NCBI GenBank assembly: GCA_021234155.1
Contig: JAJEKV010000041.1
Span: 11,046,689 to 11,110,688 of the forward strand
Reading direction: 5' to 3'
Length of the DNA stretch: 64,000 nt
DNA from: Isoetes taiwanensis
Lineage: Eukaryota > Streptophyta > Lycopodiopsida > Isoetales > Isoetaceae
Position 1 is the first letter of the stretch; every line of letters begins with the position of its first letter. Below the pieces are notes generated by a model that searched no databases, had not been told where the DNA came from, and was given only the letters and a program-made list of their open reading frames with translations. Below are positions 1 through 64,000 of this stretch, one piece after another. The translations under genes were made by a program, and so were the position numbers.

Positions 1-47
1 TTCACGTCTTCCGTAAATCTTCCTTCCTTTATTCTATTTTTCATGCT

Positions 48-3000
48 CTCTGGATCCATTACATTGGAAAATTGTTTTTTCTTGCAGTCAACTTATCAAG
101 GACCCTCTATCTATGAAATTTATATTGAGAGGGGTAAGTTCATTGTACCTTCTTCTCGTACACCCTCGATACTATCTACATGTCGAGGAGGCTTGCATCA
201 TGCATTGCATGCGCCCATTGCATCTCTTGCTTTCTATGGTTGATAAGCAGTCAACAACTATGTTGGCGACTTATTATACCCTAGCAGTCTCAACCTCCTT
301 CGTCGTATTATGCACATGCTCTGCACACATGCCCATTAACTACGTTAACAAGCTGGCTACAAGGAAATGGGTTCCCACCATTTTTTTCCTATTGAATTGA
401 CTGAACTCGGGAGGTTCAAAATATGTTCAATCTTAAACTTCCATAGTCAACATGGCGAAAGCTAAGGTTTTTGACCGAACAAATTGCAGGTTTACATGGA
501 AGAGTTTGGGACTTTGGTTATCCTGAAAGTACTATCATCATACGAGAGTTAATTTTATATGACTACCATTTTTCGTACCGCACCACATGAATGGTTGATG
601 GCAAATAAACATCTTGGCAAGGAAATTGGAAGTTGATGAAACAATCTTTGTCGATCCTTAGTGAGACGATCAACAATTTTCTAGCCATCTAGCTGCGCTT
701 GAATTGTCGGAGTTTGATGATTGTCCGATTTTGCTTGTTAGCAAGTTTAAAATGACTTTCAATATGTAGCACTATAACGGGGGTTAATTTTGTATTTTTA
801 TGCGCTTTTCACTAAGGTTTTGCTATGATTTTGTGGTGTATTTCAATTGATGTACTAATGCATATACATCTAGAGTCTTGCCTCTGCTTTCATTATTTTT
901 ATGGCACTTAGACAATGGTTTAACCCTTGAAAAAAAAAAAATTTGTAATATGGCATGCAAGGCTCGGGGCTGTTACTTTAGGGTTCTCTAGAATGTAGCT
1001 TCAGAACCCTATAATTCGGCCGGTGCCCTCTCGAATCGTCTGCGTTTCTTCGATCTGCGCGATTAGAACTTTTTAAGCTTTGGTTCCTCAGGTGTTGCTC
1101 TCTTGCCCTTTTTGCTTGAGGCGTTTATGCAGGGTTTGGTTGTCTTGAGCCGTTATACGCTCCATTTTGTCTTCGGCTATATCAAAGGAGTTATGGCGGT
1201 TATTTGGGGTTCTTGGTCTCGAGCACTAGTCTTCAAGCATCTTGTTTTAGCCTCTCACGGTTATCAACGGCCATCATAGGTTTTTCTGTAAAGATTATTT
1301 TAAACTCTGCTATTCCGGTGCGAAGGGCTTGACCATGTTTTATCCTTTAAGTTTTTCCTCTAGCAATGGTGGCTCCATAGCGGTTTATAAGAATGGCGAG
1401 AACCATGGAGGGATTAGACGAGTTGTAGAAGAAAGAATTAGGTTGCATAGGTTACGAGATCGATTTTCATGGAAGGGAATTCTTCACTTTCGTCCTAAGG
1501 CGACATCTGCACTTATGAAACTGTAAGTCCTTTTTGTTACATTTCGGTATTTCATCAAAGTTCTAGGTCTCCAAATTTCTTTGAAAAGATGCATCACAAG
1601 CGATTCGATGGCATTTCAATGTATATTTTTTCTCTATCACGGGCAAGACTACTTAATTTGGCATCTATTTAAGGGCTAGTTAAATTGTATGAACAATGGG
1701 CTTTGGTTAAAAAAGCTTCACAAGTGATTTTTCTGCTTGTAGTGATGCTCTTATGCGGTGGCTTTGAAGCTTCCAAATCGGTGATGTAAGAAGGTACATG
1801 GTTTTCTCCACGACAATCATTCATCCTCCAAGAATGGCCATCTATCTTTTAAAAACTTAGTGCGGACCTGCTGACCATGCATTGCATCATGCATTGGATC
1901 TCATTGGAGTTGAATTTTGCAGAGCTAGTGGGTAAGCACCATCTAAGTTACCCTTTTGAAAGCGTCTACACGGAAGACCTCTATATGAGATTAGACAATG
2001 TTCATGCACCAATTTTCCTTAAGTCTTTTGAATGATCAATTCCATTTGGAAGATCGTGGTGGTCTGCGGAGACAAATTGAAGTCCTTTGTATTTCCGGTG
2101 GCTCGAGAACAAATTGAAGCCTCTAATTGATTACATGGTTGGAGAAGCCATGGATTCGTCCGGTGTCTTGGCTTGGAGTGTGGTTTAGGATGACACATTT
2201 ATTTATAATGATAAAATTGCATTCACAAAGAGATTGTTAGCTATTAACACTTATGCATATCATATTAGCAAGTCTACCTTGGCTCAATCCATATCATATG
2301 CGTCTTGGGGAGCAGATAAGACCCCTTTGTAAATAAGAGGAGCTGCATAAATAGAAGCTTTCCTTCCTTTGTTGCTTGTTTCCTCGTTTTTCTTTCTATT
2401 TGTTCCACTTTCTTCCGTTTTCGTTTATTCTTTTTATTAATATTCGGCTTGCCCCATACCTAGTTGGAATTATCTTTGCTCTAAAGTAAAAAAAATGTAG
2501 CCGCTTTTCCTTGCAATGTTGCCATAGCTATTTTGCGGGGTTGTATAATCTATTTGTACATATTTGACCAACATTAGGCTTTTTGTGCGGCTTTGCTTAT
2601 ATGTAGGTATTATATTATGCAAATGGCAAACAAGCACCTCGGATACTTACATGCATGCAAGTAGACGGTATTATTAGGGGTATTTGAGATGGATCTTTAT
2701 CTCCATAACGATTCTGGTTACGCACAAATTTAACTCTCAATTGTCTTATTGCCACCTCATATATAATTACATATATGCAACAAGTAGGAGGTGCTATGGC
2801 TATGCTATGGCTATTTGAGATGGATCCTTATGTCCATAACGATTTTCATTCTGACATAAATGAAACTCTCACGACGTACTACTATATGACATCAATGTCT
2901 ATATCTATGGGGTCCAATGTGTATGTGGGTCCAATTCTCCATTGGCTTAATTTTATATACTAAAAATAATGGTTTTGCTTATACATCCTTTTGTTTGTTT

Positions 3001-3147
3001 TGTAATGGTTATACTGTAATTTATAATAAAATCTCTTATATCGTACATAATTTGTACTTAAGTTATCATAGAGTTCATTTGTATCTAGAAGATTTACTTG
3101 TATGCGTCGATGTTTTAGGCGAACGAAGGGGCAAAATTTTTTATAGC
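48..3147. other. Left part of copy A without recognisable genes
   Basis: The stretch is AT-rich with scattered short open frames, a short A-run near 930 and many stops in all frames. The counterpart in B is 20,340-23,380. In B a frame at 21,330-21,653 stays open for 107 codons, but the A counterpart is broken and I recognise no domain in either. I see no gene, RNA or defined transposon terminus here. Confidence 0.6.
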
Positions 3148-3533
3148 AATATAACCATTACATTTTACACTTTTAAAATTAAAATCCCCTTAAACCCCCT
3201 TTGGTTTGGGTGCATATTCACCGCGGGGGTGGCGTAGAGGCGGCGAGGCGCCCTAAAATTATGTTTTGCACGTAAATAATCAACACCATATAGTACATTA
3301 CCTCAAATCTTATAGTATTTTGCAAATCTTGTTATACAGTATACCAAATCCTATACATCCATACCCCATAAATGAGGAACTTTGTGTACGGTGTAGATTA
3401 AGGAATAAGGGGTGAATATGCCTATCCAACAGCTCTCGATGCCCGGAGTCACCCCCCGTGTGAATATGCACCCAAACCAAAGGGGGTTTAAGGGGGATTT
3501 TAATTTTAAAGTGTAAAATGTAATGGTTATATT
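3148..3533. mobile_element. Fold-back/MITE-like element with ~73 bp inverted repeats (copy A)
   Basis: The left arm 3,148-3,222 is nearly a perfect reverse complement of the right arm 3,459-3,533. Both run from AATATAACC at the outer end to a segment containing ACCCAAACCAAAGGGG. The total is 386 bp with no coding capacity, as expected of a non-autonomous TIR element. I cannot define a target-site duplication, so the superfamily is unknown and the outer boundary could be somewhat wider. The arms would fold into a long hairpin, so this could also be a small-RNA source, but that is inference. Confidence 0.75.
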
Positions 3534-4600
3534 CCAATGGTCAGCTATAGACACGACTCATAAATTGATTGCTCGAGAAGATTGAGATCTATATTGCACT
3601 GCAAAAACCCACCACGTTAGAGGCCGCCAACCTATCTGGTAACATATACACTCATGAATCTGATGCCAATTTCAGTCCAGTAGTGCCTCCCCACCACCCA
3701 TTCCACTCTTCACTACATCAACAATTCAAACTCTTGTTCCAGCTCATTGCAATATATGGTGTGTTCATGCATTCATGCAAATATAACTAACATCTTGCCA
3801 ATGAATTCGACTCCATGTTTGGAGCCCTCATTGCAAGAAGTCCAACATTTTAAACCATACCACTGAGGAATGCATGCAAACAGAACCAGTGGTTGGTCTA
3901 TTAGCTTCAAACAGAACCAGTGGTTGTTGTTCATCCAATGGAAGGGCAAATACGCTTGCCTTGTACGCGTTATCAATGCATGGATATATAAGACAAACAT
4001 CAGCCATTTGAGTAGTCCCCAAAGTTGTACTTGGACTTATGTAAGAGCAGGGCAGTTGCTACCGATGTCCCCATTGTTAATAACAGTAGCACTGGCTTTG
4101 GGACAAATCCGCACATGAAAGTGGCGGTTGAGAGCTTGATCGGAGGTTTGCTGCATTGCCGTCCAGGCTTGCTCAACCACAAATTTTCAATGAAGCAAGC
4201 GGCTTGGATTTGCTTTCCTGGATCTCTTTTTACAACTATAATTAGGAGAATTGAAACATGTTGCAGTTTTCAAATTGGGTGGGCAGGTAAAAGTATGTTA
4301 GAGTGTCTCTTAAAATGTATCATCATTTAGTGACAAAAAAGGGACCTAAAAAGTAGCTGGCAGTGGTGGATATTGTAGTACTGTGGAACCTATGTAATAT
4401 CTCAACAAATGTTTTAATAACGAATTAATACATTTTTTTTAACATGTCCTAACTTTTATTTTGTATTTTTGAATTGACTTTGATGAAAAGGGAAAAAAGA
4501 AAGCACTAGTTTCTGGAGTACATAGTGTAGGTACTTGACAGTTCCAAAAGTAAACACCCTAATATGCTTTTCCCAAGCATGAATAATAACTTCGTTTCCC
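3534..4600. other. No recognisable gene
   Basis: AT-rich DNA between the fold-back element and the copia relic. It holds only short overlapping open frames on both strands with no domain I recognise; two of them (3,870-4,118 and 4,025-4,330, plus strand) are mutually exclusive frames. The B counterpart is 23,766-24,850. Confidence 0.5.
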
Positions 4601-5110
4601 TTTCACGCACTGTTCATCAACGTTCACCCGTTTCATAATTCCTAAGTTCTGTTAGAACTTATTGAATTTGAACTCAGTTTGATATGTTTGGTTCCTTAGT
4701 GCAACAAAATTCCAAGTAATTGCGATACAATTGACTATCTCAGAATAGCTTTGTTTGTCCTTGATATACCTTTTTTTCATTCAGCAATTCCGTAATCTAA
4801 GCAATTTCCTCGGTGGCAGTTAAGGTTGTGACATTGTATTCAGCTTCTGTTGTAACGTTGCTACACATGATTGTTTCTTACTTTTCCAAGCAAAAGATGC
4901 TTTTCCTAAAAATCCTAAAGTTGTTTTATTGTATCATATCACTCTCCTAATTTGTATCAGCATATCCTCTCAATGTTAGATTGCTATTTGTAAATGTAAA
5001 GCCATATCTTGATTATATTTTAAGTATCGTTGTAGGCCCTAGGTTAACCTTGTTGCAAAGGCATGGAGGTCACGCTATGCATGATATACAACAAAGCATA
5101 CGAAATGGCT
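4600..5110 (-). pseudogene. Ty1-copia RNase H relic, first of two in copy A
   Basis: On the minus strand the stretch about 4,810-4,930 reads as the end of a copia polyprotein, with the RNase H signature WKSKKQSCVA followed in a shifted frame by a degenerate EAEY-type motif. In intact elements this domain degrades the RNA strand of the RNA/DNA hybrid during reverse transcription. Frameshifts and missing flanking RT show it is dead. A related fragment with the same flanking AGGCCCTAGGTTAACC-type sequence lies at about 9,690-10,110, so copia debris occurs twice within each 15 kb unit. Confidence 0.7.
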
Positions 5111-5118
5111 TAATTTTA

Positions 5119-5141
5119 TAGATAGATAGATAGATAGATAG
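5119..5141. repeat. (GATA)n microsatellite, copy A
   Basis: About five uninterrupted GATA units. The same array occurs at 25,363-25,386 in copy B. Confidence 0.95.
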
Positions 5142-7470
5142 TATTTTAACGTCACGCCACTAGGCAGCATCCAAGAGGGATATTTGACCCATCTCGTTAA
5201 GCATGGCACCAATTTCGATGGTATCAATGACATGTGGGATGCAATACCACCTATAAGCATAGTGGTTGTAGAACATTGTCTACCTTGTCAATTTAAGCCT
5301 GAGTGACTCGGGCTCTATGTGACTCTACATAATGTTACACGTCAATGATAATAAAATTGATGCTCTCATTCTAATCCCATTCCTCCAGCCAGCTTGTCCT
5401 TCGGCTTATCTTATCGTAGGATGTCCGCTAACATTGGCATTTGACTTGGACTTTTTACCATAATACATACAATCTTCATTATGTGTTCAGGATCATAGTG
5501 TTGTCTGCTAACGTATATACAAACACAAGAGCATACTAGATGGTCAATATGTATATCATGTATAAAGGTTTGCCCAATTTGATAGTTGTCTGCATATTTG
5601 GCAAGCTTATTCATGGTCTCCAGCTTGGAATTCTTCTCCTACTCATTGACAAATAGCCTCACTTCCAAGCCATCCATAGTAGCCAGCTGGACATATTTCC
5701 CCAAATTCAATACCCTTCCCTAAATACTATTTACGTTGCTCCCCTTTTTTTTGTGTGCTGCAAATAGTGACTTGCACAATTCTTATTCCCAGTGCTCTTC
5801 ACAACAGACAACACCACTGATGGACATCCTTTGCCCTTGCTTTTGCCTTAGTCCTTGCCTTTACGATATCCTAGCTCCATTGGATCTCTAGCGATTATGG
5901 TCTCTATGAATCATAAAATTCAATTCAATTCTATCTGATTTCTCCTCATGCATAATCATATTGGTCACTCCCCTGAGCTCATTGTTAGGTGTTAAATTTA
6001 AATAATATCACAGACATGTCCGCTTATCGACTGAAAGCAAAATCTGCAATGAAATGAAGCATGTATATAGTTTTTAGTCTCAGGATCAACTGCTTCAGAT
6101 CGCACTCACTTGAGAAATATTATGATTATGATCCTAATTTCAAAAAACTGCCTGAGTGTTGTGATCGATTACTTTTACTAATCCGTTTAAAAATCTTTTC
6201 CAAGATTCTATTGCGGCTTTTAATGGATTTTTCATGAAAAGAGCTCTGCCTAGCAAAAACTCGTCGCCTTTGAAGATGTAGATTCAAGTGATTCTTATTG
6301 ATTAATCAATAGCTATTATGATGATGAAGCATTACCAAGATGATATCTGAGAAGAGATACAATTAGAGAGAGTTTTAGTACATTTATTGCATGCCAGTTG
6401 ATTATTTAAAGGAGGTGCAATATGATAACATTAAATTTGGTTCAGAGGATTTTATCGGACAAGAAAGTAGCTTTCATTTACAGCTCAAAATCTTACATTG
6501 ATTACATTACATTAGACATCATAGAACGTGTTGCCCATGTTCACATTAGCTGGCTACAAAAGATTTCCGGTACTAAGACAATTTATACAAAATTTTCGGC
6601 CTATATATGTACCGGGAATCCGAAATCTCTCCAAGCAGCAGTGGTGAACCCATAGATTTATGACACAATCTCAACCCATTTTTTATGTACAATACCTCAA
6701 AGAAGTCACATAAAAAACTTAATAATAGGTGTGTCTCACGTTGGAATTGATACATCTATGTGCGATGCGCAGAAAAGAATAGGCCCCCACGTGGCTTATG
6801 ACACTTTTTCAAACTTGGCACTATGGTTTGGAATTTGAATACGAGTACTATAAATCACCTCAATCACCTCAGCTCAAAGTGTTTTTCCATGTGCTACAAA
6901 ATCACTGTACAGATCAAATTCGAAAGTTTCGATGGTGAATGGCTTAGGAAGCCGTGCAAATACGTGTAGCACTAGAGCTCACTCATGCTAAATAGTTCAT
7001 TCCATATACACTACATGATATGTCCATGCTATTCATTCATAAGTAGTTATGGGTTTGAATAGGCCACTATCACTCTTAGGACTAAAAAGAGTGCAAAATG
7101 TCCTTTAGAACATCCCCTAGGGGTAGAATCGCCAGTTTTGCATAGTAGCAAAAGGAAAGGAAAGGAAATATTTTGAACCGCAAATACCTTTTTATGAGGG
7201 TGTCTTGAAAAAGTGTGTGGGAGAACATCCCTCTGATAGTTTAATGGCATATCAGCCATCATTCTTTCAAACCAACAGATAGATAAACACTTCAAGAATG
7301 ACTTGATGAGCAGGGATCTTCACAAATCAATATGAAAACAACTTACGAATGGGATGGAAGTTATTTCATGTGCTCCGAGGACATCAAGACGCTATTTGGA
7401 CGAGCTAGATAACTGCTGCAAATGCTTCAAGATCTTACAACCTGGTTACACTTTGAGCATTGTCTTTGCA
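5142..7470. other. No recognisable gene
   Basis: AT-rich stretch upstream (in minus-strand sense) of the copia relic. The minus-strand frame 5,411-5,614 stays open for 67 codons in A but is altered in B. I find no copia RT or integrase motifs in it. The B counterpart is 25,387-27,715. Confidence 0.5.
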
Positions 7471-7472
7471 AA

Positions 7473-8036
7473 CATCAGATACGGCTGTGCAAACATATTT
7501 CTGGTATCCATATGCCTGTTAATCTTAGAACACGGTAAGCCATCAAGATTCATAGAAAGATGATGAAAACAACAAACCGTCCATAGTGCAGCCAATAAAA
7601 AGAACAATAAGCCAGACTGAAGAAACAAATGTTTGTATTAGTTGGAAGACATCTTCAAATGCCATAGTATGAACAGATGGCTTTGGATAGCTGCTTTCAT
7701 AGTAGTTAAAGCAATCCATTAGCCCTTCTTTTATAGGACCAAGAACATCAGACACGGCTTTGCAAACATATTTCTGTACTGATGCCTGTTAATATTAGAA
7801 CACGGTAAGCCATCAAGATCATAGAAAGATGATGAAAACAACAAACCATCCATAGTGCAGCAACGAAAAAGCTTTCGCAGCACATAAAAAGAACAATAAG
7901 CCAGACTGGAAAAGCAAATGTTTGTATTAGTTAGCAGACATCTTCAAATGCCATAGTACGAACAGATGGCTTTAGATAGCTGCTTTCATAGTAGTTAAAA
8001 CACTCCATTAGCCCTTCTTTTATAGGATCAAGAACA
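7473..8036. repeat. Tandem duplication of a ~275 bp block (copy A)
   Basis: Unit 1 (7,473-7,745) and unit 2 (7,746-8,036) align over nearly their full length; unit 2 carries a ~17 bp insertion near 7,870. Both units contain, on the minus strand, an open stretch of about 33 codons reading GLMECFNYYESSY and then KPSV and TMAFEDV, with a few amino-acid replacements. This may be a duplicated exon of a lost gene; I do not recognise the protein. The same doubled block is present in copy B, so this duplication is older than the 15 kb one. Confidence 0.85.
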
Positions 8037-9160
8037 CGACCGGACAGTTCAACACAGTTGCAGCTCCGGTAGAATGGGGCAATAGACAAATGGAAACCAT
8101 TGACAAGTGCAGTTTAGCACCTCCATTCTTCCAGAATTCTCAATCTTTTTAGTCTCAAAAGACATAAGGAGTGGCTTTCAAATGAAGAGCCCAGGAAACA
8201 TCTAATTATTTGCTGGCACAATCTTGATGTACATTATGAAAGCCATGAATTAAAAGCAACTAGAGAGGTAAAAGCAAATTTAGGTCCGCACCACAACTTG
8301 CTGTATCTGAGAACCCATATTGCAATATCCCACAGTCAGAGAATGTAGACTTACAATAATCCCACAGTCAGAGTTCGGGCAGTGGAACAGAAGTTTCGTA
8401 CATATATGGTAGAAGAAAACAAACAGAAGCCACGCTAAACGCCAAGCCTCCCAAAAAAAGAAAGAGAGTAGCTAATGTTTTCGGCACTTAGCATTACGAA
8501 CTAATAACATTACCTGCAATGATACACTAAGCTCCTCGCTTTCGCCAGTTAACCAGAAAGAAGCACCCGCGGAAGTAATTGAGTCCCCTCCCAAAAAAGT
8601 TAAAGAACATGGGAACTTCCCTGCAACAATCCACTGAACTCCTCGCCTTCGCCAGAAAAAACCCTAAACCATTCTCAAGCAACAATTCTTCGCCTTCGCA
8701 TGAAAAACCTAAACCATTCTCAAACGGACACAGATAAGAAGACACTTAAAATTTGGCTCAAAAGATAACCCGGACCCCATCGAAGATGAGTTTTTGTGCA
8801 ATTAGGCTTGATTGCATATATTTTGAAAAAAACAACTAGTGGAAGCTAACGCTTGATTGCATATATTTTGACAAAGAATGCAGCAAGGAAGAATTCTTGT
8901 ATGTTAAGTAAAAAGGCCATATGGCCGACCCTACCAAGAAGAGAGATGGGGTTTACCTCGAGAGATTTTAGAGTATAATGTGTCCCTACCCCAAACGTGT
9001 ATGTGGGCAAAGACTTGCTGAGGTAATATGACTTCACTGGATAAGCGGTTCGAGATATGTTCAATAACATACACACTCTTTATCCATTTGAAAATACACA
9101 TTCCTATTTGGATCATCACAAAAAGGTTATGGTCACCTCCATAATAATACCCCCAAAACT
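8037..9160. other. No recognisable gene; indel-rich between copies
   Basis: AT-rich sequence with short frames only. About 8,450-8,730 (A) aligns to 28,700-29,090 (B) with several insertions and deletions, including two partly duplicated pieces around the phrase CCTAAACCATTCTC in A. I see no gene here. Confidence 0.5.
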
Positions 9161-9164
9161 AGGG

Positions 9165-9205
9165 GTATTTTGGCAATTTTAGCAAACATAAGGGTATTTT
9201 GGAGT
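9165..9205. repeat. 31-bp minisatellite, about 1.5 units in copy A
   Basis: The unit begins GGGTATTTTGGCAATTTTAG and continues with CAAACATAA. Copy A has one complete unit and the start of a second; copy B has one more unit at 29,513-29,580. Confidence 0.85.
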
Positions 9206-9689
9206 TTTGCCCATCTGTTGAATACCTTGGTTCACTCAATCTTATTGTACACATTGACCACTCGATGTTAGTACTAAATATATTCAAACCTGGGCTTCGT
9301 CGCCACCCACTTCCTTTGGCCTCTCTTTTAGTTGTTGTGAGATGGGCCCTATCTGCGGGTAGCATCTCGCCCGTCTTGGTGTGATCTGCTTGGTTCTGTC
9401 ATATCAAACAATGCAAGTGCTTGATAAGAATAAGCGATAAGAATTTCTCAAAAGCCACCGTATAGACTAGAATTGGATCAAAAGGCAAGTTAAGAAAATC
9501 TTTTAGGGTTTGGAGGACACTTATTATGGCACGAAATTTGTGCTATATGCGTAGGCCATATGGTCAAATTTCATTAATGTTCCAGACTTAAATGTGCCCA
9601 TCACAATTAATTATGGGAGCTTTTTAATAATAAATGTCTAAAATTTTAATTTTTCCTAAAGGGTTTTGGCGCTAAGGAGATTGCTTGAT

Positions 9690-10110
9690 GAGTTAAAGGT
9701 GTATCAAGAAGTTCTAATAGTGCTATTAGAGATAGTCTCAATTGTATTGCAATTACTTGAAATTACATATTGCACCAAAGAATCAAGTAAATAGAACTTC
9801 ATATTCACTTTATCTAAGAAATGGTTGCAAAAGGTATAATTACGGTTGAAGGTTGTGGTATTGTATTAAACACAGCTTCTGTTATAGACATTGTCACACA
9901 TGAATGTTTCTTACTTTTCCAGCAACAGCTACTCCTAAAAATCCTAAAGTTGTTTTTTCTTGTATCAATATCACCCTTTAATCTATATCAAAGTATCTCA
10001 GTATCTCAAAACTCTTTGCTCCTATCTAATATTGTGGCCCTAGGTTAACCTTGTTGCAAAGGCATGGATGTTAGGCCATGCGTGAAATACATCAGCGCAT
10101 ATGAAATGGA
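9690..10110 (-). pseudogene. Ty1-copia RNase H relic, second of two in copy A
   Basis: The minus strand reads WKSKKHSCV with a degenerate TEA motif behind it near 9,885-9,935. It is flanked by the same CCCTAGGTTAACCTTGTTGC sequence as the relic at 4,600-5,110, so it is a second, diverged copy of the same copia 3' region. Stop codons and the absence of RT show it is not functional. Confidence 0.65.
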
Positions 10111-10489
10111 TTATCTTTTGTAGAGGCCTTGTCATATCTTAGGGGCATGTTTAGTTCAAGATCCTTTCATGGCCTAGAGATAAGCAAGAACAGATCATTA
10201 TTACTATTTCTGCAACTGAGATCCTGTGTTCTCCTTATGCGGAAGAGCATGTAGATGCATGCCTTGAGTATTATTCATAGTCGAGTTGGGACCTTGTGAT
10301 TTATCTTCATTTTCCTGTGTTCCAATGGTAGATCTTCTTCCTGAATTCCATCTTTGTTTTCTTAACAAGATAAAAGCAACAAACCAATCCTCAGCCTGCC
10401 ACGTTCCCGACAATGCTATCGTCATTCTATTCTATAACATTGACACCATGTTGCTTCATGATGTTAAATACCTCACTTTTGTTTCCAAG

Positions 10490-10768
10490 TAAAATATGAC
10501 ATAATAGATGACAATAAATTGCCAAAAAGTAACCTAAAATATGACAAAATAGGAGGCAAAAATTTGCAATAAAAAGTGACAAAAAAGTGTTATAAAACAT
10601 GACAAAATAGGTGTTAAAAGACTGACAAAAAGAGTGACAAAAAACTGACGTTGTATCGTCACTAATTTTTGACATTTCTATGGTCATCTTTTTGTCAGTT
10701 CTCTGGAATTTGCAGTAGTCTACAAAGTGACAAAAAAACTGACAATAAACGCATGTTCTCTTGTAGTG
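10490..10768. mobile_element. CACTA-type terminus with subterminal TGACAAAA repeats (copy A)
   Basis: The outer end 10,754-10,768 reads, on the minus strand, CACTACAAGAGAACA, matching the CACTACAAGAA-type terminal inverted repeat known for plant En/Spm (CACTA) transposons. The adjacent ~270 bp carry many copies of TGACAAAA or GACAAAA in both orientations, as expected of the subterminal transposase-binding array of this superfamily. I do not find the opposite TIR or a transposase, so this is one end of a defective or deleted element. Confidence 0.65.
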
Positions 10769-11249
10769 AAGGTTTCATCATTTTTTCCATGCCCGACTGT
10801 GCAAAGGGATGGAACTATTGAGCATTGTTTCTTTTTGTGTGACTAGCTCCAGCCATTTTGGTCTTGACTGCTTTCTCTTTTTCATGTGACATTGACAAGT
10901 TAGCAAGTGCCCTTGGCTATTTATCCGAATACTTGGAATAAGCTGCAAAGTCAAGCCTTTCATTTAGCGTCAGGATTGTTGTTGTGGTCTATCTAGAAGC
11001 GCATAAAATTGTGTGTTTTTAAGTGCTTGAATGATACTTCTGTTGTTGTCCTCCAGGACACTCAAGATAGAATTGCTAAGGCCTACCATCGCTCTTTTCT
11101 TGCTCCTGCCAAGAGTCAGTTTATCTTTGAGACTTATTTTTGTGTGTTGTCTTATACATAGGCTAGTGGTGCTACTCAGTAGATCATGATTGTCCTCTAA
11201 GATTTTGATCCCACCTGTGCAGTTGCATCTGTCTTTTGGCTTGGACTTT

Positions 11250-12240
11250 CAATATAGTTTGATGTCCTTAAAAAAGGGGGCTGACCTAGTTAATCCTAGC
11301 CTATACATCCACCTCAGTCAATCCTTTGGTAGTATTATCATCCTACATCCGGACGGAGCACATCCAGTGTAGTATCTTATGACGAGGCTGAAACATGCTA
11401 TGGCATGATTGTAGCCTTCCGGGGACGTAATCTCATGGAGTCACCCTATGAGACTACTCCATTGCATGTCCTCGGCCCGATGAGGCGGGAATGGGACGAA
11501 TCCCTTCTCGGATCACAATGGTACCATGGATGGCTAGCAAAACATGGCAACACACACGTCCATCCCCGACTTAACCCCCCAACATCCATAGGTCAAGATC
11601 ACCATCGAGTTCCCAGGAGGTCCTTCCAGGACGATACCTACAACCCAAGGGGTGTCAGACCCATACCCGGCCCACATCCAATGATCAATTATAAGCCCAG
11701 CACACTACAGGAGCCCCAATAACCATGCTCAGCAAGGCTCCACCTCCACTTCACCATTGTGTTTGTATATGGTGCTCAATCTTGGCATAGCATCCACAGC
11801 CAGGTGGGCTCTTCTGCATTGGCCATATTTATTGGGATTTATAGGGTTCTAGTGAGAAACATCTCTATTCCTACTAGCCTTTAGGTCTCTACCCTCCCTT
11901 ATCCCATATACACAAGAGATGTAGCAATGGAACTACCATAAATCATAAATCCAATTATAACTTCAAATAGAACATCAATAGGAGTTTAACCATTCATCTA
12001 AGCAAACAAGGGTTAATCCTTAACTAGAATCTCAAGCTAGCTAAGCCTATTAAGCTGGTATCTGTTTGGCTATTTGTCTCTTAAATTCTCCATCTTTCTG
12101 ATTTAGAACTAGATGCACCTCCTCCCCAAAGTTCCCTCAATTCAATTTGGCAGCATAGCATAGTGCAAGAGCCCCAGGAACACGTGCGCATCAGAAGGAG
12201 TGGGAGCTACCCCAACCACTGCAGAGCGATTCGATTAATA
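11250..12240 (-). repeat. LTR-like block related to the gypsy LTRs (copy A)
   Basis: This ~1 kb block shares ordered phrases with the LTR-like blocks at 35.94-37.39 kb and 42.85-44.08 kb: GAGACTACTCC, CGATGAGG, GGACCCATA-type, GGTGCTCA and GGTCTCTACCC. Identity is moderate, so it is a diverged relative. I do not see both termini, so calling it a solo LTR is inference. Two frames inside (11,405-11,722 in A and 31,771-32,088 in B) stay open for 105 codons and are nearly identical, but the reading crosses LTR-type DNA, has no domain and is unlikely to be a gene. Confidence 0.55.
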
Positions 12241-12321
12241 TTAACCATCTTAAGAAAATTCAGATTGCAACTATTATATTAGAGGCCTCTCTGTCTTTTC
12301 CCCCCTTCTTTTTAATCATAG

Positions 12322-13313
12322 GAAGCAGAATTTAAGGAACAATTGGGAAATGATAGCAAGATCTATCTATGGTCATGATGATATTAAGAAGGTTGTTTCA
12401 TGCCTTCTTATAAGTATGAAGGAAGATAAGTTCTGTATATGCGCATATATTCTACATGTCTTTAAAGGGTTTGAATCGATCTTCTTTCTTTGCTCTTACG
12501 CAAAAATTGCGGATGGAGTTCATTCTTTATTCGGACCAAGGGCAAGTTAGCTTGTGGGCCTTGGGGTAGAGAGTGCATACAGGAGTGCAGGGTGAATGAG
12601 CGTTAGAATTGCTCGCCTATGGGTGGCGTGGGATTATTTTTAAATGGCGTTTGCTTCATATGCAAAAGTGTCATTTATTTAAACTATAAAGGCCCTCTTA
12701 GAAAACCCCCTAACCATTGATTTATGGGTATGAGCTGGCGCCCTTGGATTGGGCAAGAAGTTTAAAAGGGAAAATCCCCTGCTTCATCATGACCTGATAC
12801 AAGTCGACCGGATTTGGTAAAAAGGTTCGAATCAGGGGATTCGATGCTCTATTCTGAGTGAGACAAAGGCCCACGGCCTTTGCTCAGGCTAATCTTAGCC
12901 TTAGGGACTCTATAATTGGGATGGGATTTAGAGATCCCATCTTTTCTTTGGGGAAGCGACTTGGCGGGGGATTCTGTTGGCAGTCTAAAGCTTGTGCTTA
13001 CACCCTGTATCCTCTTTCAGGGTTGCCTAGAGTCAGTTTCGACCCTTTTGGAATTATTCCACAAACTTTTTGTGTTCTTTTGGAATTATCCATTGCGGCG
13101 TTTTGCTACGGTGTTGAGCAATCTCTTGCATTGCAATATTAGCTCTAGCGATAGAACTTCTTGAGCGGGGCTTCAAGCTAATCTAGGGAGTTAGTTTCTT
13201 GATTGTGGGAGTTGGGGAGTTACGAGGAACTCGGGGGTTCTGCGAGAAACGATTGCGAGGTGACATCAATGTTCTCCTTATTGGCGGTCCTTCTATTGCA
13301 AAGTCTCATGCAC
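12322..13313 (+). pseudogene. MCM5-like exon relics, copy A (split by a ~730 bp insertion)
   Basis: MCM5 is a subunit of the MCM2-7 replicative DNA helicase. Exon 1 (12,322-12,425) follows an AG acceptor after a pyrimidine tract and reads MIARSIYGHDDIKKVVSCLL, matching the conserved segment before the Walker A box of MCM proteins. The donor, intact in the inverted copy, is mutated here from GT to AT, and about 30 bases early in the exon are missing. The start of exon 2 is at about 12,510-12,519; it is then interrupted by ~730 bp and resumes at 13,253 with [17 protein letters not shown], where the Walker A GDPS has become GGPS. The MCM5 assignment over other MCM paralogues rests mainly on the third copy. 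Confidence 0.75.
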
Positions 13314-13499
13314 TACACTGTTCATTTTACCTTTTCAGTTGTGATGTATGTGATTCAATTATTGGAACCTTATATTATGTAGGAATCTAATTGTACATTT
13401 CAACTTCTATGAGATGCAATGAATAGAGCCTAAGAGCACGATCATTATCGTCAGGACCATGGACGCTTTGTTGTGGTTGTCCACTTCATGATTCACTGC

Positions 13500-13790
13500 G
13501 CTTCCCCCCTTGTAAGTTCAACAACATTGACTTGACTGAGGAGGATAATATTTGGTGAGAGTCAGGACTTGGTTGGATTGCTCCACAAGGGTGTAGCTGG
13601 CGCCCATGGCATTGAGCTTATGCAAAATTTGTTGGTCGGATGGAGTTACGGGATAATGTATCTGGAACCAAAGCGGAAGGCGGTGGGTTGGGCTGATCAG
13701 GATGAGGTCAATTGTTTGAGGGTCGTAGGCTAACTTTAGCCCTAACCCATAAAAAGCTATGAATGCGATACAAGTCTCATATCTCTAGGT
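13500..13790 (-). pseudogene. Unidentified open frame opposite the MCM5-like relic (copy A)
   Basis: On the minus strand this stretch reads HYPVTPSDQ followed by LHKLNAMGASYTLVEQSNQV and LTLTKYY. The same protein-like sequence is recognisable in the inverted copy at 46,340-46,618 with conservative changes, for example TLVEQSNQV against TFVEQSDKV. That suggests descent from a real coding sequence, but I do not recognise the family. A frameshift ends the reading after YYPPQSS. It could be a gene neighbouring the MCM5-like gene at the source locus, or part of a transposon. Confidence 0.4.
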
Positions 13791-13938
13791 CTGCATAGTG
13801 CGAGCAATAGCTTAGGAGAAGGGGTCATGGAAAGGACTAGGTTGGCTTGGCGTGGTGGCGGATGCGGTAGAGAGTTTGGGAATGCGGTGGCTATATATAA
13901 GTCACGGTCGCTATGGCACCCAGGGAGCTCAAAGGAAA

Positions 13939-13963
13939 GGAAAAAAAAAAAAAAAAAAAAAAA
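13939..13963. repeat. Poly-A run
   Basis: About 24 A residues. An A-run is at the same place in copy B (about 34,358-34,376), and its complement, a T-run, is at 46,135-46,151 in the inverted copy, so the run is ancestral to all three. It may be a retroposon tail. Confidence 0.8.
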
Positions 13964-14559
13964 ACTTCACGGAGTATATTTTGAAAGCGTATAAAAAATT
14001 CTATGGCGGAATACGCACGACCTTATGTTGTACAATTGGAGTCTTTTGAGTTTTAAATTGAAATCTAAATGCCTAGATCCATAGCGTATAATACTGCGAA
14101 AATAAAAGGTGCAGTGGGGCTTTTGGGGGTTTAGCTTTTAAATAAACTCATGCAATGGCACCAAAATGGCCTTCAAGCAGGCTTCCTACAAAAAGTTATG
14201 GCCTTGAACAAGTGACCTCATACGGCCCATCCTCAGCGGCTTCCCCTTTTTCCTCTTACACTTATCTTCCATGTTTCATATGCTTAAGCTATTTGCAAAT
14301 ATTACACAAGATTTAAGAAGATTTTCTATCTTAGCCCTCACTACGAACTATTCGACCTAACTACTAGAGCATGGATAGTGCTATGATCTGGTCCATCGAG
14401 ATTATGGCTCTGATATCATTGTGATGCTCCCCGAGCCTATACAATGCTCCCATTGTGTAAACATGGAAAATTCCCTTTCCGGCAACTTCGATCACTCGAA
14501 CCTCTTGTAATGGCCAAGTGTTGAGTGAAGGTTATAGGAGGTGCCATAATATACCTTCT

Positions 14560-15130
14560 GTGGCCTATAAACCACCACTATCTAAACCCCCCTCCTCCAC
14601 AACCTGTCCATCCCGGTTATATCTGAAGAACCTATAACGTCCTTCAATCCTACCAATCCTGTCCAACCTCCTATCATATGTTGTACCCATTTTCTTGTGG
14701 TGGGAGAGAGCCATGAAGGCAACATGAAGATTGAACCAATTCCTCATCTTCACTAAGTTTTTTCCACCTAAACAACATCACATCTATGTTTCTAGATTAC
14801 CCACAGAGCAATGCTGACTAAGGTAGCAAAGATTTTATCTCCTTCGGAGGAAGTAATTACCTGGGGCCAACTAAGATTCTGTCCATCCAACCCATCAATG
14901 GGGGCTAACCATTGCCAAAAATCAGTAACATAAGAGTAGAAGAATAGATCGCCACATCCTCCCATTGGACATCTAAAGGGAACAAGAAAAGGGGCATCCA
15001 TTCCTCTGTAATAATCAGCATCTGTGTTAACTCCTCCACCAAAGGCAAACCATCTAAAAATTGTATCCCTTCATAGAGTATTCTAGGAACCACTCCAAGA
15101 GTTTGAGTACTATTGTTTCATTCAACTCCA
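14560..15130 (-). pseudogene. LINE C-terminal zf-RVT-like relic (copy A)
   Basis: The minus strand reads CPMGGCGDLFFYSYVTDFWQ then WLAPIDG, and further on ALWVI, a stop, and KHRC. This arrangement (Cys-x-x-x-Cys, an H/D-LFF stretch, then FWQWL, then ALWVIWK) is that of the reverse-transcriptase zinc-binding domain (zf-RVT) that ends many plant L1-type LINE ORF2 proteins. Stops and frame changes between 14,760 and 15,100 show decay. The RT domain itself is not present next to it, consistent with 5' truncation or later loss. Confidence 0.6.
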
Positions 15131-15293
15131 AAGTAGCAATTTTGGAGGGGATCTTGTTAGTCTAGCAATCGATAGATTTTGGTGACCACATGCTTCTTTT
15201 CCCCACCACCGCGACCATCTGTCCCGGGTCCAACCTCACAATTTCAGAAGCACTTTCCTATCACCCTCCCACGGATTACAAATTATGTTCTTA

Positions 15294-18200
15294 GCAATAC
15301 GTAGGGCACATGAAGGATCCACCTTTGGTGTCTTGTTGGCTAATACTGGCCGGCCTGCTTGGTGAATGTTTAACAAAAATGAGGATATGATAAAGCCTGC
15401 AGGCTAAATAGGTGTGGGGAATATGATAGTTAAGATGTCATATCATTAGAGGTATCAATGCCAAGTCATGAGGTTAAGATGTCATATCAATGGTATCAAT
15501 GCCAAGTCAAGGCTCAAGGCTCCATGGGAGCCGCCCCAAATAAAAGTTGCCTCATGCTTAATGATGTAGTCCCATATGCTCGAGGGCTTAGCATTCCGAG
15601 AGGATGTGGTTTGGGGTCCACAGACCACTTGAGTAGATCTTGAGAGGCGGCAACTAATTATCACATTCAAGAAATTTTCCAACCCCCCGTCTGTACCCAA
15701 CTGAGTGAAACAAAAAATATTGTTCACAAAGGCCCAAGATCTATTGACTCAATTATCGGCTAGAATTTTGTCCGCAGCGTAATAGTTATAGATGATCTAG
15801 TTGTGCATTTTGTGTTATAGTTTAGATGATCAAGCGGAATTAAATGCTCCATGTGCATTTTAGAATGGTATTTGACTTACTTTCCAAATTTAAATGCTTT
15901 TAAAGCGCACTTACAATGGTATTAGGGCTTCATTTTACAAAGGTTTTAGTTCAAAGGAACCAATCTAGCTTGGTCAATGCCTCCCATTCATGGAATTACT
16001 CATAAAGTGTAAGGATAAGTGTTACCCTAAGGACCCATTTAACTTGAGGCCCCCCTAACTTGGCACTAACAAGCCTATGGTCAATTCATACATTCAAAAC
16101 CTAACCATGGTGCAATCTTGCTCACCTGCTTGGCAATGATTTTTGATACAGAGTGATTAGAGGTCACCATTCTAATCTCAAAGTTTATGAAGTCCAAATC
16201 TAGAAAAATCTAGTTTCCAATCTTCATTTTTTCCTTCTTTTAGAATAAGGTTATTCAATGGTTAGAATTCCATTACTGCGAACGAAGCACAATCGCTGAA
16301 TGTTATGTTATGGGTGTGTTCAAAAAAAAAAAGGGAACGAAAGAGGCATCGATTTTTTTTGGAGGCCAAGCCGCCAAAGTACCATTAGAATTCAATAGAG
16401 GAACTCGGAATTTGTTCCTTATATCATGGCGTCCGCCATAGTTCAGCCAGTTGCCCAGTTCTAGCAAAGACTCTCATACCAAAGCCAATCATCGCTATTT
16501 TTGCAATGGAGGCCGAAACCTCAGCCCTTGCCCCTTTCCAGGCAAATTTTCCACCTAGCTCCTATTTCTTTGGCGATTTTATGCCCTATAGAATGCCGTG
16601 GCCCATCCAGATATATTATGACTCTGTGGCCCAAAGTGGTTTTGCAAGGTCGCTTTGTACAAGGGCGGTTTTCCATGAATCACCTCTAATAGACAGTATT
16701 TGGATCTTGGCAACATGAATGTGAGCCAGCAAGTGGAATTGCAAAACTACAAAATCAAATCCAAATTTGGGCTTCAAGAACCCAAGGCCTAGATGAGCTG
16801 CTCTCGTGTTTCTTCCTAATCGGCAAGCCAAATCCATCGCTTCAATCCATCACCGTAGGCTTAACTTTATCATTGTCCCTTTGCCGAGATCTCATATTCC
16901 TTCCCGATACTACAAACATGTTTAAGAAATTGTTACCAAAATGAATGTATCTTTACTCCCTCGCTGACAATAAATTGGTGTTTACTTTATTGGTACATTG
17001 TGGATGATCTACATAGAGCCTTTCCGGGTGACTTATTCTCATGTCAAGTTTTAATATGGCCGAGGATGCAAACCTCCAAAAGGCGCCCTCACCGTAACCC
17101 TACAATTTGCATCTAAGCAACGCTTATGCCGAAATGATTTGGGCCACAGTAAAACACACACCATGATCCATGATCCATAATACCGCAGTCTCCGCTTGAT
17201 CCGGATTCAGCACCATGGCCGCCCATGCTCGCATAACCCGCCCGCTTTTGCTCCACCACCCCCTGCTCTGCACAACGCTTAACCCTGCCTGTGTTGTTGT
17301 CTTTCCTCGCCATATTCTTGCCGCTGCAAACAAGAAGAATCTAGTAGGTAAAATCCATGGCCGTTATGGCTTGGGTGATTGTCACCGGGTTGTGTGGAAA
17401 TAATTTTTAAAATCCTTGCAATAAGCTATGCTCTAAATACCATGCAAGCCTACACCGAAGCAAGTTCAAGCAAAAGCCAATGAGAAGAAAAATGTGAGTA
17501 AAAGGGGCTTAAATGATCATCAACAACATACCGGCCAAAGGCGAAAAAATACTTGCTTCCACCGCTGTGGTCTTCCTTTATTCTAGCTTTATCTTCTTCT
17601 TTTTCCTCCACTTCTTTTTTATTTCCACTTCTTCTTTGTCTTCTTACTCTAACGACTCCCAAATTGCCAAACAAAATTACAAATCCTCTTCAAATCCACT
17701 CGATTTTCATCAAAGATTTCGGTTGAAGCATAAGAATGGTGAAGTGGTCTATAAAAAGTCCCTTCATGTAACAAAACAGATTCCTTTTTGGGTTTTTTCA
17801 TTTTTCTCCTCACTTCCTTTCACAAAGATTTCTTTCTTCTGCCTATGAGCTCAAACCCACCGGATTTTTTCTTCGTCCAAAGAAATTGGGTTTAGTTTCA
17901 GAGTTTCTGGTGCAAAACCAAATTAGACATGGATTCCCCTTAGTGGAGACACATGACTTGATCCTAAAGAAAAATGAACATGACAGAAAGGGCAAAAAAA
18001 AAGGAGCTTATGCTTGTCACGCAATGAACATTCACATAGAATAGCCCTTTCAATAAAATTCCTCTCCCATCCGGCTCGTCAGCGGCCGTCACAAGTAATT
18101 CTATTGAAATTTATCCGCCTTTCATTTCACGTAGCATCTCCTTTCATTCTCGCTAATCTTGTCCGGGTAGCGATTTCAAAACAAATTAAATTTAGTTCAT

Positions 18201-20339
18201 TAGCGACGGACGAAAAATAAAGTTTTATATTTAGGTGAACGGAAAAATGAGACCGATTATATATGTTTAGATAAAGGGTCAAACCTCAATGCCTAGATGC
18301 CTTTGCCCAGCTTGGTTGGGGCACTATAGTTAAGTTGTCATATCAAGGAATTCCAAAGGCTCAAGACCCCTTTAAGATAGCCAATGGCCCACGGCATGAC
18401 TAGGATAGTTTGCGTGAATCATAGCCTTCGCGAAGATGGCCATCGTGGACCATTAGCAAATGACACGCTATCTTTAAATTTGTAACACATTAGACGCTAT
18501 AAAAGAAAAATAATATAAAATTAACCTTCAGTATTTTGCCAAAAACATGAAGCTTTTTGCTCCTCAAGTTTATTTCCCAGACGCTCTTCGTAATCACCGC
18601 AGAGAGTCGATTTATGCCGCCGCTAATCCATTGGCATTGTCGCCCCATCCAATAAAATAAGATTAAAAAAAGACTTTAATCGATCTTTTATGTGCTTTCA
18701 TTTTGGCTGCTCCGATGTGAGTCTCTCTCCTTTCGTTTCGTGGGTCATCTATTGCTTTTTTAAAGATCTATTGTTTTAGTTTTGGATTACTTTTGTAGGT
18801 ATTCCTCCATTTTCATGGATCTCCATTTTTGGTGCTATTCTACTTCAATGATTATTCCATGCCATCAGCCTATTGAGCATTCGGTATTACATTAGTCTAT
18901 AAAAACAAGTAACTCCGTAAATTTGATCGTAAGATCGGTCCTGCTTTATATTTTCAAGTACCGCATCCAAATCAGCATTTAGAGACCTAGTAGAATTTGT
19001 AAGAGTAGATATACAACCATGTCACATTTCATCAATGTCTTTGAAGGTTCCAAATTTTTCATATTTTCATTTAAAGGAATTTCAGAAGATGACGCAACAC
19101 ATGTTTGGGTATTAAGTTGAAGTTTTAGTGTGTTAGAGTAGGTTGTTGGAAATTCAGATTGTATATTTGAATTCAACATGTTTGAATTAGTCAAGCACAA
19201 TTTTCAATTTGTTAAAAATTGAATATTTTTTTTTGGGAAAAAAATAACACGTTATCACCTCTAATGATGTTAGCTCCCAAATATGACCGTGACTCTTAGC
19301 CACTCCCAAAAGAACATGCTATAAATGTTGCATGTGTTAGTTTAGACGTATTGCATAACAAAAGTTTTGAGTCGTTTTTTGTTTATGTTTTTGCCTGATT
19401 TCAACAAGCAAATGGATCAAAGGTCTTTGTATCAACATATGGTTATTATCAAAGACATCATTCTTTGCCTCCAATTCTAAGCATTGTCTTTTCTAGTGAT
19501 TTCTATTTCTATTATTCTTAATATCAAGCTTGCATAACAGTAATGAGGTCTCTCCAGTATGACAATCTAAGATCATTGAGTAATGTGTTTTAGAAATTGA
19601 CCCCAACTGCGACACTAACATTGCCACTGATGGCTGGGTATCATTTGTCTTTGAGACCTTTTCAATTACCTTGTCTAGCCCTTAAGGCTAAAGATTTACA
19701 AGACCAACTATTATGCTGCAGACATAATATTTGTCTCAAAGATATTAATATAACGATTTAAATGAACAAAATTTTAGGAAGATCAAGGTTCTTGATAACA
19801 AAGCTTTAACTTAAATAACGAAAGGAATTAGAGGGGCGACATCTTCAAAGTCTGGCTTTTGGTTTAGAAAAAAATATCAATTTAAGCAAAGGTCAATGTA
19901 ACCAAGGGAGAACACTCTCCAACAACAAAATAAATCTAGGAAAGGCTTAGGAAAAGGACAATTTAACAAAACCACTAGATTCCAAATTTAAGGGTTAGAT
20001 TTTAACAATGGCTTAGAAATTAAAATTTGAAATACCCCAAAAACAAAGCATGTGGCTTATAAACATAAAATCTAAAAATTGCATATTGGAGAAGCTCCGT
20101 TGATTCAAAGATTTGTTGAAGCAACAAACAATGTCGGCTGTGCCCTCGAAACTATTCTGATGATCACCGCACAATTGTTTTTAAAGCAATTGCAGTTTTG
20201 GAGTTGTGTATATCGCAATGGTTTTTCCTTTAAGTGAGTTGGACTGTGTGCAAAAAGTAGATATGTCTCTGGCATGCATCCATGAAAAATAACTTCTTGT
20301 AAATAACTTTTTTGCATCTTCACGCCTTCAGAATCGCCT
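15294..20339. other. Unique AT-rich spacer between the duplicated segments; no gene recognised
   Basis: About 5 kb present only once in the window. It contains a partial tandem repeat of ~50 bp at 15,430-15,510 (GTTAAGATGTCATATCA, then GGTATCAATGCCAAGTCA) and a related phrase near 18,333. A pyrimidine-rich open frame at 17,513-17,848 is low-complexity. I see no domain, RNA gene or transposon terminus. Confidence 0.6.
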
Positions 20340-23300
20340 CCTGATCCATTACATTGAAAATTGTTTTTCTTGGCAAATTTATCAAGGACCCCTCTATCTA
20401 TGAAATTTATATTGAGAGGGGTAAGTTCATTGTACCTTCTTTTCCTCGACACCCCGATACTATCTACATGTCGAGGAGGTTTTGCATCATGGCATTGCAT
20501 GCTTCATTGCATCTCTTGCTTTCTATGGTTGATAAGCAGTCAACAACAACTATGTTGGCGACTTATTATACCCTAGCAGTCTCAACCTCCTTCGTCGTAT
20601 TATGCACATGCTCTGCACACATGCCCATTAACTACGTTAACAAGCTGGCTACAAGGAAATGGGTTCCCACCATTTTTTTCCTATTGAATTGACTGAACTC
20701 GGGAGGTTCAAAATATGTTCAATCTTAAACTTCCATAGTCAACATGGCGAAAGCTAAGGTTTTTGACCGAACAAATTGCAGGTTTACATGGAAGAGTTTG
20801 GGACTTTGGTTATCCTGAAAGTACTATCATCATACGAGAGTTAATTTTATATGACTACCATTTTTCGTACCGCACCACATGAATGGTTGATGGCAAATAA
20901 ACATCTTGGCAAGGAAATTGGAAGTTGATGAAACAATCTTTAATCGATCCTTAGCAGACGATCAACAATTTTCTCGCCATCTAACTGCTGCTTGAATTGT
21001 CCAGAGTTTGATGATTGTCTGATTTTGCTTGTTAGCAAGTTTAAGAAATGACTTTCCAAACAGGGGGTTAATTTTGTATTTTTGTACGCTTTTCACTAAG
21101 GTTTTGCTATGATTTTGTGGTGTATTTCAATTGATGTACTAATGCGTACATCTAGAGTGCGCATACGCTTTCATTATTTTTTATGGCACTTAGACAATGG
21201 TTTAACCCCTTGAAAAAAAAAAAAATTTGTAATATGGCATGCAAGGCTCGAACTGCTACTTTTTAGGGTTCTCTAGAATGTAGCTTCCGAATTTATAATC
21301 CTACGCTGTGCCCCTCTCGAATCGTCTCATTGCTCTCGACCCGCAGAGAACTTTTTCGCTTTGGTTCCTCCGTTGCCCTCTTTGCCCGCTTGAGGCGTTT
21401 ATTGCAGTGGTTTGGTTGTCTTCGAGCCAAGTATCCGCCTCCATTTTGTCTTCGCTATATCAAAGGAGTTATGAGCAGCTTGTTGCGTGGTTCTTGGTCT
21501 CGGTGCACTAGTCTTCAAGATCTTGTTTCGCCCATTATCAACGGCCATCATAGGTTTTCCTCAGAAGATTATTTTCGCTCGCTATTCCGGTCTCAAGGGC
21601 TTCACCATGTTTTATCCTTTAAGTTTTTTCCTCTAGCAATGGTGGCTCCATAGCAGCTTTCTAATGGCGTAACCATGGAGGGATTGGACGAAAGGTAGAA
21701 GAAAGAATTAGGTTGCATAGGTTCAGATCGATTTTCATGGAGCTGAATTTCTTCACTGGCCCTAAGACGGCATCTCGCACTTATGAAACTGTAAGTCCTT
21801 TTTGTTACATTTCAAGATTTCATCCAAAGTTCTAGGTCCCAAATTTGTTGAAAAAGATGCATCACAAACATTCCGATGGCATTTCAATGTATATTTTCTA
21901 TCCGGGCAAGACTACGAATTTGCATCTATTTAAGGGCTAGTTAAATTGTATGAACAAAGAGTTTTTTGGTTAAAAGCTTCACAAGTGATTTTTCCCGCTT
22001 GTAGTGATGCTCTTATGCAAAGGGCCTCAAGCTTCCAAATCGGGCAAAGGTAAGAAGGTACATGGTTTTTTTCTCACAAAGAATCATTCATCCTCCAAGA
22101 ATGGCCATCTATCTTTTAAAAAACTTAGTAATAGACCGCCAAAACCATGCATTGCATCATGCATTGATCTCATTGGAGTTGAATTTTGCAGAGCTAGTGG
22201 GTAAGCACCATCTAAGTTACCCTTTTTGAAAGCGCCACCGAAGACTCCTATATGAGATTAGACAATGTTCATGCACCAATTTTCCTTAAGTCTTTGAATG
22301 ATCAATTCCATTTGAAGATGCGGATCGTCTACCCGACAAATTGAAGTCCTTTGTATTTCCGTGGCTCGTAACAAATTGAAGCCTCTAATTGATTACATGG
22401 TTGGAGAAGCCATGGATCTGTCCCGGCATCAAATCGAGTGGTTTAGGATGACACATTTATTTATACGATAAAATTGCATTCACAAGAGATTGTTAGCTAT
22501 TAACACTTATGCATATCATATTAGCAAGTCTACCTTGGCTCAATCCATATCATATGCGTGAGCGCATAAGAGACGCTGTGAATAAGAGGAGTCGCGACAA
22601 CAGAAGCTTTGTTCCTTTTTTTGCTTGTTTCCTCGTTTTCTTTCTTGTTCCACTTTCTTCCGCTTCGCTTATTCTTTATTAATATTCGGCTTGCCCCATA
22701 CCTAGTTGGAATTATCTTTGCTCTAAAGTAAAAAATGTAGCCGCTTTTCCTTGCAATGTTGCCATAGCTATTTTGGTGTGTTGTATAACCGACCGCATAT
22801 ATTTGACCAACATTAGGCTTTTTTGCGCCTTTTGCTTATATGTAGGTATTATATTATGCAAAATGGCAAACAAGCACCTCTGATACTTACATGCATGCAA
22901 GTAGACTGTATTACAATCGGTATTTGAGATGGATCTTTATCTCCATAACGAATCCGTTCTCGCATAAATTTAACTCTCCAATTGTAATCGCTTGCACCTC
23001 ATATATAATTACATATATGCAACAAGTAGGAGGTGCTATGGCTATTTGAGATGGATCCTTATGTCCATAACCATTTTCATTCCCATATAAATGAAACTCT
23101 CAATGACGACTACTATATGACATCAATGTCTATATCTATGGGGTCCAATGTATGTGGGTCCAATTTCAATGTGGCTTAATTTTTATATACTAAAAATAAT
23201 GGTTTTGCTTATACATCCTTTTGTTTGTTTTGTAATGGTTATACCGTGAATTTATAATAAAATCTCTTATATCGTATATAATTTGTACTTAAGTTATCAT

Positions 23301-23380
23301 AGAGTTCATTTGTATCTAGAAGATTTACTTGTATGCCGATGTTTTTAGGCCCCGAAGGGGCCAAAATTTTTTTTTATAGC

Positions 23381-23765
23381 AATATAACCATTACATTTTA
23401 CACTTAAAATTAAAATCCCCTTAAACCCCTTTTTGGTTTGGGTGCATATTCACACGGGTGACGAGGGCAATGAGAGCTTCTAAAATTATGTTTTGGTAAT
23501 GAGCAAAATCAACACCATATAGTACATTACCTCAAATCTTATAGTATTTTGCAAATCTTGTTATACAAAGATACCAAATCCTATACATCCATAAATTCCA
23601 TAAATGAGGAACTTTGTGTACTGTGTAGATTAAGGAATAAGGGGTGAATATGCCTATCCAATGCCCTCTCGATGCCCGAGTCACCCCTGTGGTGAATATG
23701 CACCCAAACCAAAGGGGGGTTTAAGGGGATTTTAATTTTAAAGTGTAAAATGTAATGGTTATATT
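23381..23765. mobile_element. Fold-back/MITE-like element (copy B)
   Basis: Same element as at 3,148-3,533, carried along in the segmental duplication. The arms are 23,381-23,455 and about 23,691-23,765. The interior differs from copy A in clustered small changes. Confidence 0.75.
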
Positions 23766-24849
23766 CCAATGGTCACTATAGACACGACTCCTAAATTGAT
23801 TGCTCGAGAAGATTTGAGATCTATATTTGCACCGCAAAACCCACCACGCTAGAGAGGCCGCCAACCCATCCGGTAACATATACACTCATGAATCTGATGC
23901 CAATTTCAGTCCAAGTAGTGCCTCCCCACCACCCATTCCACTTTTCACTACATCAACAATTCAAACTCTTGTTCCAGCTCATTGCAATATATGGTGTGTT
24001 CATGCATTCATGCAAATATAACTAACATCTTGCCAATGAATTCGACTCCATGTTTGGAGCCCTCATTGCAAGAAGTCCAACATTTTAAACCATACCACCG
24101 AGGAATGCATGCAAAACGTAACCAAGCAAGGTTGGTCTATTAGCTTCAAACAGAACCAGTGGTTGTTGTTCATCCAATGGAAGGGCAAATACGCTTGCCT
24201 TGTACGCGTTATCAATGCATGGATATATAAGACAAACATCAGCCATTTGAGTAGTCCCCAAAGTTGTACTTGGACTTATGTAAGAGCAGGGCAGTTGCTA
24301 CCGATGTCCCCATTGTTAATAATAAAGAGTTAATCGCTTTTGGGACAAACCGCACATGAAAGTGGCGCTGAGAGCTTGATCGAGGTTTGTCGTGATTGCC
24401 GGGCCCGTGCTTGCTCAACCACAAATTTTCAATGAAGCAAGCGGCTTGGATTTGCTTTCCTGGATCTCTTTTTACAACTATAATTAGGAGAATTGAAACA
24501 TGTTGCAGTTTTCAAATTGGGTGGGCAAGTAAAAGTATGTTAGAGTGTCTCTTAAAATGTATCATCATTTAGTGACAAAAAAGGGACCTAAAAAGTAGCT
24601 GGCAGTGGTGGATATTGTAGTACTGTGGAACCTATGTAATATCTCAACAAATGTTTTAATAACGAATTAATACATTTTTTTTAACATGTCCTAACTTTTA
24701 TTTTGTATTTTTGAATTGACTTTGATGAAAAGGGAAAAAGGAAAGTACTAGTTTTGGAGTACCTAGTGTAGGTACTTGACAGTTCCAAAAGTAAACACCC
24801 TAATATGCTTTTCCCAAGCATGAATAATAACTTCGTTTCCCTTTCACGA

Positions 24850-25345
24850 CTCAGCTCATCAACGCTCAATTGCTTATATAATTCCTAAGTTCTCATAGAA
24901 CTTATTGAATTTGAACTCGCTTTGATATGTTTGGTTCCTTAGTGCAACAAAATTCCAAGTAATTAAGTATACAATTGACTATCTCGTAATAGCTTTGTTT
25001 GTCCTTGATATACCTTTTTTCATTCAAAGAATTCGCATCTAAGCAATTTCCTGCGGGCGCTTAAGGTTGTGACATTGTATTCACTTCTTTGTAACGCTGT
25101 TACACATGATTGTTTCTTTACTTTTCCAAGCAAAAGATGTTTTTCCTAAAAATCCTAAAGTTGTTTTATTGTATCATATCACTCTCCTAATTTGTATTAG
25201 CATATCCTCTCAATGTTAGATTGCTATTTTGTAAAATGTAAAGCCATATCTTGATTATATTTTTAAGTATCGTTGTAGGCCCTAGGTTAACCTTTGTTGC
25301 AAAGGCATGGAGGTCACGCCATGCATGATATACAACAAAGCATAC
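24850..25345 (-). pseudogene. Ty1-copia RNase H relic, first of two in copy B
   Basis: Counterpart of 4,600-5,110. The minus-strand WKSKKQ-type motif is near 25,120, with small indels relative to copy A. It is not coding. Confidence 0.65.
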
Positions 25346-25362
25346 CTAAATGGCTTAATTTT

Positions 25363-25386
25363 ATAGATAGATAGATAGATAGATAG
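25363..25386. repeat. (GATA)n microsatellite, copy B
   Basis: About five to six GATA units at the position equivalent to 5,119-5,141. Confidence 0.95.
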
Positions 25387-27716
25387 TATTTTAACGCCAC
25401 GCCACTAGGGCAAAGATCCAAGAGGGATATTTTGACCCATCTCATTACATGGCACCAATTTCGATGGTATCAATGACATGTGGGATGCAATACCACCTAT
25501 AAGCATAGTGGTTGTAGAACATTGTTCACCTTGTCAATTTAAGCCCCGAGTGACTTTGCCTCTATGTGACTCTACATAATGTTACACGCCAATGATAATA
25601 AAATTGATGCTCTATTCTAATCCCATTCTCCTCCAAATTTTGTCCTTCTGTCCTATCTTATCGTGAGGATGTCCGCTAACATTGGCATTTGACTTGGACT
25701 TTTACCATAATACATACAATCTTCATTATGTGTTCGTGATCATAGTGTTGTTCCGCTAACGATATACAAACACAAGAGCATACTAGATGGTCAATATGTA
25801 TATCATGTATAAAGGTTTGCCCAATTTGATAGTTGTCCGGGTGATATTTGGCAAGCTTATTCATGGTCTCCAGTGGAATTTTTTCTCCTACTCATTGACA
25901 AATAGCCTCACCCAAGCCATCCATAGTAGCCACCGGACATATTTCCCCAAATTCAATAATTCTTCCCTAAATACTATTTACGTTGTTCCCCTTTTTGTGT
26001 GTTGCAAATAGTGACTTGCACAATTTTATTCCCAAGGTTTTCACAAATGCATAACACCACCGATGGACATCCTTGCCCTTTGCTTTTTGCTCTTAGTCCT
26101 GCCTTTACGATATCCTAGCTCCATTGATCTCTAGCGATTATGGTCTCTATGAATCATAAAATTCAATTCAATTCTATCCATTTCTCCTCATGCATAATCA
26201 TATTGGTCACTCCCCTGAGCTCATTGTTAGGTGTTAAATTTAAATAATATCACAGACATGTCCGCTTATCGACTGAAAGCAAAATCTGCAATGAAATGAA
26301 GCATGTATATAGTTTTTAGTCTCAGGATCAACTGCTTCAGATCGCACTCACTTGAGAAATATTATGATTATGATCCTAATTTCAAAAAACTCGAAAGTGT
26401 TGTGATCGACATTTTTTACTAATCCGCTTAAAAATCTTTTTCCAAGATTCTATTGGCGCTTTTAATGGATTTTTCATGAAAAGAGCTCTGCCTAGCAAAA
26501 ACTCGTCGCCCGCTGAAGATGTAGATTCAAGTGATTCTTATTGATTAATCAATAGCTATTATGATGATGAAGCATTACCAAGATGATATCTGAGAAGAGA
26601 TACAATTAGAGAGAGTTTTAGTACATTTATTGCATGCCAGTTGATTATTTAAAGGAGGTGCAATATGATAACATTAAATTTGGTTCGTGAGGATTTTATC
26701 TGACAAGAAAGTAGCTTTTCATTTACATGTACCAAAATCTTACATTGATTACATTACATTAGACATCATAGAACGTGTTGCCCATGTTCACATTAGTCGG
26801 TTACAAAAAGATTTTGCATTTTAAGACAATTTATACAAAATTTTCGCCTATATATGTACCGAACTCAAATCTCCAAGCAAAGAAGCAGAACCCATAGATT
26901 TATGACACAATCTCAACCCATTTTTATGTACAATACCCTCAAAGAAGTCACATAAAAAACTTAATAATAGGTGTGTCTCACGTTGAATTGATACATCTAT
27001 GTGCGATGCGCAGAAAAAGAATAGGCCCCCACGTGGCTTATGACACTTTTTCAAACTTGGCACTATGGTTTGAATTTGAATACGAGTACTATAAATCACC
27101 CTCAATCACCTCAGCTCAAAGTGTTTTTCCATGTGCTACAAAAATCACTGTACAGATCAAATTCGAAAGTTTCGATGGTGAATGGTTTAGGAAGCCGCGG
27201 CAAATACGTGTAGCACTAGAGCTCACTCATGCTAAATAGTTCATTCCATATACACTACATGATATGTCCATGCTATTCATTCATAAGTAGTTATGGGTTT
27301 GAATAGGCCACTATCACCTTAGGACTAAAAAAGAGTGCAAAATGTCCTTTAGAACATCCCCTAGGGTAGAATCGCCAGTTTTGCATAGTAGCAAAAAGGA
27401 AAGGAAAGGAAATATTTTGAACCGCAAATACCTTTTTATGAGGGTGTCTTGAAAAAGTGTGTGGGGAGAACATCCTCTGATAGTTTAATGGCATATCAGC
27501 CATCATTCTTTCAAACCAACAGATAGATAAACACTTCAAGAATGACTTGATGAGCAGGGATCTTCACAAATCAATATGAAAACAACTTACGAATGGGATG
27601 GAAGTTATTTCATGTGCTCCGAGGACATCAAGACGCTATTTGGACGAGCTAGATAACTGCTGCAAATGCTTCAAGATCTTACAACCTGGTTACACTTTGA
27701 GCATTGTCTTTGCAAA

Positions 27717-28280
27717 CATCAGATACGGCTGTGCAAACATATTTCTGGTATCCATATGCCTGTTAATCTTAGAACACGGTAAGCCATCAAGATTCATAGA
27801 AAGATGATGAAAACAACAAACCGTCCATAGTGCAGCCAATAAAAAGAACAATAAGCCAGACTGAAGAAACAAATGTTTGTATTAGTTGGAAGACATCTTC
27901 AAATGCCATAGTATGAACAGATGGCTTTGGATAGCTGCTTTCATAGTAGTTAAAGCATTCCATTAGCCCTTCTTTTATAGGACCAAGAACATCAGACACG
28001 GCTTTGCAAACATATTTCTGTACTGATGCCTGTTAATATTAGAACACGGTAAGCCATCAAGATCATAGAAAGATGATGAAAACAACAAACCATCCATAGT
28101 GCAGCAACGAAAAAAGCTTTTCAGAAGCACATAAAAAAAAGAACAATAAGCCAGACTGAATAATCAAATGTTTGTATTAGTTTGAAGACATCTTCAAATG
28201 CCATAGTACGAACAGATGGCTTTAGATAGCTGCTTTCATAGTAGTTAAAACACTCCATTAGCCCTTCTTTATAGGATCAA
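27717..28280. repeat. Tandem duplication of a ~275 bp block (copy B)
   Basis: Counterpart of 7,473-8,036, with units at about 27,717-27,989 and 27,990-28,280. The minus-strand CFNYYESSY stretch is conserved in both units. Confidence 0.85.
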
Positions 28281-29512
28281 GAACACGACCGACAGTTCAA
28301 CACAGTTGCAGCCCCGGTAGAATGGGGCAATAGACAAATGGAAACCATTGACAAGTGCAGTTTAGCACCTCCATTCTTCCAGAATTCTCAATCTTTTTAG
28401 TCTCAAAAGACATAAGGAGTGGCTTTCAAATGAAGAGCCCAGGAAACATCTAATTATTTGCTGGCACAATCTTGATGTACATTATGAAAGCCATGAATTA
28501 AAAGCAACTAGAGAGGTAAAAGCAAATTTAGGTCCGCACCACAACTTGCTGTATCTGAGAACCCATATTGCAATATCCCACAGTCAGAGAATGTAGACTT
28601 ACAATAATCCCACAGTCAGAGTTCGGGCAGTGGAACAGAAGTTTCGTACATATATGGTAGAAGAAAACAAACAGAAGCCACGCTAAACGCCAAGCCTCCC
28701 AAAAAAGCTGGGGACTTAATTGCGGGTTAAAGTCCCTCCCAAAAAAAAAGAAAGTAGCTAATGTTTTCGGCACTTAGCAACCAATAACATACGAATGATA
28801 CACTAATCTGACCGGACTCAAGATTCATTACCTTGCCTCAAATGATACAACATGGGAACTGGCTCCACTTCACCAATTTCGAAGTCCGGTTGTTTCCATG
28901 GGAACGTAGCCTAAGCTCCTCGCTTTCGCCAGTTAACCAGAAAGAAGCACCCGCGGAAGTAATTGAGTCCCCTCCCAAAAAAAAAGAACATTACCTGCAA
29001 CAATCCACTGAACTCCTCGCCTTCGCCATGAAAAACCCTAAACCATTCTCAAGCGGATTCTTGGCCTTGCAGCTAACACAGATAAGAAGACACTTAAAAT
29101 TTGGCTCAAAGAATAACCCGGACCCCATCGAAGATGAGTTTTTGTGCAATTAGGCTTGATTGCATATATTTTGAAAAAAACAACTAGTGGAAGCTAACGC
29201 TTGATTGCATATATTTTGACAAAGAATGCAGCAAGGAAGAATTCTTGTATGTTAAGTAAAAAGGCCATATGGCCGACCCTACCAAGAAGAGAGATGGGGT
29301 TTACCTCGAGAGATTTTAGAGTATAATGTGTCCCTACCCCAAACGTGTATGTGGGCAAAGACTTGCAGAGGTAATATGACTTCACTGGATAAGCGGTTCG
29401 AGATATGTTCAATAACATACACACTCTTTATCCATTTGAAAATACACATTCCTATTTGGATCATCACAAAAAGGTTATGGTCACCTCCATAATAATACCC
29501 CCAAAACTAGGG

Positions 29513-29580
29513 GTATTTTGGCAATTTTAGCAAACATAAGGGTATTTTGGCAATTTTAGCAAACATAAGGGTATTTTGGA
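29513..29580. repeat. 31-bp minisatellite, about 2.5 units in copy B
   Basis: Same unit as 9,165-9,205 with one additional repeat. This is a length difference of exactly one unit between the two 15 kb copies. Confidence 0.85.
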
Positions 29581-30089
29581 GTTTTGCCCATCTGTTGAAT
29601 ACCTTGGTTCACTCAATCTTATTGTACACATTGACCACTCGATGTTAGTACTAAATATATTCAAACCTGGGCTTCGTCGCCACCCACTTCCTTTGGCCTC
29701 TCTTTCCGTTGTTGACGAGATGGACGCCTATCTGCGGAGTAGCATCTCCGCCCGTGCGGGCAGTCTGCTTGGTTCCTGTCATATCAAACAATGCAAGTAA
29801 CTGATAAGAATAACTGATAAGAATTTCTCAAAAGCCACCGTATAGACTAGAATTGGATCCAAAAGGCAAGTTAAGAAAATCTTTTAGGGTTTGGAGGACA
29901 CTTATTATGGCACGAAATTTGTGCTATATGCGTAGGCCATATGGTCAAATTTCATTAATGTTCCAGACTTAAATGTGCCCATCACAATTAATTATGGGAG
30001 CTTTTTAATAATAAATGTCTAAAAATTTTAATTTTTCCTAAGGGTTTTGGGCGCTAAGGAGATTGCTTGATGAGTTAAAGGTGTATCAA

Positions 30090-30490
30090 GAAGTTCTAAT
30101 AGTGCTATTCCGAGATAGTCTCAATTGTATTGCAATTACTTGAAATTCTGTATTGCACCAAAGAATCAAGTAAACCGAACTTCATATTCACTTTATCTAA
30201 GAAATGGTTGCAAAAGGTATAATTACAGTTGAAGGTTGTGGTATTGTATTCAGCTTCTGTTATAGACATTGTCACACATGAATGTTTCTTACTTTTCCAG
30301 CAACAGCTACTCCTAAAAATCCTAAAGTTGTTTTTTCTTGTATCAATATCACCCTTTAATCTATATCAAAGTATCTCAGTATCTCAAAACTCTTTGCTCC
30401 TATCTAATATTGTGGCCCTAGGTTAACCTTGTTGCAAAGGCATGGATGTTAGGCCATGCGTGAAATACATCAGCGCATATGAAATGGATT
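30090..30490 (-). pseudogene. Ty1-copia RNase H relic, second of two in copy B
   Basis: Counterpart of 9,690-10,110 with the WKSKKH-type motif near 30,290 on the minus strand. Confidence 0.65.
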
Positions 30491-30859
30491 ATCTTTTGTA
30501 GAGGCCTTGTCATATCTTAGGGGCATGTTTAGTTCAAGATCCTTTCATGGCCTAGAGATAAGCAAGAACAGATCATTATTACTATTTCTGCAACTGAGAT
30601 CCTGTGTTCTCCTTATGCGGAAGAGCATGTAGATGCATGCCTTGAGTATTATTCATAGTCGAGTTGGGACCTTTGTGATTTATCTTCATTTTCCCGTGTT
30701 CCAATGGTAGATCTTCTTCCCAATTCCATCTTTGTTTTCTTAACAAGATAAAAGCAAATAAACCAATCCTCACCGCCATGTTCCCGCATAATGCTATCGC
30801 TATTCTATTCTATAACATTGACACCATGTTGCTTCATGATGTTAAATACCCCACTTTTT

Positions 30860-31142
30860 GTTTCCAAGTAAAATATGACATAATAGATGACAATAAATTG
30901 CCAAAAAGTAACCTAAAATATGACAAAATAGAGGCAAAAATTTGCAATAAAAAGTGACAAAAAGTGTTATAAAACATGACAAAATAGGTGTTAAAAGATC
31001 GACAAAAGAGTGACAAAAACTGACGCTGTATCGCTACTACCATTTTGACATTTCTATGGTCATCTTTTGTCGGGCTTCTCGAATTTGCAGTAGTCTACAA
31101 AGTGACAAAAACTCGACAATAAACGATGTTCTCTTTGTAGTG
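30860..31142. mobile_element. CACTA-type terminus with subterminal repeats (copy B)
   Basis: Counterpart of 10,490-10,768. The outer end is at about 31,142 and contains one extra T in the TIR, so it reads CACTACAAAGAGAACA. The subterminal TGACAAAA repeats are present, with several CTG-to-TCG type differences from copy A. Confidence 0.6.
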
Positions 31143-31619
31143 AAGGTTTCATCATTTTTCCATGCCCGACCGCGGTAAAGGGATGGAACTATTGAGCATT
31201 GTTTCTTTTGTGTGACTAGCTCCACCATTTTGGTCTTGACCGCTTTTTTTTCATGTGACATTGACAAGTTAGCAAGTGCCCTTGGCTATTTATCCCAATA
31301 CTTGAATAAGCCGCAAAGTCAAGCCTTTCATTTAGCGCCGATTGTTGTTGTGGTTCATCTAGAAGCGCATAAAATTGTGTGTTTTAAGTGCTTGAATGAT
31401 ACTTCAAGTTGTCCCTCCGTGACACTCAAGATAGAATTGCTAAGGCCTACCATCGCTTTTTTCTTGCTCCCCGCCAAGAGTCGGCTTTTATCTTTGAGAC
31501 TTATTTTTTGTGTGTTGTCTTATACATAGGCTAGTGGTGCTACCAAGAGATCATGATTGTCCTCTAAGATTTTGATCCCACCTGTGCAGTTGCATCTGTC
31601 TTTTGGCTTGGACTTTCAA

Positions 31620-32610
31620 TATAGTTTGATGTCCTTAAAAAAAAGGGGCTGACCTAGTTAATCCTAGCCTATACATCCACCTACCAATCCTTTGGTAGTA
31701 TTATCATCCTACATCCGGACGGAGCACATCCAGTGTAGTATCTTATGACGAGGCTGAAACATGCTATGGCATGATTGTAGCCTTCCGGGGACGTAATCTC
31801 ATGGAGTCACCCTATGAGACTACTCCATTGCATGTCCTCGGCCCGATGAGGCGGGAATGGGACGAATCCCTTCTCGGATCACAATGGTACCATGGATGGC
31901 TAGCAAAACATGGCAACACACACGTCCATCCCCGACTTAACCCCCCAACATCCATAGGTCAAGATCACCATCGAGTTCCCAGGAGGTCCTTCCAGGACGA
32001 TACCTACAACCCAAGGGGTGTCAGACCCATACCCGGCCCACATCCAATGATCGATTATAAGCCTAGCACACTACAGGAGCCCCAATAACCATGCTCAGCA
32101 AGGCTCCACCTCCACTTCACCATTGTGTTTGTATATGGTGCTCAATCTTGGCATAGCATCCACAGCCAGGTGGGCTCTTCTGCATTGGCCATATTTATTG
32201 GGATTTATAGGGTTCTAGTGAGAAACATCTCTATTCCTACTAGCCTTTAGGTCTCTACCCTCCCTTATCCCATATACACAAGAGATGTAGCAATGGAACT
32301 ACCATAAATCATAAATCCAATTATAACTTCAAATAGAACATCAATAGGAGTTTAACCATTCATCTAAGCAAACAAGGGTTAATCCTTAACTAGAATCTCA
32401 AGCTAGCTAAGCCTATTAACTGGTATCCTGTTTGAAACTGTTGTCTCTTAAATTCTCCATCTTTCTGATTTAGAACTAGATGCACCTCCTCCCCAAAGTT
32501 CCCTCAATTCAATTTGGCAGCATAGCATAGTGCAAGAGCCCCAGGAACACGTGCGCATCAGAAGGAGTGGGAGCTACCCCAACCACTGCAGAGCGATTCG
32601 ATTAATATTA
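31620..32610 (-). repeat. LTR-like block related to the gypsy LTRs (copy B)
   Basis: Counterpart of 11,250-12,240 and almost identical to it over about 850 bases. See that entry for the relation to the gypsy LTR family. Confidence 0.55.
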
Positions 32611-32688
32611 ACCATCTTAAGAAAATTCAGATTGCAACTATTATATTAGAGGCCTCTCTGTCTTTTCCCCCCTTCTTTTTAATCATAG

Positions 32689-33725
32689 GAAGCAGAATTT
32701 AAGGAACAATTGGGAAATGATAGCAAGATCCGCTTTATGGTCATGATGATATTAAGAAGGTTGTTTCATGCCTTCTTATAAGTATGAAGGAAGATAAGTT
32801 CCCTGCCTATGTAAATCGCATATATCTCTACATGTCTTTAAAAGGTTTCAATCGATCTTCTTTTGCTTTGCTCTTCAAAAAAATTGCCGATGGAGTTCAT
32901 TGTCGTACTTTACCAAGGGCAAGTTGCGCTTAGGGCCTTGGGGGTCGGTGAGTCTCCGCTCCTAGAGTGCCACGGGGTGGTGGTCGGAACGCTCCCGAGA
33001 ATTATCGCCTATGGGTGGCGGGATTATTTTAAATGGCGCTGTTTCATATGCAAAAGTGTCATTTATTTAAACTATAAAGGCCCTCTTAGAAAACCCCCTA
33101 ACCATTGATTTATGGGTATGAGCTGGCGCCCTTGGATTGGGCAAGAAGTTTAAAAGGGAAAATCCCTCTGCTTCATCATGACCTGATACAAGTCGACCGG
33201 ATTTGGTAAAAAGGTTCGAATCAGGGGATTCGATGCTCTATTCTGAGTGAGACAAAGGCCCACGGCCTTTGCTCAGGCTAATCTTAGCCTTAGGGACTCT
33301 ATAATTGGGATGGGTTTTAGAGATCCCATCTTTTGCTGGGAGCAGCTTGGCGGGATTCTGTTGGCAGTCTAAAGCTTGTGCTTACACCCTGTATCCTCTT
33401 TCTGGGTTGCCTAGAGTCAGCCACCTTTTGGAATTATTCCACAAACTTTTTGTGTTCTTTTGAATTATCCATTGCACGGGCTGCTTTTACTCGTGTGTTG
33501 AGCAACACTGATTAGCAATATTAGCTCTAGCGATAGAACTTCTTGAAGTGTGGTTTCAAGCCAATCCTAGGGATTAGTTTCTTCAGGTGTGGGGGAGTTC
33601 GGGAACTCAAGGTCAGGGAACAGGAACAAAGGTAGTGCAACCGATCCTATTTTTGTAGGTGACAGTTGCGAGGTGACATCAATGTTCTCCTTATTGGCGG
33701 TCCTTCTATTGCAAAGTCTCATGCA
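32689..33725 (+). pseudogene. MCM5-like exon relics, copy B (split by a ~770 bp insertion)
   Basis: Same structure as in copy A: exon 1 at 32,689-32,793 after an AG acceptor, a GT-to-AT donor change, then an insertion of about 770 bp within exon 2, and resumption at 33,666 with [17 protein letters not shown]. Sharing the insertion, donor mutation and GGPS change with copy A shows that all these lesions predate the 15 kb duplication. It cannot encode a helicase subunit. Confidence 0.75.
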
Positions 33726-33919
33726 CTACAATCGCTCATTTTACCTTTTCAGCCAGATGTATGTGATTCAATTATTGGAACCTTATATTATGTAGGAATC
33801 TAATTGTACATTTCAACTTCTATGAGATGCAATGAATAGAGCCTAAGAGCACGATCATTATCGTCAGGACCATGGACGCTTTGTTGTGGTTGTCCACTTC
33901 ATGATTCACTGCGCTTCCC

Positions 33920-34190
33920 CCCTTGTAAGTTCAACAACATTGACTTGACTGAGGAGGATAATATTTGGTGAGAGTCAGGACTTGGTTGGATTGCTCCACA
34001 AGGGTGTAGCTGGCGCCCATGGCATTGAGCTTATGCAAAATTTGTTCGGTCAGATGGAACACAGGATAATGTATCTGGAACCCAAGCAGGAAGCGGTGGG
34101 TTAGCTGATCAAGGATGAGGTCAATTGTTTGAGGGTCGCCGGCTAACTTTAGCCCTAGCTTCGCAAAAAGCTATGGTACGATACAAGTCT
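33920..34190 (-). pseudogene. Unidentified open frame opposite the MCM5-like relic (copy B)
   Basis: Counterpart of 13,500-13,790 with further small changes in the 34,040-34,140 part. I cannot assign a function. Confidence 0.35.
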
Positions 34191-35000
34191 CATATCTCTA
34201 GGTCTGCATAGTGCGAGCAATAGCTTAGGAGAAGGGGTCATGGAAAGGACTAGGTTGGCGCTTGACTGTGGCGGAGGTACGGTAGAGAGTTTGGGAGTAC
34301 GGTGGCTATGGCAGAAGTACGGTCGCTATGGCAGCCAGGGAGCTCAAGGAAAGGACGAAAAAAAAAAAAAAAAAAAGGGGAAGCTTCGAGTATATTTTGA
34401 AAGCTGATAAAAATTCTATGGAATGAATACGCATCTAATCTTATGTTGTACAATTGGAGTCTTTTGAGTTTTAAATTGAAATCTAAATGCCTAGATCCAT
34501 AGCAGCGCAATACTTTGCGAAAATAAAAAAAGGTGTCCCTCCTGATGGGGCTTTTGGGGGTTTTTAGCTTTTAAATAAACTCTATGCAATGGCACCAAAA
34601 TGGCCTTCAACTGAGCTTCCTACAAAAAGTTATGGCCTTCGGAAGCAAGTGACCTCCTTCTGGCCCATCCTCAACGCAGCTTCCCCTTTTTCCTCTTACA
34701 CTTATCTTCCATGTTTCATATGCTTAAGCTATTTGCAAATATTACACAAGATTTAAGAAGATTTTCTATCTTAGCCCTCACTACTTAACTATTCGACCTA
34801 ACTACTAGAGCATGGATAGTGCTATGATCCTCGTCCATCGAGATTATGGCTCGATATCATTGTGATGCTCCCCGAGCCTATACAATGCTCCCATTGTGTA
34901 AACATGGAAAATTCCCTTCCCAAAGAACCTCGATCACTGAACCTCTTGTAATGGCCAAGTGTTCGAGTGAAGGACATAGAGGTGCCATAATATACCTTCT

Positions 35001-35550
35001 GTGGCCTATAAACCACCACTATCTAAACCCCCCTCCTCCACAACCCGCCCATCCTTTGCTATATCCAAGAACCTATAACGCCCTTCAATCCTACCAATCC
35101 TGTCCAACCTCCTATCATATGTTGTACCCATTTTCTTGTGGTGGGAGAGAGCCATGAAGGCAACATGAAGATTGAACCAATTCCTCATCTTCACTAGAGA
35201 TTTTTTCCACCTAAAGCAACATCACATCTATGTTTCTAGATTACCCACGTATAATGCCGACTAAGGTAGCAAAGATTTTATCTCCTTCAGAGGAAGTAAT
35301 TACCTGGGGCCAACTAAGATTCTGTCCATCCAACCCATCAATGGGGGCTAACCATTGCCAAAAATCAGTAACATAAGAGTAGAAGAATAGATGCCCACAT
35401 CCTCTAGAACCGACATCTAAGGGAACAACCGAAAGGGCATCCATTCCTCTCTCAGAATAACTGCATCCGTGTTAACTCCTCCCCTAAGGCAAACCATCTA
35501 AAGAATTGTATCCCTTCATAGAGTATTCTAGGAACCACTCAAGAGTTTGA
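35001..35550 (-). pseudogene. LINE C-terminal zf-RVT-like relic (copy B)
   Basis: Counterpart of 14,560-15,130, with DLFFYSYVTDFWQWL-type residues conserved at about 35,350-35,420 on the minus strand and the first cysteine region altered. It is not functional. Confidence 0.55.
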
Positions 35551-35939
35551 GTACTATTGTTTCATTCAACTCCAAAGTAGCAATTGCTTGAGGGGATCTT
35601 GTTGGTCTAGCAATCGATAGATTTTGGTGACCACATACTTTTTTCCCCCACCACACGCACCATCTATCCCCAGGTCCAACCTCACAATTTCCCAAGCACT
35701 TTCCTATCACCCTCCCCCGATTACAAATTATGTTCTTAAGTCTAGTCCATGAAACCCATCTCTTAACACTCCATAAATGTTACAATCTCATAATACCCTC
35801 GATTCTTCCACTTGATGAAAATACGTGGATGGGATAGGGCAAAAGGAAGACCATTTTCCTGCCAAACATGCATATTCCAAAAATGCTGAGATTTCCAGCT
35901 TCAAATGTGGGTTCCACAGGAGAGAATACCTATTGGACA

Positions 35940-37392
35940 TGAACCCATGCCGGGAGCTCCTGGGATGGCATGGGCACAGGAAGGGGATACGAAGGTGTCT
36001 TGTGCACCCTTCCCCTATGGGCTCCTATAACAACGGAAGCATATACAAACGTCGCACTAGCAATAACAATACAGTCAACTACCACGAAGGGTAGTACCAT
36101 CCATTCATAGATCGTCCATAATACATCATCCATCAGACGGGCTCCTATCCAAGACTCATGGGAAGAGTAGACCGATGGCTGGGGTCTCAAGATGGAGAAG
36201 ACCGAGTTATGGCAATGACTTGGGCTGGCAATAGACAATGGCTAGGGTTGACCACTCCATCTGCCCTTCCTGTGCATACTATGCAGATGGGCTAAACCGA
36301 GCTATGCCATGACTGTAACATGCCAGATATGCAATCTATTAGTACCACCCAAGGAGACTACTCCACCTTGCATATCTCAATCCGATGAGGTAGGAAGGGT
36401 TGCAGCTCCCCTTCCCGTGAGTGCAAGGGCTCAATAGACGCACTAGAGGATCGTGGCAACACACGCCCTACCCGACCAATCCTCCAAAACAAGAGCCAGG
36501 TCAACACCTGCAACTCTTGAAAGTCATGCGACACCATTGACCCAAGCAGTGTCGGACCCATATCTAACCCCCTCTCGAAGTGGCCGGCTATAAGCCTAGT
36601 TCGCTATGGATCCCCAGGTAGTCGCGCTTAGGGGGGACCTTCCTCTATCTTGCCAATGCCTTTGTTATATGGTGCTCAGGTACTCCATAACCTCCATAGC
36701 ATGGTAGGCTCTATGCACAAAGCTACATATAATAGGAACCAAAGGGTCTAAACTAGAAGCATCCTCTACACAAGTGTACTAGGTCTCTACCCGCCTTCCT
36801 AATACAGGAGGTGCAAACATGATCAACCAACATCATATATTTACATAACATGGTAAATGATAAGAATAACATCTAATCCTAATCACGTGCATCTAACTTA
36901 CAGTTAGGGTTCATTGATTAGGGTTCGAGATCCAAACTAAGAATTCCAGAATGGATTTATTAGAGATACGAGATGCTAACTCATCTGAAATCCTAACTCC
37001 CAGATGTATAAAGTAAACTCAAATCCTACCCCAAGGAACTTCCCCACCCACTGGCATCATTGCTCTCAAGTAGGGGGTAGCTCCCACTCCTTCTCGCCAT
37101 GATATGCTACAACACCAAAACGGGCTCCAAACGTGGGTTCCAACCTAGCGTTAGGGTCTGGCCATTAGTAGGTTGCCATGTCACACCACGTGGCTCCAAT
37201 AGGGTGCGTCTGTGTGGCGGGTCGCCAATAGGATGAAGCCATGTGGAAATGGTTTCATACCTAAGGTTGGCTAACTTATATACAATGACTTAGCCATGCT
37301 CCCTTCTCCACACTAGGTATACTAAGGTAGGATTGTCTGGTGGCATGGCCTAAAATATACGTATTTATATCGTATATTTTAGAGGAACATCA
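35940..37392 (-). repeat. Ty3-gypsy LTR-like block (downstream LTR of a minus-strand element)
   Basis: This block aligns with 42,900-44,077 in long ordered stretches such as GGTGTCTTGTG, GGTAGTACCATCCAT, GATCGTCCATA and GTCTCAAGAT. On the minus strand it begins TGATGTTCC at 37,392, immediately after a polypurine tract at 37,393-37,409. TG start plus adjacent PPT is what a 3' LTR shows. The far end (low coordinates) is not clear and the block may be truncated at about 35,935. Confidence 0.75.
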
Positions 37393-37409
37393 CATTCTCC
37401 CCCCCTTAG
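37393..37409 (-). other. Polypurine tract of the gypsy element
   Basis: The minus strand reads CTAAGGGGGGGAGAATG directly before the TGATGTTCC start of the LTR. In LTR retrotransposons this tract primes plus-strand DNA synthesis. Confidence 0.75.
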
Positions 37410-38379
37410 CATAATGTATAAGGTGACGAACCTGCATCAATCTTACAAGATACAATAACAAGGAATATAGCATTTAGAACCTTATTGAAGCAGTAAACTT
37501 TCAATATTTAATTATAACGATAATTGTAAGGCTATACTTACGTACTTATCCCAAAATTATACGGCCTTTAATAGTTCATTATAAAAGTAAACAACATAAT
37601 GTCATAACAACATGTTTAGGAGTTTATAATTAAGCAAAAAATCTATAAGTTCTATTCTTCTCATGATGTGCTCCTTCCTCAATGTTCCTCCTTTACTGGC
37701 CTGCAATGCGCAGCATATCACGTTAGTTTAGTTAATAAGTTGTAGTTTTAAAAGGACCACCTCCATAATTACCTCCTTGAGCCGAACTACTAGCTCAAGG
37801 TTACCACTACATACTTGCACTGAATCATAGCCCATTCAGATTTAAGCATGGGGAATATCTATTGCCCATGATTAGATGCTTACCTCCTATACGACCTCCG
37901 GTCGTGTATGCACACGCATTGCATCATGGCTAAGGAACGATTGAGACCATACCATCATCGCCCACCATCACCTACTTAACCTACATGACCCCCGGTCATG
38001 CGCACGTGCAGTGCATCATGGCCCTAAAGATTTAAGCATAGGGAACATCTAGGATGATTCCATCATCACCCTTATTCTTAATGAGGTCCGACAAGGGGGA
38101 TGCCCACTTGGCAAAGTCCTTTACAAACTTTTGGTCGTTAAGCCAAGAAAGCTTCTCACTTGGGGGATGTTCTTTGGTGCTGGCCAATCTACTATGGCTT
38201 CTATTTCTGTCGGGTCAGTGGAGGTTCACTTCACTATGACCACATGCCCCAAATATTCCACTCTACCTGTTGCAAAATGGCATTTGGAGAATTTAGTGTA
38301 TGGAGGATGCCATCTTAGATTTCTAGAACTGTTCTTAAGTGTATCACATGCTATTCCTTAGAAATGCTATAGATTAGAA
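37410..38379 (-). other. Internal 3' part of the gypsy element; no domain recognised
   Basis: The stretch lies between the RT relic and the polypurine tract where RNase H and integrase would be expected. I find no chromodomain or integrase zinc-finger motif. Two 76-codon-class plus-strand frames at 38,054-38,361 are antisense to the expected element coding strand and are probably shadows. Confidence 0.5.
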
Positions 38380-38960
38380 TAACATTGAAAAATATGATGA
38401 TTAATTCATCTAAGAAATCCCTGAAGATGTCGCTCATCAAGCGCATGAAATTCGCTGGAGCATTTGATAGGCCAAAGGGCATAATTGTAAACTCATAGTG
38501 CCTATACCGCATTCTAAAACTGGTCTTATGAATGTCTCTTCCTTGATGCGAATTTGGTGATAGCCCAGTCTTAGGTTTTGAAGAAGCTCTTTAGAGCTGA
38601 TCCATTAGATCATCTGCTCTTGGCCATGCATACTTGTTTTTTATTATTTGCTTATTGAGCTGACGATAATCAATGCACATTCTTAGACTTCCATCTTTCT
38701 TCTTTTTACAAAAAGAATGGGAGCTCCAAAGGGCGATACACTTGGCTGAATGAACCAAGCTCTAGCAATTCCTGCAATTGCTTCTTTATCTCTGCAAGCT
38801 CTAGGGTGCTCATCCTATAGGGAGCTTTACTAGCCGGCTTAGTATCCGATGCGAGAGTGATCTCACACTCCACGCCTTTTTAGGGCGTTAATTCATGGAT
38901 TTCATCCAGAAAGAGTTCATGAATTCCTTAATCAGCTTAGCAATTTCCTTAGGTAATTAC
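38380..38960 (-). pseudogene. Ty3-gypsy reverse transcriptase relic without its catalytic aspartates
   Basis: Minus-strand motifs come in the canonical order: [20 protein letters not shown] near 38,810, then after a frameshift [16 protein letters not shown] near 38,680, then [19 protein letters not shown] near 38,490, and finally a segment at 38,385-38,440. The catalytic box, normally a YxDD or FxDD followed by IL, reads FFNVILIYS here, so both aspartates are gone. RNase H and integrase are not evident between it and the polypurine tract 1 kb downstream, so the element has also lost internal sequence. It is a dead member of the Ty3-gypsy superfamily. Confidence 0.85.
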
Positions 38961-39199
38961 TTTGAATTTGTATCTTCCTTCTTGTGCTTAAGGTTTGGGT
39001 CAACGCCTTCTAGCCTAAGGATATATTCAACCTCATCCTTTATGATGCATCTATGCAACTTCTTTAATGACATGCACTGCATTATAGAAGCAACATCATT
39101 GGCATGCCTAGATAGTCCATCTTGTATTCTTGCATAGCTTCCCGAAGTAGGCGCTCGAACGGTGCTCTTCAGATTGGAAAGTTGGTGCACACTTGGAAG

Positions 39200-40300
39200 T
39201 GGCCGATCTCCCAAAATTATGATTGAGTTGAATTTGGGTCATGGCGCTTAGGCTTTCTTGGCTCCTAGGTCGGGGAGGCGGCTTGTTGATGTTCTTAGGG
39301 CATCCGCCTTTTCCAAATCTTGGTATATACAATTGATCCCAAGAATTGTATGTTATCCACCGATCCCAAGAGTTGTATGCTATCCATCGTTTAAGGTATT
39401 CGTAGTAGGCGACCTACTTCTTCTCCTAGGCCCTCTTGGAACACTTTTCGCTTCCTCCGTTCATTCTCCTTCCTCGTCCGTCCGCTATGGTTCCCCGGAT
39501 TACTATGTTTTCTTTTCCCGATCCTCACGCCTCTTTTGTTTGCTTCTCCCTTGCTTGCTTTTCCTCCTCCCAATCTATTGCCTTCTCCTTCTCCCTTGCC
39601 CTTGAGCTTCCACTTCTTTAAGGTCGGGCGCTTCCTCCCAATCTATTGCCTTCTCCTTCTCCTTGCCCCTTGAGCTTCCACTTTTTAAGGCCGTGGCGCT
39701 TCGCCTCAATCCTCCCCGCTTGTTGATCAAGCTTTTTGTCCTTCTTGCGTAAGGTAACCCGATTTCCGCCTCCCTCGATTGCCGCTAAGATCCTCTTGAG
39801 GTGTTGGGCCGCCTCCATTATCGTGGGACTCCCGCCTGATGAATCCGCTGTTGGGTTCTATACCTAGTGTTGGCCATAAAGCCTTCATCGTCCGGCCACT
39901 CGCCATTGCTTCAACGCTCAAGCCGCGAAAGACCTTCCCGGCACCGCTTGATCCTTCCAACAACTTGTCTTTTTGATGGTGGCCTTTTGAGATCCCTTTG
40001 CCTCCATTGATGGTCGACTCGCCTATTCGCATGCAGACCTTTAGGTCGATCTCACTGACCGCTTGTTTGATGCGCCATGACACCTCCGAGATTGCTTTAG
40101 AATTTGCCTTTACAAGGAAAAAAAAAAGAGAGGTTTGGGCTACAATTTGGGAACTTCTAAAGAATAGGGTGCTTCCATAGATTTTAGTGGCCACTTTTCT
40201 TAAGAGTCAATGTATTATAACCCGTGGTTATTAAGTAAAGTACTTTTTCTAATCACTTAAATATTTCTCAAATTTCTATTTCTTTTGATCAATTATTGGT
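39200..40300 (-). other. Presumed protease/gag region of the gypsy element, degraded
   Basis: This lies upstream (minus sense) of the RT. The longest minus-strand frame, 39,727-40,194 (155 codons), is basic and Gly/Ser-rich and has no zinc knuckle or protease motif I can see. The DNA is pyrimidine-rich on the plus strand and includes a tandem duplication. The position suggests gag or a linker, but the sequence itself does not prove it. Confidence 0.35.
39563..39698. repeat. 68-bp tandem duplication in a pyrimidine-rich tract
   Basis: The phrase CTCCCAATCTATTGCCTTCT with its CTTGAGCTTCCACTT continuation occurs twice, starting near 39,563 and 39,631. The copies differ by one-base indels in C and T runs and by a few substitutions. 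Confidence 0.85.
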
Positions 40301-40399
40301 CATTTCACGCCATTTTCTTTCAAGCTTCCTCTTGAGCGATTTCTTGTTCAATTTTCACTTGTAAAATGCGGTTCATGAACAACTTGAGCTCAAATTACT

Positions 40400-42657
40400 A
40401 GAAGGTCCTTAAAGCCAAGATGGCCTACGTGGAACATCACTCCCGAAAGCAAGGGAGGCAATACTTGCAACAGCTATAATGACCCTCGTGGTGCACATGC
40501 AAAGATTACCCCCTCGCAAGAAGGCCCGGTCTTGGAAATCACAGATTCGGGCGTGGAACAAGGCTTACAAAATGCCTTGCCAATGGAAAAGCCCCGGACC
40601 TGATGGCATGCGCGTAATTGCTTAAGTGGGCAGGGGGGCCCATAATACCGGCTCAAGGTCGACCGCCTTGTTCAACAAGGCATTACAGAAGGCTTCCGGC
40701 GCAGGACCAATAGCGAGTTGTTCCCATCTATAAGGCAGGACCTGCCTGACGCCACCCAATTACCGAACAATCATGGTCAGTTCGGTGTTTGCAAAATTGC
40801 TTACCGGGATTCTCGAAAGCGCTGACGGGCCGGGCAGAGGCAAGCAGAGAATACGCCCCTCACCCAGCAGATTCGAACTCTACACTCAACCATTGACCAC
40901 ATCTTCACATTGCGAAGCTCGGTTGAAGACAAATAGGAACCGCCGCAGATCTATATTGTTGCTTCGCGGATTTTGCAAAGGCATTTGACACTGCGCCTCG
41001 AAAAACTATGGGCAAGATTGGCGCATACCGGGTTCCGTAGATTTGCGTAATGCAAGTTGTACAAGCTTTATGAAAGATGCTCTGTCGGGTTGTACCCGAC
41101 AAGCCAACCATTTGATAGTAGTATCGGGTTCGCCAGGGATGCCCTCTCCCCAACATTGTTTGGGCTTTACATTGATCAATTGGAGAGCTGGCTTGTCGAT
41201 AATGGGGGCGACCGGGCTCACCTTCTCTACCAGATCATCATCAAGCGCTTAATATATGCCGATGATGTGGACCTCCTAGCTTACACACCAGCAGCAGACA
41301 TGCAACGACATCTCGATGCCTCGACACATTTTGTCAAGCGATCGATATGCGCTCAACTTGGCCAAGACTAAGGTGGTTTTCATATCATCTTCACGGCGGT
41401 AGAGGATCCCTCCTTCCGCTACCAAGGGCGTAATGTGGAAGTAGCATCCACATACAAATATTTGGGAGTGGAGTTTCCGCTCTACTATGCACCGGACACA
41501 TCCATACGGGCCACGAAGTTACTGGCGGCCGGAAAGCACTATATGCAATGCAAAACAATAGTCATAGAGCGGAGTTGTATGATTGGACCCATCACACACT
41601 GCTCAAAGTCTTAGTGGAGCCCCGCCCTTTTATACCGGGGTTGAAGTATGGGGCCCAAGAGTATCCCTCGCTACTTGGAATGACTTGGAGCAAAAGCGTA
41701 AAGCCTTCTTGGTACGAAAGCACTAGGGGTGAAGTCCACAGTCCCATATCAAATTCTACATCAGGAAACAGATTCTTGCCTCTTCGTGAGGGCTGCCCTT
41801 GATCGCCACATTGTCTATTTTTCTAAGGTGGTCAACATGGACGATGCTCGCCTCCCAAAAACTAGCTTATATCATGGCAATGGGGCCACAACGCCTCAAA
41901 GCCCAACTGGAGGGAAAAGAGAGCTCAATGGATGGCTAGATGGAATGTGCAGAGCACGTGCATACATGTGCAAACAGAGGCGATCGCCATAGCTTGAGGT
42001 AATATCTTGACGCTTGCTTCATCAGCAAGCTTTGGGATGCCACCCTTGAACAGGTCAAGACAAAGACACTACCAAAAAAGACCACATAAATCCCACATTG
42101 AACGAGGCCCACAATGCTACCAAGCGCACCCACTTGCCCATGAAAAGACGCACTCATTGCCTCCATTCGCATTGGGGCACATCATCTTCGGATTGAGACA
42201 AAGCAGCAGATGGATTGGTGAGCCACGCCAGACAGTGCTCTGCAACGCCGCCAAATGGGAGTCATTGAGGATGAATCTCATACCCTTCAAAGTTGCCCAA
42301 AGATATGATCAAATCCGGACGCCGCTTATGCCGAGTTGGTCGCCCCCGCCAGCCGCTACATGTGACATTGAGCACGCATCCGCATCGGATGCTAGGATCA
42401 TACCTTCAGAGGTCACGACATGCGAGATCAGCTATGTCCCTGCACGCGCTGACATGTACATACACATTTATTTCATGATGATGTATACTTGTATAGCTTT
42501 GACAAAGATTCTTATTATCGACACGGTTTTTCCTCTAAACCCTTCTCTGGGGTTTTTAACCCTGACAAGAATAAGTTTGTCGCGACTCCTTCTCGGGTCC
42601 CATAGGCCGATTGGTCTCAGTGGACGATAAAAAAACTATTCTATTCTATTCTATTTG
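40400..42657 (+). pseudogene. LINE (non-LTR retrotransposon) reverse transcriptase relic inside the gypsy element
   Basis: Plus-strand RT motifs in order: KSPGPDGMR at about 40,580-40,610, VVPIYKAG-type at about 40,715-40,740 followed by IMVSSVFAKLLTGILES at about 40,770-40,820, LSPTLFGLYIDQLESWL at about 41,130-41,190, and the catalytic IYADDVDLLAY at 41,249-41,281, with the YADD box intact. At least four frame changes and stops separate these blocks. The element ends with a short 3' region and a (TTCTA)n-like tail at 42,636-42,657. It lies in the opposite orientation to the gypsy element, so it is probably a later insertion. The 5' boundary is uncertain. Confidence 0.85.
42636..42657 (+). 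repeat. (TTCTA)n tail at the LINE 3' end
   Basis: About four units of a pentanucleotide (CTATT repeated) follow the LINE 3' region. Short microsatellite tails instead of poly-A are known for several LINE clades and mark target-primed reverse transcription. Confidence 0.7.
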
Positions 42658-42828
42658 AATATATTAATTCTATCCCCTAGTCTATAACTTAATCTAAATT
42701 ATAGTCCTGCTAATGGGAAAAAAATTCTCCCCCTTTTTGCAGTTCAAGACTGGAATTCCCATTATTCCAATCCTTAACTAGGCTACCTACTAAGGTCATA
42801 GCCAATGCTTGACCTTGGTCAACCAAGA

Positions 42829-42845
42829 TCATGCTCTGGTACTGT
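42829..42845 (-). other. Primer-binding site of the gypsy element (tRNA-Met type)
   Basis: On the minus strand the sequence next to the LTR end (CCGTCACA) reads AGTACCAGAGCATG, close to the 3' complement of initiator tRNA-Met (canonical TGGTATCAGAGC), with substitutions. The pairing of LTR end and PBS fixes the upstream edge of the element's internal region at 42,845. Confidence 0.65.
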
Positions 42846-44077
42846 TGTGACGGTCCCTACCAAATGTATGATGCCCCATCTTATATCTCGCAGGAAACCC
42901 CCCATCCAGTGACATCCGCCACATGGGCCCTTTGTCTATCCTGCTTCTGCGATGGCTAGGGCGGGGGAAGGGGACACAAAGGTGTCTTGTGGGCCCTTCC
43001 CCTATGGGCACCTATAATAGCGGAAGCATACACAAATGTCAACAAAGATACAATCAGCTACCACAAAAGGTAGTACCATCCATCCATAGATCGTCCATAT
43101 ATATCATACATCAGACAAGCTCCTACCCAGGCTCAGACTCATGGGAAGAGTAGGTTGACAGTTGGGGTCTCAAGATAGAACATATCGAGTTATGGCAATG
43201 GCTTGGGCTAGCAATAGCCCGAGGGTTTCACCTACTATAAAGGTGATACGCCACGTGCGTTAATAGGGTCAGCAAAAAACCCTCCGTATACGCCTTGTCC
43301 AACCTTCTAAACGCCCCTTCTCGTATACATATTACACTTGGATTCCCCCGAAAACCCTAGCCAAACCCCTATCCGTGATTTATACATACGGTTTAGGTAA
43401 AACCCACAACTTTCACTCACATGGTATATACGCCTTTAAACTATGTGACATCAATGGCTAGGGTGACCTCAATCCGCCCCTCCTGTGTATACTATGCAGA
43501 TGGGCTAAATCAAGCTATGTTGTGACTATAACATGCCGGATACACAATCTCTTGGTACCATCCAAGGAGACTACTTCGGATTGCATCTCCCCTGTTCGAT
43601 GAGGTAGGGTTGCATCTCCCTTTCCCAGAGTGCAGTGGCTCAATAGGCGATTCGAGGATTATGGCGATACACATCCTTTTCAGTTGAATTCTTCAAAGAA
43701 CCAGACCAATACCTGCAACTCTTGAGAATCAGGGTGACACCATTGACCCAAGAAGTGTTGGACCTATACCCGGCTCTTTCGAAGTGGCCGGCTATATGCC
43801 TAGTCCACTATGGATCCCTAGTAGCTGCTCAGCGGGGACCTCTCTCTATCTTGCCACTACCTCTGTTATGTGGTTCTCAGTCACTCCATGAACCTCCATA
43901 GCCTGGTGGGCTCTATGCAGAGGCCGCATATAATAGAAATTAAAAGGTCTAAACTAGAAGCATCGTCTACACAAGGCTACTAGGTCTCTACTCGCCTTTC
44001 CAATCTAGGAGGTGCAAACATGATCAACGAAAATCGTTTATCCACATAACATGATAAATGATAAGAATAACATCTAA
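42846..44077 (-). repeat. Ty3-gypsy upstream LTR, interrupted by a TRIM
   Basis: This is the homologue of the block at 35,940-37,392. On the plus strand it starts TGTGACGG at 42,846 next to the primer site, and it stops matching at 44,077, where the TRIM begins. The last ~300 bases of the LTR, including the TGATGTTCC end seen at 37,392, are missing beyond the insertion. An extra segment at about 43,220-43,450 is absent from the other LTR, including a block of CCTAAACC-like plant-rich sequence. Confidence 0.75.
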
Positions 44078-44437
44078 TGTAACGGATCCATGGAGACCGC
44101 TCAAGTGGATCTTAGTGTCGTGTTCTCGAGACACCAGCATAAATGGGTAGAAGCGACTACTCATAAACATCTATACAGTTTTGCATCATTGGCTAAGGGC
44201 ATGTCGGTTAGGAATGTTACATTTAGTATCAGAGCAGGGCTCAAGTCTCCATGGGGGAAAGTATGACCCCGAATATTGTTGGATGGTAGGTCATGACTTG
44301 ATCTTGGACACCATGGGATGGTGTGGTCTATGGTTTGTGATGCTGAGATTGTAACGGACCCATGGAGACCGCTCGAGTGGATCTTGGTGTCATGTTCCCG
44401 AGACACGACATAAATGGATAGAAGCGACTACTCATCT
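44078..44437 (+). mobile_element. TRIM (terminal-repeat retrotransposon in miniature)
   Basis: A 144-bp 5' LTR (44,078-44,221) starts TGTAACGG and ends TGTTACA, giving a 6-bp terminal inversion TGTAAC/GTTACA. It is followed within two bases by a primer site (TAGTATCAGAGCAGGG, about 44,224-44,240) that resembles the tRNA-Met site TGGTATCAGAGC. The 3' LTR starts at 44,350 and matches the first ~87 bases of the 5' LTR before diverging at about 44,437, so it is truncated. The internal region is only about 128 bp and codes for nothing, as TRIMs do. It sits inside a gypsy LTR. Confidence 0.85.
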
Positions 44438-44439
44438 AC

Positions 44440-44503
44440 TTACTTAAAGTATTTTTGGGTCGATGCGCTCACTTAAAATGTTTTTGGGTCGATGCGCTTA
44501 TGC
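44440..44503. repeat. Tandem repeat of ~31 bp
   Basis: Two units of CTTAAA followed by GTATTTTTGGGTCGATGCGCT (second unit ATGTTTTT) directly abut the truncated TRIM LTR. Confidence 0.8.
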
Positions 44504-45774
44504 CGGTGTAATGCCGGCGCTCACTCTTTTTTCGACAAAAAGCGTGAGTTTTGGAATCCAAAAATATTTTTGGCTATTTCTTCTATTCCTTCACAGATTT
44601 GCGAGGTGGGTGAGCAACCCCAGAGCCCACCATTACAGGTATATTCTCCTCCTTCAATCCTCATTATTTCTAGTAGTAAATGAGTGGAGTTTAAATCTTA
44701 TCTTTACACTTACCCTAAATCGCAAGAGCGTCGCTGAAGCAAAGGAGTCGGTGAAGCCTGGAACAGGTAAATATTTTTGCTGAGAGTTCTTTCTTATTCT
44801 TTGCCTTTTGGGTTTAAGTATGCAGCAGAATATGATATGGCTAAAATAGCTGGATTTGACATGGCCAATGCAGTCGGATTGGGCATGGCTTTGAGCTGCT
44901 TTGTTTTTCTAGAAAAAATGGTAAGGATGCTGGCAAAATCGCATACGACTGCTTACGAGCTTTGATTTTTGAGTCTTAGGCTGTGTTTTGATGGTGGATC
45001 TACAAGGCATTTCAATTTGCTGTACCTAGCAATCCCGGGATGGGCCACATATTTGATAATTGTTTCCCTGTCCTGATAGGCCATATGATAGCCGTTTCCC
45101 TAAAATAAGCAGTTAATCTGTTGGAGCAGATCGATCTGCTTTGACCTTTTTGTAGCTTTTGGTTAATTTCACCTATCTCTGGCATTTCGACACGGGATTT
45201 CAATTAGCGGAGGAGTCATGAAGCAAAGCAAAAAGGAGGTAAAATATTTTCCTTCTTTCTGGGTTTAGGATGCATTTTCTGTTTTGGTCATCTGGGATCC
45301 AATTGGTTCATAGTTCGAAACCTGCTTGGTGGAGTAAGTGAGATGACTAAAAAGCCAGTTATTTAAATTGATGTAGAAGACTTATCTTATATTCTAAATG
45401 CTAATCGGTTACTGTTACTCCACAAGTAGCTATTTTTCGTATACAGCAAAATCGACATGCTTTGCTGGGAAGAGCAACGAACCCAATGACCTTAAAGAAG
45501 TGCTTGATTTGGTTACACTCTGACCCTGTATTTTTAACTTAATGCTTATGCAAATTACTATGTTTTGTTTCATTCAACGGGCTAGAAGTTTTCAACTAAC
45601 GAGACACATGCATATCAGGTTTAGGGCTAAACGGTTCACTGGTGAAGGGCGTCTCTATAACATTTGCTTCATGCTAAGCTTCATCCTTTCTTCCATGTAG
45701 CCTACTGTTCTGTAGCTGCAATGTTGCACATTGTAGCATTGCGGCTTCATAGACCCAAATGATCTCCTGTATTC
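44504..45774. other. No recognisable gene
   Basis: Low gene-content DNA between the TRIM and the inverted copy. The plus-strand frame 44,463-44,783 (106 codons) ends next to GTAAATATTTTTGC, which could be a splice donor context, but the predicted peptide has no domain I recognise. Treat it as unproven. Confidence 0.4.
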
Positions 45775-46339
45775 CCAAATAGCTTAAGCATGTGAAATAT
45801 GGGTTAGTTAGGAAGATAAGTGTAAGAGGAAAAAGGGGGAGCCATGTTGAGGTTGGGCCAGAAGGAGGTCACTTGCTTTCGAAGGCCATAACTTTCTGTA
45901 AGATGCTCAATTGAAGGCCATTTTGCTTGAATAGCTAAAATCTCCAAAAAGCCCCATCAGGAGGCGCACCCATTGGGAGATTTTTTTATTTTCCCAAAGT
46001 GTTGCGCTGCTATGGATCTAGGCATTTATATTTCAATTTAAACCTCAAAAAACTCCAACAGTACAACATAAGGTCGCGCATATTCCGCCATAAAATTTTT
46101 TATACGCTTTCAAAATTTACTCAAAAATCTTCGCTTTTTTTTTTTTTTTTTCCTCCCCCTCCTTTTCTTGAGCTCCCTGGCTGCCATAATGACCGTAATT
46201 CTGCCATTTCCACCGTACTTCCAAACTCTCTACCATACCTCCGCCATAGTCAGGCGCCGACCTAGTCCTTTCCATAGTACTCACCCTTCTTCTAGGCTAT
46301 GGCTCGCATTATGCAGACCTAGAGATATGAGACTTGTAT

Positions 46340-46618
46340 CGTATCACAGCTTTTTGCGAAGCTAGGGCTAAAGTTAGTCGATGACCCTCAAACGATTGAC
46401 CTCATCCTTGATCAGATAGCCCATCGCTTCCTGCTTGGATTCCAGATACATTATTCCTATTCCATCTGACCTAACAAATTTTGCATAAGTTCAATGCCAT
46501 GGGCGCCAGCTACACCTTTGTGGAGCAATCCGACAAAGTCCTAACTCTCACCAAGTACTATCTCCCTCAGTCAAAGACTGTCAATGTTGTTGAACTCACA
46601 AGGAGGAAAGCGCAATGA
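46340..46618 (+). pseudogene. Unidentified open frame opposite the MCM5-like exons, best copy
   Basis: Two plus-strand open stretches are joined by one frameshift. The first, about 46,340-46,455, includes QLFAKLGLKLVDDPQTIDLI and ILDQIAHRFLLGFQI. The second, about 46,487-46,618, includes NAMGASYTFVEQSDKVLTLT and ends with a TGA at 46,616. Together they make ~95 codons. Copies A and B preserve much of the second part. I do not recognise the protein. It is divergent in orientation to the MCM5-like exons, so it could be a neighbouring gene from the same source locus or transposon coding sequence. Confidence 0.4.
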
Positions 46619-46794
46619 ACATGGACTGGACAACAACAACAGGCACCCATGGTCGTGACGATAATGATCGTGTTCTTAGGCTCTATTCATTGCATCTCAT
46701 AGAAGTTGAAATGTACAATTAGATTTCTACATAATATAGATTCCAATAACTGAATCACATACATCACAACTGAAAAGGTAAAAGGAACAGTGTA

Positions 46795-47090
46795 GTGCAT
46801 GAGACTTTGCAGCAGAAGGATCGCCAACAAGGAGAACATTGATGTCACCTCGCAAGCAAACTCCATCTGGTAATTTTTGCAGAAAAACAAGAAAGAAGAT
46901 CGTTTCGAAACCTTTTAAAAACGTGTAGACTATATATAGTTACATAGACAGGAACTTACCTTCCTTAATACTAAAAAGAAGGCATGAAACAACCTTCTTA
47001 ATATCATCATGACCATAGACAGATGGTGCTATCATTTTCCAATTGTTTGATATGTATCTGGATTAAGGCAAACTCCTTAAATTCTGCTTC
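46795..47090 (-). pseudogene. MCM5-like two-exon relic, best-preserved copy
   Basis: MCM5 belongs to the replicative helicase MCM2-7. Exon 1 (47,090 to 46,960) contains EAEFKEFA, then NPDTYQTIGK, then MIAPSVYGHDDIKKVVSCLL and F. These come from three frames that together follow the MCM5-type order (FKEFA, PDxY, IAPSIxGHxxIKKAxACLLF). A consensus donor GTAAGTTCC follows. After a ~83-base intron whose acceptor AG is altered, exon 2 reads [20 protein letters not shown] and then SAAKSHAL, with an intact Walker A GDPSxAKS. LPDG before LRGDINVLL favours MCM5 over MCM2, 3, 4, 6 and 7. Only these exons are present, so it is a fragment and not functional. Confidence 0.8.
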
Positions 47091-48010
47091 ATGTGATTAA
47101 AAAGAAGGGGGGAAAAGACAGAGAGGTCTCTAGTATAATAGTTTCATATTGAATTTTCTTAAGATGGTTAATATTAATCGAATCGGTCTGCAGTCGTTTG
47201 GGGTAGCTCCCACTCCTTCTGATGCACATGCGCTTCTGGGGCTCTTGCACTATGCTATGCTGCCAAATTGATTTGAGGGAACTTTGGGGAGGAGGAGCAC
47301 CTAGTTCTAAACCAGAAAGATGGAGAATTTAAGAGACAATGGCTCCAGACAGGGTAGCAATTAGTAGGTTAGATAGCTTGAGATTCTAATCAAGGATTAA
47401 CTCTTGTTTGCTTATATGAATGGTTAAATTCCTATTGATATTCTATTTGAATTTATGAATGGATTTATGATTTATAGTAGTTCCATTGCTACATCTCTCG
47501 TGTATGTGGGATAAGGGAGGATAGAGACCTAAAGGCTAGTAGGAATAGAGATGTTTCTCACTAGAATCTCATAAATTCCAATAAATGTGGCATGTGCACA
47601 AGAGCACACCTGGCTGTGGATACTATGCCAAGATTGAGCACCATATATGGACACAATGGTGAATTGGAGGTGGAGCCTTGCTGAGCATGGTTATTCGGGC
47701 TCCCATAGTGTGCTAAGCTTATAATCGGTCACTGGGTGTGGGCCGGATATAGGTCTCACCCCCCTGGGTTGCAGGTATCATCCTGGAAGGACCTCCTAGG
47801 AACGCGATATGTGCGGGTGATCTTGACCTATGGATGTTGGGGGGTTAAGTCGGGAATGGACGTGTGTGTTGCCACGGTCCTCTATCCACCCATGGAATTG
47901 TGCTCTGGGAAGGGATTCGTCCCATCACGTAACCTTGAGTAGTCTCATAGGGTGACTCCAAGAGATTACATCTCTGGAAGGCTATAATCACGCCATAGCA
48001 TGTTTCATCC

Positions 48011-48170
48011 TATTTGCAAAGTGTGCACAGGAGAGGCGGATGGAGTAGACTACCTTAGCCATTGTCCTATGCTAGTCAACGTCATTGTCATAATTCCATC
48101 TGTTGTTATCCGCAGACCTTGACCGTCAGTCGACCCCCTTGAGTCTAAGCCTGGGGTAGAACCCTCATTT
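48011..48170 (-). repeat. Gypsy-LTR-like fragment at the end of the inverted copy
   Basis: The phrase GATGGAGTxGxCTACCxTAGCCATTGTC and a following GTCATTGxCATAA are the reverse complement of sequence at about 36,180-36,265 in the gypsy LTR. This suggests the repeat and the LTR family were once contiguous. Confidence 0.5.
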
Positions 48171-49030
48171 ATGATGCATTTTCTATGTTATGTTGGTATT
48201 AAGTTGATGTTTGTATTGATAATGGATGGGTCATCCTTCGTGGTGGCATATTATTTTATGTATACTGCTGCTTGTGCTAACATGTATATACGCTTCCACA
48301 ATATAGGACTTCCCAGAGAAGGCATGGGTCTGCCTAATATTGAGGAAGATGCTGAGAAAAGCCTTGCCAAACTGGTCCATTATTTGGCAAGTTGATGATT
48401 TTGTTCTAATTCTTCTTATTTGATCCAAAAGGGATCATTTCTTACTTTATTTCTTCCTATCTAATCTTCTGAGGGTCATGTACCATATTTGTATGATAAA
48501 AGAAGTTTCAACCTTACACGCGACGCACGCCCATCCCTCCCCCAAAACCCACCCCCACACACGCCAAAACAGACTCGAAAGTTAGGATTTAAGAGAGAAA
48601 TCCCCCATGCAAACCAACAAGGCACGCATAATGCACCCGACATATTAAAAAAAAAAAAAAAAATTCAAGAGAATAAACCTGGAATAGAAGATAATGTCCA
48701 CAAAGAGGATCAAAGGCTGGCAAACTAGCGTGCTTTGGTGGCCGAAATTTGAAATCCCCAAATTCAGCCTAGCTAAACTCAGCCAAATAATATGAGCTAT
48801 ACATTGATGGAGCTTACATTTCCAGCTTTCCGAAGCCCCCAAAAACACTCGAATCAGGCACTCGAGCCCAAAGTTATAAGAAAAATCATGTCAAAACTAT
48901 ATATGACGCCCAGTGCAGCCATGGTCCTATTCTTGTCATGCGCTTCGTTTTATTTTAATATCATTTCTGTGAAATATAAGTACCAGAGATGGAGGAAAAC
49001 TGAAGGAAAAATGAGGGTTGAACTTTAGGC
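48171..49030. other. No recognisable gene
   Basis: A pair of opposite frames at 48,171-48,428 and an A-run at 48,645-48,662 are the main features. There is no domain or RNA gene I can support. Confidence 0.5.
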
Positions 49031-49033
49031 GAG

Positions 49034-49155
49034 TTTATGACACAATCCTCCAAAGCAAATGAACTTTCAAGGGATCATGACATAATCCCACAAAACAAAT
49101 GATGTGTGAAGAGATTATGACCCAATGTCCCAAAGCAGAGGATGAGATAAAGGAG
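49034..49155. repeat. Degenerate ~46-bp tandem repeat, about 2.5 units
   Basis: The units follow the pattern TTATGACACAATCCTCCAAA, GCAAATGA, then A/G-rich filler. They recur as ATCATGACATAATCCCACAA and as ATTATGACCCAATGTCCCAA. Confidence 0.75.
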
Positions 49156-49572
49156 AAAATCTTTCAAAAGTGAATCCCTAGAGCATGATAAATAATCTCT
49201 TCACAAATTACGACACAAACCAGAAGAAACTGATTGTACTCTTAGGCAAAAACATTGCAGTATAATCTAGGATGGGCGTTCCATAGTGACTTGATCCAAA
49301 GGCTTTTTTCCTAACATATATAAAGCAGTCTCATTTTTTGTTTGAGGCTAATATTTTCGTCTCAATAAAAATTTTGAGCACAACATGTGTACTTCAGAAA
49401 ATAACTAAAGATTAAAAAAAGAGTGATATCACGATGGAAGATGATATGACCGAACCAAATCCATGCGGATCAACGGCATTTATGGCGGATCCCCTATTCT
49501 TCCGTGCTGGACTCGGTTAGGAGGAGGTGCTGCACAACATATGGTATACTGCTTCAATCAATCCGATCGTGG

Positions 49573-49959
49573 TATTTAACAACCACTGTCATGTTTGAAC
49601 CATGGTTCGAAAATAGGGGAGTTCCTCCCCTAAAAATCCGCCCACTTGTGTTAAATTCCGGTTCTCTTGAAAATTTTCCGGCAATTTTCCGGCAAAAAAT
49701 TAAGAAATTTCCGGCAAAATACACTAAAAACTGCACTAACATATATTTTTTCCGGCAGCCTCAAATAGCTAACGGCATTTTTATTGGTTACACTCATTGC
49801 TATTTTCGAGCCCTGGTTGGAACCAAAAAAAATACACGAGGTTTTTGTGGACTTAACGAATTTTTGAGTGAGTGTCATGTTAAAACCACATTGACAGAAA
49901 AAATACACGGAGTTTTTTAAATTTCATGCTGGTTCAAACATGACGGTAGTTGTTAAATA
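49573..49959. mobile_element. TIR element (MITE-like) flanked by TA
   Basis: The left terminus, starting TTTAACAACCACTGTCATGT at 49,575 and continuing TTGAACCA, is matched by the reverse complement of the right terminus ending at 49,957, with two mismatches in ~28 bases. Both ends are flanked by TA, as with Tc1/mariner-type (Stowaway-like) insertions. The interior of ~330 bp contains several TTCCGGCAA repeats and a 138-codon frame that crosses the left TIR and has no domain, so it is unlikely to be a gene. The superfamily assignment from TA flanks alone is tentative. Confidence 0.75.
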
Positions 49960-49979
49960 AGGGTGGAATCACATTAAGG

Positions 49980-50270
49980 AAGTGCCCAAGAAAGATACCT
50001 GCAACTTTGGGCCTCCGTTGGACGCATGCCTGGGCATGCCATTTCTGTTGTTGTCATATTAGGGTGCCCAAACAGAGCAAGAAACAGATCCACGCCTCAA
50101 GCTGTCCGCAAATCAAGGAGACCAGAGTTTGAAATCAGCGCTTCAGATCAGGGTGCCCAAGTCTGGGACGATTTTGGTCACCCGAGAACCCCCGACCAAA
50201 AAACAGAGGGGTGCCCAAGCCAAAATGGTTGTTTGGGCACTCAAGCATGATACAGGGATGTGCCCAAAAT
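49980..50270. repeat. Cluster of GTGCCCAA motifs
   Basis: GTGCCCAA occurs at least five times within ~290 bp, three times as GGGTGCCCAA, in a locally GC-richer stretch. The spacing is irregular. The function is unknown. Confidence 0.6.
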
Positions 50271-50444
50271 CTCCATGTTTCATGATCTGATTGGCTTACT
50301 GTAAATGCACGATTGGTCGAGCACGCTAATGTGCTTTTGCAATAATCCTAATGGCCAGACTACTTCTTGGTCTGGTAGATTCGATGGTCAATGGGCCCTG
50401 GCGTTTCCTAATTGCCATTTGTTGATACTCTGGATATGAGTTTC

Positions 50445-50818
50445 CCTATGAAAATGATATCATCAATGTTGCTATTTGCGACAGCAATGACGTTTCTGTG
50501 GGCTCCAGCTGATGATAGTGCCTCTGCCTTTGGTTTTTAAACTCCTCCAAAAATTCAGGACAAAGGTCATCTACGAGGTTAAGCCTCATAATTAACAGAA
50601 AGGGTAGGCTGGATCCTAATCCCAGTGCAAGCTCTTTGAATTCTACCATATTTAAGGTTGCGAGACAGCCAAATGATATATACATGGTGTATGTGCATCA
50701 AGTCATTCCAGGTATCTTCTTCCCACGACCCTACTCTTTTGCCCTTTGGTGCATTTTCTGATAATTCTAGCATAGGCGGATGTAGTTTTGCACTTCCATT
50801 TGCATGGATGCAATGCAA
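50445..50818 (-). pseudogene. Family-1 UDP-glycosyltransferase (UGT) relic
   Basis: Plant UGTs transfer sugar from UDP-sugars to small molecules in the cytosol. The minus strand contains GKRVGSWEEDTWNDL, then in another frame VYISFGCLATLNMVEFKELA with LGLGSS and PFL, then LCPEFLEEFKN, and in a third frame GTIISWSPQ at 50,496-50,523. This is the order of the segment leading into the PSPG sugar-donor box (WxxxDxxxxxSVxYVSFGS, FxELALGL, PEGFLE, GxxxxxWAPQ). At least two frameshifts occur. The reading is lost right after WSPQ, so the His and rest of the PSPG box are absent. The N-terminal acceptor-binding half was not found nearby. Confidence 0.75.
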
Positions 50819-51134
50819 TGCTATTTGGCTCTAAATCATGGAAGATGTTGATGAAGGTCCAATTGTCTTGCTTTATGCACTTTCCTCTATGGATTCTGCG
50901 CGTATATCTTGGATCATATGGATCCTCGATGAGGATGGTATTGGGAAGATCCGATTGTTTGAATGTGGAACTCCTGGAATGTTATTCACTGCTTTCTCTG
51001 AACCATTACCTGTATACATATTACATCACTTAAAGATATTAGTACCATGTGAAGGTATAGTACCATGTGAAGGTATACGCATGTACATATTAGGATCTCA
51101 TGTAAGCTTCCATATTTTTCCTATCTTATTCTGA
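50788..51134 (+). other. Open frame of unknown nature
   Basis: A plus-strand frame at 50,838-51,134 stays open for ~98 codons and begins MEDVDEGPIVLLYALSSMD. I recognise no domain. It contains a perfect 17-bp tandem duplication (AGTACCATGTGAAGGTA) at about 51,041-51,077. It could be chance or a gene remnant. Confidence 0.25.
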
Positions 51135-53850
51135 TTTATATATAAGTGGCCTACTAAATAGATAAAATCTGAAAAGGTTAGCATTGTGAAATATCATAGT
51201 ATCATGAATACAGCTTATCTAAGCAGCATGTTTCTACTGTACAGACTACTGTTTTTCATAAATTTCAGAGTGGCACATGAATGATTTGCAACCTACATTT
51301 TGCAAGGATGAAGCTACCTTCAATTAGCAAACGAAGCTGAAAACTGATATAGCTCCTTAAGGCGGAAGGAACCCACAATCTAGCTTTAGGAATTCTAATC
51401 TTTTGGCAACATCTTGAGTTCAGCCCATGCAAACATCACAAATTAAGCGCTACAATTTACCATCATGGGAGCTGATGTCCTGAACAAGGTCAAGCAACAA
51501 CTTCTCAAGATCTCTGGCAAGGTGACAGTGTTTATGGGAGGATCAACAAAAGAGGTGATTGGAAGCAAGAATGAAGTCTATGAGGCTAATGAATGTAACA
51601 TTCAAGCCTGGAGATGTTAGTCTGCACGAAAGATAGATCATTGGGTTTATGTGAGCAGGGGTTGGAAAAGAAAACACTACCACATGAATTTTGGATGCCA
51701 TGGCTCACACTTTGATGTCAATTAGAACGCCTTAGCTCCTTTTTATAACCAAATCATCATCCTTACAGGAAAAATCCTCGTGATTTTTGCACTATCCAGA
51801 ATTCCTTGAGTGTTAGAAACTTAGAATCTTTTGGTTAAAAAAGAATTGGTTGGACCACTTCTATTTCACACTTGAAATATGCATTTTGGACCACTGGTAC
51901 CTCTTAAATTTATTGTTCTACTCATTCTAGTCCTTTCTTTCTCTTTGAAATTTCCTTTTAGGTTGCAAATAAGAAGAGTCTATACATTATCCGGTGAAAC
52001 AAATCCATCAACCTTTTATCCCTAATCATTAAGTTTGCAATCGAACTCTTGGCTTGTGCATTCATATTATGTTTCTTATTAAGAAAGAAAAATCATTCTT
52101 CTTGCTTTAGTAGTACGCTCACATTCTTTCCTTTGCAATGTCTTCAACCCTTTAAACATCTTTCTCTGCGTTACATTTATGATAACCTTCTCTACATATT
52201 GTTGCTCCATCTCGAGCCACATTCTTGCATCTTCAATTTTTGATCCGCCGGATCCTACACCAATTTCAAATTTACAATATTCTTAAAACAATTAATTTTA
52301 GACCTTTACACTTTACATGAACTTTCTTCGATTTGAAATTTGGAACATACACTTTTGCTTATTACAATTTTATATGTAAAGGAAGGAAATCATGGCCTTG
52401 ACTTTTTCTTCGTGTTAAATCTCTATTACGAGAAAGGCATGGTGTGCGCATCAAAACATAAATAGCAAGTAAAAGCCATGTATCTATATAACATTATAGA
52501 AACATATTCTCATATCTTCATCAATACCACTAAATGTGATCGTTTTTATCCAAAGACTTAAGATAAAATATCGAAATTGCATGTAGGCTATAGTTATCTC
52601 TCAATTTGAACGAAACAATGTTACATAATATCAGTTCCATAGGAACAAAAGTCCAATTCTAAACATGGAAGACTTCGTGAACTATTCACATCCCCTAACA
52701 CTGATGTGAAGTTTTAAAAGGTTTATATCAATAAAGATTAAAACTGAATGTTTGAGCCAGTTTTGTATCTTCCAATGGATACAAATCAAACAATAAGTGA
52801 TTTGATAAAAGGCAATGTTTGCAGCAGCCTTGGTCATTGCAAATATTTCTTTTTATTGACCCATTTGCGTACACACAAGGGGTTCGAAAAGAAAATGTTA
52901 CGGGCGTCACATAAATTTTGTAGTGATAAACAATGTTGGAGAAACTTCTAGTGCATAGGGAAACATTAGGAGCTTTTTTGATATAGTCGATATTTCAAGT
53001 TTCCAACCTAAAAATTTGTATACTCCCTACTTGAACCACATGAAAATTTACTTTAAAATTTCCTACTAACCCTAACTTCACTGAATTTTAAGTTTCCAAT
53101 CGGTAGAACCTTCTTTAGATTGAAGTTTAGAAGGTACAAAGAAATTTATCGCTGACGTCATGACGAACATTTCTCTTCATCAGTCTTTGAAAACATGTTT
53201 GTGAACATTGTGAAAGTTGAATTCCATGGTTTCGGAGTGTTGTTGCATCGATTTTTAAGTCATTGGCCCTAGTTGAATACAGTTCAAGAAGGATGTTAGA
53301 AATAGAGGTAAAATGTGAAAATGGATGCCAAATATGCACTTCAAATCTTAGGGAACATACTTTTAAAGCAAGACAAAGGGACCAGCATTTAAATCCAACC
53401 ACACGCACAATCAAATGTTGATGTTTATTCACGTGTATCCAACATATATGCTTAACATTAAAATCATAAGAAGGCCATTCAGCTGCCTGTCACACCCATC
53501 AAGACAGTTTAACACAACAGGAAGCAAAACGCGTCATTTGGTACAGAACAACATTTTTTCCTCAAAAATCTTTGCCAAACACAAAAAGTTCTTGATTCAT
53601 TGATCATCTGGCATTATCATCATAGAAATGGCCATGGCATGCTTTCCTAGCTATGAAGTGGCTGGAAGAACATTTGCTTTACATGGAGAAAGAAATAAAA
53701 AGTAGACATCTTGTTCCTTGCAAGCAATTGGAAAAAAAAATGAACTAAGCTACCATATACATAGACAACATAGCCATAAACTAAAGTCTAAACATGATAT
53801 ATAATGCTGAAAATTCTTCCCAACGGACATCACCAACTCTACGGGTCTAA
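51135..53850. other. AT-rich intergenic DNA, no recognisable gene
   Basis: Only short frames are present. A plus-strand frame from the ATG at about 51,460 (MGADVLNKVKQQLLKISGKV) runs for ~50 codons, and a minus-strand frame 53,127-53,432 for 101 codons. Neither shows a known domain. Confidence 0.5.
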
Positions 53851-53856
53851 AATACC

Positions 53857-55080
53857 ATGTTGGTGTTCGAGAAATCACAAATTTTTTGGAAATACTCAGA
53901 CAATCGCCCTTGCCAAATTTCTCCAAGCCCAGTAAAAATAACCTGTACAAAGCCAGCAAAACAAGTGTGAAGTTAGATCAGATGAATTACATGACTATGG
54001 CTTTGCAGTGAAATTTGAGACTAATCATCCCCACTCCTACAATAAGCTAGTTACATGACCGTGCTTTGCGGAGCTGCAATAATTGCATTTCCATAACTTG
54101 TAAAATGAGCATCTAAAATGTATCTCAACCCTAAAGAACTACAAATAATTTATGCTTCTGTGCAAGCCGACAGCTATGTCATGGTGATCCAAATGGACCT
54201 TTAGCTTCCATCCAAAATATACATCAACCCTATGGAACTATAAATAATATATGGTCCTGTGCAAGCCAACAGCTATGTCTGATCTAAATGGACCTTTAAC
54301 TTCCAAATCTACAGACAGTTGTCCTTTATAAATTACATACCTGCGCATATGGTCTCCCACAAGATGAATGACTAATGTTCAGATGATATAGATGATATAT
54401 CAACAAATACTACTGAGCAAAACCACAAAGAAGTTCCCGATTCTTGGCTCACGAATGCAAAATGTGGCTCTCTCATACCATATGCAAGGTGGGTATTGAA
54501 AGGAGATAAAGAAAAAAGGGACTATTTTAGAGACTCAGAAAGGACATAAAAGAAAAGGCTATTTTGGAGACCATCAGAACAGTAGGACGCCATGCACTGA
54601 CATCCATATATAGCTTCCAACAAAGAAAATATGCTTTTCAAAATTCACTAACAGTAAAAATGAATATACAGGCCTATGCTTCATTCCTGAAAAAGCAAAG
54701 TTGAACCAACCTGTGCTCTTCCTCTGTCCAGGGAATGCCCTTACGTCGCTCCTGCTCAGATGCCTTTCCAACATACTGGAGACTGTGCTAGTGGTTGAGG
54801 AAAGAAACAAACCACCCCTTCTTGAGGTAGGACTCACTGAACCACTAATAGCAGCAACTGAAGTCCCATCAGAGGAAACAGAAGGCATAGCATAGTTTGG
54901 CAATGGTACCAGATCAGACTCAATCCTCTATATCCTCAATCAAGATGTCATAGTGCTTTCGAATTTCAGCCTTGTCTTTTCCAAAAGCTTTAGGTTCAAG
55001 CTTCTCCCATGCAATTTCAGTCCCATTCTTGCTCCAGTTTCTGATGATTTCGAGTAAGTATTCTGCCACAGATCCTGATC
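53857..55080 (-). pseudogene. DIV/SHAQKYF-type MYB transcription factor relic with one recognisable intron
   Basis: Proteins of this plant family carry two SANT/MYB repeats and bind I-box-like DNA in the nucleus. The end of repeat 1 is at about 55,030-54,930 (AWEKLEPKAFGKDKAEIRKH, then YDILIEDIED), followed by VPLPNYAMPS and a Ser-rich linker. Repeat 2 starts SEQERRKGIPWTEEEHR at about 54,760-54,711. It continues across an intron (54,710-53,943, GT-AG, ~768 bp) into [20 protein letters not shown] and FVISRTPT at 53,942-53,857. The usual GDW is GDC, the SHAQKYF motif after RTPT is missing, and two frameshifts lie around 54,925 and 54,790. A missing downstream exon or sequence errors could explain part of this, but as it stands it is broken. 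Confidence 0.8.
54112..54310. repeat. ~105-bp tandem duplication inside the MYB intron
   Basis: The unit runs from AAAATGTATCTCAACCC through GTGCAAGCCGACAGCTATGT to AAATGGACCTTTAGCTTCCA and is repeated with ~10% differences. A smaller ~40-bp near-repeat is at 54,505-54,580 (GACATAAAAGAAAA, then CTATTTTGGAGAC). Confidence 0.8.
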
Positions 55081-55195
55081 AGATGCACGTTTGCATCCAA
55101 TCTTTTTTGAATCTTCATGTGTAAATCCATTTTCATTCATGTTCCTTCCAAATAGAGCATCATTTTCTTTCTTTTCTGCATCTGTATGGATTGCA

Positions 55196-55480
55196 TCAGT
55201 TCCTGGAGAGAAACTTTTCTAGTTGGCCGCCTCTGCTTGGGGTATGAAAATTTTCATCTCCCATCAATCGCAGCAAAGAAGGGCATGATTTTTTCCCAAC
55301 CCTAGACACATTAGGGCTAAGTCTAGTCATTCCAGGGCTTTTAGAGCTCCAAAGGGACCTGATTTCAGGGCCAAAATTCTTACTGCCTCCTTGCACAAGG
55401 GCAGGGGAATGAGGAGCAGAGGCTGTGATAACATACTCATCATAAGGGCAAGGGGAAGAACTATTTGATCTTATAATGCT
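55196..55480 (-). other. Ser-rich open frame upstream of the MYB relic
   Basis: The minus strand is open for ~85 codons, including EYVITASAPHSPALVQGGSK and SPNVSRVGKKSCPSLLRLMG, and ends with a stop at about 55,196. The composition looks protein-like, and the position 5' of the MYB repeats suggests it could be another exon or a neighbouring gene piece. I recognise no domain. Confidence 0.3.
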
Positions 55481-56385
55481 GCAACCTGGGAGGAAGCTTT
55501 CGGGAATTGCATGCAGTTAAAACATGCCTAGCAGAATCATGCTTGCTTGCATAGTGGCCTAATTCTCTGTTCCTTCTGAAGAAGAAAAAGAAGAAGCAGC
55601 AGCACTCACGCCATTCCTTATGCCAATCAAACAACCATCTACCTTTTACTGCTGAGTCACTGGAAGCAACTGCAGTGGTTGTCGATATTCCTCAGGAAGA
55701 AATACTTGTATCTTTTGGCTTCTCGGTGAAGTCATTGCAGGATTTTAACAGATCAGAGCAGCAAGTAGAAGAGGGATTGTCGAGACTCTACCATAAGCTA
55801 ACTTATTTTTGCATCTGTCCAACAAATTCATCTGTTTCAGGCGCAACCCAAGTCCTTAATGTCCATTATAAATCGTGCACATCAGTGTGAGGCCAGACCT
55901 GGAAGCAAAACAGAGTGATTTGGGCCGGAATTAAGAACACAGTGATTTTCAGATTGAAAACTAGCCCGGCTGCGAAAAGCCTCCCCCAATCCGGCAGGCC
56001 CGGCCGTCCTTCGCAAACGCAGAGCTTGTTGGTCTCTACAAATCTGGCTTCCCTCCATGGCCCCAACGTCTGCCATGGATCTTGGTACCGATTTTGCCAG
56101 CCCACACTTCACCGGAAATTCCTCACCACCAATCTGTACCCAGGAAAAAGAAACACACGTGTCAGCAAAAAAAGATAGAATAGAAGAATCGAATCTAAGG
56201 AGAATGAATTATATATGTGAAGATGAAGATGAAGATTACACTGCACAAAACACAAAGAATAGTGCAATTAATACAATTTTTAAACAACTTGGAGGGTTGA
56301 CGCACCAAACCAAATGCTAAAAATTTCTCGGATATTCACATCCCCACACCACCAAGCCCCTAATGTATCATTACATGTTAGACAA
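55481..56385. other. No recognisable gene; GC-richer stretch at 55,960-56,110
   Basis: The GC-richer part has overlapping frames on both strands that cannot be told apart by content. It might be a 5' leader or promoter-proximal region of the MYB relic. I see no clear motif. Confidence 0.4.
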
Positions 56386-56389
56386 AGAT

Positions 56390-58990
56390 GTTACCATCCA
56401 CAACAAAGATGTTCCCACGCAATACATGTGCAAAATTATCAGGATCATCAAGGACGTGCTCTGCAGTATAGATTGCCCTGTTCACATCATCATGGACTAT
56501 GCCCCAGAAAGGCATTCCAAACTACAACATCCCCTGAGATTGCCATCGTATTAACAAGATCTTGCACCTCTTTCAGCCAGCCTGCTCGATCAAGAAGATC
56601 AATCATGCACCCATAGTGTTCTACCGCACGAGATGCTATAAACTTCCGCAATTGAAATGAAGTAATGGCAACCATCATTCACCAGGCCAGCATGTGCACA
56701 TGCAGAAAGAAGTATCATGAATGTCGTATTATTTGCTCTTGTTGCTTGATCCTGCATTTGTTCAAAGAGTTCTAAGGCATCCTTTCCATCCCCATGTTGT
56801 GCAAGTGTGGCAAGCATGGCTGACCATGATACTGCATCACGATAATGCAACTTGGTAGAAACCCTTTGTTCATCAGCAAAACATCCACATCTGCGATACA
56901 TATTAAGGTGTGCAAAATCCTTTTCATAGCTACACTCCATAACATGAACATGGATTACCTCCTTGTGCTAAACTAATGAGACTCGTACATGAAGTGAGGA
57001 CAATACTGAATGTATATCATCTATTTCTACTTAATCTTTGAATATTTGATATAAGATATTGAGGGCCTCAACAAACTGCACGTGCTCGGTATAAGATGAA
57101 ATCATGGCAGTCTATATAACAATATCATGTGGCTGAAAGCTATTGAACACCATTTGTGCAGTAACAAGATTGCCACATCTGCCATACAGGCTGAAAGGGG
57201 CATTCATAATTAAATCATCCACTTCATAATGATTACATGGAAGAATGACATGGACTAGCTTACCTTCTGCTAGGCTTGCTAGATTTATACACGATTCAGA
57301 GCACTAATGAAAGAAGCTGCAGTTGGCTTGAATTTTTGTAGCCGCATTTTCCCAAAGAGGGATAATGTCTCCATTCATGATCACATTGCGATATGCAGTC
57401 ATTAAAGCATTCCACGATATAATATCATGTTGACTAGTTGTGATGAAGAGTCTATAGGCATCTCCTAAACTATTACATTTCCCGTACATATTAATCAGCG
57501 CATTTGTTACTCGAATATCCGAATCAAGTTGTACACTAATTATATAAGCATGTATCACTTTGCCCCCTGCTAATGCTGCTGGACAACAACACCCGCTAAG
57601 GGCACCTACAAAAGTTAATCCAGAAGGTTCCAAATTTTCTCCTGGCATCTGTTCAAATAGCCTCGTAGCTTCTTTGACATATCCATGCTGAGCATATGCT
57701 GCAATCATTGCATTCCATGATACGGCATCCCAGTGACGCATATACAGAAATACTTTAATGGCATCATTCAGACTTCCACTTTTGGCATACATATCGAGAA
57801 CAGTGGTTGCCACTTCTATATGTGCCAAGAATCCATGGCTTATAGAAAAGCATGGATAAATTTGCCACAAGCTAAATTCTTTGACAAGGAACACGAGTTA
57901 AGTACGGATAGGAATGTAACACTGTCTGGTTTTACACCATCTTGGATCATATGTCTAAAGAGCAAAAGTGGGACTTTGCCATTGGTATGTTGGACATATG
58001 TTGTTATCATGCAATTCCATGAAACCAGGTCTCTACTGCCATCATTCTGAACACCATGCTTGCGCCTCAGCATATCCAGACTTGTTGTACACATTGACAA
58101 GAGCATTTCCTAGATGCACATTATATTCAAATCCACTCACAATTATCCATGAATGGATCAGCTTTACCTTTCCTAGAGCCTCCAAGGTGGAGCATACAAT
58201 TAAGATGGCGAGAAAGGTCATTTCAGTTGGCCTCATGCCATCCTGCTGAATTTGATAAAAGAGATCAAATGCTTTTTTAGTGTGACCATGTTGGGCATAT
58301 GTTCTAATCATTGGGGTCCATACATCCACAATGGATAGAAGTTTGCTGCTATGAAATCGCACAAAGATTAAATATGCATCTTCTAGACTCTTACAACTGC
58401 TGTACATGGTGATAAGTGCCATAGAAACGGAAGCATCAGATTCCAGAGCCTCAAGCATGATGCATGCATGAACGAGCCTACTCCATGTGAGAACTTCAGC
58501 ATCAGAGCATGACTTGATAATGATACAAAATGTCACTTTGTCTGGCTTCACTCCTTTTAGCAGCATTTCTATAAACAAGTGAACTGCCTCTTTCCTCTGG
58601 CCATGATTGGCATGTGCTGCAATGATGGCAGTCCATGAAAAGACGTTCTTCCTTGGCATCTTTCCAAAGAACCACTGTGCATATTCCAATTTACCACACT
58701 TGCCATACATTTCAACAAGCAAATTTCCCAAGAACATATTTCCTTCCAATCCATTTCTGACAATAATATCATGCACCCTTTTGCCCTCTTGAAAATTTCT
58801 ATTACTGCCACAGCTCCGCAAGAGATATGAATAGATCGAAATGCTGTTGTAAAATCCATGATACTCCACACAATCCACTGCTTCCTTTATATTTCCTTGC
58901 AAACACAACCGGCTTACGTTTTGACTTAAATATGCTGACTTATCTTCACCACCTTTGCACCCACCCCCATTTGATTGATCACTGGCTGCA
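56390..58990 (-). pseudogene. PLS-type pentatricopeptide repeat (PPR) protein with E domain, frameshifted
   Basis: PLS-class PPR proteins bind organellar RNA, and many direct C-to-U editing. From 58,990 the minus strand gives a run of repeats with phrases such as GKRVHDIIVRNGLEGNMFLG, LLVEMYGKCGKLEYAQWFFG, NVFSWTAIIAAHANHGQRKE and GVKPDKVTF. The frame changes near 58,060 and 57,870, where it continues through DAVSWNAMIAAYAQHGYVKE and LINMYGKCNSLGDAYRLF. It degenerates at about 57,300-56,940, resumes with SWSAMLATLAQHGDGKDALE, and ends with VEHYGCMIDLLDRAGWLKEV and, in another frame, IHDDVNRAIYTAEHVLDDPD of the E domain. No DYW deaminase is seen. The open frame has no ATG before LCLQGNIKEAV, so the start is also lost or in another exon. 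Confidence 0.85.
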
Positions 58991-59056
58991 AGACGATGAG
59001 GGCCTATTTTATGTTTTCAGCAATCGAAATCCAAGACATCTCTATATTATTTAAAA

Positions 59057-59390
59057 CAACGATAATCCAAAAAGGATAACTGTCTTGCCTTTAGAAACGG
59101 AAACTGGAAATGCCAAATTTGTTGCTGGTAACTCTGCTGATATCTTGTCTGCCAATTGCGAGCAGCTGGTCACTAGAAAGCAACCGCCCATGCTACAGGA
59201 AGTTCAGGATGCCATTTTGAAAAATACCATAGAGATAACAAGGCATATCTCGATGGAAGATCTGGAATGTGCCCAAATGTATCCAAATTTATTCATATTT
59301 GTCCAAACACCGCTGAATAAATTTCAAAATACCCAGGAAATGTCAAATCAGGCTGTAGCAAACATGAAACCACAGTTCTATTTTTAGATT
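59057..59390 (+). other. Unidentified ~110-codon open frame
   Basis: The frame is open from a TAA at 59,056 to a TAG at about 59,386 and includes LPLETETGNAKFVAGNSADI, QDAILKNTIEITRHISMEDL and ECAQMYPNLFIFVQ. No ATG lies near its beginning. The amino-acid composition is balanced, so it could be an exon of a gene starting near the PPR relic on the opposite strand. I recognise no family. Confidence 0.3.
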
Positions 59391-60971
59391 TCGGCCCACT
59401 CACTCCAAATGGACAATTGTTTTGGGTAATTCTACTGATTTAAAGCTAGTAAGATCTGCCAAAGATATCTGCGCAGAAGCAGACAGGGTGATCGAAATTA
59501 CCTTTTATGTCCTCAAAATTGTGTCGGGAAGATGTCTTGAACATGGATGGTGATCGAAATTACCTATTTAGTTTTGGCTTAAGATTTTAGCATCGTCCAC
59601 TTAAACCACTTCTTGCTCTAATCATTCTTGGCCCCTTCAGTTAAAAGTAACGTGCATGGTCCGTTTGCAAATTTAGAAATAAAAAGAAAAAAATAAGATA
59701 AGATAAACTTTTATCATCCGCGGAAACCAATTGGGTTATGGGACCATACAAGAAAAGGGGGCGGAAGCCCGAACAGATGGAGCAAAGAAAGCAAAAGCCC
59801 AAACAAAACCAAAGGGTAGAAACCCAAAGAAGACAAAGGGCCAAGGCCCAAAGAAAACATGAGGTCAGAAAGCCCCACTACAAACAAACAGGATGAACAT
59901 GCTCATGGATGTTAAGGATACTAGTGCTATTGAAATGTTCTAGATATAACTTATCCACGAGTTGGAAGGCCAGTGGTCTAGAATAATCGCTGCTCCTCCT
60001 CAATAAACTACCTATTTCTTATGCTGGCACGCTTCCCTTACTCTACAGAGTTCATCCTTGCGCGTGCACAACCAGATTGAGAAAGATCCTCCCCGCATCG
60101 AAATGCAAAATTTTAGGTGGTTGCCATGTCAAGAATATGGAGGCGACTTAACGATCTTGAAGCTTTACGAAGGTGACGATGCCGATTAGGGCGCCTTGCT
60201 CCCACCCAAGAGTAGCACTTCTCACAATTCCAAAGAGTGAACGCATTGTCTCAATAAAAATTATGAAGCTACATCCAGATCTGCTTGGCCCTTCGATCCG
60301 CCTCTATAACCCCTATAATACGCAAATTAAGGGCCTGCAGTGTCACCATAGAGGCATCCTATGATGAAGACGCCTCGAGCTAGCAGAACCCTTGTAGTGG
60401 CAAGCCTGACCGCGGAGACCCTAAATCGCCGTGATCAACACAATGTCCGGCCTTAGTCTACATCTCGCGATCAATACACACCGGTTGCCTCAAATTGTAG
60501 AGATTTCAGCGATACCCTTCATGGTGGAGGCGGCCTCAGGGTCATATGTCTGTATTGAAGCATATAAAGCATCTGCATTCTCCACATCCCGATTTCAATC
60601 AATGTGGCACGGTCCTTCAAAGAATCGCAATAACTATGTCCAACGCTCCACGTAAATAGTGAGAGATGTGGGCCACATTTCCTCCCTCATAATAAATAGA
60701 TGATTTCTGAGTAGAGGCGCAAAACAGTGAGTGAGCTTGCAAGGCGAGGGTTCTGTTGAACCCAATCCTAAAAGGCTGGTGTGGTCCAAATAGAGAGAAA
60801 GGCAACCGACCGAGCAGCTTGGTGTCCGCCATGAAGTTGGGTCAGGAGCCAAGCCGCCATTTGCACTCCAAGTCACCGGTTATTCTAAGGTCCTATGGCT
60901 CATGGTGTGCAAAGGTCGATGCGTGAGTAGAGGAAATTGAGGCACCAAAGAAAAGAATTTAGAGAATTATA
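59391..60971. other. No recognisable gene
   Basis: Contains A-rich (59,670-59,860) and GC-richer (60,120-60,900) sectors with short frames on both strands only. There is no domain, RNA gene or transposon end I can support before the copia LTR. Confidence 0.5.
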
Positions 60972-61488
60972 TGTCAACAAGTCATGAAGTTACAATGCAA
61001 CCTTTGTTTTTATTTCTTCAAACTACAAGCTATATTTAATATGAAATACAATGGTCAAGGAAGTTACTGTAGAAATTAGTTGAAATATTGTAGCTTTGGT
61101 TACTGTAGCATTAGGAACTTCAAGCTATTACAATCCAAGCTATTTCAATCCGATAGCACAGGCATTCATCCGCACATGAATCCAAACCTACTTACATAAT
61201 AATACAGCATTGAGCCTTCTTATATCTTGTTACAGTCGGCGCCAATCCATGAAGAATCAGCAGACCAAGTTCTCCTCGCTGGCCACACCCTATTTTCTAT
61301 TTGAATATCCAATACGACACAATCTTATTTGACTGCTTATAACCATTATAGGCTATTTAGACATCTCACATAGAGATCCAATGATCAACTTAGGCTATAA
61401 GATTTCAACCTAGTCTATAGCCATTTCAATCATTCTGATTTCATCATATAGACTTTCATAGATTATAATATGACCATAATATTTAACA
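60972..61488 (-). repeat. 3' LTR of a Ty1-copia element
   Basis: On the minus strand it starts TGTTAAATATTATGG at 61,488, directly after a polypurine tract (GAAAGGAGAG at about 61,489-61,498), and ends TTGTTGACA at 60,972. That gives 517 bp with TG...CA ends. A TATA-like ATATAAGAAGG lies in the middle and may be the promoter. The right end is followed on the minus strand by TATAATTC. No matching 5' LTR is present in the window. Confidence 0.75.
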
Positions 61489-62970
61489 CTCTCCTTTCAT
61501 ATTATATCAACCTTCTCAGCTTGGTAAATTTGTTCTCAGTCAATGGCTTTGTAAGAATATCTCGCTAATTGGGTTTCAAGATGCACATAATGTACCTGCA
61601 TAATATTTTTGTTCACCGTATCACCTGATAAAGTGCATCTCCAACTCTATGTGCTTGCTTCTTTCATGTAATACAGGGTTTTTTGTCATGGCAATGCAAA
61701 CCAGGCCGCCTAACTGTAATATTAAGGGATCCTTCTTAGTCATTCCCCGTTCATTTAATAACCTCCCCGCTCCACATAAGTTCTTTTGGTCGCACGTAGT
61801 AGTTGCATATTCTCGCCGCAAGAGAGAGCCATTGAATTTTGTTTTTTGTGTTTCCATGATATTGGTCCACCACCTAGCATCAGAATAAATCCAGATGTGG
61901 ATTTCCTCTCATCTGGATCTCCACCCCACCGCCACAAAAAGAATGTTCTAAATTGCTTGAGTTGAATGTTATACCAAAATTGATTGTACCTTTTAGATAT
62001 CTCAAAACCCTTTTTGCTGCCTGCCAATGACATACACCTGGGTTACTACAATATCTGCTTAGAATGTTCACAGCATAAGAAATATCTGGCCTGGTACAGT
62101 TTGCCAAATACAATAGGCATCCAACTAACTCTCGATATGGCAGATTTTAGGCTGTAATTTTTTTTTTTTTTTTTTTTGGGACATAGATCTCTCGATAGCT
62201 TGTTTCCGTAACCATTGAGTTTTGACTATTTTACATTCCTCCATATTAAATCTTTTAGTACACCCGCTACATTTTGTCCTTTGTGAAAGTGTCATAATTT
62301 TTCTGCTTCTCTCCTCGTGAACTTCAATGCCTAAATTTTTTTTTATTCACCTAGGTCACCATTTCAAATCTGCTCATTAAGATATCTTTGCATTTATGAA
62401 GAATGCTTAAGTTGTTGCTAACCATGACATTGTCATCTACATATAGAGCAAAATAGCGTAAATTTGATCCTTCCATAAATAAATATATGTTCCCATCATC
62501 CTTAAGTTTGGTGATCCTTGCTCTTTCAAATATGAGTCCATACAAAAGTACCATTGTCTTGGAGACTATTTTAGCCCATAAGTCGCTTTTTTAACTTCCA
62601 TACTTTTGCTAAATCCAAGGGTTGTCTCATATAGATATCTTCCTCTAGTTTAGAATTAAGAAAAGCAAGGGTCACATCCATGTGATGTACTTCTAAATCT
62701 TGTGCATTTGCCATTGATAAGAGCATCCTAATGCTAGTATCTTCATAGTCAATGCCCTTTTTGGGTGAATCCTTGTGCAACAAGTCTTGCCTTGTATTTG
62801 GCAAGTTTCGATACGTAGCAGCCGGGAGCGGTCCAAGGCCAACAAGGGTCAACCGGCATAACTACTTGGAACCAATTGGGATTTATTGGTTTAACAAAGC
62901 TTGCATTACTACCGATAACGGGGACGAGCCGCTTCCATCGAAGCCGCTTATATCGGGTTTCCATAACCAA
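61489..62970 (-). pseudogene. Ty1-copia reverse transcriptase and RNase H relic
   Basis: Minus-strand blocks occur in the expected order: KYKARLVAQGFTQKGH at about 62,800-62,755, HHMDVTLAFLNSKLEEDIYM at about 62,690-62,640, ALYVDDNVMVSNN with the YVDD catalytic box at about 62,432-62,443, TRPDISYAVNILSRYCSNPG near 62,090-62,040, HWQAAKRVLRYLKGT near 62,020, STSGFILMLGGGPISWKHKK near 61,880-61,840, and SKHIELEMHFIR near 61,640. Several frameshifts and a 20-T run at 62,159-62,179 interrupt the coding sequence. Upstream of about 62,815 the match to copia fades, so the element is 5' truncated. Confidence 0.9.
62159..62179. repeat. Poly-T run inside the copia relic
   Basis: About 20 consecutive T residues interrupt the copia coding sequence between RT and RNase H. 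On the minus (coding) strand this is a poly-A run. It may mark a small retroposon tail or slippage. Confidence 0.8.
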
Positions 62971-63400
62971 ATGGTTCGATCAGAACTTTGGGTCTCACGC
63001 CTAAGAAAAGGGATTGGCCAGCCTATTCCTCGGTCGAAACCTATTTGCAGATCACCCCTTGCCTTTCCTTTAAGATATTTCCAAAACTATTTGCGTAAAA
63101 AGGTCGCTTTTCTATTTCTATAAATTGGGAAGAAGTACCGTCCGGGGCCAGATCTAGCTTTGATAAACTCGCCTTGCTTAAAAGCTTCCCCAACCCCCTA
63201 TCGCTATCCCACTGCTTTTAAACTACCGCCATACAAGCCACAGCTTTATGCCGGGCCCGCCTTTATTGCCGTTAAGGGAAAGATCCTTGTTGGTGACATC
63301 AACGATTTTCAGGTAAGCTTGGGCCCTGCTGGATGGATAAGAGAGCTTTTATCAAGTTGTTCCTACCCGAGCCGCCTGGGTATCTTTTGATTAATAGAAT
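62971..63400. other. Unassigned, possibly the 5' LTR of the gypsy element that follows
   Basis: GC-richer than its surroundings, with short frames only. The primer site at 63,471 requires an LTR ending at about 63,468, so part of this stretch is probably LTR, but I could not find its TG start. Confidence 0.4.
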
Positions 63401-63470
63401 TTTGTTTTCTTTGAGCATCCATTGTTCCTATTGGTTGTGAATCCTTGTAATATCTTTCAACTATATCAAG

Positions 63471-63486
63471 TGGTATCGAGCCTAGA
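63471..63486 (+). other. Primer-binding site of a second Ty3-gypsy element
   Basis: TGGTATCGAGCCTAG lies two bases after a CA end (ACTATATCA, 63,460-63,468). It resembles the tRNA-Met-type site TGGTATCAGAGC. This places the 5' LTR end at about 63,468. Confidence 0.75.
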
Positions 63487-63559
63487 TTCTATTCCCATAT
63501 CCCCGTGGTAATGGCCAACCGCTTTAATATCTCTCATCGCCAGCATACCAGCAGCGCTA

Positions 63560-64000
63560 AGAACTCATGGATTTTATAGCCAAGCAAATTGCTAATCAAA
63601 TCGCTTCTACCACCGCCCGCCTGAAAGCAAGATTATCAAACCAAGTTGGAACAAATAGCTCGCTTTTATGGATTCTACCTAGCAACTCCCAAATTCCACT
63701 TCCAAACCAACCTCCACTTAATCCAATCCACCGCCACAAATTCCCCGCCAAATTCTCCTAATCCAGTTAATGCTTCTGCCAGGATTAAGTGGCTGCAGAA
63801 AGTGGAGGGCATGCCGACTTTTTCAGGGGAAAAGAGGAGTCCCCCTACAGTTATGGGATTCTTAGCTGCATGGAAAAGTTTTTGAACGAAGTTGGAGCCA
63901 CCGAAGTTGCGTAAACTTCGTGCAATGGATAAATATCTTACTGATGTAGCCCGAATTTGGTGGCAGGGAAGGAAGAGAATGGCCCCGGTGATTAAAACAT
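63560..64000 (+). pseudogene. Ty3-gypsy gag (capsid) start, truncated by the window end
   Basis: Starting ~90 bases after the primer site, the plus strand reads WMDFIAKQIANQI, then after frame changes GMPTFSGEK, then VMGFLAAWKSF followed by a stop, then in a shifted frame LRAMDKYLTDVARIWWQGRK near 63,915-63,975. The order PxFSG, FL, then YLxxxAxxWW is that of the retrotransposon gag capsid domain of Ty3-gypsy elements. The frameshifts suggest an inactive copy. The rest of gag and pol would lie beyond the window. Confidence 0.75.

Follow-up and report, generated by a model that had tools for sequence, protein, structure and literature searches.

An MCM5 gene fragment within a mosaic patch of a decayed LTR retrotransposon in Isoetes taiwanensis, probably multiplied by segmental duplication

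We analyzed a 64,000-nt stretch of the Isoetes taiwanensis genome (hereafter the window), in which a fragment of the replicative helicase gene MCM5 recurs beside LTR-like sequence. The fragment probably arrived as part of a break-repair patch in a decaying LTR retrotransposon and was then multiplied as a passenger by segmental duplication. It is likewise probable that it represents ordinary dead gene scrap, not a gene-carrying mobile element. As a modest example, the case documents a sizeable unspliced stretch of a gene within an apparent plant break-repair patch, with six descendants and one set of junctions, and it illustrates that a single dead patch, when segmentally duplicated, can mimic amplification of a gene-carrying transposon.

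Results

Source of the captured fragment

The two-exon motif piece that a first-pass annotation had reported at three places was present as copies 1 and 2 on the + strand and copy 3 on the − strand, and the proposed source, MCM5, was borne out. When the joined parent piece was compared with PDB, the nine top rows were all MCM5 (143-154 bits), followed by an MCM / Cell division control protein 21 row at 112 bits, ruling out a different MCM paralogue as the source. The parent MCM5 gene was located on a separate contig (C1056:16673000-16682999), where MCM_OB, MCM and MCM5_C matches were obtained in 7 of 10 frames and the final exon matched Pfam MCM5_C (E 6.5e-17). In the assembly search, a 310-bp query from copy 3 reached this gene with 87% identity (E 4.3e-100), and copy 3 aligned with the parent (L015:4876-5294) at 84.5% over 420 columns, from outer intron to outer intron. 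The exon ii frame of copy 3 matched PF00493 (E 5.9e-07); its exon ii was 85% identical to the C1056 locus, and the next-best-scoring locus outside the cluster reached 65%. By these similarities, the captured fragment is MCM5, closer to it than to MCM2-4, 6 or 7. A genome search with Pfam MCM returned no place on C1047, the contig that carries most copies, despite the fragments there, and so provides no evidence on them. The 10-kb parent stretch matched the window and loci L016-L018 over the captured piece alone (E up to 1e-8, pieces of at least 60 bp). With the gene itself on C1056, this excludes the window as the true MCM5 locus, a reading that the first-pass annotation had named as fatal to its own.

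Layout and decay of the copies

Copy 3 (46704..47110, − strand) is the one window copy of the three with a plain exon-intron-exon layout. It comprises the end of an intron, exon i (47090-46960), an 83-nt intron (46959-46877), exon ii (46876-46799) and the start of the next intron, with SVYGHDDIKK at 47023-46994, LPDG from 46873 and RGDINVLL from 46852, all on the − strand. Copy 1, delimited by alignment at 12322..13405 (+), has exon i at 12322-12425 with a 28-bp deletion and exon ii in two parts (12504-12520 and 13253-13309) separated by a repeat insert; SIYGHDDIKK starts at 12362 and RGDINVLL at 13256 (+). Its tandem sister, copy 2, similarly aligned at 32689..33818 (+), carries DDIKK from 32745 and RGDINVLL from 33669 (both +); the residues that precede DDIKK lie in a different frame. 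In copies 1 and 2, most of the ~0.9-kb motif spacing is a ~0.75-kb repeat inside exon ii, ruling out the wide gap as an intron. This insert (12521..13252 in copy 1 and 32899..33665 in copy 2, both +) aligned among copies 1, 2, 4 and 6 and with C1054, and is absent from copy 3; the copy 2 query gave 211 first-look candidates, of which 40 were scored. The insert appears solo-LTR-like.

Homology to the parent ends within both outer introns. The retention of one whole intron and parts of both outer introns supports capture of unspliced sequence, as originally proposed. Copies 3 and 5 have exon i deletions of 1, 1 and 2 nt and have lost both acceptor AGs, and copies 1, 2, 4 and 6 show the 28-bp exon deletion, loss of the donor GT and second acceptor, and the exon ii insert. 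Frames or splice sites are disrupted in all six copies. As read from their sequence, none could be translated or spliced as MCM5, and they are dead gene scraps.

Copy number and duplication history

The search of the 1.66-Gb assembly gave 11 match rows, and scoring of all 11 candidates yielded six copies plus the parent. Five copies lie within 108 kb of C1047; the sixth is close to the end of C56, a small contig, where it sits within a further copy of the duplicated block. No MCM5 fragment was found at unlinked sites in this assembly, which may have missing stretches. The window contains a 20.3-kb tandem duplication, with units at 53..15293 and 20343..35738 (both +). Copies 1 and 2 belong to it and are therefore not independent insertions. 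Block copy L016 matches 28341-38580, in pieces, and block copy L017 matches 39580-40410 and 42654-51243. All six copies share one flanking patch, indicating a single capture, after which the piece was multiplied by inverted duplication, block duplication and 20-kb tandem duplication. The suggested amplification with the repeat did not stand, as the flanking LTR (47263..48328) has 3647 candidate places, a rough first-look count of which 40 were scored, against six copies of the MCM5 piece with one flanking patch; genome-wide amplification is ruled out by this copy number in the assembly. LTR-flank distances were 0.055 for copies 2 and 4 and 0.005 for copies 3 and 5, an inequality that makes it doubtful that copies 4 and 5 arose from copies 2 and 3 in one joint duplication.

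The host element

The LTR-like flanks noted at first pass were identified by alignment as a leader and a truncated LTR. At copy 3, the leader region downstream of the primer-binding site (45770..46605, +) aligned to L031-L033 (164 first-look candidates, 40 scored), and the truncated LTR occupies 47263..48328 (+); the latter was dropped as a whole LTR, since family members continue past both ends. Its counterparts were aligned at 11385..12150 (−) beside copy 1 and 31751..32517 (−) beside copy 2. The sense of the element at copy 3 is +, so MCM5 lies antisense to it. The cuts in the LTR at 47263 (copy 3) and 32517 (copy 2) fall at the same alignment point, where other family members run on. Overall, the LTR of copy 2 is truncated at 31751, 32517 and 34988 and that of copy 3 at 47263 and 48328, borders estimated from a few copies of an old family. 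Beside copies 2 and 3, the LTR lacks its start, the expected neighbour of the polypurine tract, and two complete LTRs around the fragment were not found at these two copies, where the LTRs are truncated. In copy 1, TGATATCAGAGC (14407..14418, −) resembles a primer-binding site, with one mismatch to the motif TGGTATCAGAGC, and lies where the boundary of leader and LTR is expected. With up to two mismatches allowed, the pattern turned up 9 times in the window versus 5.0 expected; it is thus not rare, and position is the sole basis of this call. Judged by these features, the host is a decayed LTR retrotransposon, with its leader and truncated LTR around the patch. In related elements, a reading frame with a histone H3 fold sits just past this leader.

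The patch between leader and LTR

The patch (~0.66 kb, 46606-47262) consists of an 81-bp piece, a 71-bp orphan, the 407-bp MCM5 piece, a ~56-bp C56-like piece and a ~43-bp orphan. The 81-bp piece (47182..47262) also occurs in LTR-related repeats; 34 of the 40 scored rows (131 candidates), all outside the cluster, match within query positions 72-153. Its orientation relative to the LTR differs between L042 and L040/L041. We considered a clean deletion of 640 bp with respect to C334 but dropped it, as the piece lies the other way round in L040 and L041. The 71-bp piece (47111..47181) was found in the six copies only, among the 40 scored of 131 candidates, being absent from the remaining 34 rows. 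The ~56-bp piece (46649..46704) recurs at C56:35575 and C56:41496 with 92-93% identity and, on this match, is part of another sequence present at these two C56 places. The ~43-bp piece (46606..46648) was confined to the six copies (8 of 8 candidates scored), the flank search covering query 16-104 for copy 6 and 6-104 for copy 4. Microhomology at the junction of MCM5 and the ~56-bp piece amounts to at most ~2 nt, after long divergence, and no uninterrupted version of the site from before the capture was found. In its composition, the patch joins short pieces that differ in origin, a mosaic as in complex filler DNA, and it looks like filler from double-strand-break repair.

Discussion

The most probable history starts with a single double-strand break in an LTR retrotransposon that was already decaying. 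Repair would have filled it with a mosaic of short copied segments, among them ~0.4 kb of unspliced MCM5 DNA that came from another contig and ran from an intron tail through exon, intron and exon into the start of the next intron. The remnant, now patched, would then have undergone an inverted duplication as passenger DNA, setting copies 1/2 against copy 3. Blocks would have been duplicated ~73-76 kb downstream, giving copies 4 and 5, and the 20.3-kb tandem duplication, of which C56 carries a further unit, would have produced copies 1 and 2. We infer the break-repair mechanism, the order of the early events and the one-step origin of copies 4 and 5. Against break repair, several later deletions could also produce a mosaic, and the ~0.66-kb patch exceeds the filler sizes given in the cited portions of the maize and rice work. 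The differing orientations of the 81-bp piece and the failure to find the site in its state before capture weigh on the same side.

There is a small but real chance that some copies are assembly artefacts, reflecting false or unresolved duplication. Copies 1 and 2 differ at clustered positions (91% of the differences lie within 5 nt of another versus 61% at random), 44% of their alignment lies in identity runs of at least 100 nt (0.08% at random), and comparable odd blocks appear in copies 2, 5 and 6, across both lineages. However, copies 1/2/4/6 are separated from 3/5 by the 28-bp deletion, the repeat insert and orientation, and K80 in the LTR flank between these groups is 0.13-0.18 (copies 1-5 measured).

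It is unlikely that the retrotransposon itself took up MCM5 by RNA template switching or readthrough and spread it by transposition. The piece does sit between the leader and LTR of an LTR element, other family members have a histone-H3-like frame beyond the same leader, and gene-fragment capture by LTR elements is described as common in the cited part of PMC2774510. Nevertheless, the MCM5 copies found sit in one duplicated block, an intron is kept and MCM5 runs antisense to the element, the LTR start that should adjoin the polypurine tract is gone beside copies 2 and 3, and additional short pieces occupy both junctions.

A partial duplication of the MCM5 gene, with LTR elements inserted alongside later, is very improbable. 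It would account for the parts of both outer introns, but the parent stretch matches the window and L016-L018 over nothing beyond the captured piece, and short unrelated pieces directly adjoin MCM5, followed by two parts of one type of LTR element.

We regard it as a long shot that the host lineage makes a habit of acquiring genes for chromatin and replication, with the H3 frame under constraint and MCM5 gained as the second such gene at almost the same position. If true, a retroelement with its own H3-like protein that repeatedly acquires S-phase genes would be new, and if the H3-bearing relatives are intact and expressed, the H3 lead outweighs the MCM5 scrap.

That the fragments are a present source of small RNAs against MCM5 is highly improbable: copies 2 and 3 are oppositely oriented ~13 kb apart, their LTR flanks form 400-bp arms with 90% complementarity from which a hairpin transcript is conceivable, and some LTR-captured rice and sorghum genes were suggested to be negative regulators (PMC3726574, in part), but the matched pieces are just 77-86% identical to the parent.

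Our literature search returned no report of MCM5 fragments in plant transposons, and the partial texts on histone H3 in LTR elements pointed to no H3-bearing element. Pack-MULEs and Helitrons capture genes at the DNA level, introns included. The present case resembles them in its DNA-level capture with introns and differs in its flanks, which are an LTR-element leader and LTR. Pack-MULE and Helitron gene capture is also mentioned in the cited part of PMC2774510, which reports at least 189 captures among 425 intact maize LTR elements; for rice and sorghum, small-RNA analysis suggested negative regulation by some captured genes, according to the cited part of PMC3726574. As in those reports, a host gene fragment lies between LTR-element parts, pseudogenic here. 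Unlike them, no intact carrier or unlinked copy was found, and segmental duplication explains the six copies. In form, the patch resembles plant break filler, described in the cited sections as complex mosaic filler at maize p2/p1 (PMC2686159) and as filler segments at breaks in rice (PMC4423477) and barley (PMC3706897): a mosaic of short unrelated pieces that were copied from other places and joined at a break, without a transposition signature. Fillers with sizes stated in these sections measure 1-131 bp in maize genes and 1-123 bp at rice excisions, whereas the patch described here includes a ~0.4-kb exon-intron-exon piece of MCM5 from another contig.

Source gene of the MCM5-derived copies

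The motifs SIYGHDDIKK and RGDINVLL were found where the first-pass annotation had placed them, in copy 1 (12322-13405, plus strand), copy 2 (32689-33818, plus strand), and copy 3 (46704-47110, minus strand). The window covers C1047:11046689-11110688; the assembly to which it belongs (1.658 Gb, 1110 contigs) was searched with a 310-bp query from copy 3, and all 11 of the 11 candidates were scored, yielding 11 match rows. Copy 3, copy 5 (C1047:11166458), and C1056:16677957 each gave a single row, and two rows each came from copies 1, 2, 4 (C1047:11154974 and 11155948), and 6 (C56:282426 and 283410). The frames at the C1056 locus encode MCM5 residues (106 protein letters, omitted here) as well as further exons, and seven of its ten given frames matched Pfam MCM_OB, MCM, or MCM5_C. 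In addition, the top nine PDB rows for the joined parent piece were all MCM5. Therefore, these results confirmed MCM5 as the source of the piece, as the annotation had proposed. The parent gene on C1056 is likely complete end to end. Its intron after ...AKSQ (minus strand of the 10-kb stretch L015, near 4980) appears to begin with GC rather than GT, as in a GC-AG intron.

Structure and decay of the captured piece

Copy 3 (47110-46704) was aligned with L015:4876-5294 at 84.5% over 420 columns. The piece comprises, in order, an intron tail, exon i, an 83-nt intron whose donor is GTAAGT, exon ii, and the first ~100 nt of the intron that follows, the one with the apparent GC start in the parent. 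It is unspliced sequence, and the proposed capture with an intron was upheld, since both outer intron parts and the 83-nt middle intron are retained. The K80 distance between the parent and copy 3 was 0.151 for the whole piece, a figure that includes conserved exon sites, and 0.115 for exon i with the intron tail, 0.345 for the middle intron, 0.054 for exon ii, and 0.152 for the outer intron.

In copies 3 and 5, exon i carries three small deletions and both acceptors are gone. In copies 1, 2, 4, and 6, exon i is shorter by 28 bp, neither the donor nor the second acceptor survives, and exon ii contains a ~0.75-kb repeat directly after GATGGAGTT. This repeat, which gave 211 first-look candidates in the genome search (40 scored), runs in copy 4 from TGTTACGG to GTGACA, flanked by attgc and gttgc; homology with its C1054 copy spans TGTTACGG to GGCTGTGA. 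It is a putative solo LTR. In their present state, all six copies are unable to encode or splice MCM5; the MCM5 piece is a real but ordinary dead gene fragment.

Host retrotransposon and related elements

The sequences flanking copy 3 gave 3647 (47263-48328) and 164 (45770-46605) first-look candidates in the genome, 40 of which were scored in each case. When six outside loci (L031-L036) were aligned together with copy 2, these flanks proved to be the LTR and leader, respectively, of one retrotransposon type. In L031, L032, L033, and copy 2, the LTR end GTCACA is followed by a degenerate primer site of the TGGTATCAGAGC kind and then by the leader. A primer-like site also lies at 14418-14407 in copy 1, and a purine-rich stretch precedes the opposite LTR end in L034 and L035. 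MCM5 therefore runs antisense to this element. In copy 3, the LTR ends at 47263 and 48328, and other family members extend past both points; copy 2 shares the inner end (32517), its outer end differs (31751), and its second LTR part ends at 34988. Further LTR-related repeats, ~80% alike, lie near copies 2 and 3 (35956-38071 and 42859-44078).

A histone-H3-like frame was observed in element sense, ~1.4 kb past the primer site, in L032 (4473-4850, plus strand) and L033 (2192-2554, minus strand). The L032 frame, whose first 33 residues are without match to H3, hit Pfam Histone (E 8e-29), and histone H3.3 led its PDB rows (E 2.6e-37). When the leader plus H3 from L032 was searched against the genome (40 scored of 787 candidates), at least eight rows spanned the leader into H3, counting the query's own place and excluding split C930 rows. 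Among nine loci searched by tblastn, eight matched H3 and L031 gave no match; stops or breaks interrupt the H3 fold in four of the eight (L043, L045, L046, and L047). Pairwise dN/dS was 0.13-0.26 among four open copies (L032, L033, L044, and L048), which were picked because 78 codons were open; this choice biases the result, and part of it stems from descent from a constrained H3 gene. The LTR match of L032 covers only ~500 bp, a second LTR was not found in the 12 kb beyond H3, and C1029 and C1068 lose their homology ~240 bp past the H3 frame. Thus, no complete H3 element was seen.

Duplication and copy number

Self-comparison of the window revealed a tandem duplication of 20.3 kb (53-15293 and 20343-35738) that contains copies 1 and 2; the copy 3 region (48011-45770) is related to both in inverted orientation. 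L016, with copy 4, aligned piecewise with 28341-38580 (offset 75.6 kb), and L017, with copy 5, aligned with 39580-40410 and 42654-51243 (offset 73.0 kb). The order and spacing of these matches suggest a joint duplication of copies 2 and 3. However, the LTR-flank distance was 0.005 between copies 3 and 5 but 0.055 between copies 2 and 4, which counts against joint duplication; consensus errors or gene conversion could have caused this inequality. The remaining LTR-flank distances were 0.017 (copies 1-2), 0.073 (copies 1-4), and 0.131-0.178 (copies 1, 2, and 4 versus 3 and 5). L018, with copy 6, matched the copy 2 block and reached the end region of contig C56; copy 6 differs at 983 of 7004 columns when aligned with copy 1 and at 705 of 6963 when aligned with copy 2, yet it shares identical stretches of 600 and 532 nt with these copies.

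Copy number is best explained by local duplication, not by transposition, and the annotation's proposal that the fragment was amplified with a repeat was not supported. MCM5 capture would have been followed by an inverted, then a block, and finally a tandem duplication.

Copies 1 and 2 differ at 622 of 6938 columns. Of these differences, 91% lie within 5 nt of another (61% at random), and identity runs of at least 100 nt make up 44% of the alignment (0.08% at random). Similar odd blocks (AATCGCT; GCCA before GATG) occur in copies 2, 5, and 6, spanning two lineages. Systematic consensus error is the likeliest cause of the clustered differences and odd blocks, with gene conversion as the alternative. 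The 20.3-kb tandem duplication, together with L016 and L018, probably contains systematic consensus errors or unresolved duplication, and distances that involve copies with such features may be overestimated.

Elsewhere in the window, two pentatricopeptide-repeat (PPR) reading frames lie on the minus strand (58045-59016 and 57307-57897), and a third minus-strand frame (56602-56967) appears similar. The PPR frames represent either a gene or a recent pseudogene. Together with the LTR elements, the PPR repeats suggest that the sequence comes from a land plant.

Junctions and mechanism of capture

Read on the minus strand from LTR to leader, the patch consists of 81 bp shared with LTR-related repeats, 71 bp that, among the 40 scored of 131 candidates, occur in the six copies alone, the MCM5 piece, ~56 bp present also at C56:35575 and C56:41496, and ~43 bp for which the six copies were the sole carriers, with all 8 of 8 candidates scored. 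In the genome search with the LTR-side junction, six rows ran from query 1 to 148-155. The search with the leader-side junction likewise gave six rows for the copies, with copy 6 covering query 16-104 and copy 4 covering 6-104, and the copy alignments extend onward into the leader. The presence of both junction sides in all six copies points to one capture event, which is quite probably best explained by break repair. Complex filler DNA is described as a mosaic of unrelated short pieces (PMC2686159). The patch is likewise a mosaic of unrelated short pieces, but it is larger than the published fillers compared.
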